64,000 nt of DNA, from contig NZ_AKIZ01000016.1 in NCBI RefSeq assembly GCF_000282595.1, positions 124,001-188,000 on the forward strand. The letters are read 5' to 3'. Source of the DNA: Phyllobacterium sp. YR531 (GTDB lineage Bacteria > Pseudomonadota > Alphaproteobacteria > Rhizobiales > Rhizobiaceae). The notes below the pieces were generated by a model that worked only from the letters and a program-made list of their open reading frames with translations, did not search any database and had not been told where the DNA came from. Positions 1 to 64,000 of this stretch are shown here, piece by piece (position 1 is the stretch's first letter; every line of letters begins with the position of its first letter). Position numbers and translations under genes: made by a program.

Positions 1-2015
1 AGATCATCCGTATCGTGATCATGAATACCCGCGTCATTGTCGAGACCGATATCGCGCACCAGATCGAGTATTTGTGCTTTGAGACGTATAAGGCGGCGTG
101 GATCAACGCCTGACGCTTCGTAATATTCGTCGACCAGCGCTTCGAGGTCTTTTAACGGCCCATAGCTTTCGGCACGCGTCAGCGGCGGTGTCAAATGGTC
201 GATTATAACTGCAGACGAGCGGCGCTTCGCTTGAGTGCCCTCACCCGGATCGTTCACGATAAAGGGATAGATATGCGGAACCGGCCCCAAGACGGCTTCA
301 GGGTAACATGTTTCAGATAGCGCAAGTGATTTGCCGGGTAGCCACTCCATATTTCCATGCTTGCCGACATGAACAATGGCATGGGCGCAATAAGAATTCC
401 GCAGATATGCATAGAAGGCGAGATATCCATGTGGCGGAACGAGATCGGGCGAATGATATGTTTCTTTAGGATCGATATTGTAACCACGCGCCGGTTGAAT
501 GCCGACAAGAGTCTCACCAAATCTTGCCAGCGGCAAAGCAAAAGCACTGGCGCTAGCAATAAAGTATGGATCAGCTTCTGGCGTGCCCCAACGTTCTGCT
601 ATTGCCGATTGAATCGTTTGCGGAAGTTGTCCAAAGAACTCGTTGTAATGACTCAGTGAAATCGTTTCACGCACCTCGCGCCCGTCTATGGCCGCATTTG
701 TTGGACCAGCCATCAAGTGACTTATGAGCGCGTCACCATCGACAGGTACATCTGCAACCGCATATCCCTGTCGGCGCATAGCTTGGAGTATCTGCCACGT
801 GGCAGCGGGCGTATCCAAACCAACGCCATTGCCAAGACGGCCATCACGGTTAGGGTAATTTGCCATGATCAAAGCGACCGAACGATCAGCACGTTTTGTC
901 AAGCGGAGCTTTGCCCAATTTGCTGCCAGTTGTGCAACGAAATTAATGCGGTCTGCCAAAGGCTCATGCGTAACGATATTCGCCTGTACAGCCTCGTCAA
1001 AATGGCGGGCAGATTTGAACGACACAGCCCGGGATAAAACTCGTCCGTCTATTTCCGGCAAGGCGACATTCATTGCCAGATCGCGCGCAGACAGACCTTG
1101 GCCCGAATTACGCCACTGTTCCGCACTTGATCCCGAAAAAATCACCTGCAAGACGATAGCACCGTCATGTTCAAGCACGGTAGGCTTGCGAGATACCCCC
1201 GGCACCGAAACTGCGAAACCGGTTGCGTTCAAAACGACTGCCGGTCCAGCGTCTTCGAAAATTCCTGTCAGCGTCGCCACCGAAACTGGATCTTTCAGGC
1301 TGGAAACAAACACTGGCAGAGGATTGAGGCCCTTGCCCAACAACGCCTGAACCAGAGCATCAACCGGCTGCGTCTGCCCGCTTTGCACAAGTGCGCGATA
1401 GAAGCAGATCGCAACGATAGGTGCCTCTTCTCTCCAATGCGCGCGCAACTCAGATAACGAGGGAGCAGAACTGCCCGACCACCAAAGGCCAGATTTCAAT
1501 AGTGGGGCCGCTTCCTGCGGTTTTTCTCCACCGCCTGTCATTACCGCGCAATAATCGAGGAAGCGTTGTGCGTTTTGCGCTCCGCCCTCCAGCAAATAGT
1601 GCCATAGAGCTTCCCTGTCTTGGCGCGGCACTGTAGAAAATCGATCAAGGCCGGGATCCGGTTTATCGTCACCGGGCAAAACTGCGAGTTGAACCTTGTA
1701 GTTCAGGGCACACGCATGAAGCGCTTCGAGTCCGTAAGGCCAGTAGCTCTCGCCGCCGATGATCCTGACAACGATGAGCTTTGAATGTCGCGCTGTGCGC
1801 TCAATATAGGCATCCACAGACATTGGATGAGCGAGCGCCATCATATTAGCCAAGCGCAACGACATGCCATTCGAAGCTTGCCGTTGAGCCATGCCGAGGC
1901 TGGCGAGCTCGGTATCCGCAGCAGAAAGGAACAGTACGTCTCCCGGCGTCTGGCCGAGGTCAATGGCCTCGCTACCTTCAGCTATCGTGCCTTTTTGGGC
2001 CAACAGGAGATGCAT
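1..2015 (-). CDS. cobN: CobN, cobaltochelatase large subunit (N-terminal part)
   Basis: The minus strand is open from an ATG at 2015 to the window edge (about 671 codons), so only the N-terminal half of a normally ~1250-residue protein is present. The start MHLLLAQKGTI and the following SEAIDLGQTPGDVLFLSAAD are typical of alphaproteobacterial CobN. With CobS and CobT it inserts Co2+ into hydrogenobyrinic acid a,c-diamide, the ATP-dependent step of the aerobic B12 pathway, in the cytoplasm. It starts 11 bases after cobW ends and is the last visible gene of the riboswitch-led operon. The family identity is recognised from sequence; the C-terminal half lies outside the window. Confidence 0.93.
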   Translation of the reverse strand, partial: MHLLLAQKGTIAEGSEAIDLGQTPGDVLFLSAADTELASLGMAQRQASNGMSLRLANMMALAHPMSVDAYIERTARHSKLIVVRIIGGESYWPYGLEALHACALNYKVQLAVLPGDDKPDPGLDRFSTVPRQDREALWHYLLEGGAQNAQRFLDYCAVMTGGGEKPQEAAPLLKSGLWWSGSSAPSLSELRAHWREEAPIVAICFYRALVQSGQTQPVDALVQALLGKGLNPLPVFVSSLKDPVSVATLTGIFEDAGPAVVLNATGFAVSVPGVSRKPTVLEHDGAIVLQVIFSGSSAEQWRNSGQGLSARDLAMNVALPEIDGRVLSRAVSFKSARHFDEAVQANIVTHEPLADRINFVAQLAANWAKLRLTKRADRSVALIMANYPNRDGRLGNGVGLDTPAATWQILQAMRRQGYAVADVPVDGDALISHLMAGPTNAAIDGREVRETISLSHYNEFFGQLPQTIQSAIAERWGTPEADPYFIASASAFALPLARFGETLVGIQPARGYNIDPKETYHSPDLVPPHGYLAFYAYLRNSYCAHAIVHVGKHGNMEWLPGKSLALSETCYPEAVLGPVPHIYPFIVNDPGEGTQAKRRSSAVIIDHLTPPLTRAESYGPLKDLEALVDEYYEASGVDPRRLIRLKAQILDLVRDIGLDNDAGIHDHDTDD

Positions 2016-2026
2016 TCAATATCCGA

Positions 2027-3079
2027 TCAGGCGGCAGCAGCAGTAACAGCTGATGTAATTGCTGCAGTGTCTATGTCATGTAAGCCTATCACAACCAGAC
2101 GGGTCTGACGCTCTTCACCATCGTTCCAGCTACGATCAAAATAGTGTTCGATACGTGACCCGACGGCCTGCACTACCAGACGCATTGGCTTTCCAGGCAC
2201 ATCAACGAAGCCTTTCAATCGCAGGATATCGTGATCGACGATTACGCCTTTAAGTTTCTCAACAAAAGATTTTGGCTCGATGACAGGCCCCAAGCCAACA
2301 ACAAAACTTTCGAACTCGTCATGGTCATGTTCTTCGCCAGCCTCGTGTTCCATCTCATGATGGGACTTTCGGTTTGCGATGTCTTCCTCAGTTCCGATGC
2401 CAAGACCGAGCAAAAGCTCATTACTGAGCTTACCGAAACTTGCCGACACCATATTGAGCGAACGTGATGAGCGACTCTGCACGTCACCCTTGACGCCAGC
2501 AAGCTGCGTATCGTCGATAAGATCGGTCTTATTCAGGACAATGAGATCAGCAGCGCGTATCTGATCTTCAAATAACTCCTCAAGTGGGCTTTCATGATCA
2601 AGCGATTCATCCTGCTCGCGTTGAGCATCAACCTTGTCATGGTCATCAGCAAAACGGCCTTCGGAGACGGCAGCAGCATCAATAACTGTCACGACACCAT
2701 CGACGGTAACCTGTGTCTTGATTTCGGGCCAATTGAAGGCTGCAACAAGCGGTTGCGGCAATGCTAGGCCAGACGTCTCGATTACAATGTGGTCGAACCG
2801 TTCAGGCCGATCCAGAAGTTTGGTCATTGTCGGAATAAAATCATCGGCTACTGTACAGCAAATACAGCCATTGTTCAGTTCGATCATATCTTCATCGCGG
2901 CAGGCCTCTATACCGCAACCTTTAAGCAAATTACCGTCAACGCCCAGATCACCAAACTCGTTTATGATCAGCGCTATGCGCTTACCATTGGCATTTTCGA
3001 GCAGGTTGCGGATCATTGTCGTTTTGCCCGAGCCGAGAAAGCCAGTGATGACTGTAGCCGGAATCTTGTGACCCTGCAT
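2027..3079 (-). CDS. cobW: CobW, GTPase / metallochaperone of cobalamin synthesis
   Basis: A 350-residue G3E-family GTPase. The Walker A motif GFLGSGKT is at residues 13-20 and the family metal site CICC at 72-75, followed by an NKTD-type guanine motif (LNKTDL near residue 180). A His/Glu/Asp-rich loop near residues 238-256 (HHEMEHEAGEEHDHDE) suggests metal binding, and a CobW C-terminal domain follows. The family is thought to deliver Co2+ to CobNST. It lies between cobP (3-base gap) and cobN (11-base gap), clearly in the cobalamin operon, which separates it from the zinc-type COG0523 proteins. Confidence 0.93.
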   Translation of the reverse strand: MQGHKIPATVITGFLGSGKTTMIRNLLENANGKRIALIINEFGDLGVDGNLLKGCGIEACRDEDMIELNNGCICCTVADDFIPTMTKLLDRPERFDHIVIETSGLALPQPLVAAFNWPEIKTQVTVDGVVTVIDAAAVSEGRFADDHDKVDAQREQDESLDHESPLEELFEDQIRAADLIVLNKTDLIDDTQLAGVKGDVQSRSSRSLNMVSASFGKLSNELLLGLGIGTEEDIANRKSHHEMEHEAGEEHDHDEFESFVVGLGPVIEPKSFVEKLKGVIVDHDILRLKGFVDVPGKPMRLVVQAVGSRIEHYFDRSWNDGEERQTRLVVIGLHDIDTAAITSAVTAAAA

Positions 3080-3082
3080 TGT

Positions 3083-3607
3083 TTATCCCTTCATTTTGAG
3101 TGGCAGTCCTGCTGCCACGAAATAGACTTTTGCCGCAACTGCTGCCACGGCTTGATGTAACCGGCCTGCGTGATCGCGAAACTCCCGCGCCATTCGGTTT
3201 TCCGGTACAATTCCGAGCCCGACCTCATTGGAGACTAATATAACGGCTCCCTCGAAGTGACCCAGTATATTTGTCAAGCGTTTCGCTTCCGCATCGATAT
3301 CGCGTTCAGCCATCATCAAATTGGTCAGCCATAACGTAAGGCAGTCAACCAGAATTGCTGTCTCGCCACCTGCGAGACTTTCAAGTTTACCCACCAGATC
3401 AAGCGGCTCTTCGACCGTTATCCATTGCGATCCACGCCTTGATTTATGATGCCCGATCCGTTCGGACATTTCTTCATCCCAAGCTCTGCCAGTGGCGAGA
3501 TAAATCGCCTCCGATCCGTAAGCCTCAATCAAACTTTCGGCAAAGGAAGATTTGCCGGAACGCGCCCCCCCCAGAATGAAGGTAACCTCACGCTCCAGCA
3601 AATACAT
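3083..3607 (-). CDS. cobP: CobP/CobU, adenosylcobinamide kinase / guanylyltransferase
   Basis: A 174-residue bifunctional enzyme that phosphorylates adenosylcobinamide and transfers GMP to it, giving AdoCbi-GDP for lower-ligand attachment. The P-loop GGARSGKS spans residues 13-20. The conserved region [11 protein letters not shown] and the segment [21 protein letters not shown] with RDHAGRLHQ are family hallmarks. The length is normal. Its ATG shares one base with the cbtA stop codon (TGATG), so translation is probably coupled; cobW follows after 3 bases. Confidence 0.95.
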
Positions 3608-4332
3608 CAGGCCTCTAGCTCCGAGGAGGCATAATTCTGAATCGCCCAGCCAAGTGCAGTGCCGAGTACAACCCAGAAGAAAAGGTTTGTTGTCAGCGTG
3701 GAAACTGCAAATTCCGAGGCTAGCGTGGGAGGAACTGCCGAGGTCAAATCTTCCGCCTCAGGAGCACCATAAATGTGGGGGGCAACAATCAGTACGAAAC
3801 CAAGCAATTTTGCCCATATCTGGTCGCGAAGCACGATGAGATAAACACCGCCTGCTGTTAGAACCACAGTAATCAGCCACCAGGCTTGACGCGTGGCCAG
3901 ATCAGCGGCTGGCATTGCGGGTAGCTCCGGTGCCAGACTGAACGCAGGCGCAAAATTAAAGATGAAAAAGCCGGCAAGCCCCCAATAGATCCCATTCTGT
4001 ACTGTAATGCGACGACCAAGGAAAAGTGCGGCAGCACCAGTAATCAGGGCAAACCCCGCTCCGGCCACAAGATTGATAAGCAAAGTATTACCAAAACGCC
4101 CGAAAGGCAGTTCAGGACCTGCTTCTTCAGCATGCTCATGTGGCGCTACTGCTGCAGGAACGGTTTCGGTCGTTGCCGCTGGAGCGTCGTGAGAATGGCC
4201 TTCACCACCTGCATTTTCATACTCTTCAGCGTGTAAGATGAGCGGCACATTTTTAACATACATGGCCGGTGTCAAAAGAATACCGGCAAACAGGCCAGCT
4301 ACGATAGTAGCCAAAAGATATTTGACCAACAT
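3607..4332 (-). CDS. cbtA: CbtA, predicted cobalt transporter subunit
   Basis: About 241 residues from the ATG at 4332, preceded by GGGGGAG about 8 bases upstream. A further in-frame start 60 bases upstream lacks this site and adds an atypical N-terminus. The protein has roughly five hydrophobic helices, and a His/Glu-rich loop (residues ~35-75, with HSHDA and HEHAEEAG) that could bind metal. CbtA/CbtB are predicted Co2+ uptake proteins defined by their association with B12 riboswitches. Position in a riboswitch-led cob operon supports this; transport has been inferred for the family rather than shown here. Confidence 0.9.
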
Positions 4333-4458
4333 GGAATTCACTCCCCCATTCGCAAAAACGCGACGCCGGGCACCTGAAAGTCCCCGGACCAAACAATCTT
4401 CAATTTTTCAATGCTTAAGCGCTGATAGCTGAATCAGTTTATCCAGCCGTCAGAAAAC

Positions 4459-4638
4459 TCAATGGCAGGGAAATCCGTATGAATGGCGGGTATCATGCGC
4501 TGTGTCATGCAGTGTCTCAGAATGTGAAAGACCTACGCCATAAATAATGAAGACGCCAAGCAGCAACGAAACAACAGCGGTTGTCAGACGTGATGCGAGT
4601 GGAAGAGAAATCGTATCTGAAGTACGAGCGGTAGCCAT
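4459..4638 (-). CDS. cbtB: CbtB, small cobalt transporter subunit
   Basis: A 59-residue protein starting at the ATG at 4638, 7 bases after a GGAGG site. It has one transmembrane helix (TTAVVSLLLGVFIIYGVGL) and a His-rich C-terminus ending HDTRHSYGFPCH, the metal-binding signature of CbtB. It is the first gene after the cobalamin riboswitch and lies upstream of cbtA with a 126-base gap. A longer in-frame start inside the leader would cover the ribosome site and is rejected. Confidence 0.92.
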   Translation of the reverse strand: MATARTSDTISLPLASRLTTAVVSLLLGVFIIYGVGLSHSETLHDTAHDTRHSYGFPCH

Positions 4639-4656
4639 AACAACCTCCGTGCAGGG

Positions 4657-4679
4657 CCGGAAGGGACAATCCCCTTCGG
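4657..4679 (-). promoter_or_regulatory. Hairpin in the B12 leader, possible expression platform
   Basis: A bulged stem (CCGAAGGGG opposite CCCTTCCGG, read on the minus strand) sits between the riboswitch aptamer and the cbtB ribosome site. It has no U-run, so control of translation initiation is more likely than termination. This reading is an inference from position and pairing. Confidence 0.45.
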
Positions 4680-4698
4680 TTTTGGGCACTATTACCCT

Positions 4699-4906
4699 AT
4701 GACTGGCAGGTCTCCTGGCTCGCGGGTCACAAGATCAATGCCGTCTTCCCGGTTTCCCAGTGACTGCCGCAGGCATTTGCTCCGGCATTGGCATTGTCCT
4801 AACCGCTCTACAGTCGCGGGGTCGGCTGCGGTTAGGTCGCCCTGATGGGTACGACCGTCGCATTCCCTTTTGATCCCTTGGCCTTTGGCCAATACGGGAA
4901 CCAATC
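4699..4906 (-). promoter_or_regulatory. Cobalamin riboswitch
   Basis: Read on the minus strand, the leader contains the conserved cobalamin aptamer blocks in order: GGTTCCCG, AAAAGGGAATGCGG-like, GACCCCGCGACTGTA-like, GTCACTGGGAAACCGGGAAG, and the terminal B12-box-like GAGCCAGGAGACCTGCC. Order, spacing and length (~208 bases) match the AdoCbl class. It lies about 60 bases upstream of cbtB and should repress cbtBA-cobPWN when adenosylcobalamin is plentiful. Confidence 0.95.
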
Positions 4907-4977
4907 ATCATATAAACGTTATCCACCAAGCTTCCGAAAAGTCAAACGAATCTGCGACACAAGTAACGCTAGCCACG

Positions 4978-6438
4978 TCATCCAGCGCGTTTAAGGGCAA
5001 ATAGCCCGTCGATATCCAGAACTCTTTCCAATTGCGCGGCTATTGAGTCGAGTGCCGCATCCACACCCGCATGATAATCAACTGCAGAGGCCGAGATTCC
5101 CATGGACTGTAGCAATGCTGTCCGAAACGCATCTGCATTGAAAAGTCCGTGCATATAAGTACCGAAAACTTTGCCGTCAGCGGATATTGCTCCGTCGGCC
5201 TTGCCGTTAATTCTTACCGTTGGACGAGCACAGTCTGGTCCAGTCGTTTGACCGAGATGAATCTCGTAACCTTTCAACGGAAGGTCAAACTGGTATGAAT
5301 GCGCTTCCACATTGCGTACAATTTTCTCCGGCTCCATAACTGTATCGACATCCAGATAACCGAGCCCGGCCACAGTCTGGGCACTGCCTTCTATTCCGTA
5401 AGGATCAGATACGGTTTTACCCAACATCTGATACCCGCCACAAATACCGATAATATGGCCTCCATGACGCCGGTGCTGCTGAAGATCGACTTCCCAACCA
5501 TTTTCACGGAAACGCTGAAGATCACCAACTGTAGACTTGGAACCTGGAATAATGATCAATTCTGCGTCGGTGGGCAGTCTTTCGCCGCTTCTGACCATAA
5601 CAACATCGACATCAGGTTCAGCTATCAACGGATCAAAATCATCAAAATTGGCGATGCGGTCCAAGATAGGCACCGCGATTTTCAATGCCCGCCTATCATG
5701 TTTGACAAGGCGTTCCAATATTACCGAGTCCTCTGCCGGCAGGCGTGACGCATCCTTCAACCACGGCACCACTCCAAACGAGGGCCACCCTGTGAAGGTC
5801 GTAATTGACTTCAGGCCGTCATCAAACAGCGAAACGTCTCCGCGAAACTTGTTGATGATATAGCCCGCGATCATATCACGATCTTCTGCAGGCAAGATCG
5901 TATGGGTCCCTACTATTGATGCGATGACGCCGCCCCGATCAATATCTCCTACAAGAACAACCGGCACATTTGCTTTGATGGCAAAGCCCATATTAGCAAT
6001 ATCACCGGCACGCAAATTGATCTCTGCGGGTGATCCTGCACCTTCTACAATCACGATATCGGCACCCGCTCGAACAATATCCCACGACTGCACAACGGCA
6101 TCCAGCAGTTGGGATTTGAGCTTTTGGTAATCTTTGCCTTTGGCCTGTCCCCAAACCTTTCCCTGTACGATAATCTGGCTGCCGGTTTCCGATTGAGGTT
6201 TCAATAGAACTGGATTCATATGGACTGATGATGGAACGCCGCATGCCAGCGCCTGCAGCCATTGAGCGCGACCGATCTCGCCCCCGTCATCGCTGACCGC
6301 CGCATTATTCGACATATTCTGCGGCTTGAAGGGCATAACTCTCAAACCACGATTTCGCGCTAGGCGGCACAATCCCGCCACCAAAACGGATTTGCCAACG
6401 TCTGAGCCAGTTCCTTGCAACATGATTGCGTGTGTCAT
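4978..6438 (-). CDS. cobQ: CobQ, cobyric acid synthase
   Basis: 486 residues from the ATG at 6438, beginning MTHAIMLQGTGSDVGKS with the P-loop at residues 9-17. The N-terminal dethiobiotin-synthetase-like domain contains FKPQNMSNNAAV, and the C-terminal class I glutamine amidotransferase domain contains the nucleophile Cys in GICGGYQMLG. It amidates four carboxylates of adenosylcobyrinic acid a,c-diamide. The reading frame is open for 72 more codons upstream, but those residues do not look like the family and the shorter form matches the normal length. It is on the same strand as the cbt-cob operon but upstream of the riboswitch, so it is probably a separate unit. Confidence 0.95.
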   Translation of the reverse strand: MTHAIMLQGTGSDVGKSVLVAGLCRLARNRGLRVMPFKPQNMSNNAAVSDDGGEIGRAQWLQALACGVPSSVHMNPVLLKPQSETGSQIIVQGKVWGQAKGKDYQKLKSQLLDAVVQSWDIVRAGADIVIVEGAGSPAEINLRAGDIANMGFAIKANVPVVLVGDIDRGGVIASIVGTHTILPAEDRDMIAGYIINKFRGDVSLFDDGLKSITTFTGWPSFGVVPWLKDASRLPAEDSVILERLVKHDRRALKIAVPILDRIANFDDFDPLIAEPDVDVVMVRSGERLPTDAELIIIPGSKSTVGDLQRFRENGWEVDLQQHRRHGGHIIGICGGYQMLGKTVSDPYGIEGSAQTVAGLGYLDVDTVMEPEKIVRNVEAHSYQFDLPLKGYEIHLGQTTGPDCARPTVRINGKADGAISADGKVFGTYMHGLFNADAFRTALLQSMGISASAVDYHAGVDAALDSIAAQLERVLDIDGLFALKRAG

Positions 6439-6546
6439 GGGCTTTGAGTAGCGGATATGTCTTTCTCTTCCTAGCCCCATCCAAACCGTTGCGCGCTTGA
6501 GCGCATTCGATACACTGACAGACAGAAATATTCGGGAGGAATTATA

Positions 6547-7713
6547 ATGGATGCAGTCGTAGATTCGACGGCTAGCCAATTTGAACTGAATGAAGACCAA
6601 CTGGCAATTCAGGATATGGCGCGTGCCTTTGCGGCTGATCGCGTCACGCCTCAAGCATTAGCTTGGGACCGCGACAAACATTTTCCTGCTGACGTGATCC
6701 GGGAAACGGGCCCGCTAGGCATGGGTGGCATTTACGTTCGCGAAGATTTTGGTGGATCGGGTCTGAAGCGGCTTGATGCCGTTCTGATTTTTGAAGCACT
6801 CTCTGCGGCATGCCCGGCATTTTCAGCGTTCGTATCAATCCACAATATGTCGACATGGATGATCGATCTGTTCGGAACAGAAGCTCAGCGACAACAATTT
6901 GTACCCAAGCTGACATCCATGGAATGGCTTGGCAGCTATTGCTTAACCGAACCAAACTCTGGGTCCGATGCCGCAGCGCTGAAAACAACTGCCGTCCTTG
7001 ACGGCGACTATTATGTTTTGAATGGAACCAAGCAATTTATCTCCGGGGCGGGTGACAGCGACATCTATGTTACCATGGTACGAACCGGAGAATCGGGACC
7101 GAAAGGCATTTCCGCACTTGTGATTCCCAAAGACGCTCCCGGTCTCTCGTTTGGTGCCAATGAATTCAAGATGGGTTGGAATGCACAATCAACCCGCACG
7201 GTTATCTTCGATGACTGTCGAGTCCCTGTTGCGAACAGACTTGGCGCGGAAGGCGATGGGTTCAAAATTGCCATGGGCGGCCTTGATGGCGGCCGTCTGA
7301 ACATAGCAGCATGTTCTTTAGGTGGAGCCCAATCTGCACTGGACAAAGCGATCGCCTATGCTTCGGAGCGCAAGGCATTTGGCAAGGCAATCAACCAGTT
7401 TCAGGCATTGCAGTTTAAACTTGCTGATATGGAGACCGACCTTTCAGCAGCTCGCATGCTGCTGTACACGGCTGCCTCGAAACTTGATGCCAAGGCTCAC
7501 GATGCATCAAAATGGTCAGCGATGGCCAAGCGCTTTGTCACCGACAAGGGTTTCGATATCGCCAATGATGCACTTCAGATCCATGGCGGGTATGGCTATC
7601 TGCATGACTACGGCGTAGAAAAAATAGTTCGCGACCTGCGTGTGCATCAGATACTGGAAGGCACAAACGAGATAATGCGAGTGATCATCGCGCGGCATAT
7701 GATCAAACAATAA
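6547..7713 (+). CDS. Acyl-CoA dehydrogenase, isobutyryl-CoA dehydrogenase-like
   Basis: A 388-residue flavoprotein with the usual three-domain layout. FAD/substrate motifs include CLTEPNSGSDAA (near residue 136) and GERKAFGK-like ASERKAFGKAI. The catalytic Glu is probably the one in ILEGTNEIMR near the C-terminus, and IHGGYGYLHDY is the conserved C-terminal segment. GGAGGA precedes the ATG. It lies 27 bases upstream of mmsB, which favours the branched-chain (valine) pathway: isobutyryl-CoA to methacrylyl-CoA. A 2-methylbutyryl- or short-chain acyl-CoA substrate cannot be excluded. Confidence 0.9.
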   Translation: MDAVVDSTASQFELNEDQLAIQDMARAFAADRVTPQALAWDRDKHFPADVIRETGPLGMGGIYVREDFGGSGLKRLDAVLIFEALSAACPAFSAFVSIHNMSTWMIDLFGTEAQRQQFVPKLTSMEWLGSYCLTEPNSGSDAAALKTTAVLDGDYYVLNGTKQFISGAGDSDIYVTMVRTGESGPKGISALVIPKDAPGLSFGANEFKMGWNAQSTRTVIFDDCRVPVANRLGAEGDGFKIAMGGLDGGRLNIAACSLGGAQSALDKAIAYASERKAFGKAINQFQALQFKLADMETDLSAARMLLYTAASKLDAKAHDASKWSAMAKRFVTDKGFDIANDALQIHGGYGYLHDYGVEKIVRDLRVHQILEGTNEIMRVIIARHMIKQ

Positions 7714-7740
7714 AGTAGAATATTCAGGGAGAGTGCTGCG

Positions 7741-8631
7741 ATGACAACAATCGCTTTCATTGGTTTGGGACATATGGGCAATCCGATGGCCGCAAACCTT
7801 GTCAAAGCCGGACACAAAGTTCTGGGCTTTGATCTGTTGCCGGATAATCTTTCAGTAGCTACGGAAAACGGGGTATCCGTGGCGTCAAGTGCAGAGGCGG
7901 CCGTTGCAGACGCCGATGTCGTCATCACTATGCTGCCAGCCGGCAAACACGTTCTATCCGTTTATGAATCCGTGATAAAAAACGCAAAAGTCGGGGCACT
8001 TTTCATAGACTCATCCACCATAGACGTGGACTCCGCACGTCAAGCGCATAACATTGCGAAAAAGAACCAATTGCTTTCAGTAGATGCGCCCGTGTCCGGG
8101 GGTATCGGTGGTGCGGCAGCGGGCACACTGACATTCATGGTGGGTGGTAGCGCTGATGCCTTTGCAAAGGCGGAACCCGTTCTAAAAAAAATGGGAGCAA
8201 GAATTGTTCACTGCGGAGATGCTGGCAACGGCCAAGCGGCAAAGATCTGCAACAACATGATCCTCGGCATTTCAATGATCGGTGTCAGCGAAGCCTTCAC
8301 ATTGGCCGAAAAACTCGGACTGTCTCATCAGTCACTTTTTGACGTTGCCTCCACTTCATCGGGCCAGTGCTGGTCATTGACAACATATTGTCCAGTCCCT
8401 GGCCCTGTAGCCACCTCTCCTGCCAACAATGATTACAAGCCGGGATTTGCAGCGGCATTAATGCTGAAGGATTTGAAGCTTTCCCAAGACGCGGCAAAAA
8501 GCGTCGGAGCTGCCACTCCGTTAGGTGCTCACGCAGAAGCAATTTATGAAGAGTTTGGTGCTGCAGGGAATGAGGGATCGGATTTTTCCGGTATCATCAA
8601 TCACCTTCGAACTGCCCGGCGCGAAGATTAA
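7741..8631 (+). CDS. mmsB: 3-hydroxyisobutyrate dehydrogenase
   Basis: A 296-residue member of the beta-hydroxyacid dehydrogenase family. It starts with the NAD-binding motif FIGLGHMGNPMA, has the substrate segment DAPVSGGIGGAAAGTLTFMVGG and the catalytic Lys in GQAAKICNNM. It oxidises 3-hydroxyisobutyrate to methylmalonate semialdehyde in valine degradation. GGGAGAG precedes the ATG. It is second in a two-gene unit with the acyl-CoA dehydrogenase; methylmalonate-semialdehyde dehydrogenase and the hydrolase are not in the window. Confidence 0.93.
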   Translation: MTTIAFIGLGHMGNPMAANLVKAGHKVLGFDLLPDNLSVATENGVSVASSAEAAVADADVVITMLPAGKHVLSVYESVIKNAKVGALFIDSSTIDVDSARQAHNIAKKNQLLSVDAPVSGGIGGAAAGTLTFMVGGSADAFAKAEPVLKKMGARIVHCGDAGNGQAAKICNNMILGISMIGVSEAFTLAEKLGLSHQSLFDVASTSSGQCWSLTTYCPVPGPVATSPANNDYKPGFAAALMLKDLKLSQDAAKSVGAATPLGAHAEAIYEEFGAAGNEGSDFSGIINHLRTARRED

Positions 8632-8693
8632 ACTAAATTCAAGATTACATACCAAAATTTGCAAAATTTAGATTTGTTTAAGTTCTCGATAAC

Positions 8694-8888
8694 CTAGCGG
8701 TAACGATGTCCGGTTAAAACTTGGCGGGTGAGTAGATCAAGACCCTGCTCACCACTCCGGATCAAGTACTGCGTACCGGGGCTGTATCTTCTGCCGAATT
8801 TATCAATCGGCAGTGCCATTTGTAGTTTGGCAAAAAAACCGTGCTGTTCCATATCGGACAGGGCGGTTTTTTTGTTCTTTCTAATCAA
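8694..8888 (-). CDS. Possible small hypothetical protein (64 aa, TTG start)
   Basis: An open frame from a TTG at 8888 (with AAGGGC just upstream) to TAG at 8694. The product is basic at its N-terminus (MIRKNKKTALSD) and ends LLTRQVLTGHRYR, with balanced, soluble-protein-like composition. I do not recognise it. The same DNA can fold into several hairpins on the plus strand, so it could instead be part of a structured transcript. Low confidence that it is translated. Confidence 0.3.
   Translation of the reverse strand: MIRKNKKTALSDMEQHGFFAKLQMALPIDKFGRRYSPGTQYLIRSGEQGLDLLTRQVLTGHRYR
8832..8873. terminator. Terminator-like hairpin
   Basis: A run of A followed by CCG pairs with CGG followed by a run of seven T, with additional inner pairing (GCTG/CAG). 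The A-tract/T-tract flanks make it usable in both directions, downstream of mmsB or of a short transcript in this gap. It overlaps the start of the uncertain minus-strand ORF. Confidence 0.5.
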
Positions 8889-9667
8889 ACTGCCCTTTCA
8901 ACGTGAAAAGCCGCCACCGGTTAAGGCGACGACTTTCACAAATGGTGAAACTGGAAATCAGCCTGCAGAACGCGTCCAAATGAATGACATGGCCGAAGCA
9001 ATACCACTTTTGGCATTAGTGCGCGGTGTGTCGCGCTTTTCCGTTGCATTCCATGCGATGTGAACGCGATTATTACGATTAAAAATGTAGAGCATTTCTG
9101 CACCTCGAAGAGTAACTGTTGTTGCACTCCAAATGCGCTTATTGCTTAAAGTTTGATCATGAGAATTCGTCACACCCTGTCGCATTTGCGTTAGTCGTCA
9201 AAGCAAAAATGCATAGCTGCCATGAAATTTTGTGATGCCAATGGCTTTACACAGGCGTTTTCAACAGAAAATCCATTAGTACGCACATGGCGCTAACAGG
9301 AAAGACAATAACCGCCCACGGTGTCTATGTTTAACGCCATATGTCGTTGCTGCTAAAAAAACGTATCGGGATGATATCAGCACATGCCGACACCAACTTC
9401 TGAAAGAAAATCACTGAAAGCGTTGATCTTTCATCTATTGGTTTGTTACGATGTCCTCATGAGCATTGTTATTTTGGCACCTCATTCATTTTTTCGGCGT
9501 CGTTTTATCGATAAGCCTTGTCGCGATACACCGCATTTATTCAGTCAAACCATTGCATTCTGCCAAGACAACAATGCCAAATGGCACATAAGCGAATGAC
9601 TGGGTAATGGCAGTTCCGGTAAATTCGCATTCGGGTGAACTGTCGAAGAGAGTGGGAGACTAAGAAC
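8889..9667. other. Gene-poor stretch upstream of the betaine importer
   Basis: I see no credible gene here: the open frames are short and read like shadows. The part near 9575-9586 holds an inverted repeat, TGCCA-AA-TGGCA, about 80 bases before the importer start, and a GACATGGCC word lies at 8986-8994. The promoter of the importer operon should be here, but no clear -35/-10 pair was identified. Confidence 0.5.
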
Positions 9668-10672
9668 ATGAAGAAGCTACTTGCTTCAACAATACTGGCC
9701 GCAGGGCTTTTCGGTTACGCTGGATCGGCTTCCGCTGCGGAAGATTGTGGTACAGTTACTATCGCAAATATGAACTGGCAGTCCGCCGAGGCATTGGCAA
9801 ACCTCGACAAGATTATCTTGTCCGAAGGCTATGGCTGCGACGCGGAACTGGTTGCAGGCGATACGGTACCAACTTTTACGTCCATGATTGAAAAGGGCCA
9901 ACCCGACGTTGCTCCGGAAGGCTGGCTGAATGCTGTCCGCGAACCTTTGCAAAAAGCTGTAAAGGAAGAAAAGCTGGTTTACGCGGCACCGGCAATAACC
10001 GAAGGCGGTACCGAAAGCTGGTGGGTACCAAAGTATTTCGCTGAGGCTCACCCGGATATCAAAACCATTGCAGATGCAATGAAGCACCCTGAGCTTTTCC
10101 CTTCACCGGAAGATCCTAAGAAGGGGGCCGTTTACAATTGTCCATCAGGCTGGGCTTGCCAGATCACGACTACCAACTTCTACAAGGCCTATGAAGGCGA
10201 CAAGAATGGCTTCACGCTTGTCGACACTGGTTCGGCTGCAGGCCTCGACGGCTCAATCGCCAAAGCCTATGAGCGCAAAGAACCATGGCTTGGCTATTAT
10301 TGGGGACCAACAGCTATCCTCGGCAAGTATCCCATGGTCAAGTTGGACAATGGCGTTGCCTGGGACGAAAAAGAGTGGAACCGTTGCAATGCGATTGCTG
10401 ATTGCCCGGACCCCAAGCCAAATGGCTGGCCAATCGCCGATATCTTCACAGTCGTCACCAAGAAATTTGCTGACAGAGCAGGCCCAGCATTCGAGTATCT
10501 GAAAAAGCGTCAGATTTCGACAGAGGATGCCAATAAGCTCCTGGCTTGGATGGTCGACAATCAGGCAACCGGCGAAGACGGTGCCAAGTACTATCTGCAA
10601 AACAATGAAGCAACCTGGTCAAAATGGGTTTCGCCAGAAGCCGCTGAGAAAATCAAGGCTGCTGTCCAATAG
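9668..10672 (+). CDS. Betaine-type ABC transporter substrate-binding protein
   Basis: 334 residues from the ATG at 9668 (GGGAG about 9 bases upstream), beginning MKKLLASTILAAG with a signal peptide cut near ASA-AEDCG. The mature protein is an OpuAC-type (glycine betaine/proline betaine/choline) periplasmic receptor. It is rich in Trp/Tyr (ESWWVP, LGYYWGP), which suit cation-pi binding of quaternary ammonium groups, and has six Cys that could form three disulfides. It is first in an operon with a permease and a CBS-domain ATPase. The exact ligand is not determinable here; glycine betaine, proline betaine or a related methylated amine are the main candidates. Confidence 0.88.
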   Translation: MKKLLASTILAAGLFGYAGSASAAEDCGTVTIANMNWQSAEALANLDKIILSEGYGCDAELVAGDTVPTFTSMIEKGQPDVAPEGWLNAVREPLQKAVKEEKLVYAAPAITEGGTESWWVPKYFAEAHPDIKTIADAMKHPELFPSPEDPKKGAVYNCPSGWACQITTTNFYKAYEGDKNGFTLVDTGSAAGLDGSIAKAYERKEPWLGYYWGPTAILGKYPMVKLDNGVAWDEKEWNRCNAIADCPDPKPNGWPIADIFTVVTKKFADRAGPAFEYLKKRQISTEDANKLLAWMVDNQATGEDGAKYYLQNNEATWSKWVSPEAAEKIKAAVQ

Positions 10673-10679
10673 TTAAAAC

Positions 10680-10703
10680 TGCGGCGGGGCATGCTCCGCC
10701 GCA
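10680..10703 (+). promoter_or_regulatory. Intercistronic GC-rich hairpin
   Basis: An 8-bp perfect stem (TGCGGCGG/CCGCCGCA) with an 8-base loop directly follows the substrate-binding protein stop codon and has no U-run. Such stems often protect the upstream mRNA segment and raise the amount of binding protein relative to the membrane and ATPase subunits. The function here is inferred. Confidence 0.6.
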
Positions 10704-10798
10704 CGTAGTCTGGAACAGGTTGAGCGTCGAAGCGTTCAGCCAGCAAGGTCGTATGAAAAAGCATGGCTTTTTCTGACTTTAGAAGGGGGTACCAACGC

Positions 10799-11686
10799 AT
10801 GGATTGGTTCTACTCATTCCCGAATATGAATGATGAGACACTGCGCAACCTGAAGAAAGCCATGGACGAAGGCTTCAAGGCTTTTACGCGGGAATATGGC
10901 GATATCATTGAATCGTTCTTTCAACCCCTGCAGTATTTTCTGATCCAGGCAGAGCGATTCATGACAGGAACGCCATGGCCTATCATGGTTTTGCTGATCG
11001 CAGGCATTGCCTGGATAGCCAGTCGCAATTGGAAGATCGTTGCGGGCACCGTTGTTACCCTACTTCTCATCGGTTATTTCGACATGTGGAGCGATGCGAT
11101 GAAAACCATCGCCATGATCTTCGTCGGCACTGTCGTTTCCATCGTCGTGGGCATTCCCATTGGCATCATCATGGCCCGTTCGGATGGATTCCAACGAATA
11201 GTCAACCCAATCCTTGACGTCATGCAGACAATGCCAAGCTTCGTATATCTTATTCCAGTGGTCATGCTGCTCGGCATCGGCAAAGTACCGGGTCTTATTG
11301 CGGTCGTGATTTACGCCATACCACCGATGATCCGCCTAACAAATCTGGGTATCAGACTGGTAGACAAGGACGTTCTTGAAGCCGCCGATGCATTCGGTTC
11401 ATCGAGCTGGCAGCGCTTGAAAAACGTCCAAATACCCTTGGCCCTCCCTACCATCATGGCAGGTATAAATCAGACAATCATGATGGCTTTGGCCATGGTA
11501 GTTATTGCTTCCATGATCGGGGTACAGGGACTTGGACAACCCGTGCTTCGGTCCGTTAACGGACAATTCTTCTCCCTTGGTCTCTTCAACGGCCTTGCTA
11601 TCGTCGGCATTGCCATCATCTTCGACCGCGTTAGTCAGGCCTATGGCAAGCGTCTTCAGAAACATCAGGAGGTCGTCCATGGCTGA
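10799..11686 (+). CDS. Betaine-type ABC transporter permease (ProW/OpuAB-like)
   Basis: 295 residues from the ATG at 10799, preceded by GAAGGGGG; an upstream in-frame start is not supported. The N-terminus (~60 residues) is soluble and is followed by about seven membrane helices. The EAA loop that docks the ATPase is EAADAFGSSSWQRLKNVQIP. Family members are ProW/OpuAB permeases for glycine betaine and related osmolytes. The last 8 bases overlap the ATPase start. Confidence 0.9.
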   Translation: MDWFYSFPNMNDETLRNLKKAMDEGFKAFTREYGDIIESFFQPLQYFLIQAERFMTGTPWPIMVLLIAGIAWIASRNWKIVAGTVVTLLLIGYFDMWSDAMKTIAMIFVGTVVSIVVGIPIGIIMARSDGFQRIVNPILDVMQTMPSFVYLIPVVMLLGIGKVPGLIAVVIYAIPPMIRLTNLGIRLVDKDVLEAADAFGSSSWQRLKNVQIPLALPTIMAGINQTIMMALAMVVIASMIGVQGLGQPVLRSVNGQFFSLGLFNGLAIVGIAIIFDRVSQAYGKRLQKHQEVVHG

Positions 11687-12746
11687 TCAAACCGTTCAAG
11701 GCGCAGGCATCCAGATTAAGAATCTCTACAAGATTTTCGGTCAGCGCGGCTCTACTTACGTCGAAGCCGTCAAAAATGGCATGACGAAGACTGAGCTAAA
11801 CGAAAAGCATCACCATGTGCTAGGTCTGCGCGATATCAACATCGACATGCCAGCGGGTGGAATACAAGTTGTGATGGGTCTTTCCGGTTCGGGAAAATCC
11901 ACGCTCATCCGGCATATTAATCGCCTGATCGATCCCACGGCTGGCGAAGTCATCATTGATGGTACCGATGTCTGCCAGATGAATGAGAGCGACCTGCGTC
12001 AGTTCCGTCGCCATAAAACAGCGATGGTCTTCCAGAAATTTGCCCTGTTGCCTCACCGTACAGTACTGGATAACACAGTGTATGGGCTTGAAATTCAAGG
12101 ACTTTCCCGTGAAAAACAGGAAGAACAAGCTCGCCGATGGATTGAACGTGTTGGCCTCAAGGGCTTTGAGGATAATTACCCAAATCAGCTTTCGGGTGGT
12201 ATGCAGCAACGCGTTGGTCTTGCGCGCGCACTGACAAACGATGCACCAATCCTCCTTATGGACGAGGCGTTTTCAGCGCTTGATCCATTGATCCGTATGG
12301 ACATGCAGACCGTGTTGCTCGATCTCCAAAAGGAAATCAAGAAAACCATTGTCTTCATTACTCATGACCTTGATGAAGCGCTTCGTCTGGGTGACCGAAT
12401 TGCCATTTTGCGCGACGGTGAAGTTGTGCAGCAAGGGACCGGACAGGATATCGTTCTGCAGCCCGCGGACGAATATATTTCCAGTTTCGTCAAAGAAGTT
12501 AATCGTGGACGCGTCATTATGGTGGATACCATTGCGACAAAGACCGGGGTGCCCGCCGATGTCGGCAAGGTTACAGTTACGAGTGGAACCACTCTTGAGG
12601 AAGCCGCAAAGACAATGACAGATGCCAATCAGCAATATGCGACGGTCATTGATGAAAACGGAAAATCATTGGGCGTGCTGACCATGAATAATCTCATTCA
12701 GGCCATGGTTACGCCAATCAGTCACCTGACAGCTGCTGCAGAATAA
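11679..12746 (+). CDS. Betaine-type ABC transporter ATPase with CBS domain (ProV/OpuAA-like)
   Basis: 355 residues from the ATG at 11679, with AGGAGG just upstream. Walker A GLSGSGKST is at residues 67-75, the signature LSGGMQQRVGLARAL and Walker B ILLMDEAFSALDPL follow. A C-terminal CBS-like region (ATVIDENGKSLGVLTMNNLI) fits the ProV/OpuAA type, where it senses ionic strength. A ~45-residue N-terminal segment (YKIFG...TELNEKHHHVLGLRDINID) is typical of ProV. It overlaps the permease gene by 8 bases. Confidence 0.93.
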   Translation: MADQTVQGAGIQIKNLYKIFGQRGSTYVEAVKNGMTKTELNEKHHHVLGLRDINIDMPAGGIQVVMGLSGSGKSTLIRHINRLIDPTAGEVIIDGTDVCQMNESDLRQFRRHKTAMVFQKFALLPHRTVLDNTVYGLEIQGLSREKQEEQARRWIERVGLKGFEDNYPNQLSGGMQQRVGLARALTNDAPILLMDEAFSALDPLIRMDMQTVLLDLQKEIKKTIVFITHDLDEALRLGDRIAILRDGEVVQQGTGQDIVLQPADEYISSFVKEVNRGRVIMVDTIATKTGVPADVGKVTVTSGTTLEEAAKTMTDANQQYATVIDENGKSLGVLTMNNLIQAMVTPISHLTAAAE

Positions 12747-12755
12747 AATGCATAA

Positions 12756-12783
12756 ATAGAAGCGTCTTGAACGGCGCTTCTAT
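12756..12783 (+). terminator. Hairpin after the importer operon
   Basis: ATAGAAGCG pairs perfectly with CGCTTCTAT across a 10-base loop, starting 10 bases after the ATPase stop. No U-run follows, so it may act as an RNA-stability element or a weak terminator. Confidence 0.4.
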
Positions 12784-12894
12784 AACGCCTCATGTCGTTT
12801 ACTTTGCCCAAGGAGTCGCTCACGCCGCGCATCCTTTTTGAACCTCTGGCAATAGTGGCCCTATCGCCCGTCAAGGGTGTAATAGAGGGCATGC

Positions 12895-14478
12895 ATGATG
12901 AGCGAACCTGCGATCGAGATAGACAATACTGGTTCATCGCGAGATCACGGCAGACGCGGAGGACGCTCCCGTCCACGCAGCTTTGAAAGTGGTGCTTTCG
13001 ACCAACCACCTTTTCGCCAACTCAAAATCCCTTTGACACCCACGAAAGTGGTTTCGGACGATGAGCTGGAGTCGATCCATAATGCGTCGCTAAAAGTTTT
13101 GCAGGAAATCGGCGTTGATGTTCTTCACGATGGCGCTCGGGATATCATGAAGCAGGCAGGCGCTGACGTACGCCCCGGTACAGCTCGCGTACACTTCGAC
13201 AAAGATATGATCCTCGAATATGTCGGGCATGCGCCATCCGAATTTACCCTCCATGCACGTAATCCAGCACACAATGTCCGCTTTGGTGGCAATAACCTGA
13301 TCTTTGCCCAAATGGGCTCCGCTCCGAATTGTTCTGATACAGACAATGGACGGAGATCGGGCAATCAGGCGGACTTCCGGAATTTCCTGAAACTGGCGCA
13401 GATGCACAATATCATCAATGCGACAGGTGGTTATCCGGTAGAGCCGATAGATATCCACCCTTCGGTGCGGCACCTGGAATGTATCCGAGATCTTGCAACG
13501 CTCACTGATAAACCATTTCACATCTACTCTCTCGGCAAAGAGCGTAATGAAGATGGCATAGAGATCGCGCGGATTGCCCGGGGGATTAGCCGCGAACAAC
13601 TACAGGAAGAAGCTTCCTGCTATACGATCATAAATACCAACTCACCGCTCAAGCTCGATATTCCGATGATGGAGGGCATTATCCAAATGTCGGGCAATGG
13701 TCAGATAGTCATTGTAACGCCATTCACACTTGCCGGCGCCATGGCACCAGTCACCATTGCAGGTGCATTAGTGCAGCAAAATGCTGAGGCATTGGCCGGC
13801 ATTTCATTCACCCAGATGGTCAAAAAGGGTGCACCAGTGGGCTACGGAGGCTTCACTTCCAATGTCGACATGAAGTCCGGTGCACCTGCTTTTGGTACCC
13901 CTGAGTATATGAAGGCCCAGATGGTTGGTGGACAATTGGCCCGTCGTTATGGCATTCCCTATCGCACTTCAAACGTTTGCGCGGCCAATACGGTCGACGC
14001 TCAGGCCGCGTATGAATCAGTCTTCTCCTTGTGGGGTGCCATTCAGGGCGGTGCAAATTTTATGCTGCACTCCGCCGGCTGGCTCGAAGGCGGACTGTGT
14101 TGTTCATACGAAAAGATGATCCTCGACTTCGATTTGTTGCAGATGGTTGCGGAGTTTCTGACACCTTTGGATCTTTCCGATGATGCACTGGGCATTGAGG
14201 CAATGCGCGACGTTGGTCCCGGGGGACATTTCTTTGGCACCGCCCACACGCAATCACGCTACAAAACTGCTTTTTACGCTCCGATAATTTCAGATTGGCG
14301 TAACTACGAAAGCTGGCAGGAAGCTGGCTCTCCCACAGCGATTGAGCGCGCAAATCGCATCTGGAAGGAACGGCTGGCAACTTATGTTAAACCCGCTATC
14401 GATCCAGCAATTGAAGAAGAAATCGATGCCTTCGTAGCCAGGCGTAAGTCTGAAGGCGGCGCGCCAACCGACTTCTGA
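12895..14478 (+). CDS. MttB-family corrinoid methyltransferase (copy 1)
   Basis: 527 residues of the trimethylamine methyltransferase superfamily (COG5598), the non-pyrrolysine branch: the frame has no internal TAG. Core family segments include IVTPFTLAGAMAPVTIAGAL, GAPVGYGGFTSNVDMKSGAP and MLHSAGWLEGGLCCSYEKM. Characterised relatives (MtgB, MtpB, MtcB) move a methyl group from glycine betaine, proline betaine or carnitine to a Co(I) corrinoid protein. An arginine-rich leader (residues 16-28, RDHGRRGGRSRPR) precedes the fold. It lies directly after the betaine importer and before an FAD-GcvT dehydrogenase, suggesting the imported amine is its substrate. The corrinoid partner is encoded at 23559. 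Confidence 0.88.
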   Translation: MMSEPAIEIDNTGSSRDHGRRGGRSRPRSFESGAFDQPPFRQLKIPLTPTKVVSDDELESIHNASLKVLQEIGVDVLHDGARDIMKQAGADVRPGTARVHFDKDMILEYVGHAPSEFTLHARNPAHNVRFGGNNLIFAQMGSAPNCSDTDNGRRSGNQADFRNFLKLAQMHNIINATGGYPVEPIDIHPSVRHLECIRDLATLTDKPFHIYSLGKERNEDGIEIARIARGISREQLQEEASCYTIINTNSPLKLDIPMMEGIIQMSGNGQIVIVTPFTLAGAMAPVTIAGALVQQNAEALAGISFTQMVKKGAPVGYGGFTSNVDMKSGAPAFGTPEYMKAQMVGGQLARRYGIPYRTSNVCAANTVDAQAAYESVFSLWGAIQGGANFMLHSAGWLEGGLCCSYEKMILDFDLLQMVAEFLTPLDLSDDALGIEAMRDVGPGGHFFGTAHTQSRYKTAFYAPIISDWRNYESWQEAGSPTAIERANRIWKERLATYVKPAIDPAIEEEIDAFVARRKSEGGAPTDF

Positions 14479-14536
14479 ACGTTGAATCAGTTTCTCAATA
14501 TATTGAATCACATCTGCATCTAAGAGGCTTAATTGC

Positions 14537-17113
14537 ATGAAATCGCACGTTAAAGCAGTTGTCATCGGCGGCGGTGTTGTCGGATGCTCCGTTCTGTATC
14601 ACCTTGCCCGAGCAGGCTGGACTGATGTCTTGTTGATTGAACGTTCCGAGCTGACCTCCGGCTCATCGTGGCATGCCGCTGGCGGTTTTCATACTCTGAA
14701 CGGTGATCCAAACGTCGCCAAACTGCAGGCCTATACAGTTAGTCTCTACAAGGAAATCGAAGAACTTTCTGGTCAGTCATGCGGCCTGCACCTTACTGGC
14801 GGCGTCATGGTGGCGGATAGTCCTGAACGTATGGATTTCTTGCGCCTCGCCCATGCGCGTGGGCGTTATCTCGGCATGGATACCGAGCTTATAACTCCCT
14901 CCGAGGCGAAAGCAATGTTCCCCCTGATGGATGAAACCAATTTCGTCGGCGCAATGTGGGATCCAGTTGAAGGCCATCTCGATCCATCTGGAACGACACA
15001 CGCCTATGCTAAAGCGGCCCGCAAGCTTGGAGCCGAAATATCACTGCGCAATCGCGTTGTTGAATTGACGCAGGAAGTGGATGGCACCTGGAATGTCATC
15101 ACTGAACAAGGCACGGTGAAAGCGGAGCACGTTGTTAATTGCGGTGGGCTTTGGGCTCGTGAAGTCGGACGGATGGTAGGACTGGAACTTCCGGTTCTTG
15201 CAATGGAGCACATGTATCTACTGACGGAAGATGTTCCGGAGGTAATGGAGTTCAATCAAAGCACAGGTCGTGAACTGATTGGTGTCATGGATTTCAAAGG
15301 TGAGATCTATACCAGGCAAGAACGAAATGGCATCTTGCTGGGTACTTATGAAAAGGCAGCCAAACCCTGGTCACCCGTCAATACGCCTTGGGATTTTGGT
15401 CACGAACTGCTCGCACCGGATATTGACCGTATCGCTCCATCCCTTGAAGTCGGTTTCAAACATTTTCCGGGTATCGAAAAAGCCGGAATTAAACAAATAA
15501 TAAACGGGCCTTTCACATTTGCACCCGACGGAAACCCGCTCGTTGGCCCAGTGCCCGGCCTGACAAATTACTGGACGGCTTGTGCTGTTATGGCTGGATT
15601 CAGCCAAGGCGGCGGCGTTGGCCTTGCACTGTCCAACTGGATGGTACACGGCGAACCGGGCTTTGACGTCTGGGGAATGGACGTTGCCCGCTTTGGTGAA
15701 TGGGCAACGCTGCGTTATACCAACGCAAAGGTACGTGAGAATTACTCTCGCCGCTTCTCCATCCGTTTTCCTAATGAAGAGTTGCCCGCCGCCCGCCCTC
15801 AGCAGACAACTCCTCTTTACGAAACAATGCTTTCGCAGAACGCCGTGATGGGAGATTCCTGGGGGCTGGAAACCCCTCTTTGGTTTGCACCGAAAGGTAA
15901 AGAAGCAAAGGATGTAGTTTCTTATCACCGCTCCAATGATTTCGAACATATCGGCAATGAGGTGCGGGCAACGCGTGAGCGTGTCGGCGTTACCGAAATT
16001 GCCAACTTCGCTAAATATGAGATTACGGGGACCAGCGCTGAAGCATTTTTATCGCACCTCATGACTAACACCATGCCAAAAATCGGGCGCTTGGTATTGA
16101 CACCCATGCTTAATCACGAAGGCAAGTTGATTGGTGACTTTACTATTGCCAAGGCCGCTCATGATCGGTTCGTTATTTGGGGTTCATCCGCAGCTCAGCG
16201 CTATCATATGCGCTGGTTCCAGAAGCAGCAGCCTAAGGATGGCTCGGTTTCTATTCATCGCTTCGACCAAACTTTGGTCGGCCTTTCAATCGCCGGGCCG
16301 CGAGCTCGGGACGTACTTGCCAAACTTGTCGACGAGGATGTTTCGAATACTGCATTCCGCTTCATGGATTATCGCGAAATGGCTGTGGGAGGAGCGCCCT
16401 GCAAGGTAAACCGCATTTCCTATACTGGCGACCTTGGTTACGAAATATGGATGGAGCCAGCTTATCAGCGCCTCGTGTACAGAGCGATTAAGGATGCTGG
16501 AGCAGAATATGGAATAGTTGACTTTGGCATGCGTGCACTGCTTTCCATGCGTCTCGAAAAGAATTTCCCGACATGGTATCGGGAGTTGCGCCCGATCTAC
16601 GGTCCATATGAAGGGTCTATGGATCGCTTCATCAAACTTGCCAAGAGTGATTTCATTGGTCGCGATGCTGCATCGAAAGAAAAAAACGATTTTGATTCTG
16701 GAATGAGCACAAAATTGCGGCGTGTGTCACTCATCGTTGATGTACCGCCAGGAGATGATGCAGCAGATGTAATGGGCGATGAGCCAATATGGGCAAAAGT
16801 TTTAAAGGATTACGGTGTTGTTCAGGCCAGCCATGGAGTTGGCGCACCTCGTTTCAACGAAAAGGGCGAAGTCGTTGCGAATACTGGTGATATCGGTGCC
16901 GTACAAGGCGAATGGCGTGTCGTGGGTTGGGTTACGTCCGGCGGTTATGCCCATTATGTTGAACGCTCTATGGCGCAGGGATATGTACCTGCAGAACTGG
17001 CAGACAATGAAAGCCACGGCCTGTTTGAGATAGAAATCCTTGGCCGCCGCCGTGCAGCCCGTATTAATATCGAGCCGCCATTCGACCCATCAGGCGAAAA
17101 GATGCGCGGGTAA
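14537..17113 (+). CDS. FAD-dependent oxidoreductase with GcvT domain (dimethylglycine/sarcosine dehydrogenase-like, copy 1)
   Basis: 858 residues. The N-terminal DAO domain begins with VVIGGGVVGCSVLYHLARAG and carries SGSSWHAAGG; the His at residue 46 is the likely covalent FAD site by analogy with dimethylglycine dehydrogenase. A central FAO domain is followed by GcvT-fold folate domains (about residues 430-850; SIAGPRARDVL, YTGDLGYEIW). The family oxidises N-methyl amines and passes formaldehyde to H4folate as 5,10-methylene-H4folate. It starts 58 bases after mttB copy 1, so it probably acts on the demethylation product of that enzyme. The exact amine is not determined. Confidence 0.87.
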   Translation: MKSHVKAVVIGGGVVGCSVLYHLARAGWTDVLLIERSELTSGSSWHAAGGFHTLNGDPNVAKLQAYTVSLYKEIEELSGQSCGLHLTGGVMVADSPERMDFLRLAHARGRYLGMDTELITPSEAKAMFPLMDETNFVGAMWDPVEGHLDPSGTTHAYAKAARKLGAEISLRNRVVELTQEVDGTWNVITEQGTVKAEHVVNCGGLWAREVGRMVGLELPVLAMEHMYLLTEDVPEVMEFNQSTGRELIGVMDFKGEIYTRQERNGILLGTYEKAAKPWSPVNTPWDFGHELLAPDIDRIAPSLEVGFKHFPGIEKAGIKQIINGPFTFAPDGNPLVGPVPGLTNYWTACAVMAGFSQGGGVGLALSNWMVHGEPGFDVWGMDVARFGEWATLRYTNAKVRENYSRRFSIRFPNEELPAARPQQTTPLYETMLSQNAVMGDSWGLETPLWFAPKGKEAKDVVSYHRSNDFEHIGNEVRATRERVGVTEIANFAKYEITGTSAEAFLSHLMTNTMPKIGRLVLTPMLNHEGKLIGDFTIAKAAHDRFVIWGSSAAQRYHMRWFQKQQPKDGSVSIHRFDQTLVGLSIAGPRARDVLAKLVDEDVSNTAFRFMDYREMAVGGAPCKVNRISYTGDLGYEIWMEPAYQRLVYRAIKDAGAEYGIVDFGMRALLSMRLEKNFPTWYRELRPIYGPYEGSMDRFIKLAKSDFIGRDAASKEKNDFDSGMSTKLRRVSLIVDVPPGDDAADVMGDEPIWAKVLKDYGVVQASHGVGAPRFNEKGEVVANTGDIGAVQGEWRVVGWVTSGGYAHYVERSMAQGYVPAELADNESHGLFEIEILGRRRAARINIEPPFDPSGEKMRG

Positions 17114-17857
17114 TTTCTGCGTTGAAATAAAGGGCAGGCCCTTGCGCCTGCCCGTCCAACCCACAACAATCAGAGCGCTGGCGAAACCATCATATCGCTG
17201 AGCCAGTTCCCATGATTTGCAGTCTATGGCCGCTACATCAGCACGCCCAGACGCGACCGCTTCAATTGAGTTCCGGTGACCGCCTGTTTCGTAATGACCA
17301 TTAAACAGTTCAAGCGTTTCACCACCAGCCTCAAGATCGCGTTTCAATGAAATATAACCTGACATTGAATCGTGACTGTTAAATGCAAGGCGTTTGCGCC
17401 TCATTAATTCGATAGGCAGTCGCGGATCACCATCACGTGGTGAAGCAATGCTGCTCCCCTCTCCGCGTCTCATTACGATTGGGCTTGAATAGAGTGGCCC
17501 ATCACCACCTTCAATGGCAGAGTAGTCATCCTGGCCAGCAACATACACATGTTGTTGTAGTCCGAGTTCCATCGGCCCCCAGCAAGTCTGCGCTAGTAAT
17601 AATGCGGGGTGTCTCCAAAGCACCGAAAGATCCAATTCTTCTGGTGGCAATGTTTCCGGATCAGGAGCGATAATGGTTCCTGTTGCATCCTTGATGCCAC
17701 CCGGAACAGCAGGGAGATCGGCATTACGCCTTGTAAGGTACGCTGGGGCATCGAAACCGCTGGAGCGTAGACTATCCCGCAATAAGAACCATTGTGCGTC
17801 AACTTCTGCGCGTCGTTCGGGCCAATCATACATTGGCAAAGCGGCTATAAGTGTCAT
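17090..17857 (-). CDS. PhnD-like phosphate/phosphonate-type binding protein without signal peptide
   Basis: 255 residues resembling the PhnD-type periplasmic binding fold (COG3221-like): LAFNSHDSMSGYISLKRDL, SGRADVAAIDCKSWELAQR. No signal peptide or lipobox is present (MTLIAALPMYDWPERRAEVD) and no ABC permease or ATPase is adjacent, so a cytoplasmic ligand-binding or sensory role is as likely as transport. It converges with the FAD-GcvT gene, overlapping it by 24 bases, and lies 9 bases downstream of the desaturase gene on the same strand. Fold assignment moderate, function unknown. Confidence 0.7.
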   Translation of the reverse strand: MTLIAALPMYDWPERRAEVDAQWFLLRDSLRSSGFDAPAYLTRRNADLPAVPGGIKDATGTIIAPDPETLPPEELDLSVLWRHPALLLAQTCWGPMELGLQQHVYVAGQDDYSAIEGGDGPLYSSPIVMRRGEGSSIASPRDGDPRLPIELMRRKRLAFNSHDSMSGYISLKRDLEAGGETLELFNGHYETGGHRNSIEAVASGRADVAAIDCKSWELAQRYDGFASALIVVGWTGRRKGLPFISTQKLPAHLFA

Positions 17858-17866
17858 GCGCTACAC

Positions 17867-18913
17867 TTAGTCTTTAGGCGGCTCGGCGGGAATAGGCAAA
17901 GTCGTGCCACCTTGCAGGCTGATGCCATGACGGCGGGGACGGAATGCCCGAGCAGTTGCCGGCTCGCGGCGCAATACAGGGTGGACCACTTCCTGCTTCT
18001 TATGAAATGCGTAAGCACGCAAGATTTCAAAGTAATTGCGGAAGACGTAACCGCCATTCATTCGCTGCCATTCTTCTCGCTGTTCGTCATAAATTTGTGG
18101 TAGATCATACCAAGGCGCCGTTGGACGTTTGTGGTGGACGAAATGCAGATTATTGTTGAGAAACAGCAGAGCAAGAGGCGACTTCTCTACAATGATGGTT
18201 CGCCCGTCCGGGCGTTCGGACCATTGGTGTTCGCAATAGGTGCGAATGGCAATGATCGACAATCCCAAATAGGCAGCGGTCAAGGCATAAATCCAGACAG
18301 GTATACCAAATGCGAACCACACTATAGCGAGCATTGGCGCTAAACCCAGCAGATGCAGAACCCAAGCATTGCGTGTCTTACGTTCCCCACCCTTGATCAA
18401 CTTGAATTCACTAATAAGAAATCCGACGACCATTAAAGCTGGGCCAATCACCACCCGCCCTATCAGCGTATTGTTCCAATTCAGCAAGATTTTCAAAGCC
18501 TTTGGCAGTTTCTCCCAATCCCCTAAAGCACGAAAATAGCTTTCAGGATCGTCATAAGGGTCAGTCAAGCGCTCATCAGCGTGGTGCTTGAGATGCAGAT
18601 GCTTATACCGCCGAAAAGGATAAAAAAGACCCAAAGGCAGTGAAACGAGTAACTCGTTGATCGTGCCATTGCGTGTCGGATGGCCATGCAGAGCTTCATG
18701 TTGCAACGAGGAATGAAAAGCGACAGCAACCGCCATCAATATAAGTGCCAGAACGGGCATTAGTGCATAAAGGTAAAGTCCGGCAAAAAACCAAAGGCCG
18801 TAACATAAAACCATTAAGCTTACGGTAGGCCATTCAACAGTACGGCGCCGTTTCTGATTTGCAGCTACAGATGATGCAGTTGAGGTATGTCTTTCTGATT
18901 CCATGTTTTTCAT
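17867..18913 (-). CDS. Membrane fatty-acid desaturase/hydroxylase superfamily protein
   Basis: About 348 residues from the ATG at 18913; a second ATG at 18904 is equally possible. The three His boxes of the di-iron membrane desaturase family are present: HEALHGH (residues ~72-78), HLHLKHH (~105-111) and HFVHH (~262-266), with several membrane helices between. The family includes acyl desaturases, carotenoid hydroxylases and alkane hydroxylases. Its place amid methylamine genes, divergent from an HTH regulator, leaves open an oxygen-dependent step on a quaternary amine or its precursor, but lipid desaturation is the default reading. Confidence 0.85.
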   Translation of the reverse strand: MKNMESERHTSTASSVAANQKRRRTVEWPTVSLMVLCYGLWFFAGLYLYALMPVLALILMAVAVAFHSSLQHEALHGHPTRNGTINELLVSLPLGLFYPFRRYKHLHLKHHADERLTDPYDDPESYFRALGDWEKLPKALKILLNWNNTLIGRVVIGPALMVVGFLISEFKLIKGGERKTRNAWVLHLLGLAPMLAIVWFAFGIPVWIYALTAAYLGLSIIAIRTYCEHQWSERPDGRTIIVEKSPLALLFLNNNLHFVHHKRPTAPWYDLPQIYDEQREEWQRMNGGYVFRNYFEILRAYAFHKKQEVVHPVLRREPATARAFRPRRHGISLQGGTTLPIPAEPPKD

Positions 18914-18919
18914 GGTCTC

Positions 18920-18990
18920 ACTGTCAGGAACTGTCAGCAATGATACAATTGCGCCTATGTGTTGATTTTGCGCACCAAATAATGCAATTG
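18920..18990. promoter_or_regulatory. Divergent control region with short repeats
   Basis: Between the desaturase and HTH genes lie a direct repeat ACTGTCAG at 18920-18927 and 18930-18937 (10-base period) and two CAATTG palindromes at 18946-18951 and 18985-18990 with similar flanks (TACAATTGCG, TGCAATTGTG). These are candidate sites for the adjacent HTH regulator. The role is inferred from position. Confidence 0.4.
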
Positions 18991-19007
18991 TGGTATATTG
19001 TAAACAA

Positions 19008-19859
19008 ATGGCGACCAACACCATGGATAAGCGCGACCTTTCACGTCTATTTCAAGCGCGAATAAAAAGCCTCCTTAATCGCAGCGGCGATAACCAGTCG
19101 GCTTTTGCCCATTCCGTTGGCATTGACAGATCCGCACTTTCACAACTTTTGTCGGGTCAGTCGACGCGTCTGCCGAGGGTAGAAACTTTACTTAATATTG
19201 CGGAGCGCCATTCCGTTTCGCTGGATTGGTTGCTTGGCCTCAGCCAAGATGAAGGAATTACCGGCGAACTGCGTCCAAGCATGGAGATAGAAGAGGGACC
19301 CGATAATTTCGAACGCACGCTTCTGGTGCGTTGGCATGCCGAAGCCACCGGCAGCAAAATACGGTATGTACCTGCACGTATCCCTGACCTGCTAAGAACA
19401 CCAGCCGTTATTGCCTACGAAACATCAATGGTCCATCGCGACCCTGCCGCCCAGATGAGCGAAACTGCTTTTCGCCTCGATTATAATCGACAGCCAGGAA
19501 CAGATATGGAAGTCTGCATGCCCATCCAGACCTTGCATGATTTTGCATCGGGATACGGCATTTGGAATGAACTGACCAAAGAGGTTCGAGCCGAACAGCT
19601 TGAACATATGTCTGGTTTGCTGAACGAGCTTTATCCTTCGTTCCGTCTATACCTATTTGATGGGCGAGAAAAATTCTCGGTGCCCTATACGGTTTTCGGA
19701 CCTTATCGGGTCGCCCTTTTCGTAGGCGGTATGTACTTGGTGCTTAATACCACGGAAGCCGTTTTGACCATGCAGCGGCATTTCGATGGTTTGATCCGCG
19801 TTGCCAAGATTAATGCCCATGAGATTGCCGATTATGTGTCGTCACTGGCAATCAAATAA
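19008..19859 (+). CDS. XRE-type helix-turn-helix transcriptional regulator
   Basis: About 284 residues from the ATG at 19008 (MATNTMDKRDL); an ATG at 19023 is an alternative. Residues ~10-75 form a Cro/C1-type HTH (NQSAFAHSVGIDRSALSQLL). The remaining ~200 residues are an uncharacterised, presumably ligand-binding domain (VPARIPDLLRTPAVIAYE, FSVPYTVFGPYRVALFVGG). It is divergent from the desaturase and upstream of bmt, so it likely controls one or both. No strong ribosome site was seen at either start. Confidence 0.82.
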   Translation: MATNTMDKRDLSRLFQARIKSLLNRSGDNQSAFAHSVGIDRSALSQLLSGQSTRLPRVETLLNIAERHSVSLDWLLGLSQDEGITGELRPSMEIEEGPDNFERTLLVRWHAEATGSKIRYVPARIPDLLRTPAVIAYETSMVHRDPAAQMSETAFRLDYNRQPGTDMEVCMPIQTLHDFASGYGIWNELTKEVRAEQLEHMSGLLNELYPSFRLYLFDGREKFSVPYTVFGPYRVALFVGGMYLVLNTTEAVLTMQRHFDGLIRVAKINAHEIADYVSSLAIK

Positions 19860-19898
19860 TCCCAGCGTCAAACCTTGTCGCAAATGAGAATTGACCAC

Positions 19899-19933
19899 AT
19901 ATAAAGACTTCTTTATATCGATATACTATCGAT
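19899..19933 (+). promoter_or_regulatory. Tandem inverted repeats upstream of bmt
   Basis: A perfect 8-bp inverted repeat ATATAAAG-ACTT-CTTTATAT (19899-19918) abuts and shares two bases with a second 7-bp one, ATCGATA-TAC-TATCGAT (19917-19933), ending 15 bases before the bmt ATG. The first resembles ArsR-type operators of alphaproteobacterial methionine-cycle genes (SahR-like). Repressor binding over the promoter or start is a reasonable inference. Confidence 0.55.
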
Positions 19934-19948
19934 CCAGAGGACGTTCTC

Positions 19949-20962
19949 ATGACCATTGCAAATCCGCTCGCCGACCTGATTACTGAAAAAGGTATACTAC
20001 TGGCAGACGGAGCCACAGGTACGAATTTATTCGCCACAGGCCTCGAAGCGGGTGAAGCGCCGGAACTTTGGAACGAGGCACAGCCTGATAAGATCATTGC
20101 GTTGCATCAAGGATTTGTCGACGCCGGTGCCGATATCATACTTACAAACTCATTTGGTGGAACACGTCATCGCCTAAAGTTGCATCACGCGCAGGACCGC
20201 GTTTTTGACTTGAACAAGGCAGCCGCAGAATTGGCACGCAGTGTTGCTGATAAGGCTGGGCGAAAAGTTATTGTCGCGGGTTCTGTTGGCCCCACGGGCG
20301 AGCTGCTCGTTCCACTTGGTGCTCTTACTGAAGAAGAAGCAGTCACAGCCTTCACCGAGCAGCTGGAGGGATTAAAGGCTGGCGGAGTCGACGTGGCTTG
20401 GATTGAGACCATGTCTGCACCCGGTGAAATACGTGCAGCGGCAGAGGCAGCTGTTAAAGTCGGCTTGCCTTATGTTTACACCGGCTCTTTCGATACGGCC
20501 GGAAAAACCATGATGGGTCTGCCACCTAAAGAGATTCACGGTGTAGTTGATGGTTTAGCGGAGCGTCCGGTAGCGGTCGGTGCCAATTGTGGCGTTGGCG
20601 CGTCTGATATTTTGGCGTCACTGCTCGACATGACCGCAGCAGATCCATCTGCAACGATCATAGTAAAAGGAAATTGCGGTATTCCTGAATTTCGTGGCGC
20701 CGAGATTTTTTATTCAGGCACTCCTGAACTTATGTCGGATTATACACGTCTGGCGATCAACGGCGGCGCAAAAATCATTGGTGGCTGCTGCGGTACGTCA
20801 TTCGAACACTTAGCAGCAATGCGCAAGGCGCTGGACGGGCATAAGCAAGGCGCCCGCCCGACAGTCGAAGAGATCATCGAGATCATCGGGCCAATGCGCA
20901 ACAAGCTTGCCGCCCATGCAGATGACATGCCGAAACGTGAGCGGCGTGGCAGACGCGGTTAA
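19949..20962 (+). CDS. bmt: Betaine-homocysteine S-methyltransferase
   Basis: 337 residues of the homocysteine/selenocysteine S-methyltransferase family. The zinc-binding Cys are C214 (GANCGVG) and C280/C281 (GGCCGT). DGATGTNL near the N-terminus is typical. Rhizobial Bmt moves a methyl group from glycine betaine to homocysteine, giving methionine and dimethylglycine. Given the neighbouring corrinoid genes, a methyl donor other than free betaine is conceivable. The last nine residues (KRERRGRRG) form a basic tail seen in other proteins of this cluster. It converges with the ferredoxin-like gene, 3 bases apart. Confidence 0.88.
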   Translation: MTIANPLADLITEKGILLADGATGTNLFATGLEAGEAPELWNEAQPDKIIALHQGFVDAGADIILTNSFGGTRHRLKLHHAQDRVFDLNKAAAELARSVADKAGRKVIVAGSVGPTGELLVPLGALTEEEAVTAFTEQLEGLKAGGVDVAWIETMSAPGEIRAAAEAAVKVGLPYVYTGSFDTAGKTMMGLPPKEIHGVVDGLAERPVAVGANCGVGASDILASLLDMTAADPSATIIVKGNCGIPEFRGAEIFYSGTPELMSDYTRLAINGGAKIIGGCCGTSFEHLAAMRKALDGHKQGARPTVEEIIEIIGPMRNKLAAHADDMPKRERRGRRG

Positions 20963-20965
20963 TTT

Positions 20966-21640
20966 TCAAGCGAACGCAGACATGTGGAAGCGTTGTTGAT
21001 CCTGCAAATAAGCATGTTCCTGACCAACAGGGCACGCAAGTCGTGCCTTGCAGCCATTATCCATACATTCAAAGCCTTGGCTTGAAAGATAATCGCGACA
21101 ACGACCCACTTCAAAGCTATTTTCGCTAAAGGCATTAACGGGGCAGGCAGAAAGACAAGGCTTTTCCAGACAGATATCGCAAGGATGTGTAAGCGAACTT
21201 GGCTGTGGCATTTCTATTTCGTAATCAAACAGCAATGCACCTCTGAAAGCATGCCAAAGCCCGTACTGGGGATGGATCAGTAATCCGAGAGGTGATGCAG
21301 TAAGTCCTTCTGCCCGCTTCGCCCACTGCTGGAATGGTTGATAGGGCTGATCTGAAGGAAAAACGGCGATTGCACCAACTTGACTGGCGACATTGAACAG
21401 TACTTCTTTTGACCAGGTGTCGAGCGGATCAGTTACATTTGAATGAGTTCGTCGCCATTCTACGAAATGCGGCCATATCGCCGATCCGAAGTGCCCTACC
21501 ATGATCACACTTTTTGATGCTACGTGACCAATCATGGTCGGTGCTTGTGTTTGCTGATCAAAAACAAAGCAGCCACGCGGAACGAGACCAAAAGGTCCCA
21601 ATCCGGCAGCTACTCTATTCAGCATTTCATCAGCACTCAT
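20966..21640 (-). CDS. 4Fe-4S cluster protein, QueG/cobalamin-reductase-like
   Basis: 224 residues. The C-terminal third has two Cys clusters, CDICLEKPCLSACP and CMDNGCKARLACP, suited to one or two [4Fe-4S] centres. The N-terminal ~150 residues (GPFGLVPRGCFVF, GLWHAFRGALLFDYE) recall the B12-binding part of epoxyqueuosine reductase (QueG) or MMACHC-like proteins, but it is shorter than QueG. No signal peptide. It lies 89 bases downstream of mttB copy 2 on the same strand and may reduce or handle cobalamin for the methyltransferases. That role is inference; the iron-sulfur assignment is firm. Confidence 0.75.
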   Translation of the reverse strand: MSADEMLNRVAAGLGPFGLVPRGCFVFDQQTQAPTMIGHVASKSVIMVGHFGSAIWPHFVEWRRTHSNVTDPLDTWSKEVLFNVASQVGAIAVFPSDQPYQPFQQWAKRAEGLTASPLGLLIHPQYGLWHAFRGALLFDYEIEMPQPSSLTHPCDICLEKPCLSACPVNAFSENSFEVGRCRDYLSSQGFECMDNGCKARLACPVGQEHAYLQDQQRFHMSAFA

Positions 21641-21729
21641 CCCTTGATATCCTACCCCTTTACTGCCGAGGCCCAGACATCCTTATGGATAAGATCGGCC
21701 ACTTTAGCCCGGCCATCTTCGGGCTTCTT

Positions 21730-23316
21730 TCAGGTGAAGGCGTCGGGCATTGACGCCTTCTTCTTGGCAATGAACTCTTTCAAGGATTCATCAATTGATG
21801 GATCGAGATATGGCGCTTCATATGTTTCCAACCAGCGACGAGCAAGCTCGTTAGCGCGTTGATCGGCACGCTTCTCGCCCTCAGCGAGCCATTGCTCGTA
21901 GGAATTATTATCCGCGATGTTCGACCGATAAAAGGCCGTCTGAAAGTTCGCTTGGGTATGGTCACACCCAAGATAGTGGCTTCCGGGTCCGACCTGCCGG
22001 ATTGCATCCATGGCCTGACCATTTTCAGAAAGATCGACGCCTTCAGCGATTTTCTGAGCCATCCCCAGCTGATCGATGTCCATCATGAACTTTTCATAGG
22101 AAGAAACCAGTCCACCTTCCAGCCAGCCTGCTGCGTGCAGTACAAAATTTGTACCTGCCAAGAGTGTTGAGTTCAAAGTATTAGCACTTTCGTATGCCGC
22201 TTGCGCGTCAGAGACTTTCGAAGCACAAAGTGAGCCACCTGTACGGAATGGCAAGCCGAGCCGCCGTGCAAGTTGTGCTGCACCGTAAGACACAAGCGAC
22301 GGTTCTGGCGTACCGAACGTCGGTGCTCCAGATTGCATCGAGATTGATGAGGCAAATGTTCCGAAAATTACTGGCGCACCGGGACGGATAAGCTGTGTAA
22401 ACGAAGCACCCGCCAAAACCTCCGCCAAGACCTGAGTCAATGTCCCAGCAACAGTTACTGGGCTCATTGCGCCGGCAAGAATGAACGGCGTGACAATACA
22501 GGCCTGATTGTTACGAGCGTAGACTTTTAGTGCGCCCAACATGGTCTCATCGAAGACCATAGGCGAGTTTGCGTTGATAAGGCTGGTCAGCACGGTGTTC
22601 TGGTCAAGATAATCTTCACCGAACACCAATTTGCACATTGATATCGTATCTTCCGCTCTCTCCGGGGCGGTGACGGAACCCATGAACGGTTTGTCAGAAT
22701 ACTTGATATGAGCATAGATCATATCAAGATGACGCTTATTTACCGGCACATCCACAGGCTCGCAAACCGTACCACCTGAATGATGGATGGATGGAGCCAT
22801 ATAGGCGAGTTTCACAAAATTCTGGAAATCGGCGATTGTCGCATATCGGCGATTGCCATCAAGATCGCGAACGAAAGGGGGACCGTATACAGGCGCAAAA
22901 ACTGTCGCTTTACCACCAATTTGCACTGATCGTTCCGGATTACGCGCATTCTGCGTATAGATTGAAGGCGCCGTTTTCAGAAGCGATCGTGGCAAGCCTT
23001 TGGGGAAATGGACACGTTCACCTTTGATATCAGCGCCAGCTTCTCTCCAAAGCGCTAAGGCTTCTGCATCGTCGCGAAACTCAATACCGATCTCTTCCAG
23101 CACCGTGTCGGCGTTGGCTTCGATGATCGCCAATCCTTCTTCATCCAGCACTTCATAGGTATTGATCTTGCGGGTAATATAGGTCAGCGATTTACCAGGG
23201 CCGCCGCCGGATCGCGCTGCACGACGCGCAGCGGCACCCGCACCAGCGCCCCGTCCGCGACGGCCACTGCCTGTTTCCGTTTCAGCGGAAGCATCAACTG
23301 ACGTATCCTCACTCAT
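21730..23316 (-). CDS. MttB-family corrinoid methyltransferase (copy 2)
   Basis: 528 residues, same superfamily as the copy at 12895 and likewise without an in-frame TAG. Core segments: IVTPFILAGAMSPVTVAGTL, GAPVIFGTFASSISMQSGAP, LHAAGWLEGGLVSSYEKF. The two copies are clearly diverged, so they probably act on different amines. The first ~43 residues are a low-complexity Gly/Ala/Arg leader (residues 19-35 rich in R) before the fold begins at SLTYITRK. GGAG lies 8 bases before the ATG. It is transcribed away from the corrinoid protein gene at 23559, with a small ORF between. Confidence 0.88.
   Translation of the reverse strand: MSEDTSVDASAETETGSGRRGRGAGAGAAARRAARSGGGPGKSLTYITRKINTYEVLDEEGLAIIEANADTVLEEIGIEFRDDAEALALWREAGADIKGERVHFPKGLPRSLLKTAPSIYTQNARNPERSVQIGGKATVFAPVYGPPFVRDLDGNRRYATIADFQNFVKLAYMAPSIHHSGGTVCEPVDVPVNKRHLDMIYAHIKYSDKPFMGSVTAPERAEDTISMCKLVFGEDYLDQNTVLTSLINANSPMVFDETMLGALKVYARNNQACIVTPFILAGAMSPVTVAGTLTQVLAEVLAGASFTQLIRPGAPVIFGTFASSISMQSGAPTFGTPEPSLVSYGAAQLARRLGLPFRTGGSLCASKVSDAQAAYESANTLNSTLLAGTNFVLHAAGWLEGGLVSSYEKFMMDIDQLGMAQKIAEGVDLSENGQAMDAIRQVGPGSHYLGCDHTQANFQTAFYRSNIADNNSYEQWLAEGEKRADQRANELARRWLETYEAPYLDPSIDESLKEFIAKKKASMPDAFT
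21736..21760 (-). terminator. Hairpin spanning the mttB copy 2 stop region
   Basis: GAAGGCGTC pairs with GACGCCTTC across a 7-base loop, inside the last codons of the gene. It has no U-run immediately after it; it may stabilise the transcript end or be incidental coding-strand structure. Confidence 0.3.
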
Positions 23317-23334
23317 TTTCTTCTCCTCAGCGCT

Positions 23335-23529
23335 TCACAAGCGCAGATTTTTCTTCAACTCATCAAATCCTAGCGGCACAGCTTGCAAGAGCGTTTCCGT
23401 GTGCGGCACCGGGTGGCGCATCGGAGACAACCAACAGTCGTTTTCGTCATTTACGAGGTCGCATTTAAGCAATGTGTTTTCAGCAACTTGCCCGATATGA
23501 TAGATAAACGCCAGAACCGTTGTTGACAT
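23335..23529 (-). CDS. Small hypothetical protein upstream of mttB copy 2
   Basis: A 64-residue frame (MSTTVLAFIYHIGQVAENTLL...DELKKNLRL) that ends 18 bases before the mttB copy 2 start, with its stop close to that gene's ribosome site, as expected for translational coupling. It starts 29 bases from the divergent corrinoid gene. Composition is protein-like but I do not recognise it and the ribosome site is weak. If real, it is a candidate accessory factor of the methyltransferase. Confidence 0.5.
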   Translation of the reverse strand: MSTTVLAFIYHIGQVAENTLLKCDLVNDENDCWLSPMRHPVPHTETLLQAVPLGFDELKKNLRL

Positions 23530-23558
23530 CTGCTTGAGGCGCGAAAGGAAGCATAGAA

Positions 23559-24257
23559 ATGGCCGACGATGAAATCATTCTTTCGGAGCTTTCAGACGAC
23601 GAACTTGTCGAGCAAATGCACGACGATCTTTACGATGGCCTAAAGGAAGAAATCGAAGAAGGCACCAATATTCTGCTTGAGCGCGGATGGGTACCATATC
23701 GAGTGCTCACCGAGGCACTTGTGGAGGGAATGCGTATTGTCGGCGAGGATTTCCGCGACGGTATTCTATTCGTACCTGAAGTGCTGCTATCAGCCAATGC
23801 GATGAAAGCGGGAATGTTCATCCTGCGCCCCCTTCTTGCAGCTACAGGCGCACCCAAACAGGGCAAGCTAGTTATTGGTACCGTCAAGGGGGACATTCAC
23901 GACATTGGTAAGAACCTTGTCGGCATGATGATGGAAGGTGCAGGGTTTGATGTCATTGACCTGGGCATCAACAATCCCGTCGAGAATTATCTGGCGGCAA
24001 TTGAAGAACACAAGCCGGATATCCTTGGAATGTCTGCCCTTCTAACCACGACAATGCCTTACATGAAAGTCGTTATCGATACGATGAAGGAAAAAGGTAT
24101 TCGCGAAGACTACGTTGTTTTGGTCGGCGGCGCTCCTCTTAATGAAGAATTTGGCAAGGCAGTTGGCGCTGACGCCTATTGTCGCGATGCGGCGGTAGCT
24201 GTTGAAACCGCCAAATCATTCATGAAACGCAAGCACAATCAAATGTCTGGAGCATGA
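23559..24257 (+). CDS. Corrinoid (methyl-carrier) protein, MtgC/MttC-like
   Basis: 232 residues. An N-terminal helical cap (residues ~12-90, with FVPEVLLSANAMKAGM) precedes a Rossmann-like B12-binding domain with DIHDIG at 112-117, where H114 is the expected lower axial ligand, then GMSALLTTTMP and VLVGGAPLNEEF. It accepts a methyl group from MttB-type enzymes on Co(I) and donates it to the folate methyltransferase encoded at 27878. The first ~35 residues are strikingly acidic (about 15 Asp/Glu). It is the only such carrier in the window and so probably serves both MttB copies. Confidence 0.92.
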   Translation: MADDEIILSELSDDELVEQMHDDLYDGLKEEIEEGTNILLERGWVPYRVLTEALVEGMRIVGEDFRDGILFVPEVLLSANAMKAGMFILRPLLAATGAPKQGKLVIGTVKGDIHDIGKNLVGMMMEGAGFDVIDLGINNPVENYLAAIEEHKPDILGMSALLTTTMPYMKVVIDTMKEKGIREDYVVLVGGAPLNEEFGKAVGADAYCRDAAVAVETAKSFMKRKHNQMSGA

Positions 24258-24266
24258 GAAACAAAA

Positions 24267-24288
24267 CGGCCACATTTTATTGTGGCCG
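24267..24288 (-). terminator. Terminator between corrinoid and lipoprotein genes
   Basis: CGGCCACA pairs with TGTGGCCG over a 6-base loop. On the minus strand the stem is followed by a T-rich run (TTTTGTTT), so it best serves the entericidin-like gene; it may also limit plus-strand read-through. Confidence 0.75.
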
Positions 24289-24318
24289 TCCGGTTCTTGG
24301 GAAAGATGGTATACGCCC

Positions 24319-24474
24319 TTATTGGGCAGAATTGGCAACTCGCTGACCAGCACTTTGGGTAGCATTTACAGTATTTGCTGTGTCTGCTCCAACACCTCGG
24401 ATAGTGTTAGCGCAGCCTGCAAGTGTAACAACAGCAAGGATAGCTGCAATCGGAGCAAGGTGTGATAGTTTCAT
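24319..24474 (-). CDS. Entericidin A/B-family small lipoprotein
   Basis: A 51-residue protein starting at the ATG at 24474 with GGGAGA about 9 bases upstream. A signal peptide ends in the lipobox LAGC (Cys21), followed by ANTIRGVGADTANTVNA, typical of entericidin-like lipoproteins. These are small envelope proteins of stress or toxin/antidote type in enterobacteria; in rhizobia their role is unknown. It is followed by a good minus-strand terminator and is probably monocistronic, unrelated to the C1 genes. Confidence 0.85.
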   Translation of the reverse strand: MKLSHLAPIAAILAVVTLAGCANTIRGVGADTANTVNATQSAGQRVANSAQ

Positions 24475-24542
24475 GGAAATGTCTCCCGTTCTGATAAATT
24501 AAATCCAACGTTCGCATAACGCGATGGAGCAACATCGGTTCC

Positions 24543-25166
24543 ATGAATGTTAGCCGAAACCAGAAAATTCGACCTGAGACTGTTAGGGTCATTGCTTGCG
24601 GCATGATTGCGCGCGAGATCTTGGCTATACGTCAACAATTTGACTTGGAGCATTTGCAACTCACCTGTCTCCCGGCAGAGTATCATCATTACCCCGACAA
24701 AATTGCGCCGTCGGTGGAACAGGCGATAAAAAAGGCCAAGGCTGAAGGTGTAAAGAATATTTTTATCGGCTATGCGGATTGCGGAACAGGCGGGCTTCTG
24801 GACCGTGTTTGCGAAAAGCATGGTGTCGAGCGCATTGCTGGTCCTCATTGCTTTTCTTTCTATGCGGGCAATGATCTTTTTGCGGCGCAATGGGATGAGG
24901 ACATGACGTCATTTTTCATGACAGATTTTCTGGCGCGACATTTCGATGCCTTCATGGTTAGACCTTTAGGCTTGGATCGTCATCCTGAGCTGCGCGAAAT
25001 GTATTTCGGCAACTATAGGAAGATGATCTACATGGCGCAGACGGATGATCCGGAATTGAGCATCAAGGCCAAAAAGGCTGCTGAGTTTTTGGGACTGGCT
25101 TATGAGCGGCGATTGACCGGATATGGTGACCTCGTACCCGCCCTCAGGGCCGCAGCAAATCACTAA
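24543..25166 (+). CDS. DUF1638 domain protein
   Basis: 207 residues that look like the DUF1638 family: VRVIACGMIAREIL at the start, CLPAEYHHYPDKIAP, FIGYADCGTGGLLDRV and a conserved His/Cys-containing GPHCFSFYAG. Conserved Cys and His suggest metal or corrinoid contact, but no activity is established. The family often sits near methylamine methyltransferase genes in archaea and bacteria, and here it is close to the corrinoid protein, so a role in corrinoid methyl transfer is likely. No clear ribosome site was found before the ATG. Confidence 0.8.
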   Translation: MNVSRNQKIRPETVRVIACGMIAREILAIRQQFDLEHLQLTCLPAEYHHYPDKIAPSVEQAIKKAKAEGVKNIFIGYADCGTGGLLDRVCEKHGVERIAGPHCFSFYAGNDLFAAQWDEDMTSFFMTDFLARHFDAFMVRPLGLDRHPELREMYFGNYRKMIYMAQTDDPELSIKAKKAAEFLGLAYERRLTGYGDLVPALRAAANH

Positions 25167-25240
25167 ACACATCCTTGCCATAATATGGGCGGGTTCAAAT
25201 CATTTCTGCTGTAGATGATTCCAACAGGAAATTTCTCTGT

Positions 25241-25816
25241 ATGCGCCTTCCCATTTTGACATTCTTCATCATCTGTGTTGCCGGATCTGCTTATGCGGAC
25301 GGCGCGATTAACAGTATCATTACCGCGTCTGACAAGGCGCGTCTTGAAACTTACGAAACAACGAAATCGCAGGCATTGGACGAAGCCAGAAAGGGCGGCG
25401 AGCCAGCGGATGTGGCAAAACTCAACGAGACTCTCTCAACGCCGACGCTTGGCTTTAGTGAAGATTTCGATCTCACGGGAAATTGGCAGTGCCGCACTAC
25501 CAAACTTGGAAAGACAACACCTCTCGTAATTTATGGCTGGTTTAAATGCCGGATTACTGACGACGGTGCCGGTTGGCTACTCGAAAAGATAAGTGGATCA
25601 CAACGCACTAAGGGCCGGTTCTTTACCGATAGCGACACTCGCTTAACCTATCTTGGGAGTGGTTATGTCGCGGGAGAACAGCCAAAAAAATATGGTGCGG
25701 GTGCCGACACTGACGAGGTGGGGTATGCTTACAGAACATCAAAGGATTCTTTCAGGATCGAGTTTCCGGCACCAGCACGAGAGTCACTTTTGGACATTTT
25801 GGAGTTGAAGCGTTAA
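25241..25816 (+). CDS. Secreted DUF4893-type protein
   Basis: 191 residues with a signal peptide (MRLPILTFFIICVAGSAYA, cut before DGAIN). The mature part contains GNWQCRTTKLGKTTPLVIYGWFKC-type segments with two Cys and resembles the DUF4893 family of periplasmic proteins. No function is known. CAGGAA lies about 9 bases before the ATG. Confidence 0.75.
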   Translation: MRLPILTFFIICVAGSAYADGAINSIITASDKARLETYETTKSQALDEARKGGEPADVAKLNETLSTPTLGFSEDFDLTGNWQCRTTKLGKTTPLVIYGWFKCRITDDGAGWLLEKISGSQRTKGRFFTDSDTRLTYLGSGYVAGEQPKKYGAGADTDEVGYAYRTSKDSFRIEFPAPARESLLDILELKR

Positions 25817-25868
25817 ATCCCTTTCGTCATTGCAATGTCACCAAGCTCACGCCATATGCGTCGAAAGC

Positions 25869-26558
25869 ATGGGCAAAGACGAAACGATGACTGCAACTGA
25901 TGGAAATGAAAAACTGATCGCTGACGATGCAGTAGACGGGGTTCAAGCTGATAACGATCCGCGTCCCCTCTCGCAGGTATTCAAGGATCTCTCCCTTTCG
26001 GCAAAGGCCCCCGTCTCTTTCACGGAGCTTGAAGAGGCATTTACTGATCGCAGTTTTGCTGCACTGCTGACGTTCTTTGCAATTTTGAATTTGCTGCCAT
26101 TACCGCCAGGCACGGGTATCGTAACTGGGATACCGCTTGTCCTTGTATCGGTCCAAATGGTCATGGGACGAGAATCCGTCTGGCTGCCTTCTTTTTTACG
26201 CTCCAAATCAATTTCGCCTGAGCGCTTCAAACAGGTTTCAGACAAAGTTGTGCCTTGGTTACAGTGGCTTGAACGCTTTATAAAACCTCGTAATTGGCCG
26301 TTTGGGCGCAAACAAGGCGATCGCTGGCTTGGTGCTTTCACCACGATTTTGGGCATGTCAGTCGTTCTACCAATGCCTCTTTCAAACTGGCTGCCGGCAC
26401 TTGCAACTGCTATTGTCGGCATAGCCTTGTGCGAACGCGATGGGAGATTGTTGTTTGCCGGTCTCACGATAGGCATAGTCTCCATAGGTATAGTTGCCGG
26501 GTTTGCCTTCGTTGCTGCCAGTGTAATTACTTATGCTGCAAGTTTTTGGCCGTTCTGA
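25869..26558 (+). CDS. exoD: ExoD-family membrane protein
   Basis: About 229 residues; the start is uncertain between ATGs at 25869 and 25887, as neither has a strong ribosome site. The ExoD signature is visible: SFTELEEAFTDRSFAALLTFFAILNLLPLPPG, then hydrophobic stretches GTGIVTGIPLVLVSVQMVMG, GMSVVLPMPLSNWLPALATA and a C-terminal pair of helices. ExoD affects exopolysaccharide production and alkali tolerance in Sinorhizobium; the mechanism is unknown. It appears unrelated to its C1 neighbours. Confidence 0.83.
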   Translation: MGKDETMTATDGNEKLIADDAVDGVQADNDPRPLSQVFKDLSLSAKAPVSFTELEEAFTDRSFAALLTFFAILNLLPLPPGTGIVTGIPLVLVSVQMVMGRESVWLPSFLRSKSISPERFKQVSDKVVPWLQWLERFIKPRNWPFGRKQGDRWLGAFTTILGMSVVLPMPLSNWLPALATAIVGIALCERDGRLLFAGLTIGIVSIGIVAGFAFVAASVITYAASFWPF

Positions 26559-26675
26559 TAGCTCGTCGCAAAAACGCCACCCCGATACGTCGCATTTGAG
26601 TGCCCGGGCGTCGTGAGATAGCTAGCTTTCCCCCGTATTTTCCGGCAAAACCGTCCTTGTCGGAGGATAGATTGC

Positions 26676-26978
26676 ATGGCTGATCTCATTGTCGTTTATT
26701 GGCGGGACATACCTGCTCAGGTAACCGTCAAAAAAGGACGCCAGGCAGCTAAACGCGAGCTCCCCCTTCGCTTTACTGAAGCTATAGATATGTGCGCGAT
26801 GCGCATAGGTGCCAAAGATTCAGACGCCTATCTTGCGGAATGGCGCCGCGGCACGCCAGTGCCTGTGAGTGATGATCTTGAGACCGAGGCTGATGCAGCC
26901 CTCGCCCGCATTGACAATGATTACGACCGGGAACGCCTTGTGGCGCTTGTAAAGGCAGGTGGACATGACAATTCATGA
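26676..26978 (+). CDS. Conserved small protein of the 'virulence factor' family (PF13769-like)
   Basis: 100 residues, preceded by GGAGG. Features are VVYWRDIPAQVTVKKGRQAAKREL, then AIDMCAMRIGAKDSDAYLAEWRR. The family name is historical and no biochemical role is established. It overlaps the start of the folate reductase-like gene by 14 bases and so is likely made together with it. This coupling points to a role in the C1/corrinoid module rather than virulence. Confidence 0.78.
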   Translation: MADLIVVYWRDIPAQVTVKKGRQAAKRELPLRFTEAIDMCAMRIGAKDSDAYLAEWRRGTPVPVSDDLETEADAALARIDNDYDRERLVALVKAGGHDNS

Positions 26979-27867
26979 GTTGAGAGCGAAGCCAATGACG
27001 AAAATCGCAGCATCAATTGAAGTCGCAGCGCGCCAGGCTATCGAATCCCAAGACCTTCCAGGACTTTTTCCGGCTGGTACAAGGGTCTATATTACCGATA
27101 TGGGCAGCGACAGCGTTGATACTCTGACATCCGCAGCAAAGCGTATTCATGATCTTGGCTATAAGCCTATTCCACATTTTGCTTCTCGCCGCCTCTCGAC
27201 CAAGTCCGCGTTGGAAACCCGTATCCGCCGCGCTTCAGAGGAAGCGGGTGTTACGGATGTGCTTGTCATCGGCGGTGGCCTTGAGCGTCAGGCTGGTGAA
27301 TTCTCCTCCACAATGCAGGTGCTCGAAACCGGTTTTTTTGACAAATACGGCATTACTGAAATGGGTGTTGCCGGTCACCCGGAGGGCAGCCCAGAATTTT
27401 CTGAAGCGGTTGCTCTTGAAGCCCTCCGCCTTAAGAAGAACTTCGGCGAACGTACGGGTGCCCACCTGCGCGTCGTGACACAGTTTGGTTTTGATGCCGA
27501 CCGCTTCATTCGATACTCAGAATCGCTACGCGAGCACGGAGTAGATTTGCCAGTACATCTTGGAGTTGCCGGACCAGCAAAAATCACGACGTTGATCAAA
27601 TATGCTGCAATGTGTGGTGTTGGCAATTCCATCAGCTTTCTGAAAAAGAATGCTCTTTCTCTGACTGCGCTCGCCACAAGTCATTCCCCTGAAGGGGTCG
27701 TGGGCCCGATCGAGCAACATGCAATCGCTAACCCCTCATCTGCGATCAAGCAGATACACGTCTTTCCATTTGGCGGCTTGAAGAAATCTGCAGAATGGCT
27801 AACGGATCGCGGTTCATGGGATTTGAATACAAGACATTTCCAAGCTGCAAACTCGGCCGCGAATTAA
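26965..27867 (+). CDS. Methylenetetrahydrofolate reductase-like protein
   Basis: About 300 residues. The ATG at 26965 follows AGGTGG closely; a GTG at 26959 is an alternative. It has the MTHFR TIM-barrel pattern: TRVYITDMGS, HFASRRLSTKSAL, VLVIGGGLERQAGEF, GVAGHPEGSPE and FPFGGLKKSAEWL. It is clearly diverged from housekeeping MetF. In a pathway that produces methyl-H4folate from a methylated amine, it would run toward methylene-H4folate. It lies 10 bases before the folate:corrinoid methyltransferase gene, which fits that use. Confidence 0.85.
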   Translation: MTIHELRAKPMTKIAASIEVAARQAIESQDLPGLFPAGTRVYITDMGSDSVDTLTSAAKRIHDLGYKPIPHFASRRLSTKSALETRIRRASEEAGVTDVLVIGGGLERQAGEFSSTMQVLETGFFDKYGITEMGVAGHPEGSPEFSEAVALEALRLKKNFGERTGAHLRVVTQFGFDADRFIRYSESLREHGVDLPVHLGVAGPAKITTLIKYAAMCGVGNSISFLKKNALSLTALATSHSPEGVVGPIEQHAIANPSSAIKQIHVFPFGGLKKSAEWLTDRGSWDLNTRHFQAANSAAN

Positions 27868-27877
27868 GGATTCTTGA

Positions 27878-28837
27878 ATGACCCGTACGATCGTCGCCTC
27901 GGCGACCAGAGAGATCATCATCGGTTTTGATCAGCCCTTCTGTGTGATTGGTGAGCGGATAAATCCAACCGGGCGCAAGAAACTTGCTGCTGAAATGGTG
28001 GCCGGGAACTTCGACACGGTTATCAAGGATGCCTTGGAACAGGTTGCTGCTGGAGCAACCATGTTGGACGTAAATGCTGGCGTCACAGCAGTTGATCCAA
28101 ATGCAACTGAACCGGATCTTCTGGTTAAGACACTAGAAATCGTGCAGAATCTTGTTGATGTACCTTTGTCGATTGACAGTTCGGTAACGGCGGCCATCGA
28201 AGCTGCCTTGCGTGTTGCCAAGGGGCGTCCTCTGGTGAACTCTGTCACTGGCGAAGAAGAAAAGCTTGAGGCAATTCTGCCTCTCATCAAGAAGTATAAT
28301 GTCCCTGTCGTAGCTATTTCGAACGATGAGACCGGTATTTCAATGGATCCAGACGTGCGGTTCGCCGTCGCCAAGAAGATCGTCCAGCGGGCTGCCGATT
28401 TTGGCATTCCGGCTCATGATATTGTCGTTGATCCGCTAGTCATGCCCATTGGGGCTCTCGGAGATGCCGGGCGTCAAGTCTTTGCCCTACTTCGCCGCCT
28501 GCGCGAAGAGTTGAAGGTCAATACGACCTGCGGCCTATCAAACATCTCTTTCGGTCTGCCGCATCGTCATGGCATTAATGCTGGATTTATTCCAATGGTT
28601 ATCGGTGCGGGCATGACGTCAGCAATCATGAACCCTTGCCGTCCGCAGGAAATGGAAGCTGTTCACGCCGCCAATGTTTTGAATGGCACGGATGCCAATT
28701 GTACCTATTGGATCAAGAAATACCGCGACCACCAACCGGCGGCGGGCGGCGCTGCACCGGCAGTTTCAGTTCCAGCAGATTCCGGGGGTGGTCGTCGACG
28801 TGGTGGACGTGATGCGCGACGCGGGGTCGCAAGCTGA
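27878..28837 (+). CDS. Methyltetrahydrofolate:corrinoid methyltransferase (MtgA/AcsE-like)
   Basis: 319 residues of the pterin-binding (DHPS-like) family. CVIGERINPTGRKK (from residue 22), MLDVNAG (62-68), SIDSS and GLSNISFGLP are the folate and catalytic segments. In characterised systems (MtgA, MtqA) the enzyme moves the methyl group from the corrinoid protein to H4folate. After the catalytic domain comes a Pro/Ala linker and a Gly/Arg-rich tail at residues ~303-316 (GGGRRRGGRDARRG), absent from typical members. It sits between the folate reductase-like and activator genes. Confidence 0.9.
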   Translation: MTRTIVASATREIIIGFDQPFCVIGERINPTGRKKLAAEMVAGNFDTVIKDALEQVAAGATMLDVNAGVTAVDPNATEPDLLVKTLEIVQNLVDVPLSIDSSVTAAIEAALRVAKGRPLVNSVTGEEEKLEAILPLIKKYNVPVVAISNDETGISMDPDVRFAVAKKIVQRAADFGIPAHDIVVDPLVMPIGALGDAGRQVFALLRRLREELKVNTTCGLSNISFGLPHRHGINAGFIPMVIGAGMTSAIMNPCRPQEMEAVHAANVLNGTDANCTYWIKKYRDHQPAAGGAAPAVSVPADSGGGRRRGGRDARRGVAS

Positions 28838-28878
28838 ACGGTTTGCACCTGATATCAAGCCTAACATAGAAAGGCGAA

Positions 28879-28892
28879 GGGCGGAAACGCCC
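28879..28892 (+). promoter_or_regulatory. Intercistronic GAAA-tetraloop hairpin
   Basis: GGGCG-GAAA-CGCCC, a compact stable hairpin about 30 bases before the GTG start of the activator gene. It may influence mRNA stability or ribosome access; no regulator is implied. Confidence 0.4.
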
Positions 28893-28921
28893 CTCACCTC
28901 GAAAGTTTTGGAGCACCGATC

Positions 28922-31006
28922 GTGAATGCACCCGTCAAAACGCCTGAAGCCTCAGCAAAAGAAGCGCTTGTGCTTTTTATGCCTTCTGGCAAGCGCGGCC
29001 GTTTTGCTGTTGGCACACCAGTATTGGAAGCTGCACGCACGCTCGGCGTTTACGTCGAAAGTGTTTGCGGCGGGCGTGGTATTTGTGGGCGTTGCCAAGT
29101 TGAAGTGCAGGAAGGTCGTTTCGCCAAACACGGCATAACTTCTTCAAATGATCATATTTCAGAGTTTGGACCTAAAGAGCAGCGTTACGCCGAAAAGCGC
29201 GACCTGAAGCAAGGCAGACGCCTGTCTTGCTCCGCAACAATCCTTGGCGATCTTGTAGTTGATGTTCCGCAGGATGTGCAGGTCAATGCTCAAGTCGTAC
29301 GCAAGGATGTTGATACACGCGTTATCGAACGCAACCCTGCAATCCGCATGTGCTATGTCGAGGTTGAAGAGCCTGACATGCACAAGCCGCTTGGCGATCT
29401 GGACCGGCTGAAAATAGCGCTCGAAAATGAGTGGGGATTTCATAACATTGACGTGGATACTCATCTTCTCGCAGACGTTCAGAAAATATTGCGCAAGGGT
29501 GAGTGGGGCGTCACGGCTGCTATTCATCACGATGAAGAGACATCACGCCCAACCATGATCGGCCTTTGGCCGGGGTTGAAGAACGAAGCATATGGTATTG
29601 CGTGCGATATCGGGTCCACGACAATAGCGATGCATCTGTCATCGCTATTGTCTGTTCGCACGATTGCTTCTGCAGGTACTTCCAATCCACAGATCAGGTT
29701 CGGCGAAGACCTTATGAGCCGCGTCTCTTATGTCATGATGAACCCCGATGGACGTGAGGGCATGACAAGCGCCGTGCGCGGAGCCATCAACGAATTAATT
29801 GACAGAGTCTGCGCTGAAGGCGGCATAGCCAGGGAAGATATTCTCGATGCAGTTTTCGTGGGCAATCCCATTATGCATCACCTTTTTCTGGGTATTGACC
29901 CTACGGAGCTCGGTGGAGCACCATTCGCGCTTGCTGTTTCCGGTGCAGTTCATCTCAAATCGTCCGACATTGGTCTTCCCATGAACCCGGGAACACGCGT
30001 TTATATGCTCCCGTGTATTGCTGGGCACGTTGGTGCCGATGCTGCCGCAGCAACACTTGCGGAAGGCCCTCATCGTCAAGATGAGATGATGCTGCTTGTC
30101 GATGTTGGCACAAACGCGGAAATCGTTCTTGGCAATCGCCATCGCACCGTCGCAGCGTCGTCTCCCACCGGCCCCGCATTTGAAGGTGCGGAAATTTCTG
30201 GCGGTCAGCGGGCAGCGCCGGGCGCAATTGAACGTGTTCGCATAGATCCCATCACTCTGGAGCCTCGTTTTCGCGTTATAGGTACAGAACAATGGTCCGA
30301 CGAACCCGGCTTTGGCGAAGCTGTGCAAATCAGCGGCATTACTGGCATATGCGGCTCAGCCATTATCGAGGTGGTCGCCGAAATGTACCTGTCCGGAATA
30401 ATCTCCGAGGATGGTGTGATTGATGGAAGTCTTGCTGCCCGATCCTCACGCGTCATGGCTACAGGCCGAACCTTTTCCTATCTGTTGCGTGAAGGCGCGC
30501 CGACGATAACCATTACTCAGACAGATGTGCGCGCTATTCAATTAGCGAAAGCGGCGCTCTACGCTGGCGTCAAGCTGCTCATGGACAAGCTCGGAATAGA
30601 TCATGTCGACCAAATCCGTTTTGCTGGAGCCTTTGGGTCATTTATTGATCCCAAATATGCGATGGTTCTTGGTCTTATCCCCGACTGCGATCTTGATAAG
30701 GTTCTAGCGGTTGGCAATGCGGCAGGCACCGGCGCTCGAATGGCTTTGCTCAATCGCAACTACCGTCGCGAAATAGAAGATACGGTTACGCGCATTGAAA
30801 AGATCGAAACCGCGCTCGAACCAAAGTTTCAGGAGCACTTCGTTTACGCAATGGCCATGCCAAACAAGGTCGACCCCTTCCCCAAACTTTCAAAAGTTGT
30901 AACTCTGCCACAACGAAAAAATGTTAGCGAAGACGGCATTGTGGGTGACGCCACACCACGCCGCCGCTCTCGCGAAGACCGTGCCGCGCGTAGAAGTCGC
31001 GATTAG
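28922..31006 (+). CDS. Corrinoid reductive activator (RACo/RamQ-like, 2Fe-2S plus ASKHA domain)
   Basis: 694 residues from a GTG at 28922, with GGAG about 9 bases upstream. An N-terminal [2Fe-2S] ferredoxin domain has Cys at 49, 55, 58 and 103 (CGGRGICGRCQ...LSC). The C-terminal part is the DUF4445/ASKHA ATPase of RACo proteins: YGIACDIGSTTIAMHL, MLLVDVGTNAEIVLGN, FAGAFGSFIDPKYAM. These proteins use ATP to reduce inactive Co(II) corrinoid back to Co(I). The last 17 residues (TPRRRSREDRAARRSRD) form a basic tail beyond the fold. Its presence implies the corrinoid protein is truly redox-active and needs repair. Confidence 0.92.
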   Translation: MNAPVKTPEASAKEALVLFMPSGKRGRFAVGTPVLEAARTLGVYVESVCGGRGICGRCQVEVQEGRFAKHGITSSNDHISEFGPKEQRYAEKRDLKQGRRLSCSATILGDLVVDVPQDVQVNAQVVRKDVDTRVIERNPAIRMCYVEVEEPDMHKPLGDLDRLKIALENEWGFHNIDVDTHLLADVQKILRKGEWGVTAAIHHDEETSRPTMIGLWPGLKNEAYGIACDIGSTTIAMHLSSLLSVRTIASAGTSNPQIRFGEDLMSRVSYVMMNPDGREGMTSAVRGAINELIDRVCAEGGIAREDILDAVFVGNPIMHHLFLGIDPTELGGAPFALAVSGAVHLKSSDIGLPMNPGTRVYMLPCIAGHVGADAAAATLAEGPHRQDEMMLLVDVGTNAEIVLGNRHRTVAASSPTGPAFEGAEISGGQRAAPGAIERVRIDPITLEPRFRVIGTEQWSDEPGFGEAVQISGITGICGSAIIEVVAEMYLSGIISEDGVIDGSLAARSSRVMATGRTFSYLLREGAPTITITQTDVRAIQLAKAALYAGVKLLMDKLGIDHVDQIRFAGAFGSFIDPKYAMVLGLIPDCDLDKVLAVGNAAGTGARMALLNRNYRREIEDTVTRIEKIETALEPKFQEHFVYAMAMPNKVDPFPKLSKVVTLPQRKNVSEDGIVGDATPRRRSREDRAARRSRD

Positions 31007-31071
31007 CTTTGTACCTTCGGGAATTTCCGCTATCAAACAGCCGAGATGCTTGATTCTGGAAACAATCACTT

Positions 31072-31986
31072 ATGATAGCCTGTTTTGATATTGGTGGATC
31101 GGCCATCAAGGGGGCAGTAGCTTATTCTCGAGAGGATATTCGGCCATTGCCGAAAGTACCTACTCCGCTTCATGATTTCGACCTCTTTGCCACAGCAATC
31201 GAACAAATAGCACACGACGGCGGGGTTGATCCGGGAAGTCTTATTTCCATCTCAATCGCAGGCGTCGTTGATTCAGATACCGGCAGAATTACGTGTGCCA
31301 ACATCCCATGCATACATGGACGTCGATTGGTTGCAGACCTTAGCGAAAAACTTAACCGGCCTGTCTTAGTGGCAAATGATGCTGACTGTTTTGCGCTTTC
31401 CGAAGCCGTGCTTGGCGCTGGACGCGGACATCGAATTGTCTTCGGTGTTATTTTGGGAACAGGCGTCGGTGGTGGCTTGGTTATAAATGGCAAAATTCAT
31501 GAAGGTGCTGGTGGTTTTGCCGGTGAATGGGGTCATGGTCCTGTTTCAGCTACGCTCGCGGGAAATCCTCCCGTCACCATCCCTCGTTATGCTTGCGGCT
31601 GCGGTCAAATCGGTTGCGTGGACGCGGTGGGTGCGGCTCGCGGCATGGAAAGGCTTCATGCACATATCCATGGCGTTTCCCTTCCCAGTACAGAGATTAT
31701 AGCTGCATGGGATGCCGGCGACAACGAAGCTACCCGAACAATTGATGTGTATATCGACGTAGTCAGCGGGCCCTTGGCGATGACAATCAATATCGTTGGA
31801 GCGTCAGTTGTACCGGTTGGGGGAGGACTAGCCAATTCACTCCCACTGATCAGGCGATTAGACGAGGCAGTTCGAGCGCGCATCTTGCGGCAAACCGATA
31901 AAGCGCTGGTAATCCCTGCAGAGTTGAAAATTGAACCCGGCCTAATCGGTGCTGGGGTTTTAGGGTTAATGGATTTGGAAAAATGA
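31072..31986 (+). CDS. ROK-family sugar kinase
   Basis: 304 residues: ATP motif CFDIGGSAIKGAVAY at the N-terminus, GVILGTGVGGGLVINGKI, and the ROK zinc motif GHGPV...CGCGQIGCVDA. The likely substrate is an N-acetylated amino sugar (N-acetylglucosamine or N-acetylmannosamine), but this cannot be fixed from sequence. The last position of the zinc motif is Asp where Glu is usual. It overlaps cutC by 4 bases (ATGA), so the two are co-translated. Confidence 0.85.
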   Translation: MIACFDIGGSAIKGAVAYSREDIRPLPKVPTPLHDFDLFATAIEQIAHDGGVDPGSLISISIAGVVDSDTGRITCANIPCIHGRRLVADLSEKLNRPVLVANDADCFALSEAVLGAGRGHRIVFGVILGTGVGGGLVINGKIHEGAGGFAGEWGHGPVSATLAGNPPVTIPRYACGCGQIGCVDAVGAARGMERLHAHIHGVSLPSTEIIAAWDAGDNEATRTIDVYIDVVSGPLAMTINIVGASVVPVGGGLANSLPLIRRLDEAVRARILRQTDKALVIPAELKIEPGLIGAGVLGLMDLEK

Positions 31987-32705
31987 CTGTTCTACTTGAA
32001 GTTTGCGTGGACAATCCAGAAGGATTGGCTGCTGCCATTCAAGGCGGTGCTGATCGTGTAGAGCTTTGCTCGGCACTTGATCTTGGAGGTTTGACGCCTA
32101 CACCTGGTCTGATTGGACAAGCCAAAGCGTCGCCAATCCCGATCTATGCAATGATCCGTCCGCGGCCCGGCAATTTTGTTTTTAGTGAAACCGATATTGA
32201 TGCGATGTTGCGAGAGATAGACACCATCCGATCCAATGGCCTTACGGGCGCGGTTTTTGGAGCCAATCTGGCTAACGGTGCCTTGGATTACAAAACGCTT
32301 GGGCGTTTAATCCGGCAGTGTGATGGACTGAAAGTTACGTTGCATCGCGCATTCGACCTTGTTCCTGATATCGCAGAAGCCATCAACATCGCTATCGAGC
32401 TGGGTTTTGAGCGAATTCTAACCTCCGGGCGAGCGCTCACCTCTGTTGAAGGCATTGATGATCTGAAGCTGATATTTGAGCTTGCTGAGGGTAAAATAAA
32501 AATCATGCCCGGCTCAGGCGTTAACATCAGCAATGCCGGGATGCTGCTTGATTGCATTCCATTCTCGGAAATCCATTCGTCATGCTCAGTTTCCCTGCCG
32601 GCTACAAGTGATGCTGCGAAGCGGCTCGGATTTGAAACCGCATCGCAAAAACAAACCAGCAAGGATGCCGTTCGGGCGTTAAAGGACTTTTGCCTTAGCA
32701 GGTAA
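31983..32705 (+). CDS. cutC: CutC family protein
   Basis: 240 residues, TIM-barrel CutC family: LLEVCVDNPEGLAAAIQGGADRVELCSAL-type start, PIYAMIRPRPGNFVFSE, VTLHRAFDLVPD and MPGSGVN. CutC was named for copper homeostasis in E. coli but its biochemical role is unresolved. Here it is coupled to a sugar kinase. It overlaps the 3' end of the convergent LysR gene by 11 bases. Confidence 0.9.
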   Translation: MTVLLEVCVDNPEGLAAAIQGGADRVELCSALDLGGLTPTPGLIGQAKASPIPIYAMIRPRPGNFVFSETDIDAMLREIDTIRSNGLTGAVFGANLANGALDYKTLGRLIRQCDGLKVTLHRAFDLVPDIAEAINIAIELGFERILTSGRALTSVEGIDDLKLIFELAEGKIKIMPGSGVNISNAGMLLDCIPFSEIHSSCSVSLPATSDAAKRLGFETASQKQTSKDAVRALKDFCLSR

Positions 32706-33603
32706 GCTTTCCAGTACGCTCATAACCTTCAAAATAAACCCTAAGATGCTGGGCGACAGCCTTTATGTGAGCACCAGCGTTCTTTGTCACAAGCATACCA
32801 AGTTTGGACTCTCCAAGTTCAGGCAGTCCATGTTCTGGTCCAAGCTGCACCATATTCTCATCCAGAAGAAATTTTGAGAAAGGGGCAACTGCGAGATCAG
32901 CCACAATGGCGGCACGCTGTCCCATGGTGTGAGCACTCATATAGGCCACACGGTAATCTCTACCCATGCTCTCCAGCGCTTCAATGGCATTGGCGCGCCA
33001 GATGCACCCTTCCTCCCACATGGATAATGGTAAAGGTGTACGTTCATGGGCATTGCCGCATTTAGCGCCTGCCCAGATGATATCCTCAGTCATCAAGACT
33101 TCGATTTCGTCGAGCCTCGCCAGTGTTTCATTAACGTTCACCAAGGTGACATCAAGGCGTTGTTCATCCAGTCGCTTGCGAAGATTGTTACTCTGATCGA
33201 TCACGACATCAACGGTTACGTCCGGGTGTGATTCAGCGAAACGCTTCAGTACGAACGGGAGAACCCTTTCTCCAACGTCATCGGGAGCACCGAGACGTAC
33301 GACACCCGAGACTGTAGGAGCGATGAATTTGGCCACTGTCTCGCGATTGAGAGACAGCATACGCTTGGCATAACCAAGCAGTATTTCACCGCTTGGTGTC
33401 AGCTTCACTGACCTCGCATCCCGCTCCAAAAGCACGTGCCCAAGGATCTCTTCCAGTTTTTTTATCTGCATAGACACTGCTGATGGCGTGCGGAAAACTG
33501 CATTCGCTGCGCTGGAAAAACTTCCGGTCTCAGCAATCATTGCAAATGTACGCAAAACGTCCAGGTCTAGGATAGGTATCGGATGATGCATTGGTGCTGA
33601 CAT
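32695..33603 (-). CDS. LysR-family regulator (VtlR/LsrB-like)
   Basis: 302 residues with GGAGGT ahead of the ATG at 33603. An N-terminal winged HTH (LDLDVLRTFAMIAETGSFSSAANAV, TPSAVSMQIKKLE) precedes a LysR substrate domain. It is divergent from a DUF1127-like gene. In Brucella the LysR protein VtlR activates small DUF1127 genes and an AbcR small RNA, so a similar pairing is suggested. The subgroup assignment is inference from context and N-terminal resemblance. Confidence 0.85.
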   Translation of the reverse strand: MSAPMHHPIPILDLDVLRTFAMIAETGSFSSAANAVFRTPSAVSMQIKKLEEILGHVLLERDARSVKLTPSGEILLGYAKRMLSLNRETVAKFIAPTVSGVVRLGAPDDVGERVLPFVLKRFAESHPDVTVDVVIDQSNNLRKRLDEQRLDVTLVNVNETLARLDEIEVLMTEDIIWAGAKCGNAHERTPLPLSMWEEGCIWRANAIEALESMGRDYRVAYMSAHTMGQRAAIVADLAVAPFSKFLLDENMVQLGPEHGLPELGESKLGMLVTKNAGAHIKAVAQHLRVYFEGYERTGKLTC

Positions 33604-33742
33604 GGCGTCACCTCCTCCATCAATTTTTCTGAATCATACCATTATCTAATTTCGTTTGATTGAACATTAAATAGCGCCGATAGTCAACCTTATTGGGAGG
33701 CAACTAAGCACCACTCGCCTTTGTTAGACAAGGAGAAGAGAA

Positions 33743-34003
33743 ATGAGCACTTGCAACGAAAGTTATGCAGAACGTGAAATCGGGTTATCCGAGCGAATTA
33801 CAGCCTTTATGATTGAGCATGTACAAAAACTCTCACGCGCTGTCTTTAGCGTTCGTGCCTCAATAGTTCGCATCCGTAGGCTGCATGCGACCGAAACCGC
33901 ACTTGATTCGCTGCCAGAAGGTATTCGCGAAGATATTGGCTGGCCCGACTTGTATGAGCGCCAAGTTCAGGAATGCCATGAATTGAAATACCGGTCGAAT
34001 TAA
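33743..34003 (+). CDS. DUF1127-like small protein
   Basis: 86 residues with AAGGAGAAG upstream of the ATG. The C-terminal half has the short Arg-rich helix and turn of DUF1127 proteins (VRIRRLHATETALDSLPEGIREDIGWPDL-type pattern). DUF1127 proteins can bind RNA in related species. It is divergent from the LysR gene, 139 bases apart, and followed by a strong terminator, so it is probably a single-gene target of that regulator. Confidence 0.7.
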   Translation: MSTCNESYAEREIGLSERITAFMIEHVQKLSRAVFSVRASIVRIRRLHATETALDSLPEGIREDIGWPDLYERQVQECHELKYRSN

Positions 34004-34021
34004 ATGCGTGAGCACACTGGA

Positions 34022-34055
34022 AAAGGGAGCAGATAACAAACTGTCTGCTCCCTTT
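34022..34055. terminator. Strong bidirectional-type terminator
   Basis: A perfect 12-bp stem (AAAGGGAGCAGA/TCTGCTCCCTTT) with a 10-base loop, 18 bases after the DUF1127-like stop codon, followed by T-rich sequence. Confidence 0.85.
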
Positions 34056-34179
34056 AATATTAGTGACGCCTGCGCTTTTGCGACACAGGGACGACCACTT
34101 CCATTTAGAATAATTCTATGGTTGTATCTGAAAAAAAGCTCTAGAGACCACGCCCGCTGCCTGAACTAGCTGCTTCAGG

Positions 34180-34191
34180 TGCGACATGGCC
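34180..34191 (+). promoter_or_regulatory. Candidate operator TGCGACATGGCC upstream of the GlxA regulator
   Basis: This 12-base word lies 30 bases before the regulator start and is repeated exactly at 38809-38820, upstream of the dimethylglycine dehydrogenase-like gene. It is a candidate binding site for the regulator. The link rests on this exact repeat alone. Confidence 0.4.
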
Positions 34192-34221
34192 TTAAAGCCA
34201 GATACGGGAACATAGGTCAAC

Positions 34222-35220
34222 ATGGATCAAGTCGGTCTCACCAAGCGCTCTTTCGTATTTTTTCTCGTCCCAAATTTCTCGATGATCGCCTTTGCGACTG
34301 CGATTGAACCTTTGCGTATTGCCAATCGCATGTTGGGTTACGAAGCCTATCGCTGGCGTCTAGCATCAGTGGATGCGAAACCCGTAACAGCATCCAATGG
34401 TGTTGAATGTGCAGCCAACTCTTCGCTGGAGGACGAGCGGCGTTATCTGACTGGTGAAGAACGCCCCTCGATGGTTTTCGTCTGTTCCGGCGTTCATGTC
34501 GAAAAATTCCAGAATAAATCTGTTTTTGCTTGGCTCCGTGAAGAGTTCAACCGAGGCGTGGCTGTCGGCGGCCTTTGTACAGGTGCACATATATTGGCTG
34601 CTGCTGGCCTACTCTCAGGTAAACGCTGTGCTATTCACTGGGAGAACTTGCCGGGGTTTGCTGAAGCATTTCCAAAAGCTGACGTATACGCCGACCTCTT
34701 CGAGGTCGATGGCAATATTTATACCTGCGCTGGCGGTACTGCCGCGCTCGATATGATGCTTAAACTCATCGGTGACGATTTTGGTGACAACATCGTCAAT
34801 AGAGTGTGTGAGCAGGCGCTTACAGATCGTGTTCGCAGCCCACATGACCGTCAGCGTCTGCCATTGCGAGCGCGTCTTGGTGTGCAGAATTCAAAAGTGC
34901 TTACAATAATCGAACTGATGGAAGCACGGCTGTCCGAGCCCTTGTCCTTGATCGAAATTGCTGATCATGTCGGATTATCCCGCCGACAGATCGAACGCCT
35001 GTTTCGTCAGGAAATGGGCCGTTCTCCGGCCCGATATTATCTGGAGATTCGGCTTGATAGAGCACGGCATTTGTTGATCCAGTCTTCAATGCCCATCGTT
35101 GAAGTCGCGGTAGCATGCGGATTTGTTTCCGCATCTCATTTTTCGAAATGCTACCGCGAATTATATGGGCGCTCCCCGCAGCAGGAGCGTGCAGATCGCA
35201 AACAGCTTATGGCGGCTTGA
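34222..35220 (+). CDS. GlxA-family transcriptional regulator (GbdR-like)
   Basis: 332 residues: an N-terminal DJ-1/PfpI-like class I amidotransferase domain (FVFFLVPNFSMIAFATAIEPLRIANR, AVGGLCTGAHILAAAGLL) and a C-terminal AraC DNA-binding domain with two HTHs (LSLIEIADHVGLSRRQIERLF, PIVEVAVACGFVSASHFSKCYRE). Close family members such as GbdR sense glycine betaine and dimethylglycine and activate their catabolic genes. Its position among betaine/dimethylglycine/sarcosine genes supports such a role here. It converges with the DUF1194 gene, 7 bases apart. Confidence 0.88.
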   Translation: MDQVGLTKRSFVFFLVPNFSMIAFATAIEPLRIANRMLGYEAYRWRLASVDAKPVTASNGVECAANSSLEDERRYLTGEERPSMVFVCSGVHVEKFQNKSVFAWLREEFNRGVAVGGLCTGAHILAAAGLLSGKRCAIHWENLPGFAEAFPKADVYADLFEVDGNIYTCAGGTAALDMMLKLIGDDFGDNIVNRVCEQALTDRVRSPHDRQRLPLRARLGVQNSKVLTIIELMEARLSEPLSLIEIADHVGLSRRQIERLFRQEMGRSPARYYLEIRLDRARHLLIQSSMPIVEVAVACGFVSASHFSKCYRELYGRSPQQERADRKQLMAA

Positions 35221-35227
35221 TACCGCC

Positions 35228-36079
35228 CTAGCGAGCCTCCCAGTCCTGCATTCGCCTCTGCCATATCCGCTCGCCTGACAAGCAATCATAGCTCTGTTTG
35301 TTTTGCGCTAGCAAAACGGGTGGAGCGGTTGGCGAACGATAAGCGGCTTTTTGTATTTCACCTTCATCTCCTGCTAACTCGAGGACAAGCTTGCGTCTCA
35401 CCGCTTCGGGAAATTGATCCCAAGAGTTTACTGGGATCATAAATGCGCCTGGCCCACCAATAACGCAGTTGGTGTAGTAAACGTCGAGATCTTCAATCGC
35501 CCAATCAGAATAAAAATCTCCTCTTGTCATGAGCGGGAGACCGTTGATGGTTATGCCTTTCGCAATGGCCTGCTCTTTGGCCTCGAGGACGGGGCGTCCA
35601 TTGTTATTAGCTCCATCCCCCGACACGTCTATTACTCGGCGTAACCCTTTGAAACCATTGCCATCAAATAGGCTGCTACCAAAATCGATAGCGCCTGAAA
35701 TCGACGTTCTACTTTGGGTTGATGGAATTGGTTCCGCCAACAAGGAAGCAAACTTTTCAGCTGTTTCTGCGCTTTCTATAACCATCCATGGCACGATCAC
35801 GCGTTGCATAGTCGAACCAGCCCATTCGACATAGGTAATTGCAACTTTGCCATGAGCACCGTCCCGAATAGCTCGGATCACATCTTTCTGTCGAAGGGCG
35901 GCAACATAACCATCCCGTTGAATTCTCTGCTCGAAACTTTGCATAGAGCGCGATGCATCGACAGCGAGAACAAGCTCAACATCAACATCCATCTCGCCAG
36001 ATTGGGATCGCGCCAAGGAACTGGCCACCAGTGTCGCCAGTATCAGAAAACCTCCAAGAGCTTTCTTGCGCGATAACAT
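35228..36079 (-). CDS. DUF1194 secreted von Willebrand-A-like protein
   Basis: About 283 residues from the ATG at 36079, with a signal-peptide-like N-terminus (LGGFLILATLVASSLARSQS). A vWA fold follows with the MIDAS motif DASRS, later ISGAIDFGSSLF and VIDVSGDGANNNG. The family is periplasmic or exported and of unknown function, common in rhizobia. No ribosome site was evident at the start chosen. Confidence 0.82.
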   Translation of the reverse strand: MLSRKKALGGFLILATLVASSLARSQSGEMDVDVELVLAVDASRSMQSFEQRIQRDGYVAALRQKDVIRAIRDGAHGKVAITYVEWAGSTMQRVIVPWMVIESAETAEKFASLLAEPIPSTQSRTSISGAIDFGSSLFDGNGFKGLRRVIDVSGDGANNNGRPVLEAKEQAIAKGITINGLPLMTRGDFYSDWAIEDLDVYYTNCVIGGPGAFMIPVNSWDQFPEAVRRKLVLELAGDEGEIQKAAYRSPTAPPVLLAQNKQSYDCLSGERIWQRRMQDWEAR

Positions 36080-36155
36080 TTGAAGAGTGTATCGCAAAAC
36101 TCTGCAACGCAAAGTGCGTTTGGAGCTGTTCACGCTCAGTTGAATAAAAACAAAG

Positions 36156-36182
36156 AAAATGGCGCTGAAACAGCGCCATTTT
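36156..36182. terminator. Terminator after the dimethylglycine dehydrogenase-like gene
   Basis: AAAATGGCGCTG-AAA-CAGCGCCATTTT, a perfect 12-bp stem with A- and T-rich ends, usable in both directions. It lies 19 bases after the gene's stop codon on the minus strand. Confidence 0.85.
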
Positions 36183-36200
36183 AATTCTTTGATGGACGTT

Positions 36201-38714
36201 TTAGGCTTTCAGCCGTTCGTTGTCCGTATCGAACGGTGACTCCGGAATAACGGTTGCCTTATGTGTCCTGCCAAGAATTTTGATTTCCAGCTCTGTGCCC
36301 AAGGCTGAGTGTTCGGGTTTAACCATACCCAAAGCAAGGCTTTTGCCCAATCGCCAGCCATAGCCACCATGAGTAGCGCGGCCAACCAGTTGTCCTTTAA
36401 GGTAAATGGGCTCACTTCCGCGCGCATCCACGTCTGAAACTCCCGGAACATGCACTTCAAGCGTTACAAAGTTCCACTTCAATCCATCTTCCTTGGCCTT
36501 GACAACAGCGTCGCGGCCAATGAACTCGCCCTTATTGGGATGCACGAAGCGGTCGAGACCACTCTCAAAAGCGTTGTACTCAATCGACAACTCGCGAGGA
36601 ATGAGGCGATAGGACTTCTCCACAGCCATGGCTGTCATCGCACGAATACCAAATGGTTTGATACCAAACTCAGCACCGGCATCCAGCAACATCTCATAAA
36701 TGGCGCTTTGCTGTTCAATAGGGTGATGCAATTCCCAGCCAAGTTCACCCACGAAATTTACGCGCAAGGCATGCGCTGTAGCGGTTCCAACACTGATTTC
36801 CTTGCCGGATAACCATGGGAATGCATCGTTGGACAGATCGGCCCTGGTCAGCTTTTGCAGAACTTTTCGGCTATTTGGTCCAGCCAGAACCAAAACGCCA
36901 TAAGTGGACGTTATCGGACGCAGTGATACCGAGCCGTCATCTGGCAGAAGCTTGTAGAGATAGTCATGGTCGTGATTTTCATAAGCACCTGCGGAAACCA
37001 GATAGAACTTACCTGGCACCCATTCATAAACGGTGAATTCGGAACGCACACCGCCTTCTTTCGTCAACAAATGGCACAGCGCGATGCGGCCCTGTTTTTT
37101 GGGGATGCGGTTCGCCAGGATTGAATCCAGCCATTGACGTGCACCGGGGCCAGATACTTCCATCTTGGCAAAGGCTGACATATCAAGCAGGCCAACATTG
37201 TTGGTTACGTTCTTGATTTCATTACCCACATGCTCGAAATAATTTGAACGACGGAATGACCAGACTTCCTTAACCTTGCCATCTATCGGATTTGGATGGT
37301 TGTGGTTCATCAGAACATCGGGCTTATCAAGCTTTGATACATCCAAGCCATAGTCTTTTGGTGCGAACCAGTTGGCTCGCTCCCAACCATAGACAGTGCC
37401 AAACACGGCACCGAGGTCCTTTTGACGGTCATAGGTTGGCGAACGCTTCAGCGGACGGGCGGCGCCACGCTCTTCGTCTGGATAGTGAACCGAAAAGACT
37501 TCCGCATAGGCTTCTTCGTTCTTCTCCTTCAGATACCCTTCCGTTGCATAAGGACCAAAACGGCGAGGATCGACGCCCATCATATCAATGGATGGCTCAC
37601 CCTCAACAATCCACTCAGCCAATTGCCAGCCCGCACCGCCAGCCGCAGTAACACCAAAAGAGTGACCTTCATTGAGCCAGAAATTCTTCAGGCGCGGGGC
37701 TGGTCCGATGATCGGTGAGCCATCCGGCGTATAAGCAATCGCGCCATTATAGACTTTCTTGATACCCACTTCACCAAAGGCGGGAACACGGGCAATCGCT
37801 GTTTCAATATAAGGCTCAAGCCGATCCAGATCTTCCTGGAAAAGTTCGTACTCACTGCCGTCCGATGGCCCATCGACATAGCAAACAGGAGCGCCGCGCT
37901 CGTAAGGTCCGAGCAATAGTCCCCCATTTTCCTCTCGCATATACCATGAGCTGTCACTTTCACGCAGAACCCCCATTTCCGGAAGGCCTTTCGCTTTACG
38001 TTCAACGATAGCGGGATGCGGTTCCGTGACGATGTACTGGTGTTCGACCGGAATGACCGGCACATCGAGCCCCACCATTTTGCCGGTCTTACGTGCAAAA
38101 TTGCCGGTAGCTGAAACTACGTGATCGGCTGTAATATCGCCCTTATCTGTCTTGACCAGCCATTTACCTGTCGGCAGTTGATCAATGCCAAGTACGGTCG
38201 TGTAACGATAAATTGTCGCGCCACGGTCGCGAGCGCCCTTGGCTAGTGCCTGCGTCAAATCTGCGGGTTGAATATAACCATCTTCCGGGTGCTGAATCGC
38301 GCCAAGAATGCCGTCAATCTCTGCAAGTGGCCAAATTTCCTTGACCTGTTCGGGAGTCAGCAGTTTGACCGGAACGCCAATCGTTTCAGCGACACCCGCA
38401 TAGTACATGTACTCGTCCCAGCGATCTTTGGTGCGAGCAAGACGAATATTGCTGCAATTTGTGAAACCGACATTCATGCCAGTTTCTTCCTGCAGTTCCT
38501 GATAGAATTTGACTGAGTATTTATGAATCTGACCGACGGAATAGCTCATGTTGAATAGAGGCAACAAACCAGCAGCATGCCAGGTCGAGCCGGATGTCAG
38601 CTCTTTTCGTTCAATCAGAACAACATCGCTCCAGCCTTTTTTTGCCAAGTGGTAGAGTGTAGAAACACCCACCACACCACCGCCGATAACGACAACACGT
38701 GCCTCAGTCTTCAT
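36201..38714 (-). CDS. Dimethylglycine dehydrogenase-like FAD-GcvT protein (copy 2)
   Basis: 837 residues. The DAO domain starts VVIGGGVVGVSTLYHLAKKG and carries SGSTWHAAGL, with His46 the likely covalent FAD attachment site. The FAO domain and GcvT folate domains follow (VLAGPNSRKVL, NFVGELGWELH, GRATHGGYGWRLG). It would oxidise dimethylglycine (or sarcosine) and make methylene-H4folate. It has the same architecture as the protein at 14537 but with GL rather than GGF after the FAD motif, so they are paralogues with probably different substrates. It stands alone between terminators, with a candidate regulator site upstream. Confidence 0.88.
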   Translation of the reverse strand: MKTEARVVVIGGGVVGVSTLYHLAKKGWSDVVLIERKELTSGSTWHAAGLLPLFNMSYSVGQIHKYSVKFYQELQEETGMNVGFTNCSNIRLARTKDRWDEYMYYAGVAETIGVPVKLLTPEQVKEIWPLAEIDGILGAIQHPEDGYIQPADLTQALAKGARDRGATIYRYTTVLGIDQLPTGKWLVKTDKGDITADHVVSATGNFARKTGKMVGLDVPVIPVEHQYIVTEPHPAIVERKAKGLPEMGVLRESDSSWYMREENGGLLLGPYERGAPVCYVDGPSDGSEYELFQEDLDRLEPYIETAIARVPAFGEVGIKKVYNGAIAYTPDGSPIIGPAPRLKNFWLNEGHSFGVTAAGGAGWQLAEWIVEGEPSIDMMGVDPRRFGPYATEGYLKEKNEEAYAEVFSVHYPDEERGAARPLKRSPTYDRQKDLGAVFGTVYGWERANWFAPKDYGLDVSKLDKPDVLMNHNHPNPIDGKVKEVWSFRRSNYFEHVGNEIKNVTNNVGLLDMSAFAKMEVSGPGARQWLDSILANRIPKKQGRIALCHLLTKEGGVRSEFTVYEWVPGKFYLVSAGAYENHDHDYLYKLLPDDGSVSLRPITSTYGVLVLAGPNSRKVLQKLTRADLSNDAFPWLSGKEISVGTATAHALRVNFVGELGWELHHPIEQQSAIYEMLLDAGAEFGIKPFGIRAMTAMAVEKSYRLIPRELSIEYNAFESGLDRFVHPNKGEFIGRDAVVKAKEDGLKWNFVTLEVHVPGVSDVDARGSEPIYLKGQLVGRATHGGYGWRLGKSLALGMVKPEHSALGTELEIKILGRTHKATVIPESPFDTDNERLKA

Positions 38715-38783
38715 TTCGTAATATCCTTTGGTATCGATCGATGGTTAGAACAGCGTCTGCGAATTTCGTGCACTATGCCGTTC

Positions 38784-38820
38784 AGCAAGCCTCTTGCTAA
38801 GGCCTGTTTGCGACATGGCC
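38784..38820. promoter_or_regulatory. Candidate control region between divergent genes
   Basis: An inverted repeat AGCAAG-CCT-CTTGCT at 38784-38798 is followed by TGCGACATGGCC at 38809-38820, an exact copy of the word upstream of the GlxA regulator at 34180. It lies 70-106 bases upstream of the FAD-GcvT start and is a plausible activator site for that gene. Confidence 0.4.
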
Positions 38821-38958
38821 AAAACATGCCGCGACGCATGGTAGACACTGATCTATTCGACTAAAAAACACGAAGATTATCTGTCTAATTTAACGCAATA
38901 TCGATAAGTGCAGGCTAATCATGAAGCTCGATTACCGATCTAGCTGAAACGGAAGCAA

Positions 38959-40650
38959 ATGGCAGACGCGATAATTGGCAGCAAAAAACCGGCTTCGTGG
39001 CTTTTTTCACCATTGAGCTTGCTCATTTTCGTCCTTCTGGTTCTGTGTATTCTTCTGAGCTTGCCACTCACTATTCCGATTGGCCCCATGTACTGGGACA
39101 CATATATATACTTGGATGCAGCGCAAAGGCTCAAACTTGGCCAAATTCCCGCGGTAGATTTTTCAGCCCCGGTTGGTGCTTTGGAATATTATCAATTCTA
39201 CTGGCTGCAAACGCTTTTTCCGGGCGGGCAACCGACATTGTTGGCACAATGGTCAGTACTTATTTCTTCTGCCCCGCTAATGGCAGCAGTTGTTGCTATC
39301 ATCGAAAAAGATAATCGCAAGACAGCAATAGCAATTCTGGTACCATTCCTGATCTTTGCACTCTGTCCGATGAACACCCAGACATTCCACTCATATCCAG
39401 GAGTAAGCGGGTTTGGCATTTATAACCGGCATACGTCACTACTTCTTTATGTATTAACGAGCGCCCTGATATTCTTGCCTAGAGGCCGCTCTCTGGCCAT
39501 CGTAGCCGCCCTGACAATGCTGGCGCTGTTCTTCACCAAAATCACTGGTTTTCTCGCTGGTGGGTTGATTGGCCTCTACGCAGTAATTGCAGGCCGCTTC
39601 TTATTACGCCACCTGCTTTTAGCGCTTGCCGTTTTCGTTATCATCCTCGCCGGATTCGAGCTCAATAATGGTATGGTATCGGCCTATATGGCAAACATCA
39701 TCACCCTCGTCAGTTTGAATGAGGGCTTGTTAATTCCACGCTTTCTTACAGTATTTTCAATCAAGCTCGACGTTATGTTAGCTGCTGCAAGTTTGATCTT
39801 CTTCTTGTTTTGGCTCGATCGTTCTGATCATTCGACGTGGCGAAAAGACAAGTTTTATCTCGATAGGGATTGGCTGTGGGCAGGCGTTATAATGGTTGCT
39901 GGGACTTTCCTGGAAACACAAAACACCGGTAGTCAGGAATTCATTTTCATTTGGCCGGTCTTACTGGCTGTATTGTACAAGACAACAGCTATGAATGAGA
40001 TACATCGCCTTATAGTTTACTGTCTCGTTGCCCTTACAATCATTCCAACGACGACGAAGGTTGTGCACGGCACTTTGCGTTTCATCGCCGTTGCCCCTCA
40101 TTATGTCTCTGCTCCGGTCAGCGATATCAAGACAATGGGGCTCGTTTCGACGCGGGCAGATATAATGGAACGAGTACTTCTCTTGGAAAACCATTATATT
40201 CAGAACGCCGAGACCTATCGACAATTGGCTGTAGCGGGGCAGTTACCGAGCTGGCGTCTATACGCAGAACTTGATTATCAAATGTTCTGGCTGTTATCGC
40301 TCGACAATGCCGTGAAAGCGATCAAGCAGTTTGAATCTGATAATAACATTCGCCTCAACAGCCTTATGAACCTAGACTTTACCGACCCCTTCCCGTGGAT
40401 ATTGGACCGGGATGCGACGCGCCATATTCAGATTGGCGCGGATCCGTTCCGAACGGTAGAGAGGCTTACTCCAGTCGTGGAGGCTTCTGTTCGCGCGACA
40501 GACGGTGTTTTACGCCCAACTTGCCCGATAACAACGGCGCGCCGCTATCTGCAAGATATATATGCAAAAGCACTGGACGACCGCACAGTTGTCAAACTCA
40601 ATGATTGTTGGGATTTATTGCTCAGGCCAGACTTAAAAGCTGTAAAATGA
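38959..40650 (+). CDS. GT-C-type membrane glycosyltransferase-like protein
   Basis: 563 residues with about 11-12 membrane helices in the first ~390 residues and a C-terminal soluble domain. The first outer loop has GPMYWDTYIYLDAAQRLKLG followed by IPAVDFSAPVGALEYY, the acidic pattern expected of GT-C enzymes that use polyprenyl-phosphate sugars (ArnT, PMT, arabinosyltransferases). It acts presumably at the periplasmic face of the inner membrane. It faces the aminotransferase-UbiA operon and shares a bidirectional terminator with it, so it could use the sugar made there. The acceptor is unknown. Confidence 0.7.
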   Translation: MADAIIGSKKPASWLFSPLSLLIFVLLVLCILLSLPLTIPIGPMYWDTYIYLDAAQRLKLGQIPAVDFSAPVGALEYYQFYWLQTLFPGGQPTLLAQWSVLISSAPLMAAVVAIIEKDNRKTAIAILVPFLIFALCPMNTQTFHSYPGVSGFGIYNRHTSLLLYVLTSALIFLPRGRSLAIVAALTMLALFFTKITGFLAGGLIGLYAVIAGRFLLRHLLLALAVFVIILAGFELNNGMVSAYMANIITLVSLNEGLLIPRFLTVFSIKLDVMLAAASLIFFLFWLDRSDHSTWRKDKFYLDRDWLWAGVIMVAGTFLETQNTGSQEFIFIWPVLLAVLYKTTAMNEIHRLIVYCLVALTIIPTTTKVVHGTLRFIAVAPHYVSAPVSDIKTMGLVSTRADIMERVLLLENHYIQNAETYRQLAVAGQLPSWRLYAELDYQMFWLLSLDNAVKAIKQFESDNNIRLNSLMNLDFTDPFPWILDRDATRHIQIGADPFRTVERLTPVVEASVRATDGVLRPTCPITTARRYLQDIYAKALDDRTVVKLNDCWDLLLRPDLKAVK

Positions 40651-40654
40651 TAGA

Positions 40655-40684
40655 CGGATAAGCCGGAGCAAACCGGCTTATCCG
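40655..40684. terminator. Bidirectional terminator
   Basis: CGGATAAGCCGG-AGCAAA-CCGGCTTATCCG, a perfect 12-bp stem between the convergent GT-C and aminotransferase genes. Confidence 0.85.
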
Positions 40685-40699
40685 AAATAATAAGATAAG

Positions 40700-42136
40700 C
40701 TACTTCACTTGAGCTTTCACAAAGTCTTTTACTATCCGCACGATGCCACGTGAAAGAACTTCATCAAGCGCCTTTATAAACGCATCAACATGCTCTTGTC
40801 CGCAAATGAGCGGAGGCTCGAGACGCACCACGTTGCGATTGTACTCCGTAAAGGCGACCAACACACCATGGTCGCGTAGCAGGTGACTTCCGATAAAGCC
40901 CGGAAGCGACCCTTTCAGCTTGTCGTCAAGGACTGCAAGAACCGGACGTAATACCATAGGAACAGTTTTGGAGAAATCATGGAACTCAAGACCGACCATC
41001 AGGCCTTTGCCGCGCACATCCTTTATCATTCCTGCATGTTTTGCTTTAAGTTCCCCCAACTTACCGAGTAGGTATTCACCGATTTCCGCCGAGTTATCAA
41101 TCAGATGCTCATCATAGAGAATATTGATTGCTTCTATGGATGTCACACATGCTTCACCGATACCGCCGAAAGTCGCCATGGCGTGGATCATCGCAGTCTT
41201 CGGCGTACCGTAGGCTTTCATGTAGACTTCACGCCGAGCAATCATTGCCCCCACCGCAGCTTTGCCGCCTCCAAGCGACTTTGCCAAGGCAGTAACATCC
41301 GGCACGACACCGGCGTGTTCAAAAGCGTAGAATTTACCCGAGCGCCCAAATCCGCACTGAACTTCGTCGGCAACCCACAGTACACCATACTGATCACAAA
41401 GCGCCCGCAATTTCTGCCAATATTCATTAGGCGCTTGAATAATTCCACCGCCGCCTTGAATGGTTTCAAGGACAACAACGCCGATCTCAGGATCTGACTT
41501 GAACACGCTCTCAATCGCGTTAATGTCGCCAAAAGGCACGCGGATCGTGTTGTCGACCAATTTGAAATCGCCCCGGTAAAGCGAGCCGTCTGTAATTGAG
41601 AGAACGCCCTTGGTCTTGCCGTGGAAAGAATTTTCAGCGTAGACAATTTTGGGCTTTTTCGGACCTGCTGCGCGCTCGGCTACCTTGATCGCAGCTTCCA
41701 TCGCTTCTGAACCTGAGGAGCCGAGGAACACCATATCCAAATCGCCGGGTGAACATGCTGCCAAATTATGGGCAAGGGCGCTGGCATATTGCGACATGAA
41801 GGCGATTGCGATTTCCTGACGCTTCTCATCTTGAAATTTCTTCCGCGCCTCCACAATCCTTGGATGATTATGGCCGAAAGCAAGCGATCCGAATCCCCCG
41901 AAGAAATCGAGAATTGCCCGCCCATTCTGGTCGTAATAGTACATGCCATCTGCTCGCTCGATTTTCACTTTGTGAAAACCCAACAGTTTCATGAAGTGCA
42001 ACTGTCCTGGATTGAGATGCTTTGTAAAAATTTCCGTCATCCGCGGCAAAGTCATTGCCTTCGCATCGTCCACCGATAGCAAATCGGGCCGGATCGTCGG
42101 CGCGGTGGTTTTTGTCATTTCTTGAACCTTGTTCAT
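40700..42136 (-). CDS. Class III PLP-dependent aminotransferase
   Basis: 478 residues, with GGGGA before the ATG at 42136. Class III hallmarks are FLGSSGSEAMEAAIKVAERA, WVADEVQCGFGRSGKFYAFEH and the PLP Lys in AKSLGGGKAAVGAM. Family members transfer amino groups to aldehydes, ketones or keto acids. It is the last gene of the five-gene envelope operon, 13 bases after the SDR gene, so a sugar or polyol-derived ketone is a possible acceptor. The substrate cannot be read from the sequence. Confidence 0.88.
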   Translation of the reverse strand: MNKVQEMTKTTAPTIRPDLLSVDDAKAMTLPRMTEIFTKHLNPGQLHFMKLLGFHKVKIERADGMYYYDQNGRAILDFFGGFGSLAFGHNHPRIVEARKKFQDEKRQEIAIAFMSQYASALAHNLAACSPGDLDMVFLGSSGSEAMEAAIKVAERAAGPKKPKIVYAENSFHGKTKGVLSITDGSLYRGDFKLVDNTIRVPFGDINAIESVFKSDPEIGVVVLETIQGGGGIIQAPNEYWQKLRALCDQYGVLWVADEVQCGFGRSGKFYAFEHAGVVPDVTALAKSLGGGKAAVGAMIARREVYMKAYGTPKTAMIHAMATFGGIGEACVTSIEAINILYDEHLIDNSAEIGEYLLGKLGELKAKHAGMIKDVRGKGLMVGLEFHDFSKTVPMVLRPVLAVLDDKLKGSLPGFIGSHLLRDHGVLVAFTEYNRNVVRLEPPLICGQEHVDAFIKALDEVLSRGIVRIVKDFVKAQVK

Positions 42137-42149
42137 CGCCGTTCCCCGT

Positions 42150-43148
42150 TTAGTGCGCTGCCGATGGCGCTACCTTGCCTTCTTTAACAAGCCGATACTC
42201 TTTATAGGCCGCAATCAGCATGTCTTCGTCCCGGTGCTTCGGTATCCAACCCAACTGCCGCTCTGCTTTCGACACATCAAGCACGCACATTTCATCCGCT
42301 ATCAGATACTGCTCTGGATCCATGATTGGCATGTTAATCACATCAAAAAGATCAAGCGTGCGTTTCACTGCCCAAGCCGGAGTTGGCAGAAGCAAGGATT
42401 TTGAACCAGCAAATTTAACCAGATCGCCCAAGAGTTTGCGTACAGGCGGCGGATTAAGCGAACCGAGATTGTAGGCCTCATTCGGAACGCCTGCTTTCCA
42501 GCCCGCATAAGCTGCATCTGCACAATCGAACACAGAAATGAACTGGTAAGGGTTTTTACCGGAACCGATCATTGGGACAGGCAGATTATAATCAACCAAT
42601 TTGAAGAGCTTTTCCAAAATACCCAATCTGCCGGGGCCGATAATCAGGCGCGGGCGAAACAGAGATATATTCATTCCACGCTTGCGCCACTCTGCTGCCA
42701 GTTCTTCGGTTTTCCACTTCGACAAACCATATTCGCCCAGTGGCGCAGCTGGATGCTCTTCAGTTTGTGGCCAAACATATGTGTGGCCATAAATCATGTC
42801 TGTCGTGTAATGCACCAGCTTGCTGGCACCTGCATCGTCTAGCGCTTTGATGATGTTTTCGGTTCCGTAATAGTTCACTGGAAAGAAGAAGTCGTGGCGT
42901 TTCGCTCTGACCTGCAGCGGTGATAACATCTTGGCGGACAGGTTGTAGACCATGTCATCAGGCTTGATACCGACATTCGCTATTGCTGCAGGTTCAGTAA
43001 CATCACATTCCGTGAAATGAACATCGCCATAATGTGTAAGATTGCTTTTGACGATGTCCGCAACAATTACTTCCTCCCCTTCGGCCGCAAGCTTGGGTGC
43101 TAGATGCCGCCCGACAAATCCATCCCCACCAAAAATAATATGTCTCAT
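42150..43148 (-). CDS. Extended SDR, NAD-dependent sugar epimerase/reductase-like
   Basis: 332 residues. The nucleotide motif GGDGFVG is at the very start, and the catalytic YGLSK (YxxxK) lies near residue 140 after TTDMIYG. It belongs to the UDP-sugar epimerase-like extended SDRs. In its operon it could reduce or epimerise a sugar intermediate, in the place DprE2 has in the mycobacterial pathway, though DprE2 itself is a classical SDR. It lies 14 bases after the small DMT-like gene. Confidence 0.88.
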   Translation of the reverse strand: MRHIIFGGDGFVGRHLAPKLAAEGEEVIVADIVKSNLTHYGDVHFTECDVTEPAAIANVGIKPDDMVYNLSAKMLSPLQVRAKRHDFFFPVNYYGTENIIKALDDAGASKLVHYTTDMIYGHTYVWPQTEEHPAAPLGEYGLSKWKTEELAAEWRKRGMNISLFRPRLIIGPGRLGILEKLFKLVDYNLPVPMIGSGKNPYQFISVFDCADAAYAGWKAGVPNEAYNLGSLNPPPVRKLLGDLVKFAGSKSLLLPTPAWAVKRTLDLFDVINMPIMDPEQYLIADEMCVLDVSKAERQLGWIPKHRDEDMLIAAYKEYRLVKEGKVAPSAAH

Positions 43149-43162
43149 CTTTTAAGGTCCAC

Positions 43163-43591
43163 TTATGACGGTGTGTTCAAGGTTGTTGGGGTCGAAGGAC
43201 CAGTAGCGGAGCTATCGCCATGGCCACTTTGAGCAATCAGGATGGTGCCAATCATGATAAAGGCGATCCCACCAATTTTGTAAATCCCGAGCTCTTCCTT
43301 GAAAAGCGCCCAAGCGACAAGCGCCACAACAACGTAAGCCAGACTGAGGAATGGGTAGGCAAATGACAGGTCAACCTTGGAGAGCACGAAAAGATGTGAT
43401 GCCATGGAGATTACAAACATGAAAAGACCGGCAAATACCCATGGATTGAAGACGATCTGAAATACACGCTGTATGATCGTGTCAGCACTAAAACTTATCG
43501 GGCCCAAATTGATCATTCCGTATTTCAGAAGAACCTGTGCAGCCGCATTTGTCATCACCGTAAACAGGATAAACGGTATATACTTAGTCAT
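43163..43591 (-). CDS. Small EamA/SMR-like membrane protein (ArnE/ArnF-like size)
   Basis: About 142 residues from the ATG at 43591 (AGGGG about 9 bases upstream); upstream in-frame starts add an unlikely N-terminus. Four hydrophobic helices span most of the protein, with LSKVDLSFAYPFLSLAYVVVAL, a segment typical of DMT-superfamily half-size transporters. ArnE/ArnF, which flip undecaprenyl-phosphate aminoarabinose, have this size and topology. In this operon it is a candidate flippase for a polyprenyl-phosphate sugar. Confidence 0.75.
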   Translation of the reverse strand: MTKYIPFILFTVMTNAAAQVLLKYGMINLGPISFSADTIIQRVFQIVFNPWVFAGLFMFVISMASHLFVLSKVDLSFAYPFLSLAYVVVALVAWALFKEELGIYKIGGIAFIMIGTILIAQSGHGDSSATGPSTPTTLNTPS

Positions 43592-43676
43592 TGAGATTGC
43601 CCCTTGAATTCTCCGATAAATACCAACCCCTGTCTTAAGAAGCCCCCAAACGAGTTGGTAAAATTTAACACTTCCA

Positions 43677-44999
43677 TCACACTGATCCCGCCAAAGCAGT
43701 TCGTCGCCAGAAATTCGAATTGATTGCAGGGTCACGCTCTTGCTCAAGCTTTGTCCAATTCGGGTAACCGGCCTTAAAAGCTTCAGCGCTCATGCGTTGA
43801 TCTTTATAAGGATTCACCCTACCCCCATTCATTATCGTCATTCGATCCAATTCCCCCAGCAATGCGAGCGTGCGTGCTCCGCGATTTGGAAAGTCCACAG
43901 TCAGTGTGTAGCCTGCGTGTGGAAACGATAAGCTTCCTGGTGATTTTATATCGCCGAAACGTTTCAGCACCGTAAGAAATGAACTTTGTCCAGCTTCCCG
44001 TGTTACCTTTAACATTTGTGGAATAATTGCTTGGGCTGCTTTCTCGGGAAGAAGACTTTGATGTTGATAGAGGCCCGCTCGGCCGTAAAGCCTGTTCCAA
44101 TTGGACACCCGATCCAACGGATAAAAGAAGCTTTCATAATTGCTGAGGTGGGGTTGCTGCTTGCGGCCTTTGAGATGGTAGTAAGCCGCATTGAAAAGCT
44201 TTAGACTAGGATAATTGAGTGCTGAGATCGGTAGCTCGAAAGGAACGCCCAGTCGACCAGCTTTTGTTCTGACAGCAAAATTTCCGTTATCGGAATGATT
44301 ACCGCTTATAAGAACGCCTCTTCCTGCATAGGTACCGGAACCAATTTGATCCACCCATGCTACAGCATATTCGTTATCTTCATCCACTTCCTCTGCAAGA
44401 GAAAAATACTCATCAAGATCGCCAAACGGTTGGATTCGCTCAACTATATCAAGTGAGCCGACTTTCATGAGTTGAATCGTTGCCTCAAGGATGATTCCAG
44501 TAAGACCCATTCCACCTATTGTTGCTTTAAAGAGCATTGGGTTTGAGACAGGTGAGCACTCAATCACCAGACCATCGGATTTTAGAAGCTCAAATCTTTT
44601 GACATGACAGCCAAAAGTTCCGCGACGATGATGGTTTTTACCGTGCACATCATTTGCGATCGCGCCTCCGAGTGTCACGAAACGTGTACCCGGCGTGACT
44701 GGCAGAAAATAGCCGTGCTCCGCTCCAATGGCTATCATTTCGGAAAGCAAAATCCCTGTTTTAGCAGTGAGAAGGCCAGTCGCGGAGTCGAACGAAACGA
44801 GTTCGTCGCTGCCGCGCATAACGACCAATGTACCTAGGTCGTTATGACACGTGTCTCCGTAAGATTTGCCATTGCCAAAGGCTAGAAAACTTCCTGGATT
44901 TGGAAATGGTCCAGTGAAGATTTCGCGAACTTCCTCAAGCGTGATAGCGGAACGTTGACGCCGCTCAATCAAACCAAAACTGTTGTAACTGTCGGTCAC
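43677..44999 (-). CDS. DprE1-like FAD-dependent polyprenylphosphoryl-pentose 2-epimerase subunit
   Basis: 440 residues from a GTG at 44999 that overlaps the HAD-UbiA stop by 4 bases (GTGA). The FAD motifs FGNGKSYGDTCHN (41-53) and GGAIANDVHGKNHH (111-124) match DprE1, which oxidises C2 of decaprenylphosphoryl-ribose. The segment SFPHAGYTLTVDFP corresponds to the DprE1 region holding Cys387; here that position appears to be Thr367. An upstream in-frame start overlaps the UbiA gene by 67 bases and is less likely. Coupling to a UbiA-type enzyme strongly supports the DprE1-like call. Confidence 0.85.
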   Translation of the reverse strand: MTDSYNSFGLIERRQRSAITLEEVREIFTGPFPNPGSFLAFGNGKSYGDTCHNDLGTLVVMRGSDELVSFDSATGLLTAKTGILLSEMIAIGAEHGYFLPVTPGTRFVTLGGAIANDVHGKNHHRRGTFGCHVKRFELLKSDGLVIECSPVSNPMLFKATIGGMGLTGIILEATIQLMKVGSLDIVERIQPFGDLDEYFSLAEEVDEDNEYAVAWVDQIGSGTYAGRGVLISGNHSDNGNFAVRTKAGRLGVPFELPISALNYPSLKLFNAAYYHLKGRKQQPHLSNYESFFYPLDRVSNWNRLYGRAGLYQHQSLLPEKAAQAIIPQMLKVTREAGQSSFLTVLKRFGDIKSPGSLSFPHAGYTLTVDFPNRGARTLALLGELDRMTIMNGGRVNPYKDQRMSAEAFKAGYPNWTKLEQERDPAINSNFWRRTALAGSV

Positions 45000-46435
45000 G
45001 AGCGCATGCCGCCATAAAGCAGAAGCACCGCTCCGATGGCTATAACGACCTGACTGCGCCAATCCGTGATAATGAAAACAACTGGGTCGTCATGCATTTC
45101 ACCGCGGTAAGCTAATATCCAGATGCGAATATTGAGATAAAGCACAATGGGGCAGAGGGGCCAGATCATCCAAGGATAGGCATACAAGCTCACAACCGCG
45201 TCACTGTCGACGTACAGCGCAAGAACGAGGGCCGCGGCGAACGCCGACGCAACGCCGCATTGCGCAATTATTTCCCGATCCGCAGGGCGATAGCCTCTTC
45301 CAGCTATACGGTTATTATCATCAGCGACAGAGTTTTGCAGCTCGACGTAACGTTTGACGAGGGCCAGCGATAGAAAGAAAAAAGACGAAAACGCCAGCAA
45401 CCAAAACGAGCCTTCAATTTGATTGGCCGCAGTACCCGCTAGAATTCGTAATGTATAAAGACCAGCCAACGTCAAAACGTCTATCAGAAGCATACGCTTG
45501 ATCGAAAGTGAATAAGCTGTTGTTGCGATAAGATAGCCAATGAGTACAACGCCAAATGTCCAATGCAATTGTACCGCAAGCAACGCCGCGATCAGAATAA
45601 GCGACACCGAAACTAAAAGACCGAAACGTATAGAAAAAACCCCGCTGGCGAAAGCACGGTTCTTTTTACGAACATGCTGTCGGTCCAACGGCAGATCAAA
45701 CAGATCGTTGATAATATAGATTGCCGAGGCAGCCGCGGAAAATGCAAAAAATGCGATGACAGAATTAAAGAGTATCGGCCATTCCGTGAGCTGATGGTCC
45801 AGAGTAGCAGGAACAAAAATTAGCGTATTCTTCATCCATTGATGAACACGGAGCATTTTCAGAAAGGTTTTGAGGTTGGTTTTTGGTGCTTCAAACAGTT
45901 TTGCAGAATGTGCTTGTTGCCATTTACGCGCTGCCCTGTCGGGGGCGACCACAATGACCTCACTTGCTGCCTTGAAAACAGGCACATCGGCGCGGCTGTT
46001 GCCCGCATAAGCAAACTTCACATCACCATAAGTTTCCAGCAGAAAGGCAGTCTTGTGAGCCGTCAGATTACGGCTATCGTCCGTTGCATAGACCGCATCG
46101 AATATCCCCAAATATGCGGCGATACTGTCGGCAAACCTACGTGCCGAACCGGTGGCAAGAACGAGTCTGCGCCCTTGATCACGTTGCTGCCTCAGATATT
46201 CAATAAACTCATGCCGATAAGGTAGCGTTGCAGGATCAACAACAACCCGAAGAGATATCTGGTGTTTGAGATTGGCTTTGCCCTTGAGTAACCACATGGG
46301 CATAACAAAAATGTACAGCATATTCTTCTTCAGCAGCTGAAAAGCACTTTCCCAAAGAAGATCAGTCGCTATCAACGTACCATCAAGGTCTACCACCAAG
46401 TCCAGAACTTTGTTACCAGAACGAGAATCCACCAC
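44996..46435 (-). CDS. HAD phosphatase-UbiA prenyltransferase fusion (DPPR synthase-like)
   Basis: 479 residues from a GTG at 46435. Residues 1-~190 are a HAD domain (VVDLDGTLIATD, later LATGSARRFA and AYAGNSRADVPVF). Residues ~190-479 are a UbiA-type polyprenyl transferase with NDLFDLPLDRQH and YSLSIKRMLLIDVL and about eight membrane helices. The mycobacterial counterpart joins phosphoribose to polyprenyl phosphate, and a separate phosphatase removes the 5-phosphate; here both activities seem fused. It is first in an operon with a DprE1-like oxidase. Confidence 0.85.
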   Translation of the reverse strand: MVDSRSGNKVLDLVVDLDGTLIATDLLWESAFQLLKKNMLYIFVMPMWLLKGKANLKHQISLRVVVDPATLPYRHEFIEYLRQQRDQGRRLVLATGSARRFADSIAAYLGIFDAVYATDDSRNLTAHKTAFLLETYGDVKFAYAGNSRADVPVFKAASEVIVVAPDRAARKWQQAHSAKLFEAPKTNLKTFLKMLRVHQWMKNTLIFVPATLDHQLTEWPILFNSVIAFFAFSAAASAIYIINDLFDLPLDRQHVRKKNRAFASGVFSIRFGLLVSVSLILIAALLAVQLHWTFGVVLIGYLIATTAYSLSIKRMLLIDVLTLAGLYTLRILAGTAANQIEGSFWLLAFSSFFFLSLALVKRYVELQNSVADDNNRIAGRGYRPADREIIAQCGVASAFAAALVLALYVDSDAVVSLYAYPWMIWPLCPIVLYLNIRIWILAYRGEMHDDPVVFIITDWRSQVVIAIGAVLLLYGGMRS

Positions 46436-46582
46436 AACAAATCCCTAAAGTTCTGCACCGATCGGTCAGTATTACATTATTTATCAGTGCAGGGCTTACT
46501 GGAAAAGAAGAAATGAAGAATGAACGTATTCTCATCGACATTATTGCTAATACTGAAAGTAATAACCACAGTAAACCAACCA

Positions 46583-46613
46583 TTAAAAAACCGGCTGGAA
46601 AAACCAGCCGGTT
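46583..46613 (-). terminator. Terminator after the small secreted protein gene
   Basis: AACCGGCTGG pairs with CCAGCCGGTT over a 5-base loop. On the minus strand the stem is followed by a T-tract (TTTTTTAATGG side), a good intrinsic terminator. Confidence 0.85.
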
Positions 46614-46644
46614 GATAGCGTCACAGATTAGAAAGTCGCAATAC

Positions 46645-46908
46645 TTATTTGATTGTAGCCTTACCGCCTTTGATTTCCACAGTCTCGCCACCAGTAAGTG
46701 CTTCACGATCGCCATTTGAGAACGTGACAAAACAACCATTGCTGCAAAATTCCACGGTTTCGCCTGCACCGACTTGGAGTTCCGTCTTGCTGGAACCTTC
46801 GGTGACGACGATTGTCTGAGCAGATGCATCGCCGTTTGTAACACTGGCAGCAAACGCTGAACCGGCAGAGATGGCACTCATAAGAATAGCAACAGCAAAC
46901 TTTTTCAT
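46645..46908 (-). CDS. Small secreted protein of unknown function
   Basis: 87 residues from the ATG at 46908 (GGAGCGG just upstream) with a clear signal peptide ending SAGSAFA before ASVTNG. The mature ~67 residues contain two Cys (FCSNGCF) and beta-rich repeats of the kind SKTELQVGAGETVEF / GDREALTGGETVEI. I do not recognise the family. It is probably a monocistronic periplasmic protein with its own terminator. Confidence 0.75.
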   Translation of the reverse strand: MKKFAVAILMSAISAGSAFAASVTNGDASAQTIVVTEGSSKTELQVGAGETVEFCSNGCFVTFSNGDREALTGGETVEIKGGKATIK

Positions 46909-47036
46909 ATCCGCTCCGGTGTCGCCACCGCCCCTGTTATCAAGGGCCAAATCTGCCCTTTTCATAAACAGTTATAGCGGTAACAAACTGAACGGCAACT
47001 GAACACCTCGTTATTTTGCCTTCATTTAACCAAAGT

Positions 47037-49499
47037 CTATTCGGATTTGGGTTTTGGCTTCTTTGTATCCGCAGCGATTTCAGCTTTGATTCGGCTTGTC
47101 AAAGCTTCGATCAGAACATCTGCCTCTTCCAGATTGAGCTTCACATCGCGTGCAGGATAAGGAATTTCTATACCCTCCTCTGCAAATCGATCAATTATTG
47201 CGAAGCGAATGTCATTTTGGACCGTTCCCGAATTTGAAAGATCGGCAAGATGAACACGCAGTTCAAAATCCATTGTGGAAGATGTCAGGGCTTTGAAAGC
47301 AATAAACGGTTCGGGGTTCTTGAGAACTAAAGGCTGCGACCGTGCGATCTCCATCAGCACATCATAGACGCGCTTGGGATCTGATTTGTAGGAGACACCA
47401 ACGGGTATTTCGACGCGGCCAAGCTTGTTGCGGTGAGTCCAATTGCCAACGTTACCGTTGATGAACGATGAATTTGGAATGATAATGGACTGACGTTGGA
47501 AGGTTTCCACCTCAGTCGCGCGCACACTGATCTTCTTTACTATACCACCAACACCCGCTGTCTCGATCCAATCTCCTACCTTGAACGGGCGCTCTGCCAG
47601 AAGAATAAGGCCGGATACGAAATTGGATACGATTGCCTGCATACCAAAACCGATACCCAATGAAAGACCACCGGCCACCAGAGCAAGACTTGAAAGGTTA
47701 ATGCCTGCGGCTGAGATGCCGATAACTCCGGCTACGCCAAGGCCGAGATAACCGACTGCAGTACGGATGGAGTTGCGCACGCCTGAATCGAGCTTGCCTC
47801 GAGCCATGACTTTCGTATCAAGCCAGCCCTGGAACCATCGCGTAAATGCATAAAACAATGCAAAAAGCAGAATACCGATGGCAATAGCAACAAGCGAAAT
47901 ATTAACTGAGCCGATCTGAAAGCCGATAGCGACATTGAGAAACCATGCCGTCATTTCGCTCCATTGAAAACCCCAAAGCAGCAATATGACCGGTATGCCG
48001 AGCAAAAGGACAAAGACGTAGATGACAATACTGGCAACGAGGCCAAGCTGATCCAGCGTTGTTTCATCCATCCCAAAGCGGGTTTGGATTGCTCGCCCAA
48101 ACACCGTCCCCGACAGCGCATTTTCATCCGATACAGCACGTGCTGTAAGGAAGCCAAGGTACATGGTGACAACAACCGCGCCATTGATCACCACTTGCTG
48201 GGACACAAAGCGGGCAAGCCCAATGTAACCAAGTAATGCTGCTACCACAGGGACCAAAGCTATCACATAAAGAGAAAATCTTATCGTCTTCGGCCATGGC
48301 TTTACCTTGCCGGTTTCCTGGTCTTCCAAAGGCTTTAGCAAGGCGATGGAAAAGATTAGCAGGCCAACTAAAATTGTAGCGAAAAGGCTTTTGGCAACCG
48401 TCAGCGACAAAGGCGATGTTGCAATCTGGTTGATTGTATCAGCCAGATAATCAAGACCCGTGATCGTTGCCGTGGCCGTTATCAGTACCATCAGTATCCG
48501 GCCAGGCCGAGGAGCAACCCGCACAAGCCGCCAGTTGGGAGCACCAGGACAAATAACTGCCTGCGCGAGCGCGTGAACAAAATAAACAATCCCGATAACG
48601 CTGAACAATGTGTAGAATAGCGAAGCAATGTCCGCTCTCAGCACTTTAAAATAGTCTAGAAAGAAATAGGTCGTGGCCAAAAAGACAACCACCGTCAGCG
48701 AACGCATAAGCGTGGACCAGAAGGCGACGGCCAATCGGCTGAGGTAGGATGGTGCGTCCACTGAGGCATCACGCAGATAAAGGTGTCCTAGCGCACGTTG
48801 CCCTCCAATGAGCAGAACCAGCGCTGCTACTGCGGCCATCGCAGCAGCTGCAAGCATCGATTGCCATTTAAACGCGATAACGAAGCGCCACCATGAGGAT
48901 ATGCGTTGGTTCATGGTTTGCAGTTCGCGGCCGTACGCGTCTGCAACCTCGCTTCCGAGTGAATAGTTTATATCTACGCGTTGAGACAAAGTGTTCGCAA
49001 AAAGCTCACGCCGGGCATCGCCAATAGCATCAACCATCTTGTTGACGGCAATAAGTTGATCTTCGGTTTCCCCCAGAACAGCATTAATTTCAGCTTTTTC
49101 AGTTGTAAGCCTTGTTCTTTCATCCGTAACAATCTGCGCTTCGGCTGGTTGTCCTTGCGCTGGCGGCTGTCCTAATTGCTCGAGCCGCGAGTTGATCTCA
49201 GTGAGGCGTGGGCGGAAGGATACACCAATTTCAAGAAGCTTCTTCGCCGTCCCTTCCAGATCAAGACGCAGGTCGGCCAAGGCCGCATCTGCGTCTGCCT
49301 TGTCCTTGAACTTTTGCTGATACGCGCTGATTTGTTTCTTCAGATCGTCGATGACTGGGCGTTGTTCGGCAACTATCCCAGAGGTAACAACAGGAGCGGC
49401 CGGTTGAGCGGGAGTCTGCGCGCTCGTCGGCTGCATCTGCATTGCGACGATAAAAAATAGTGCCAAGGCTAGAATAAACTGCCGAAATGAAGAAATCAC
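47037..49499 (-). CDS. Large MscS-type mechanosensitive channel with DUF3772 domain
   Basis: 820 residues with a signal peptide (ALALFFIVAMQMQPTSAQ). A periplasmic DUF3772-like, coiled-coil region (residues ~40-190) precedes about ten membrane helices and a C-terminal MscS pore domain (SSLALVAGGLSLGIGFGMQAIVSNFVSG-type segment, then RPFKVGDWIE and NSSFINGNVGNWTHRN). It is similar in plan to MscK/YbdG-type large channels. It protects against hypoosmotic shock, which fits an organism importing betaines. Confidence 0.88.
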   Translation of the reverse strand: MISSFRQFILALALFFIVAMQMQPTSAQTPAQPAAPVVTSGIVAEQRPVIDDLKKQISAYQQKFKDKADADAALADLRLDLEGTAKKLLEIGVSFRPRLTEINSRLEQLGQPPAQGQPAEAQIVTDERTRLTTEKAEINAVLGETEDQLIAVNKMVDAIGDARRELFANTLSQRVDINYSLGSEVADAYGRELQTMNQRISSWWRFVIAFKWQSMLAAAAMAAVAALVLLIGGQRALGHLYLRDASVDAPSYLSRLAVAFWSTLMRSLTVVVFLATTYFFLDYFKVLRADIASLFYTLFSVIGIVYFVHALAQAVICPGAPNWRLVRVAPRPGRILMVLITATATITGLDYLADTINQIATSPLSLTVAKSLFATILVGLLIFSIALLKPLEDQETGKVKPWPKTIRFSLYVIALVPVVAALLGYIGLARFVSQQVVINGAVVVTMYLGFLTARAVSDENALSGTVFGRAIQTRFGMDETTLDQLGLVASIVIYVFVLLLGIPVILLLWGFQWSEMTAWFLNVAIGFQIGSVNISLVAIAIGILLFALFYAFTRWFQGWLDTKVMARGKLDSGVRNSIRTAVGYLGLGVAGVIGISAAGINLSSLALVAGGLSLGIGFGMQAIVSNFVSGLILLAERPFKVGDWIETAGVGGIVKKISVRATEVETFQRQSIIIPNSSFINGNVGNWTHRNKLGRVEIPVGVSYKSDPKRVYDVLMEIARSQPLVLKNPEPFIAFKALTSSTMDFELRVHLADLSNSGTVQNDIRFAIIDRFAEEGIEIPYPARDVKLNLEEADVLIEALTSRIKAEIAADTKKPKPKSE

Positions 49500-49762
49500 T
49501 GGTTCAAATCCATGTAAGGAGAGTTTCGTAGTCGACTTGCCCGCTCATCTCGGCACAATCAAGGCGCGATCAAGAAAACCGGGTCGGTTCAATGACAGTG
49601 ATCGCCGCTATACTGATGATTATGCCCGCCTGACAATAGCATATTGTTAACAGGGCTGTTCATGTCTTTGCAAAAGGCTACATATCCTGTCTTCTGTTTG
49701 CACACGATTCACGCCACCATCGCATCGCAAAATCATCGATTCGCTTATCGGACAGTAACACC

Positions 49763-50038
49763 ATGATTATCAAATGCCCCTATTGTGGTCCGCGCGACGT
49801 TATTGAGTTTACCTATCAAGGTGATGCAACTCGAACGAGACCAAATCCGGCATCGACCGACCAAGATACATGGAATGCTTATGTTTATGATCGGTCCAAT
49901 CCTGCAAAATCCCATCGGGAGTTTTGGCTGCATGGGGGTGGCTGCCGTCAGCACCTGGTGGTTACACGCGATATTTCAACTCATATAATTTCGTCAGTTG
50001 TGTATGCACGTGACTACATTCATGCGGGTGGCAAATAA
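49763..50038 (+). CDS. soxD: Sarcosine oxidase delta subunit
   Basis: 91 residues of the heterotetrameric sarcosine oxidase delta family: MIIKCPYCGPRDVIEFTY with a zinc site CxxC (Cys5/Cys8 by my count) and later WLHGGGCRQHLVV. Its stop overlaps the soxA start by one base (TAATG). In normal soxBDAG operons soxB lies immediately upstream; here no soxB is present and the next gene upstream is a divergent channel gene. Confidence 0.93.
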   Translation: MIIKCPYCGPRDVIEFTYQGDATRTRPNPASTDQDTWNAYVYDRSNPAKSHREFWLHGGGCRQHLVVTRDISTHIISSVVYARDYIHAGGK

Positions 50039-53025
50039 TGACCAGTTGGCGTCTCCCAAATGGAGGGCGTATCGAACGCGCCAAATCTGTTGGATTCACT
50101 TTTGACGGGAAAGTCTACAGGGGACATCAGGGCGATACGCTTGCCTCGGCATTGCTTGCCAGCGGGATCACGCTTTTTGGCCGTTCTTTCAAGTATCACC
50201 GCCCTCGCGGGGTGTTAGCAGCAGGCAGTGATGAGCCCAACGCACTTGTTACGATCATTTCTGGCGACGTGCGTGAGCCTAACGTACGCGCCACTGAGTT
50301 AGAGATTTACGATGGTCTTATCGTTCAGAGCCAGAACCGTTTTCCGTCGCTTGAACATGATCTTATGGCCGTCAATCAACTGGCAGGCCCGCTTCTCTCG
50401 GCTGGCTTCTACTATAAAACATTTATGGGACCAGCAATTGGTCCGCTGAAGAGCACGCGCTTCTGGATGTTCTGTGAAAAATTCATAAGGCGCGCTGCGG
50501 GGCTTGGTAAGGCAGGCACCGTTGCAGATCCAGACCGCTACGAACGCATGAATGCGTTCTGTGATGTTCTGGTAGTGGGCAGCGGTCCGGCAGGGCTTAT
50601 TGCAGCTGAAGCCGCCGCGGCAACTGGAGCACGCGTGATCGTTGCCGAGGAGCGCCCGGTAGCCGGGGGCTCCTTACTGGCATCGGGCGAAACTTTCGAC
50701 GGGCGCAACCCAGCAGTATGGGCTCGCGAAAAAGTGGACGCGCTTGCCAGCCTTCCGAATGTTCGTTTTCTCACCCGCACTTCTGTCTGGGGATATTACG
50801 ATGGCAACATATTAACTGCCGTCGAGCACGTATCCGATCACAAGCCAAATCGGACCAGAGGTCAGCCCAGACAACGTCACTGGGTGATCCGCACGGGTAA
50901 AACCATTCTCGCAACAGGCGCTTTTGAACGTCCTATCGTCTTTCCTGGCAATGACTGCCCCGGCGTGATGCTTGCCGATGCTGTGCGTCGCTTTGCAGTG
51001 GAATATGGTGTCGGCGCAGGCAAAAACGTTACTTTCTTTACCAACAATGACAGCGCCTACGATGCGGCACGTGCCTTATCAATGGCTGGCGTTAATATCA
51101 GCGCGATCATTGATGTTCGCTCAGACGTTTCAGGAACTTGCAACGATATAGCCAATGTGATTGGTGCTGAGTTGCTGCTGGGATCAGCTGTTACGGGCAC
51201 CCATGCCGGCAAAACTCTGAGCTCAATCACCGTTCAGCATTTCAATGCGGAAACCGGACGGATATCCGGCGCTCCACGTGAAATCAAAACCGACTGTCTG
51301 GGTGTGTCTGGAGGCTGGTCACCGGCCATCCACCTTGCAAGCCAAGCAGGAGGAAAGCCGGAATGGGACGAGGATCTGCAAGCCTTCCTCGCACCCGAGG
51401 CTAATCAGAATTGGGTGGTTACCGGTTCAGCTGCCGGATACATGGATACGGTAAGCGTTCTCTCGGATGCTGCCACCAAAGGGTCGGCCAATAGCAGACT
51501 TATTTTGCCAACTATAGAGGCATCCATGCTGGATAGCTCTCCAGCGCCAATCTTTGAGATCGAGCCCGCGGGGAAATCACAAAAAGCTTTTGTCGACTTT
51601 CAGCACGATGTGACTGCAAGTGATATTCGTCTCGCCTATCGCGAGGGCTTTCATTCGGTCGAGCATCTTAAGCGCTACACAACTCTTGGTATGGCAACGG
51701 ACCAAGGCAAGACTTCCAACGTGCCTGGCCTAGCAATTATGGCCGATATACGTGGCATCTCAATTCCTGAGGCTGGCACTACCCGGTTTCGCGCGCCTTT
51801 CACACCCGTATCCATGGGAGTCATTGCTGGAGAGCGTTATGGCGATCTTCGCCCTCACCGGTTGACGCCAATGCATGATTGGCACATTGCGAACGGTGCC
51901 AAGACTTATGAGGCCGGGCTTTGGCATCGTCCTATGATCTATGGCAGCCCCGGCGAGACGATTGAACAAGCTTATACGCGTGAAGCACGCGCAGTGCGTG
52001 AAAGCGTTGGTATCGTTGATGTGTCCACATTGGGCAAGATCGATATTCAGGGGCCAGACGCCGCAGAATTTCTCGACCGCGTCTATACCAATATGTTTTC
52101 TACCCTGCCCGTCGGAAAGGCACGTTATGGCCTGATGCTGCGTGAAGACGGCATTGTTTTTGACGACGGCACTACGTGGCGCCTGACCGAAACTCAATTT
52201 TTAATGACAACCACGACGGCGAATGCCGGACCAGTCATGCAACATCTCGAGTATTATCTCGATTGTGTCTGGCCGGATTTGCGGGTGCACCTGACATCAG
52301 TGACGGATGTTTGGGCTGGAGCCGCCATTTCTGGCCCCAAATCGCGAGCTGTTCTCGAAACATGCGTTACTGGCACTAAGGTAGACAATACGACCTTGCC
52401 TTTTATGGGCATTGTCCATGGCCGAATTGACGATATTCCCGTTATGGTTTGCCGCCTCTCCTTTTCCGGCGAGATTGCTTATGAAGTCTACACCGGTGCG
52501 GGATATGGAACACAGCTTTGGGAAGCATTGATCGCTGCAGGCAAACAATTCAACATAATTCCCTACGGGCTAGAGGCACTCGGCACTTTGCGTATTGAGA
52601 AAGGCCATGTAACTGGGGCCGAAATTGATGGGCGCACCACAGCGCATGATCTTCACCTTGACTGGATGCTTTCCAAAAAAAAGGCCTATGTTGGTTCAGC
52701 GATGATTAATCGGGCAGGCCTTAAGGATGAACACCGTTTGTCATTGGTCGGTCTGATCTCATTAGACAACCAGTCTATCAACGGCGGCAGCCATATAGTG
52801 TCGGACAAAACACCTCGCGAGCCTGCGGACAGCTTTGGTCATGTAACCGCTGCATGCTACTCCCCCGCGCTCGGAAAATACATCGGATTGGCGTTGGTCA
52901 AACATGGAACATCGATGATCGGCAAACGGGCCTTCGCCACCGACCTCCTACGCGATAAGCATGGAGCGGTGGAAATCGTCAGCCACCATATGTTCGACAA
53001 GGACGGGAGCCGAATGCATGGCTGA
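50038..53025 (+). CDS. soxA: Sarcosine oxidase alpha subunit
   Basis: 995 residues. An N-terminal 2Fe-2S-fold-like domain (FTFDGKVYRGHQGDTLASALLA) lacks a clear Cys set, then a FAD/NAD domain (DVLVVGSGPAGLIAAEAAAATG) and a C-terminal GcvT-like folate domain (from ~residue 600; KIDIQGPDAAEFLDRVYTNM). In heterotetrameric sarcosine oxidase this subunit binds NAD and H4folate, while SoxB carries FAD/covalent FMN and oxidises sarcosine. Length and order are typical. Confidence 0.93.
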   Translation: MTSWRLPNGGRIERAKSVGFTFDGKVYRGHQGDTLASALLASGITLFGRSFKYHRPRGVLAAGSDEPNALVTIISGDVREPNVRATELEIYDGLIVQSQNRFPSLEHDLMAVNQLAGPLLSAGFYYKTFMGPAIGPLKSTRFWMFCEKFIRRAAGLGKAGTVADPDRYERMNAFCDVLVVGSGPAGLIAAEAAAATGARVIVAEERPVAGGSLLASGETFDGRNPAVWAREKVDALASLPNVRFLTRTSVWGYYDGNILTAVEHVSDHKPNRTRGQPRQRHWVIRTGKTILATGAFERPIVFPGNDCPGVMLADAVRRFAVEYGVGAGKNVTFFTNNDSAYDAARALSMAGVNISAIIDVRSDVSGTCNDIANVIGAELLLGSAVTGTHAGKTLSSITVQHFNAETGRISGAPREIKTDCLGVSGGWSPAIHLASQAGGKPEWDEDLQAFLAPEANQNWVVTGSAAGYMDTVSVLSDAATKGSANSRLILPTIEASMLDSSPAPIFEIEPAGKSQKAFVDFQHDVTASDIRLAYREGFHSVEHLKRYTTLGMATDQGKTSNVPGLAIMADIRGISIPEAGTTRFRAPFTPVSMGVIAGERYGDLRPHRLTPMHDWHIANGAKTYEAGLWHRPMIYGSPGETIEQAYTREARAVRESVGIVDVSTLGKIDIQGPDAAEFLDRVYTNMFSTLPVGKARYGLMLREDGIVFDDGTTWRLTETQFLMTTTTANAGPVMQHLEYYLDCVWPDLRVHLTSVTDVWAGAAISGPKSRAVLETCVTGTKVDNTTLPFMGIVHGRIDDIPVMVCRLSFSGEIAYEVYTGAGYGTQLWEALIAAGKQFNIIPYGLEALGTLRIEKGHVTGAEIDGRTTAHDLHLDWMLSKKKAYVGSAMINRAGLKDEHRLSLVGLISLDNQSINGGSHIVSDKTPREPADSFGHVTAACYSPALGKYIGLALVKHGTSMIGKRAFATDLLRDKHGAVEIVSHHMFDKDGSRMHG

Positions 53026-53605
53026 TCTTCAATCACCACTCGGCGTTACATTTATCCCGGGAAACCATGGCAACGCTGCGGGCGGTACTGGTGTAACACT
53101 GCAAGAGCGAAAAGGCATTTCTCTTGTCCAAGTGACAGCCTGGAACAATACAATTTCAACGGTGCTGACTGCGATTGGCAGCGCAACCGGCGTCATAATT
53201 CAGAACACGCCCGGCAGCGGTCGTGTGGCGGGCGAGAAATCTGTTTTCGGCTTTGCCCCCGGGCGCTTCATGGTTGTTGGAGCCACGCCCGATCTTGAAC
53301 AGCGTTTGCGTGCTGCGATTTCAACCGATCTTGGTACAGTCATTGCACTAACGCATGGTCGTACGATTTTCCGTATAAGTGGGGAGCAGGTAGAATGGGT
53401 ACTGGCAAAATTATTTGCCATCGACTTTTCCGAACACGCATTTCCCGTTGGGGCTGGTCGGGCAACATTACATCATGATATCCATGCATTAATCCAACGA
53501 ATAGACTCTCAGACCTTTGATATCTACGTGTTCCGCACATTTGCACGCTCGTTCTGGTTAACACTGGGTCATGCAGCAGAAGAGGTTGGCTATCTGGTAG
53601 AATAG
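53018..53605 (+). CDS. soxG: Sarcosine oxidase gamma subunit
   Basis: 195 residues from the ATG at 53018, overlapping the soxA end by 8 bases. The start MADLQSPLG and the segment IIQNTPGSGRVAG, ending DIYVFRTFARSFWLTLGHAAEEVGY, are typical of SoxG, a GcvT-like subunit. It converges with the FAD oxidoreductase gene, one base apart. Confidence 0.9.
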   Translation: MADLQSPLGVTFIPGNHGNAAGGTGVTLQERKGISLVQVTAWNNTISTVLTAIGSATGVIIQNTPGSGRVAGEKSVFGFAPGRFMVVGATPDLEQRLRAAISTDLGTVIALTHGRTIFRISGEQVEWVLAKLFAIDFSEHAFPVGAGRATLHHDIHALIQRIDSQTFDIYVFRTFARSFWLTLGHAAEEVGYLVE

Positions 53606-53606
53606 C

Positions 53607-54818
53607 TTATTTGAATGCGAAGAGGTCTTCGTCCGGATCGCCAGTGCCGGTTATCAGGCCGCGTACAAGCTGAGATGCAACCATTGAAAAGGTAATTCCA
53701 TTGCCACCATATCCGAGAATGGCGTAGCACCGATCCATACCAGGGATAGCACCTATGGAAGGCAAACCCGTCGAACTTGAGCCAAAACTTCCCGCCCAGG
53801 CATAATCGGCCTCTGCAGTAATCTTGGGGAACATCCTTTTGAGCTTTTTCAGGATAGAATTGGTTTTTGATTTAAGCTTGGCGTCCCGCTTTTCCTCATT
53901 CTCAAATTCCTCGTCCTCGCCTCCAACTATTATTCGACCATCTTGTGTCGTTCGCATGTAAAGGTAAGGGTCGGAAGCTTCCCAGATAAGGCAGCGCTCA
54001 GGCCAAAGCTTATCGCGTTGTGGTGCTGTCGCCAGTGCCCATGTCGAAATGATCTTGTGGCCTTTTTTCGGCACATAATCGGGTAGCTCATAACCCGTGG
54101 CTGATACGAGATATTTGGAGCGGATTTTCCGCCCATCCTTGGTTATCGCCAATACATCTCGCGATCTCGGCTCGACAAAAGTAACCTCCACTGGAGCATA
54201 AATACGGGCCCCGCGATCAATTGCCTTATTCAGATATCCAAGTGCAAGCTTGCGGGGATTGGCTTCGATGTTGTTGAAGCTCATTAAAGCCGCCGTGCGA
54301 TCTATGCCAAATCTTGATTGAAGATCGTCGTTAGAAAGGAATCTCGTCTCAAAACCAGCACGTTGACGCGCAAGTAATTCCTTCTGCAATCCCTTCTCGT
54401 CCAGTACATCACCAGCAATATAAAGTGAATCCCTATCTTTCATTTCGCACGAGATGCCTAAATCTTTCGTTCGCTCCCGCAGCGCATCCACTGCTAGCTT
54501 GGAACGTCGCCAAGCGCGCTCGGCATTATTCAGCCCAATATGTTTTGCCAAATGATGTAACGGCATATCAATTTCAAATTGCAACAGTGCAGTACTTGCA
54601 GGCGTAGACCCCATCACAGGCTTTCGTCGATCAAATATTGCCACGCTGTAGCCCGCTTCAGTCAGTCCCTCAGCCACCAACGCTCCACTGATCCCGGCGC
54701 CGAGAATAGCTACATCGACGCTAATGTCATCCATCAACGCATCAAACTTTATACCAGTTGCAGCCTTTCCCAGCCAAATTGGCTGTCCGGTTCTCAAATT
54801 CCGATGTTGTGTTGTCAT
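53607..54818 (-). CDS. DAO-family FAD-dependent oxidoreductase
   Basis: 403 residues of the D-amino-acid oxidase/OrdL type: DVAILGAGISGALVAEGLTEAG (FAD site), STALLQFEIDMPL and GIGY-like AILGYGGNGITFS at the C-terminus. Substrate is probably an amine or amino acid. It is not a clear SoxB, as the SoxB-type start and FMN region are not seen. It lies 58 bases downstream of guaD on the same strand and is likely part of that operon. Confidence 0.85.
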   Translation of the reverse strand: MTTQHRNLRTGQPIWLGKAATGIKFDALMDDISVDVAILGAGISGALVAEGLTEAGYSVAIFDRRKPVMGSTPASTALLQFEIDMPLHHLAKHIGLNNAERAWRRSKLAVDALRERTKDLGISCEMKDRDSLYIAGDVLDEKGLQKELLARQRAGFETRFLSNDDLQSRFGIDRTAALMSFNNIEANPRKLALGYLNKAIDRGARIYAPVEVTFVEPRSRDVLAITKDGRKIRSKYLVSATGYELPDYVPKKGHKIISTWALATAPQRDKLWPERCLIWEASDPYLYMRTTQDGRIIVGGEDEEFENEEKRDAKLKSKTNSILKKLKRMFPKITAEADYAWAGSFGSSSTGLPSIGAIPGMDRCYAILGYGGNGITFSMVASQLVRGLITGTGDPDEDLFAFK

Positions 54819-54876
54819 GAAGTTTCCAAATCGAAGGCAGTGACGCTCCGAAACGGTCAGAATGCAGCTTCGTTCC

Positions 54877-56184
54877 CTAGTCCAATGCGGTTTTGGATGC
54901 TTTGCCTGCTACATAAACCTCAGCGATACTGCGGTCATCCCCCATGGTCTGCAATAACATCAACTCCTCCACGAGCGTTTCGACTGTCTCCATGCGGACA
55001 CGCATGGCAGCTGTGGCACCGGCATTGAGAACAACACAGTCAGCCTCAGCTCCCTGCTTGAATGATCCGATGACATTATCGAGAGATAAGGCTCGGGCAT
55101 TGCCAAGTGTCACTTGATAGAAAGATCTTAGCGGATGATATCGTTGGCCTTGGATATTCAAGATTTTGTACCCTTCATCAAGGGTGCGCAGCATGGAATA
55201 GGACGTTCCTCCGCCAATGTCCGTGGCAATTGCGTTTCTAACATTGGACTTTGTTAATCGACCAAGGTCAAACAAGCCGCTTCCTATGAAGAGATTTGAC
55301 GTTGGACAAAAGACTGCAACGGATTTGCTATCAGCAATTGAACCAATCTCTGCATCAGTCAAATGGATGCAATGACCAAGCAGCGTTTTTGAGCCCAACA
55401 AACCATAATGTTCATAGACGTGGGTGTAATCGCGACTCCATGGGAAAAGTTCTGCCACGAAAGCGATTTCCGCGGGGTTTTCACCCAGATGTGTTTGAAC
55501 ATGCAATTGCGGAAACTCGTGCACCAGTGTGCCGCTCATTTCCAATTGCTCAGGCGTCGATGTAGGCGCGAACCTTGGCGTTATCGCGTAAAGCTGTCTT
55601 CCTTTGCCATGCCATTTCTGGACAAGCGCCTTACTGTCCTCATAGCCCGATTGCGGTGTATCAAGCAGATTGGGCGGTGCATTGCGATCCATCATTACTT
55701 TACCGGCAATCATCCGCATGTTGCGTTTATGCGATTCTGTAAAAAATGCATCGACTGAAGCTTTATGAACCGAGCAATATGCCGCTGCAGTTGTAGTGCC
55801 GTGTCGGATCAGTTCATCAAAGAAAGCTGAAGCAATCCGCTCCGGATGTCCCTGATTGGAAAACTTCTGCTCTTCGACAAACGTGTACTTGTCCAGCCAC
55901 TCTAAAAGTGCGCCTGCGTAGGAACCCACGACCTGCATCTGCGGATAATGAATATGGCAATCGATGAACCCAGGCATTATGAGGTGAGGACGATGATCAA
56001 TCACCTCGACATTACGGCCCTCGCCTAACCGGAGAGCCTCATAACTGTCCATGGCAACAATCTTGCCATCCCGAATTAACAAGGCACCCTCTTCGATATA
56101 GGTAAATGCTTCTGAGCTGGCATCCCCCTCTAGAGGCTCATCGTGAAAACTCAGAACACGCCCGCGTAGTAATGTCTCAGTCAT
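54877..56184 (-). CDS. guaD: Guanine deaminase
   Basis: 435 residues of the amidohydrolase family: GFIDCHIHYPQMQVVGSY carries the first metal His pair, then HLGENPAE, GHCIHL and ATDIGGGTSYSML. It converts guanine to xanthine and ammonia. The start overlaps the puuD end by 8 bases, so purine catabolism genes are coupled here. Confidence 0.93.
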   Translation of the reverse strand: MTETLLRGRVLSFHDEPLEGDASSEAFTYIEEGALLIRDGKIVAMDSYEALRLGEGRNVEVIDHRPHLIMPGFIDCHIHYPQMQVVGSYAGALLEWLDKYTFVEEQKFSNQGHPERIASAFFDELIRHGTTTAAAYCSVHKASVDAFFTESHKRNMRMIAGKVMMDRNAPPNLLDTPQSGYEDSKALVQKWHGKGRQLYAITPRFAPTSTPEQLEMSGTLVHEFPQLHVQTHLGENPAEIAFVAELFPWSRDYTHVYEHYGLLGSKTLLGHCIHLTDAEIGSIADSKSVAVFCPTSNLFIGSGLFDLGRLTKSNVRNAIATDIGGGTSYSMLRTLDEGYKILNIQGQRYHPLRSFYQVTLGNARALSLDNVIGSFKQGAEADCVVLNAGATAAMRVRMETVETLVEELMLLQTMGDDRSIAEVYVAGKASKTALD

Positions 56185-57409
56185 GGGCCGGCTTGCTCAA
56201 CTGTCCATCTCGATACCACGCAACAATTTGCGCACGTTCTTCATTTGTAATCCTCGTAAGATTACCCGGTGGCATCGCATGGCTAACTCCGGCCTGAATG
56301 TAAATTTCGTTGGCATGGGTAGCAATTAACTCGGCTGTATCAAGACGGATACCCTTCGGTGGCATTAAAATGCCATCCCAAGACGGCTCTGCAGCATGGC
56401 ACATCGAGCAACGCCCCATAACAGTATCTCGAACTTGCTCAAAATTTCGTGCTGCAAGAAAAGGTTGGGCAGCGCCGGAAACCTTTTCTTCTCCCGTCAG
56501 GACCTTGGGAACAGTCGATAGCCAAATGATAATTATGAAAAGAATAGTGGTGATTAACCATGTCCAATGCGGATTGCCTTTGCCGGCATGCTGGGAGTTG
56601 AAGTAGTGACGGATAAGAACCCCCATGATGAAAATCAGAGCTGCAATAATCCAGTTAAATTGGGTGGAGTGTGCAAGCGGATAATGGTTTGACAGCATCA
56701 GGAATATAACCGGAAGCGTCAGATAATTGTTATGCGTAGAGCGCTGTTTTGCCTGCTTTCCAAGTTTGGGATCTGGAGTTTTTCCAGCGATTAAATCCGC
56801 AACAACGATCTTCTGATTGGGAATGATCAGAAGAAAAACATTGCCAGACATAATAGTCGCGGTGAATGCACCAAGGTGAAGAAACGCAGCACGCCCGGTA
56901 AAAAGATGGGTGTAGCTCCACGCCATAAAAACGATCACCCCGTAAAGGATAATCATCAGTGCAGTATCATTGGATGCGAGTGGCGATCTGCATAGCAGGT
57001 CATAAACCAACCAACCAATCGCAAGCGATACGATAGATATTACGATCGCGGTAGGCGTCGAAACGTCCAGAACGTTAGGGTCGACCAAATAGAGATCTGC
57101 ACCAGCATAATAGACAATGCAAAGGAGCGTGAATCCGGAAAGCCAGGTAGCGTAGGATTCCCACTTAAACCAGATCAAGTGCTCCGGCATGTTGGGCGGT
57201 GCGACCATATATTTCTGGATATGATAAAAACCTCCGCCATGGACCTGCCACTCCTCACCATTCACCCCTTTGGGCAAGTTAGTGTGTCGACGCAGTCCAA
57301 GATCAAGAGCGATAAAATAAAACGATGACCCTATCCATGCAATGGCTGTAATGACGTGCAACCAGCGGGCAGCAAAACTTAGCCATTCCCAGAAAATCAG
57401 ATAATCCAT
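56177..57409 (-). CDS. puuD: Urate hydroxylase PuuD (membrane, cytochrome c domain)
   Basis: 410 residues. The N-terminal ~290 residues form a membrane domain with about eight helices (SFAARWLHVITAIAWIGSSF at its start); the C-terminal domain is a cytochrome c with CSMCH at 334-338 and a candidate Met ligand in SHAMPPGN. PuuD oxidises urate to 5-hydroxyisourate using the respiratory chain instead of O2-dependent uricase. It implies an aerobic or respiring organism. Confidence 0.92.
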   Translation of the reverse strand: MDYLIFWEWLSFAARWLHVITAIAWIGSSFYFIALDLGLRRHTNLPKGVNGEEWQVHGGGFYHIQKYMVAPPNMPEHLIWFKWESYATWLSGFTLLCIVYYAGADLYLVDPNVLDVSTPTAIVISIVSLAIGWLVYDLLCRSPLASNDTALMIILYGVIVFMAWSYTHLFTGRAAFLHLGAFTATIMSGNVFLLIIPNQKIVVADLIAGKTPDPKLGKQAKQRSTHNNYLTLPVIFLMLSNHYPLAHSTQFNWIIAALIFIMGVLIRHYFNSQHAGKGNPHWTWLITTILFIIIIWLSTVPKVLTGEEKVSGAAQPFLAARNFEQVRDTVMGRCSMCHAAEPSWDGILMPPKGIRLDTAELIATHANEIYIQAGVSHAMPPGNLTRITNEERAQIVAWYRDGQLSKPAHD

Positions 57410-57473
57410 CGACGCCCCACATGATATACGCCGTTACAATGCGGTCGTTCGCATGGTGATGCAACTGGTCCCG

Positions 57474-58178
57474 TTATCTGGAGTCGTGGAAAATAATACC
57501 TAATGTGTTTCGCACGCCGCTGCGCAAGCGACTCACACCATGACGCATATTGACGCGATAATATCCACGCGCTCCTTTTACTGGTCGCTGACTTACCGGA
57601 AAGACTACCGCATCACCCTGTCGAAGCGGAACTACCTCAATCCGAGATTGCATCCGTGGGCGTTGTTCTGTGAGAACAAACTCACCCCCAGTGAAATCAT
57701 CCCATGGCTGCGATAAGAGAATAGCAACCTGCAGCGGAAACACGTGTTCTCCATAAACGTCCTGATGAAGGCAATTATAGTCTCCTTCCTCATACTGCAG
57801 AAGCAGCGGCGTCGGTCGGTCCTGCCCTGCCAAATGGCATCTTTCAAGAAAGCTTACATGATCGTCGGGATAACGCACATCAATCCCCATCAACTCATTC
57901 CAACGGTTTGCGAGTTTCGCCAGTGGCGGATAAAACGCAGAGCGCAGGTTCTGGATAATATCTGGTAAGGGATAGCTGTAATATTTGTATTCGCCGCGAC
58001 CAAAGCCGTGTCTCGCCATGACAATACGTTTTCGGAATTGATCATCCTTTGTATAACCAGCAGCAATCCTCTGGCATTCTGCTTCAGACAATAATCCGGG
58101 CATTACTGCGCAACCAAAATCATTCAACTCGGTTGTTAGAAACGTCCAATCGATAGGGTTATAAATTTTGGGTAACAC
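57474..58178 (-). CDS. 2OG-Fe(II) oxygenase (prolyl-4-hydroxylase-like)
   Basis: About 234 residues from a GTG at 58178 with GAGGAGA about 8 bases upstream; a TTG five codons earlier overlaps that ribosome site and is rejected. The iron triad is HQD (CLHQDVYG, near residue 139) and a distal His in MRHGVSRLRSG, where the following Arg binds 2-oxoglutarate. The N-terminal half is ~120 residues of unknown specificity. It is 64 bases ahead of puuD on the same strand and may belong to the purine operon. The substrate is unknown. Confidence 0.83.
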   Translation of the reverse strand: MLPKIYNPIDWTFLTTELNDFGCAVMPGLLSEAECQRIAAGYTKDDQFRKRIVMARHGFGRGEYKYYSYPLPDIIQNLRSAFYPPLAKLANRWNELMGIDVRYPDDHVSFLERCHLAGQDRPTPLLLQYEEGDYNCLHQDVYGEHVFPLQVAILLSQPWDDFTGGEFVLTEQRPRMQSRIEVVPLRQGDAVVFPVSQRPVKGARGYYRVNMRHGVSRLRSGVRNTLGIIFHDSR

Positions 58179-58374
58179 GCTACATCTCCTCAATCATTAG
58201 TTGAGACCAGCGTGCCGTATCCTGAGTATTCTTCCACCCGTTTCCTGCCGGAAGCCATATTTTGCCGACATTTGCATATTACACGACGATTTTAAGTGAC
58301 TCAGCGGATCAGAATTCATAAATAGAGTCGCAACGAGGTGCTTTGCGTCGCGATAGCTTATATTGGGATCGATT

Positions 58375-58800
58375 ATGGGTTTGTTCAGGAATAGAAAGAC
58401 AGGAAGGCGCGGCGCGGCGCCGCTACTGATTTCTATTTTCTGGCTCATTTCTACTCTCAGCGCGACGTTGGGCGCTGGCTACTTTGCCGATAGGGATGCG
58501 AATATCGCGTCAACAGATATAGGGAACCCGCTAAAAAACGAAACGCGGATTGCTCGCGATGCCGATAGCTCAACGGCACCTGCACAACGACCAACGCGAA
58601 TTGCTGCTCTTGAAACTCTGCATCTGAAAATCAAAAGCGGATTGCGTGCCGATTCTGACCCGCACGATGGGCTTCTTTCCAGCATACCTGCGGTCTTTGC
58701 AGTCGAGAAACTTGTAACGACAGCGTCATCGCTTGGATACCGGTTGATTCCAACCTATAATTCATCCTTCAGCGCTCGAGCTCCACCTTTCGTAGCTTGA
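58375..58800 (+). CDS. Hypothetical single-pass membrane protein
   Basis: 141 residues from the ATG at 58375; an upstream TTG is less likely. A basic N-terminus (FRNRKTGRRG) precedes one helix (APLLISIFWLISTLSATLGAGYF), then a soluble domain without recognised motifs (SSTAPAQRPTRIAALETLHLKI). It would face the periplasm by the positive-inside rule. It is upstream of secDF but separated by a short hairpin. No family was recognised. Confidence 0.5.
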   Translation: MGLFRNRKTGRRGAAPLLISIFWLISTLSATLGAGYFADRDANIASTDIGNPLKNETRIARDADSSTAPAQRPTRIAALETLHLKIKSGLRADSDPHDGLLSSIPAVFAVEKLVTTASSLGYRLIPTYNSSFSARAPPFVA

Positions 58801-58895
58801 TACTTCCGTTTCCCGGCAGGAAACGACGGCACTAAATTCCGGCAGCGGCTATCCACCAAGGCAGCGTGCCCACTTTTTCATAATGGAACACAGAT

Positions 58896-61430
58896 ATGCG
58901 CACTTCGAGATGGGTTCTCTGGACCTATATTTTTATCATTCTTGCGGGCATTGTTCTTGCCTTTCCGAATATGTTCACCAAGGCACAGCTCGACGCAATG
59001 CCGAACTGGCTTCCAAAGAAACAGGTTGCGCTCGGCCTTGATCTTCGTGGCGGCTCCTACCTTGTACTTGAGGTAGACGCAGCTGCGCTGAAACGAGATC
59101 GTGTACGCTCTATTCTGGATGATGCACGCGGTCGTTTGCGCACGGCAAAGATTCAACCGCAATCTGTGCGAGTGGCTGGTGATAGCGTTGTGGTTACAAT
59201 TGCGGACGCAACACAGCGGGATGCAGCCGTTACCGCACTTCGCGAGTTGACTACTCAAGTAGCCCAAATCGGATTTGCTGCTCCTGTCAGCGATATCGAC
59301 ATTTCGACGAATGACAATCAAATTCGGCTCACGCTTACCGAAGCTGGCATGAAAGACAAGCTAGACAACGCACTGACGCAGAGCCTTGAGATTGTCCGTC
59401 GCCGCGTCGATCAGGTTGGTGTTGCCGAGCCTTCCATTCAACGCGTCGGTTCAGACCGTATTGTAGTGCAGCTTCCCGGACTGCAAGACCCAAGCCAGTT
59501 ACGTGCTCTGCTCGGTAGTACGGCCAAAATGACATTCCACATGGTCGCAGATCGCAACGCTGGCGAAGCACCACCTCCCGGCGTCTCAATTTTGCCTGAC
59601 GCCAAAGAACCTGGCGTGACATATCCAGTCGAGGACCGCGTAGCGCTGAGCGGCGAACGGCTCACCGATGCACGCGCCGCTTTCGATCAGCAGACCAACC
59701 AACCAATTATTTCCTTCCGGTTCGACAATATTGGAGCACGTCAGTTTGCCGAGATAACGAGTCAAAACGTTGGTCGCCCCTTCGCGATCGTACTTGATGG
59801 AAAAGTTCTTACAGCACCCGTCATTCAGGTTCCAATTACCGGCGGCTCTGGTCAAATAACGGGTAACTTCACCGTTCAGGATACGGTTACAACCGCTGCC
59901 CTGCTACGCGCTGGTGCGCTGCCTGCACCTCTAACTGTCATTGAAGAGCGAACCGTTGGTCCTGACCTTGGCGGTGACGTCATCAAGATGGGGCTTCTAA
60001 CTGGCCTGATCGGCTTTGCGCTTGTCGTCGGCTTTATCTTCATTCTCTATAGCGGATGGGGATTGATTGCCAATTTCGCGCTCGCGCTTAACGTTATTCT
60101 GACATTTGGTATTCTGAGTTTGATAGGGGCCACTCTAACACTACCCGGTATCGCCGCTATCATTCTCGGTATTGGCTTTGCCGTCGATGCCAACATCCTG
60201 ATCAACGAGCGTATTCGTGAAGAGGCTCGTAAAGGCATTGGTGCAATGGCCGCAGTCGATCGCGGCTTTAAACTGGCTTATTCGACCATTATCGACGCCA
60301 ATGCGACGCATCTTATTGCGACCTTCCTGCTCTTTCTCTTCGGCACGGGACCGGTACGCGGTTTTGCAATCACGATGATCATTGGCGCGCTCGTGTCCAT
60401 GTTCACCGCGGTTACAGTCGTTCGCATCATTACGATGGCGATCGTCCGCCGTCGCAAGATGAAGACGATCCATATCGAGCATCTATTCAAACTTGTGCCG
60501 GAAAACACCAACATCTCGTTCATGAACGCACGGTTCTTCGGTATCGGTGTTTCGATCTTCTTGTCGATTGCATCAGTGGTACTGTTTATTCACCCGGGCC
60601 TGAATTATGGCATCGACTTCAAGGGAGGTATCCAGGTCGAAGTCTCAACGTCCAAACCTGCCGACCTTGCTTCCATGCGCGAAAAGCTGGAGGGGTTGGG
60701 GTTAGGTGAAGTGGCCTTGCAGCAAGCTGGTGGCGATAGCCAAGTTCTGATCCGTGTACAGCGTCAGGAAGGCGGCGAAGAAGCGCAAACCATTGCCGTA
60801 ACCAAGGTTAAGGCAGCTGTTGAAGAGCTTGATCCTGGTGTGAAAATTGAACGTTCTGAGGTCGTGGGTCCTAAGGTGAGTGGTGAATTGGCCCGCTCCG
60901 GTGTTATAGCAGTGGTGCTCGCCAGTTTGGCTATGCTGCTCTACATTTGGTGGCGATTCGAATGGCACTTTGCTTTGGGTGCCATTGCAACCCTGATCCT
61001 TGATACAACTAAGACTGTCGGCTTCTTTGCGCTGTTGGGCCTGGATTTCAACCTTACAGCCATTGCCGCATTGTTGACGATCATCGGTTATTCGGTGAAC
61101 GACAAGGTTGTCGTCTATGATCGAATGCGTGAAAATTTGCGCATTCACAAGAAGATGCCTTTGCGTCAGATTATCGATCTGTCGATCAACCAGACACTTG
61201 CACGTTGTATATACACTTCCTTGACTGTCTTCCTCGCCATGCTTCCGATGGCGATCTGGGGCGGCAAAGCCGTAGAAAACTTCGCACTGCCTATGTTGTT
61301 CGGCGTTATTATCGCGACAAGCTCGTCGCTGTTCATCGCAGCTCCGATCTTGCTGCTTCTTGGAACATGGTGGGAAAAGAACCACGCCCACCGCATCGGT
61401 TCCACCGAAAAGGCTGTCACTCAAGGCTGA
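58896..61430 (+). CDS. secDF: SecDF, fused protein-export membrane protein
   Basis: 844 residues: SecD half with VALGLDLRGGSYLVLEVD, the PAP-like periplasmic domain and helices ending near residue 520; SecF half from ~residue 530 with GIDFKGGIQVEV and the ALLTIIGYSVNDKVVVYDRMRE helix. Fused SecDF occurs in rhizobia and some Gram-positives. With SecYEG it uses the proton motive force to pull substrates through. The length is as expected. Confidence 0.95.
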   Translation: MRTSRWVLWTYIFIILAGIVLAFPNMFTKAQLDAMPNWLPKKQVALGLDLRGGSYLVLEVDAAALKRDRVRSILDDARGRLRTAKIQPQSVRVAGDSVVVTIADATQRDAAVTALRELTTQVAQIGFAAPVSDIDISTNDNQIRLTLTEAGMKDKLDNALTQSLEIVRRRVDQVGVAEPSIQRVGSDRIVVQLPGLQDPSQLRALLGSTAKMTFHMVADRNAGEAPPPGVSILPDAKEPGVTYPVEDRVALSGERLTDARAAFDQQTNQPIISFRFDNIGARQFAEITSQNVGRPFAIVLDGKVLTAPVIQVPITGGSGQITGNFTVQDTVTTAALLRAGALPAPLTVIEERTVGPDLGGDVIKMGLLTGLIGFALVVGFIFILYSGWGLIANFALALNVILTFGILSLIGATLTLPGIAAIILGIGFAVDANILINERIREEARKGIGAMAAVDRGFKLAYSTIIDANATHLIATFLLFLFGTGPVRGFAITMIIGALVSMFTAVTVVRIITMAIVRRRKMKTIHIEHLFKLVPENTNISFMNARFFGIGVSIFLSIASVVLFIHPGLNYGIDFKGGIQVEVSTSKPADLASMREKLEGLGLGEVALQQAGGDSQVLIRVQRQEGGEEAQTIAVTKVKAAVEELDPGVKIERSEVVGPKVSGELARSGVIAVVLASLAMLLYIWWRFEWHFALGAIATLILDTTKTVGFFALLGLDFNLTAIAALLTIIGYSVNDKVVVYDRMRENLRIHKKMPLRQIIDLSINQTLARCIYTSLTVFLAMLPMAIWGGKAVENFALPMLFGVIIATSSSLFIAAPILLLLGTWWEKNHAHRIGSTEKAVTQG

Positions 61431-61460
61431 TAATTCCAACTTAGCGTTTGATGCTAAATA

Positions 61461-61501
61461 TTTGCGGCGCATAGAAAAAATCGTCTTCCTTGCGCCGCAA
61501 A
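61461..61501. terminator. Hairpin downstream of secDF
   Basis: TTTGCGGCGCA pairs perfectly with TGCGCCGCAAA across a 19-base loop, about 30 bases after the secDF stop. No T-run follows, so it may be a Rho-type or stability element. Confidence 0.5.
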
Positions 61502-61613
61502 CCAATGAAAACGGTTTGCAAGCCAAACTTGGTAGGCAATACTGTCATGAGACAAGATTGTTAGAAAATACGAGTACATCAAATAACACGCCTTAAGGGG
61601 GAGAAGCCGACAT

Positions 61614-63377
61614 ATGCCTCATGAAACGCCGCTGATTGCGACAATCGTCATAGGCCTTGTATTAGCCTTTATTTTTGGTGCGATTGCCAACCGCCTGCGT
61701 ATTCCTCCCCTTGTCGGTTATCTTGTTGCCGGTGTTCTCGCTGGCTCTCACACTCCCGGTTTCGTTGCCGATCAGGACCTGGCAGCTGAACTCGCCGAAA
61801 TCGGCGTCATCCTTTTGATGTTTGGTGTCGGTCTACATTTCTCCCTTAAAGATCTTCTTTCTGTGCGAGCAATCGCCATTCCAGGCGCCATAGTTCAAAT
61901 CCTCGCCGCTACACTTCTTGGTATGGGTCTTGCATGGATTCTCGGATGGGACATGCAAGCGGGCTTCGTTTTCGGTCTGGCACTTTCTGTTGCCAGTACG
62001 GTCGTTCTCCTCCGTGCCATGCAAGAGCGCCGACTAATCGAAACCGAACGTGGCCGTATTGCAGTCGGTTGGCTTATCGTTGAAGACCTTGCAATGGTGC
62101 TCGCACTTGTTCTGCTGCCTGCAATTGCAGGTGCACTCAATGGCGGCGAGACACCTAGCGGCCCCATTCACGCAAACGCTGACCCGATAGCAACTTATTT
62201 TAATCTCGGCATTGGCGGTGTCATAGCTCTGACGCTGGGTAAGGTTGCGGCTTTCGTTGCAGTCATGCTGATTGTTGGACGTCGTGTTATTCCCTGGACC
62301 CTTCATGCCATTGCTCATACTGGCTCACGCGAGCTTTTCCGTTTAGCTGTTTTAGCCATTGCCCTCGGTGTTGCGTTCGGGGCTGCAAAACTTTTTGGAG
62401 TGTCGCTTGCTCTCGGTGCATTCTTCGCTGGCATGATCATGAGCGAATCTGAGCTGAGCCATCGGGCTGCAGAAGAGTCTCTGCCTCTCCGCGACGCCTT
62501 TGCAGTTTTGTTCTTTGTTTCAGTCGGCATGCTGTTTGATCCAATGACCATCGTCAACGACCCACTGCCCCTGCTCGCCACGCTCGCAATTATCGTGATC
62601 GGCAAATCACTGGCGGCATTTTTTATCGTGCTGGCGTTTGGATACCCAACGGGCACAGCCCTTATAATCTCAGCAAGCCTCGCGCAGATTGGCGAATTCT
62701 CATTCATTCTTGCAGAGCTCGGCGTAGGGTTGGGGATGCTACCTGAGGAAGGGCGAGATCTCATTCTTGGTGGCGCGATCCTGTCAATCCTATTGAATCC
62801 TTTAGTCTTCGCTGGAGTAACCTATCTTAAACCTTGGCTTGAAAAGCGCGTACCCGCGGCGGCAGAAACCAATACCGAAGCTGATGCTCCGAAAACGGAA
62901 GAAGTCGACGTGGAGGAAATCCGTCCCACTTCGCTTACTGACCATGCGGTACTTGTGGGTTATGGCAGGGTCGGCAGCCTGGTTGGCGATGCATTAAAAG
63001 AGGTAGGGAAACCATTTCTTGTTATCGAAGACGCTGACAAGACTGTAGCCAAATTGCGGGACGACAACATAGAGACAATCGTCGGCAATGCCGCAAATGG
63101 CGACATTCTGGCCGCGGCCAATCTGTCAGGCGCAAGGCAATTAATTCTCGCTATACCAAATGCATTCGAAGCGGGACAGATCGTAGTCAAGGCCCGGGCT
63201 GCCAATCCAATTATCAGTATTCTTGCTCGGGCTCATTCAGACGCGGAAGTGCAGCATTTGCAGGATTTGGGCGCCGATGCTGTTATCATGGGAGAACGTG
63301 AGATAGCGCGGGGAATTGTTTCGCATATACTTAGTTTGGACGAACCGAAGCCAGAGGGACCACTGACCGAAACCTGA
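61614..63377 (+). CDS. CPA2 cation:proton antiporter with TrkA-N domain (KefB/YbaL-like)
   Basis: 587 residues. About 12 membrane helices (residues 5-400; LVGYLVAGVLAGSHTPGF, GVILLMFGVGLHFSLKDL) and a C-terminal nucleotide-binding domain with HAVLVGYGRVGSLVGDALKE (~residues 443-462). Such proteins exchange K+ or Na+ for H+ and are gated by the C-terminal domain. GGGG and GAG sequences lie upstream of the ATG. Confidence 0.92.
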   Translation: MPHETPLIATIVIGLVLAFIFGAIANRLRIPPLVGYLVAGVLAGSHTPGFVADQDLAAELAEIGVILLMFGVGLHFSLKDLLSVRAIAIPGAIVQILAATLLGMGLAWILGWDMQAGFVFGLALSVASTVVLLRAMQERRLIETERGRIAVGWLIVEDLAMVLALVLLPAIAGALNGGETPSGPIHANADPIATYFNLGIGGVIALTLGKVAAFVAVMLIVGRRVIPWTLHAIAHTGSRELFRLAVLAIALGVAFGAAKLFGVSLALGAFFAGMIMSESELSHRAAEESLPLRDAFAVLFFVSVGMLFDPMTIVNDPLPLLATLAIIVIGKSLAAFFIVLAFGYPTGTALIISASLAQIGEFSFILAELGVGLGMLPEEGRDLILGGAILSILLNPLVFAGVTYLKPWLEKRVPAAAETNTEADAPKTEEVDVEEIRPTSLTDHAVLVGYGRVGSLVGDALKEVGKPFLVIEDADKTVAKLRDDNIETIVGNAANGDILAAANLSGARQLILAIPNAFEAGQIVVKARAANPIISILARAHSDAEVQHLQDLGADAVIMGEREIARGIVSHILSLDEPKPEGPLTET

Positions 63378-63418
63378 AACCAAAAAATGATGATTATAAA
63401 GGCCGGGCAGGAAAGAAT

Positions 63419-64000
63419 ATGAAGCTCAAGGATTATATATGGCCGGTCGTAGGATTGGCTGCGGTCGGTATATCCGCATGGCTCCTATACAAGGAGTTGC
63501 GCAGTATTTCTCTCGACGATGTTATCGACAGCCTTAAAGCCATCTCGATGCATCGCTGGGTATTGGCAGCGTTGGCCTCATTGGTAGCTTACGCCGCTCT
63601 CGCTGGCTATGACCGAATTGCACTCCTGCACTTACGTCGCAGGATTTCATGGCTGTTTATTGCCCTGTGCTCATTCACAACTTACGCGCTATCACACAAC
63701 ATAGGTGCCTCCGTACTTTCAGGTGCAGTCGTGCGCTATCGCGCTTATTCCTCGCAAGGGATGAGCGGGCCAGAGATCGCACTCCTCATAGCCTTTTGCT
63801 CATTCACTTTTCTTATTGGCGTTATGACCCTGAGTGCCATTGTTCTTTTGATTGAGCCGGAAATTCTACAACGATTTAATTCTGAGCTGCCAATATCGCT
63901 CAGCTATGTTCTCGGCCTTGGCGCTCTGGCTATCATCCTGCTTTATGCGTTTGGGAGTTGGCTTCACTTCAAACCTCTACGCATTCGCCAGTTCACTCTT
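63419..64000 (+). CDS. MprF/YbhN-like membrane protein (N-terminal part)
   Basis: The ATG at 63419 follows AGGAAA, and the frame is open to the window edge (194 codons). The start MKLKDYIWPVVGLAAVGISAWLLYKEL and later SWLFIALCSFTTYALSHNIGASVLSGAVVRYRAYS match the flippase-like membrane domain of lysylphosphatidylglycerol synthases or UPF0104 (YbhN) proteins. The C-terminal aminoacyl-transfer domain, if any, lies outside, so MprF and the shorter YbhN type cannot be told apart. Confidence 0.7.
   Translation, partial: MKLKDYIWPVVGLAAVGISAWLLYKELRSISLDDVIDSLKAISMHRWVLAALASLVAYAALAGYDRIALLHLRRRISWLFIALCSFTTYALSHNIGASVLSGAVVRYRAYSSQGMSGPEIALLIAFCSFTFLIGVMTLSAIVLLIEPEILQRFNSELPISLSYVLGLGALAIILLYAFGSWLHFKPLRIRQFTL

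Follow-up and report, generated by a model that had tools for sequence, protein, structure and literature searches.

In roseobacters, the MtgBCDE proteins are described as a split methionine synthase and glycine betaine methyltransferase (PMC12478193), and a split MetH has been described in Phaeobacter (PMC5764234). The carrier MtgC is reported to be common to betaine demethylation and methionine synthesis (PMC12478193) and DUF1638 to be required for methionine synthesis in Phaeobacter (PMC5764234), while mutants of Phaeobacter and Ruegeria are reported to show methionine auxotrophy or no growth on betaine (PMC12478193, PMC5764234). As reported, the MtgC system is a major oceanic route of betaine demethylation (PMC12478193) and Ruegeria pomeroyi and Phaeobacter inhibens depend on it to make methionine (PMC12478193, PMC5764234). 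The parts of these papers considered here give no account of how the split pieces meet; the words 'arginine', 'tail', 'disordered' and 'complex' do not occur in the main text of PMC12478193, nor 'arginine-rich' or 'tail' in that of PMC5764234.

Related multienzymes meet their carriers in other ways, as set out in the sections of the sources drawn on here. In fused MetH/MTR, the homocysteine, folate, cobalamin and activation domains are joined by linkers, some of them flexible (PMC13376404). In MtaB–MtaC, an extra N-terminal domain of MtaC sits in a groove between MtaB subunits, whereas MttC lacks such a domain and MttB meets it through a dimerisation loop; added elements thus aid the meeting of carrier and methyltransferase, but these are dedicated pairs, and the sections consulted make no mention of an Arg-rich tag (PMC9842639). 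Polyketide and nonribosomal peptide synthases (PKS/NRPS) join split multienzymes through docking domains, short N- or C-terminal regions, in some cases disordered linear motifs that form salt bridges (PMC9113145).

The window analysed here, a stretch of 64,000 nucleotides from Phyllobacterium sp. YR531, carries a module (Table 1) that is, by its domain content, the known MtgBCDE system, comprising split methionine synthase and betaine demethylase, a RACo/RamA activator and DUF1638. Separate PF02574, PF00809 and PF02607+PF02310 proteins and a PF06253 methyltransferase were all found, as were a RamA/RACo-like PF14574 activator and DUF1638, and the roseobacter systems hold the same protein families with a RamA-like activator and DUF1638 (PMC12478193, PMC5764234, in the parts considered). 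The first-pass annotation of this DNA had not identified the module as this published system; the name MtgE is taken from the same two papers. A solved Sinorhizobium meliloti chain, 4yyc, is a close relative of MttB copy 2, and in Terrarubrum the small PF13769 protein is fused to RACo.

Table 1. Genes of the module, Arg-rich tails and the proposed receptor arm, in window positions.
Feature	Position	Strand	Basis
MttB copy 1 (MttB1), MtgB-type methyl donor:corrinoid methyltransferase	12895..14478	+	PF06253, 669 bits
MttB1 N-terminal Arg-rich tail, residues 16-28, 6 Arg	12940..12978	+	translation
MtgE ('BHMT'), homocysteine-binding piece of split methionine synthase	19949..20962	+	PF02574; NF005718, 554 bits
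MtgE C-terminal Arg-rich tail, residues 329-337, 5 Arg	20933..20959	+	translation
MttB copy 2 (MttB2), MtgB-type	21730..23316	-	PF06253, 784 bits
MttB2 N-terminal Arg-rich tail, residues 19-35, 6 Arg	23212..23262	-	translation
MtgC, corrinoid (B12) carrier, untailed, net charge -18	23559..24257	+	PF02607+PF02310
MtgC acidic N-terminal arm, residues 1-25, proposed tail receptor	23559..23633	+	motif
DUF1638 protein, untailed	24543..25166	+	PF07796
Small protein, 'virulence factor' (VF), untailed	26676..26978	+	PF13769
MTHFR-like protein, untailed	26959..27867	+	PF02219
MtgD ('folate methyltransferase'), methyl-THF:corrinoid methyltransferase	27878..28837	+	PF00809, NF005719
MtgD C-terminal Arg-rich tail, residues 303-316, 6 Arg	28784..28825	+	translation
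RACo/RamA-like reductive activator	28922..31006	+	PF14574, PF17651, PF17650, Fer2
RACo C-terminal Arg-rich tail, residues 678-694, 8 Arg	30953..31003	+	translation

Where fused MetH/MTR uses covalent linkers, the window module has tags instead. The five Arg-rich segments first noticed in this DNA were all confirmed at their residues in the translations, with 5-8 Arg each, and alignments to solved relatives agree with the earlier claim that they lie outside the folds: the alignment to Desulfitobacterium hafniense MtgB (9yce) begins at query residue 53, chain residue 5, leaving the tail before the fold; that to RACo (3zyy) runs to query residue 649 with 9 chain residues remaining; and that to MeTr (1f6y) stops at query residue 283, which places the RACo and MtgD tails beyond their folds. 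Short terminal segments outside the fold, found on split partners, are features shared with docking peptides. Among 442 ORFs (464 kb) of the same genome, RACo and MtgD have the highest and second-highest Arg counts over the final 20 residues (8 and 6), and MtgE, with 5, is one of ten ORFs with at least 5, so that a common proteome feature was rejected as an explanation; N-terminal counts discriminate less, with 11 of the 442 ORFs, MttB1 and MttB2 included, having at least 6. The same explanation fails in a second genome (G168), where 5 of 759 ORFs, a set deliberately enlarged by the module locus L056, have at least 6 Arg in the last 20 and two of the five are RACo and MtgD. Greedy longest ORFs of GC-rich loci, among which antisense ORFs are abundant, were set aside as a background rate.

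The first-pass annotation had proposed a shared, module-linked tag on non-homologous enzymes, N-terminal in some and C-terminal in others, a proposal open to refutation by module orthologues without tails. It is borne out by the 35 Alphaproteobacteria with MtgC: once two fused MetH proteins (L261 and L262) had been removed, 119 of 123 partner proteins, namely MtgD, RACo, MtgE and the best MtgB of each genome, carry at one terminus a 20-residue stretch with at least 5 Arg (MtgD 30/30, RACo 32/33, MtgE 25/28, best MtgB 32/32). The exceptions are the untailed RACo and MtgE of G084, the untailed MtgE of G061 and the MtgE of G088, with only 4 Arg. Best-hit MttB2 relatives have at least 6 Arg in 20 in 32/32 cases, MttB1 relatives likewise carry tails, and tailed MtgB paralogues include ones with 22-30% identity. 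At least 4 Arg occur at 63 of 64 MtgB N-termini when the open frame is read and at 59 of 64 after the most proximal start, a reading under which L291, L374, L355 and L364 join L363 below 4; these starts are uncurated, 64 of 65 N-termini were scored (L365 being without an alignment), and the reading covered 35 of many further PF06253 matches. Tails occur also in the betaproteobacterium Azoarcus and in G263, which belongs to the same phylum but lies outside the class.

Composition, more than sequence, is what the tails have in common: they are rich in Arg, Gly and Ala, with less than 1% aromatic residues and Arg favoured over Lys. Within families there are motifs, RRGGR..R being invariant in the MtgD tail across 26 aligned close homologues, RRGGR.[ASG]R being present in 120/120 best-listed MtgD homologues, and GG..[AS]RR being enriched in MttB tails (22/64 against 0.6 expected). 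A single motif common to all tailed families was rejected, as the class-wide counts are only 2/30 for MtgD (GGR.[AS]RR), 0/30 for RACo and 1/28 for MtgE. Since the C-terminal tails have no class-wide alignment and vary in length, they could be taken for functionless, lineage-specific low-complexity extensions kept by GC bias, an account that we consider highly improbable: tails are kept in all four families at 33-52% GC, Arg is retained over Lys even at 33% GC, with GC drift rejected as their source, the tail Arg count exceeds that of every 20-residue window of the protein's own core in 118 of 123 cases, and the operon neighbours are without C-terminal tails.

The C-termini of MtgC (65 ORFs), DUF1638 (56), MTHFR (11) and VF (20) have at most 4 Arg in 20, and MtgC itself bears no tail. 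Among partner homologues from other corrinoid systems, 10 of 11 are below 5 Arg in 20 and one, the control MeTr of L067, reaches 5 in a short basic C-terminal stretch. At three loci with armless carriers, RACo has 0-3 Arg in 20 (3/3) and MeTr, for two of them, 1 and 3; Gemmatirosa (L438), having no readable RACo ORF, was left out. Haloarchaeal RACo and MtrH reach 4 Arg in 20. The MttB-like L363, adjoining an armless carrier, is untailed, and the tailed MttB-like proteins L065 and L070 also adjoin armless carriers, though in MtgC-positive genomes. In S. meliloti, Paracoccus and Azoarcus, the MTHFR C-terminal-domain protein has a strong positive charge (+13 to +18) and Arg in its N-terminus; it is not a known MtgC visitor and counts against a docking role for such segments.

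The expectation that tails are confined to genomes with the whole module holds in part: tails track the module, but in a search covering 80 of 155 MtgC-negative genomes, five without detected MtgC, the drafts G007, G064, G071, G077 and G176, have tailed MttB or RACo. These negative calls are provisional because a first homologue search can miss such genes, as it did the fused MetH (1754 bits) also encoded in the Phyllobacterium genome, and MtgC may have been missed in the five. They lend some weight to the view that the tails target another polyanion (RNA, ribosome, nucleoid, polyphosphate or inner membrane) and co-localise the pathway without touching MtgC, as does the tail composition, which is typical of nucleic-acid or membrane contacts. 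We regard that view as unlikely, since the untailed MtgC would leave the hub out of such co-localisation and the covariation of tail charge with MtgC charge would go unexplained.

MtgC has an acidic N-terminal arm whose sequence is conserved and in which certain hydrophobic positions are fixed. An arm motif, derived from the same sequences, occurs in 117/117 MtgC entries (111 distinct) against 0/8 other carriers, and the first 23 residues of the window's MtgC, at net -10, are the minimum among the 442 own-genome ORFs. Whole-carrier acidity discriminates weakly, other carriers being acidic too (median -16 against -19 for MtgC). In post hoc analyses, arm and tail charge are negatively correlated across genomes. 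The Spearman coefficient is -0.60 (n=33), and the partial one -0.47 when GC and the charges of client cores and MtgC body are controlled for; contrasts give r = -0.50 (p = 0.003), or -0.44 (p=0.012) without G084, and neither MtgD (p 0.23) nor MtgE (p 0.10) is significant alone. The specificity of the arm is uncertain because tail charge is correlated with the MtgC body outside the arm as well (-0.53), and arm charge with that of the client cores (+0.60).

The module is thus a cobalamin methyltransferase split into separate proteins. Its one carrier, MtgC, has to receive methyl groups from the MtgB paralogues and also be visited by MtgD for folate, MtgE for homocysteine and RACo for activation. 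Each visitor in the window has a tag at its N- or C-terminus that is rich in Arg and probably disordered, and we propose that these tags would bind the arm and acidic surface of MtgC as weak, fuzzy electrostatic docking peptides, raising local visitor concentration while permitting quick exchange, and so doing without covalent bonds the job of the inter-domain linkers of fused MetH. Client cores in the window are net -5 to -15, so that a tail-less client and MtgC would meet with charges of the same sign. We infer the disorder of the tails, their binding to the arm, the exchange and the kinetic benefit; that the tails dock partner enzymes on the acidic arm, replacing MetH's covalent linkers, is a tentative reading with a chance just short of even. 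Among the roles suggested in the first-pass annotation, binding to the acidic corrinoid protein alone has gained support, indirectly, through the arm and the charge covariation.

The acidic client cores also invite the suggestion that tails bind fellow visitors, forming an MtgB–MtgD–MtgE–RACo assembly with MtgC diffusing between; this seems quite improbable, as tail charge covaries with the MtgC arm and body but not significantly with client cores (Spearman -0.29, p 0.10). Tails and arm might instead drive multivalent complex coacervation, with a condensate or a loose metabolon taking the place of one-to-one docking. In favour of this one can cite the oppositely charged segments that many partners bear, the presence of up to 15 PF06253 matches, fragments among them, in a single genome, and the hexameric MttB described in PMC9842639, which implies six tails per particle. 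The conserved arm with its fixed hydrophobic positions looks more like a specific site, and we rate coacervation as improbable, if slightly less so than visitor assembly. The proposed docking on MtgC also differs from the PKS/NRPS docking described in PMC9113145, where contacts are ordered and pairwise, in that one hub arm would receive many partners through a composition-coded tag.

The first-pass annotation knew of no reported tag of this kind, and our literature search found no published mention of the tails. A shared terminal tag offers a testable answer to how separate pieces find one carrier, and a sequence rule for finding further carrier clients. The broader proposition, a charge-coded system in which four enzyme families have acquired, at the N- or C-terminus, a disordered Arg-rich tag that directs them to the acidic arm of a single B12 carrier, is possible but somewhat doubtful. 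If true, it would be an unusual, composition-coded assembly of a central metabolic enzyme, one carrier could serve many methyltransferases with tags standing in for the linkers of methionine synthase, and MtgC clients as yet undiscovered could be traced in sequence data by their tag.

The window carries the parts of an MtgBCDE-type module, assigned by Pfam and NCBIfam matches, namely two MtgB-type copies (MttB1 and MttB2, PF06253), the corrinoid carrier MtgC (PF02607 and PF02310), the folate methyltransferase MtgD (PF00809) and MtgE ('BHMT', PF02574), together with a RACo/RamA-like activator, a DUF1638 protein, an MTHFR-like protein and a PF13769 protein; a fused MetH is present in the same genome besides this split module, and the genome lies near Phyllobacterium, with 97% identity of MtgC. 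The first-pass annotation had placed Arg-rich segments outside the folds of five of these proteins, and all five were located at those residues (MttB1 16-28, MttB2 19-35, MtgE 329-337, MtgD 303-316, RACo 678-694). When 442 own-genome ORFs of at least 100 aa (464 kb) are ranked by the Arg content of their final 20 residues, RACo comes first with 8 and the folate methyltransferase second with 6; MtgE has 5, a count reached or exceeded by 10 of the 442. The N-terminal measure is weaker, with at least 6 Arg in 11 of the 442 ORFs, both MttBs included.

Among 190 genomes sampled from the class, 35 encode MtgC at an identity of at least 74% (the gene is partial in G178), and these contain MtgD in 32, RACo in 34, MtgE-type matches in 30 (two being fused MetH) and PF06253 in 35. 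Termini were scored for 30 MtgD, 33 RACo and 28 MtgE proteins and for 32 best MtgB loci, and the predicted conservation of the tails in module-bearing orthologues was borne out: outside the core, a 20-residue stretch with at least 5 Arg occurs in 119 of 123 proteins (MtgD 30, RACo 32, MtgE 25, MtgB 32) and one with at least 4 in 120 (MtgE 26, others unchanged), and in 118 (30, 30, 26 and 32) the tail exceeds every 20-residue window of the protein's own core. Only 0.08% of 48,734 core windows hold at least 6 Arg. The tail is absent from G084 RACo and from G084 and G061 MtgE, G088 MtgE has 4 Arg, and the G148 and G163 RACo tails are no richer in Arg than the best window of the core. In G154 MtgD, the C-terminal stretch diverges past query residue 253, with an Arg-rich tail still at its end.

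Paralogues and other lineages extend this distribution. Among 64 MtgB N-termini with uncurated starts (30 best-hit loci and 34 further loci), at least 4 Arg in 20 were found in 63 if the reading takes in the open frame ahead of the core and in 59 if it begins at the most proximal start codon, and the tailed set includes paralogues of 22-30% identity; the clear exception, L363, adjoins its own carrier, which has no acidic arm. Tails also occur in S. meliloti and Paracoccus, in a short form in Terrarubrum and, outside the class, in G263 (same phylum) and the betaproteobacterium Azoarcus sp. KH32C.

The composition of the tails points to selection for arginine, Arg:Lys being 937:166 in the scored stretches versus 3191:1768 in cores, and 220:74 versus 731:569 in nine genomes with less than 53% GC across the loci read; even in G062 (33% GC) the tails keep 6-7 Arg per 20. 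Roughly every third residue of the tail windows is Arg, accompanied by Gly, Ala, Ser and Pro, and aromatic residues make up less than 1%, so the tails are expected to be disordered.

A candidate receptor, judging from sequence, is the acidic N-terminal arm of MtgC (residues 1-25). In an alignment of 36 MtgC and 8 other carriers of the family, the arm is exclusive to MtgC, and the median net charge before the domain is -7 versus -1. The arm motif, derived from the very MtgC sequences in which it was counted, occurs in 117/117 MtgC entries (111 distinct; 80 from close Rhizobiales) versus 0/8 other carriers, and the Terrarubrum arm is one position off it. The window arm, with -10 in 23 residues, is the minimum of the 442 own ORFs; -7 is reached by 2 of these and by 1 of 690 ORFs of genome G168.

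Arm and mean tail charge covary across 33 genomes (Spearman -0.60, p 2.5e-4) in a post hoc test (-0.65 in an initial run on 32 genomes). The partial correlation with GC, client-core and MtgC-body charge fixed is -0.47 (p 0.006), and independent contrasts, calculated on a tree from the cores of RACo, MtgD and MttB, yield r -0.50 (p 0.003), the signs being opposite in 23 of the 32 contrasts and the same in 6; leaving out G084 gives -0.44 (p 0.012). Two correlations speak against specificity for the arm: tail charge also tracks the charge of the MtgC body by itself (-0.53, p 0.0015), and arm charge tracks client-core charge (+0.60). By single family, p is 0.23 for MtgD, 0.10 for MtgE, 0.03 for RACo and 0.006 for MtgB.

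Genomes in which MtgC was not detected bear on whether the tails depend on it. Searches of 80 of the 155 MtgC-negative genomes found PF06253 in 5, RACo in 7, and MtgE and MtgD above cut-off in 0 and 2. The five PF06253-bearing genomes (G007, G064, G071, G077, G176; drafts of 120-810 contigs) have tailed MttB or RACo, with a tail in 14 of 19 scorable MttB N-termini under a strict start rule, so either MtgC was missed or the tails do not require it. In MtgC-bearing genomes, two tailed PF06253 proteins, at L065 and L070, adjoin carriers without the acidic arm, and may use either these carriers or MtgC. Another corrinoid system, comprising an armless carrier, RACo and MeTr, occurs at loci L066, L067 and L068 of MtgC-negative Alphaproteobacteria, with a URO-D protein additionally in the latter two; the RACo proteins there have 0-3 Arg in 20 and the MeTr 3, 5 and 1. 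Counts are 0 and 0 in Acetoanaerobium RACo and MeTr, 1 in Vescimonas RACo, and 4 each in the RACo and MtrH of Halomicrococcus, a haloarchaeon; thus 1 of 11 homologues from other corrinoid systems, the L067 MeTr, has 5 Arg in 20.

Several neighbours of the module were noted (Table). Given the fusion of PF13769 to RACo in Terrarubrum flagellatum, the 'virulence factor' label looks misleading, and the protein is likely to act close to the reactivation of the carrier. The PF12974/desaturase pair may have a role in methylated-amine use, and an archaeon likewise has DUF1638 alongside the RACo activator.

Table. Coordinates of module neighbours and related loci
Feature	Location	Observation
PF13769 'virulence factor' gene	window 26676-26978	accompanies module
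PF13769-RACo fusion, Terrarubrum flagellatum	L436:9701-11983	760 aa; PF13769 at N-terminus of RACo activator
PF12974 phosphonate-binding-type and PF00487 fatty-acid-desaturase family proteins	window 17090-17857 and 17867-19024	adjoining, near module
PhnD/SsuA protein and desaturase, Terrarubrum	L436:6495-8245	directly upstream of mtgC
Corrinoid protein, RACo, DUF1638, MtrH genes	L432:9161-13867	in a row, haloarchaeal plasmid
Tailed PF06253 protein	L065:1274-3609	
Tailed PF06253 protein	L070:8028-10310	
MTHFR C-terminal-domain protein (PF12225)	L431:7535-8008	
MTHFR C-terminal-domain protein (PF12225)	L435:6878-7465	
MTHFR C-terminal-domain protein (PF12225)	L437:7289-7870	

In the other module proteins, the final 20 residues never contain more than 4 Arg (MtgC, 65 ORFs; DUF1638, 56; MTHFR, 11; VF, the PF13769 protein, 20), with N-terminal counts of up to 6 in single ORFs whose starts are uncurated. 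The reading of tails as marks of MtgC visitors is complicated by the PF12225 protein that adjoins the module in S. meliloti, Paracoccus and Azoarcus. This protein has a strongly positive charge (+13 to +18) and Arg in its N-termini, and may be one more tagged protein outside the scored set.

No mention of such tails was found among the listed matches of a full-text literature search, the scope of which excluded subscription papers, bioRxiv and supplements, nor in a text search of PMC13222342 or the consulted parts of PMC8604678 and PMC13376404. The docking principle proposed for tags and arm has precedents in the extra N-terminal domain of MtaC, which sits between MtaB subunits (PMC9842639), and in split megasynthases, which have docking domains (PMC9113145). 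Linkers, some of them flexible, join the domains of fused methionine synthase (PMC13376404). The tails would single out the enzymes that have to dock on MtgC, whose arm carries the opposite charge, and tags and arm together may stand in place of the linkers of the fused enzyme.
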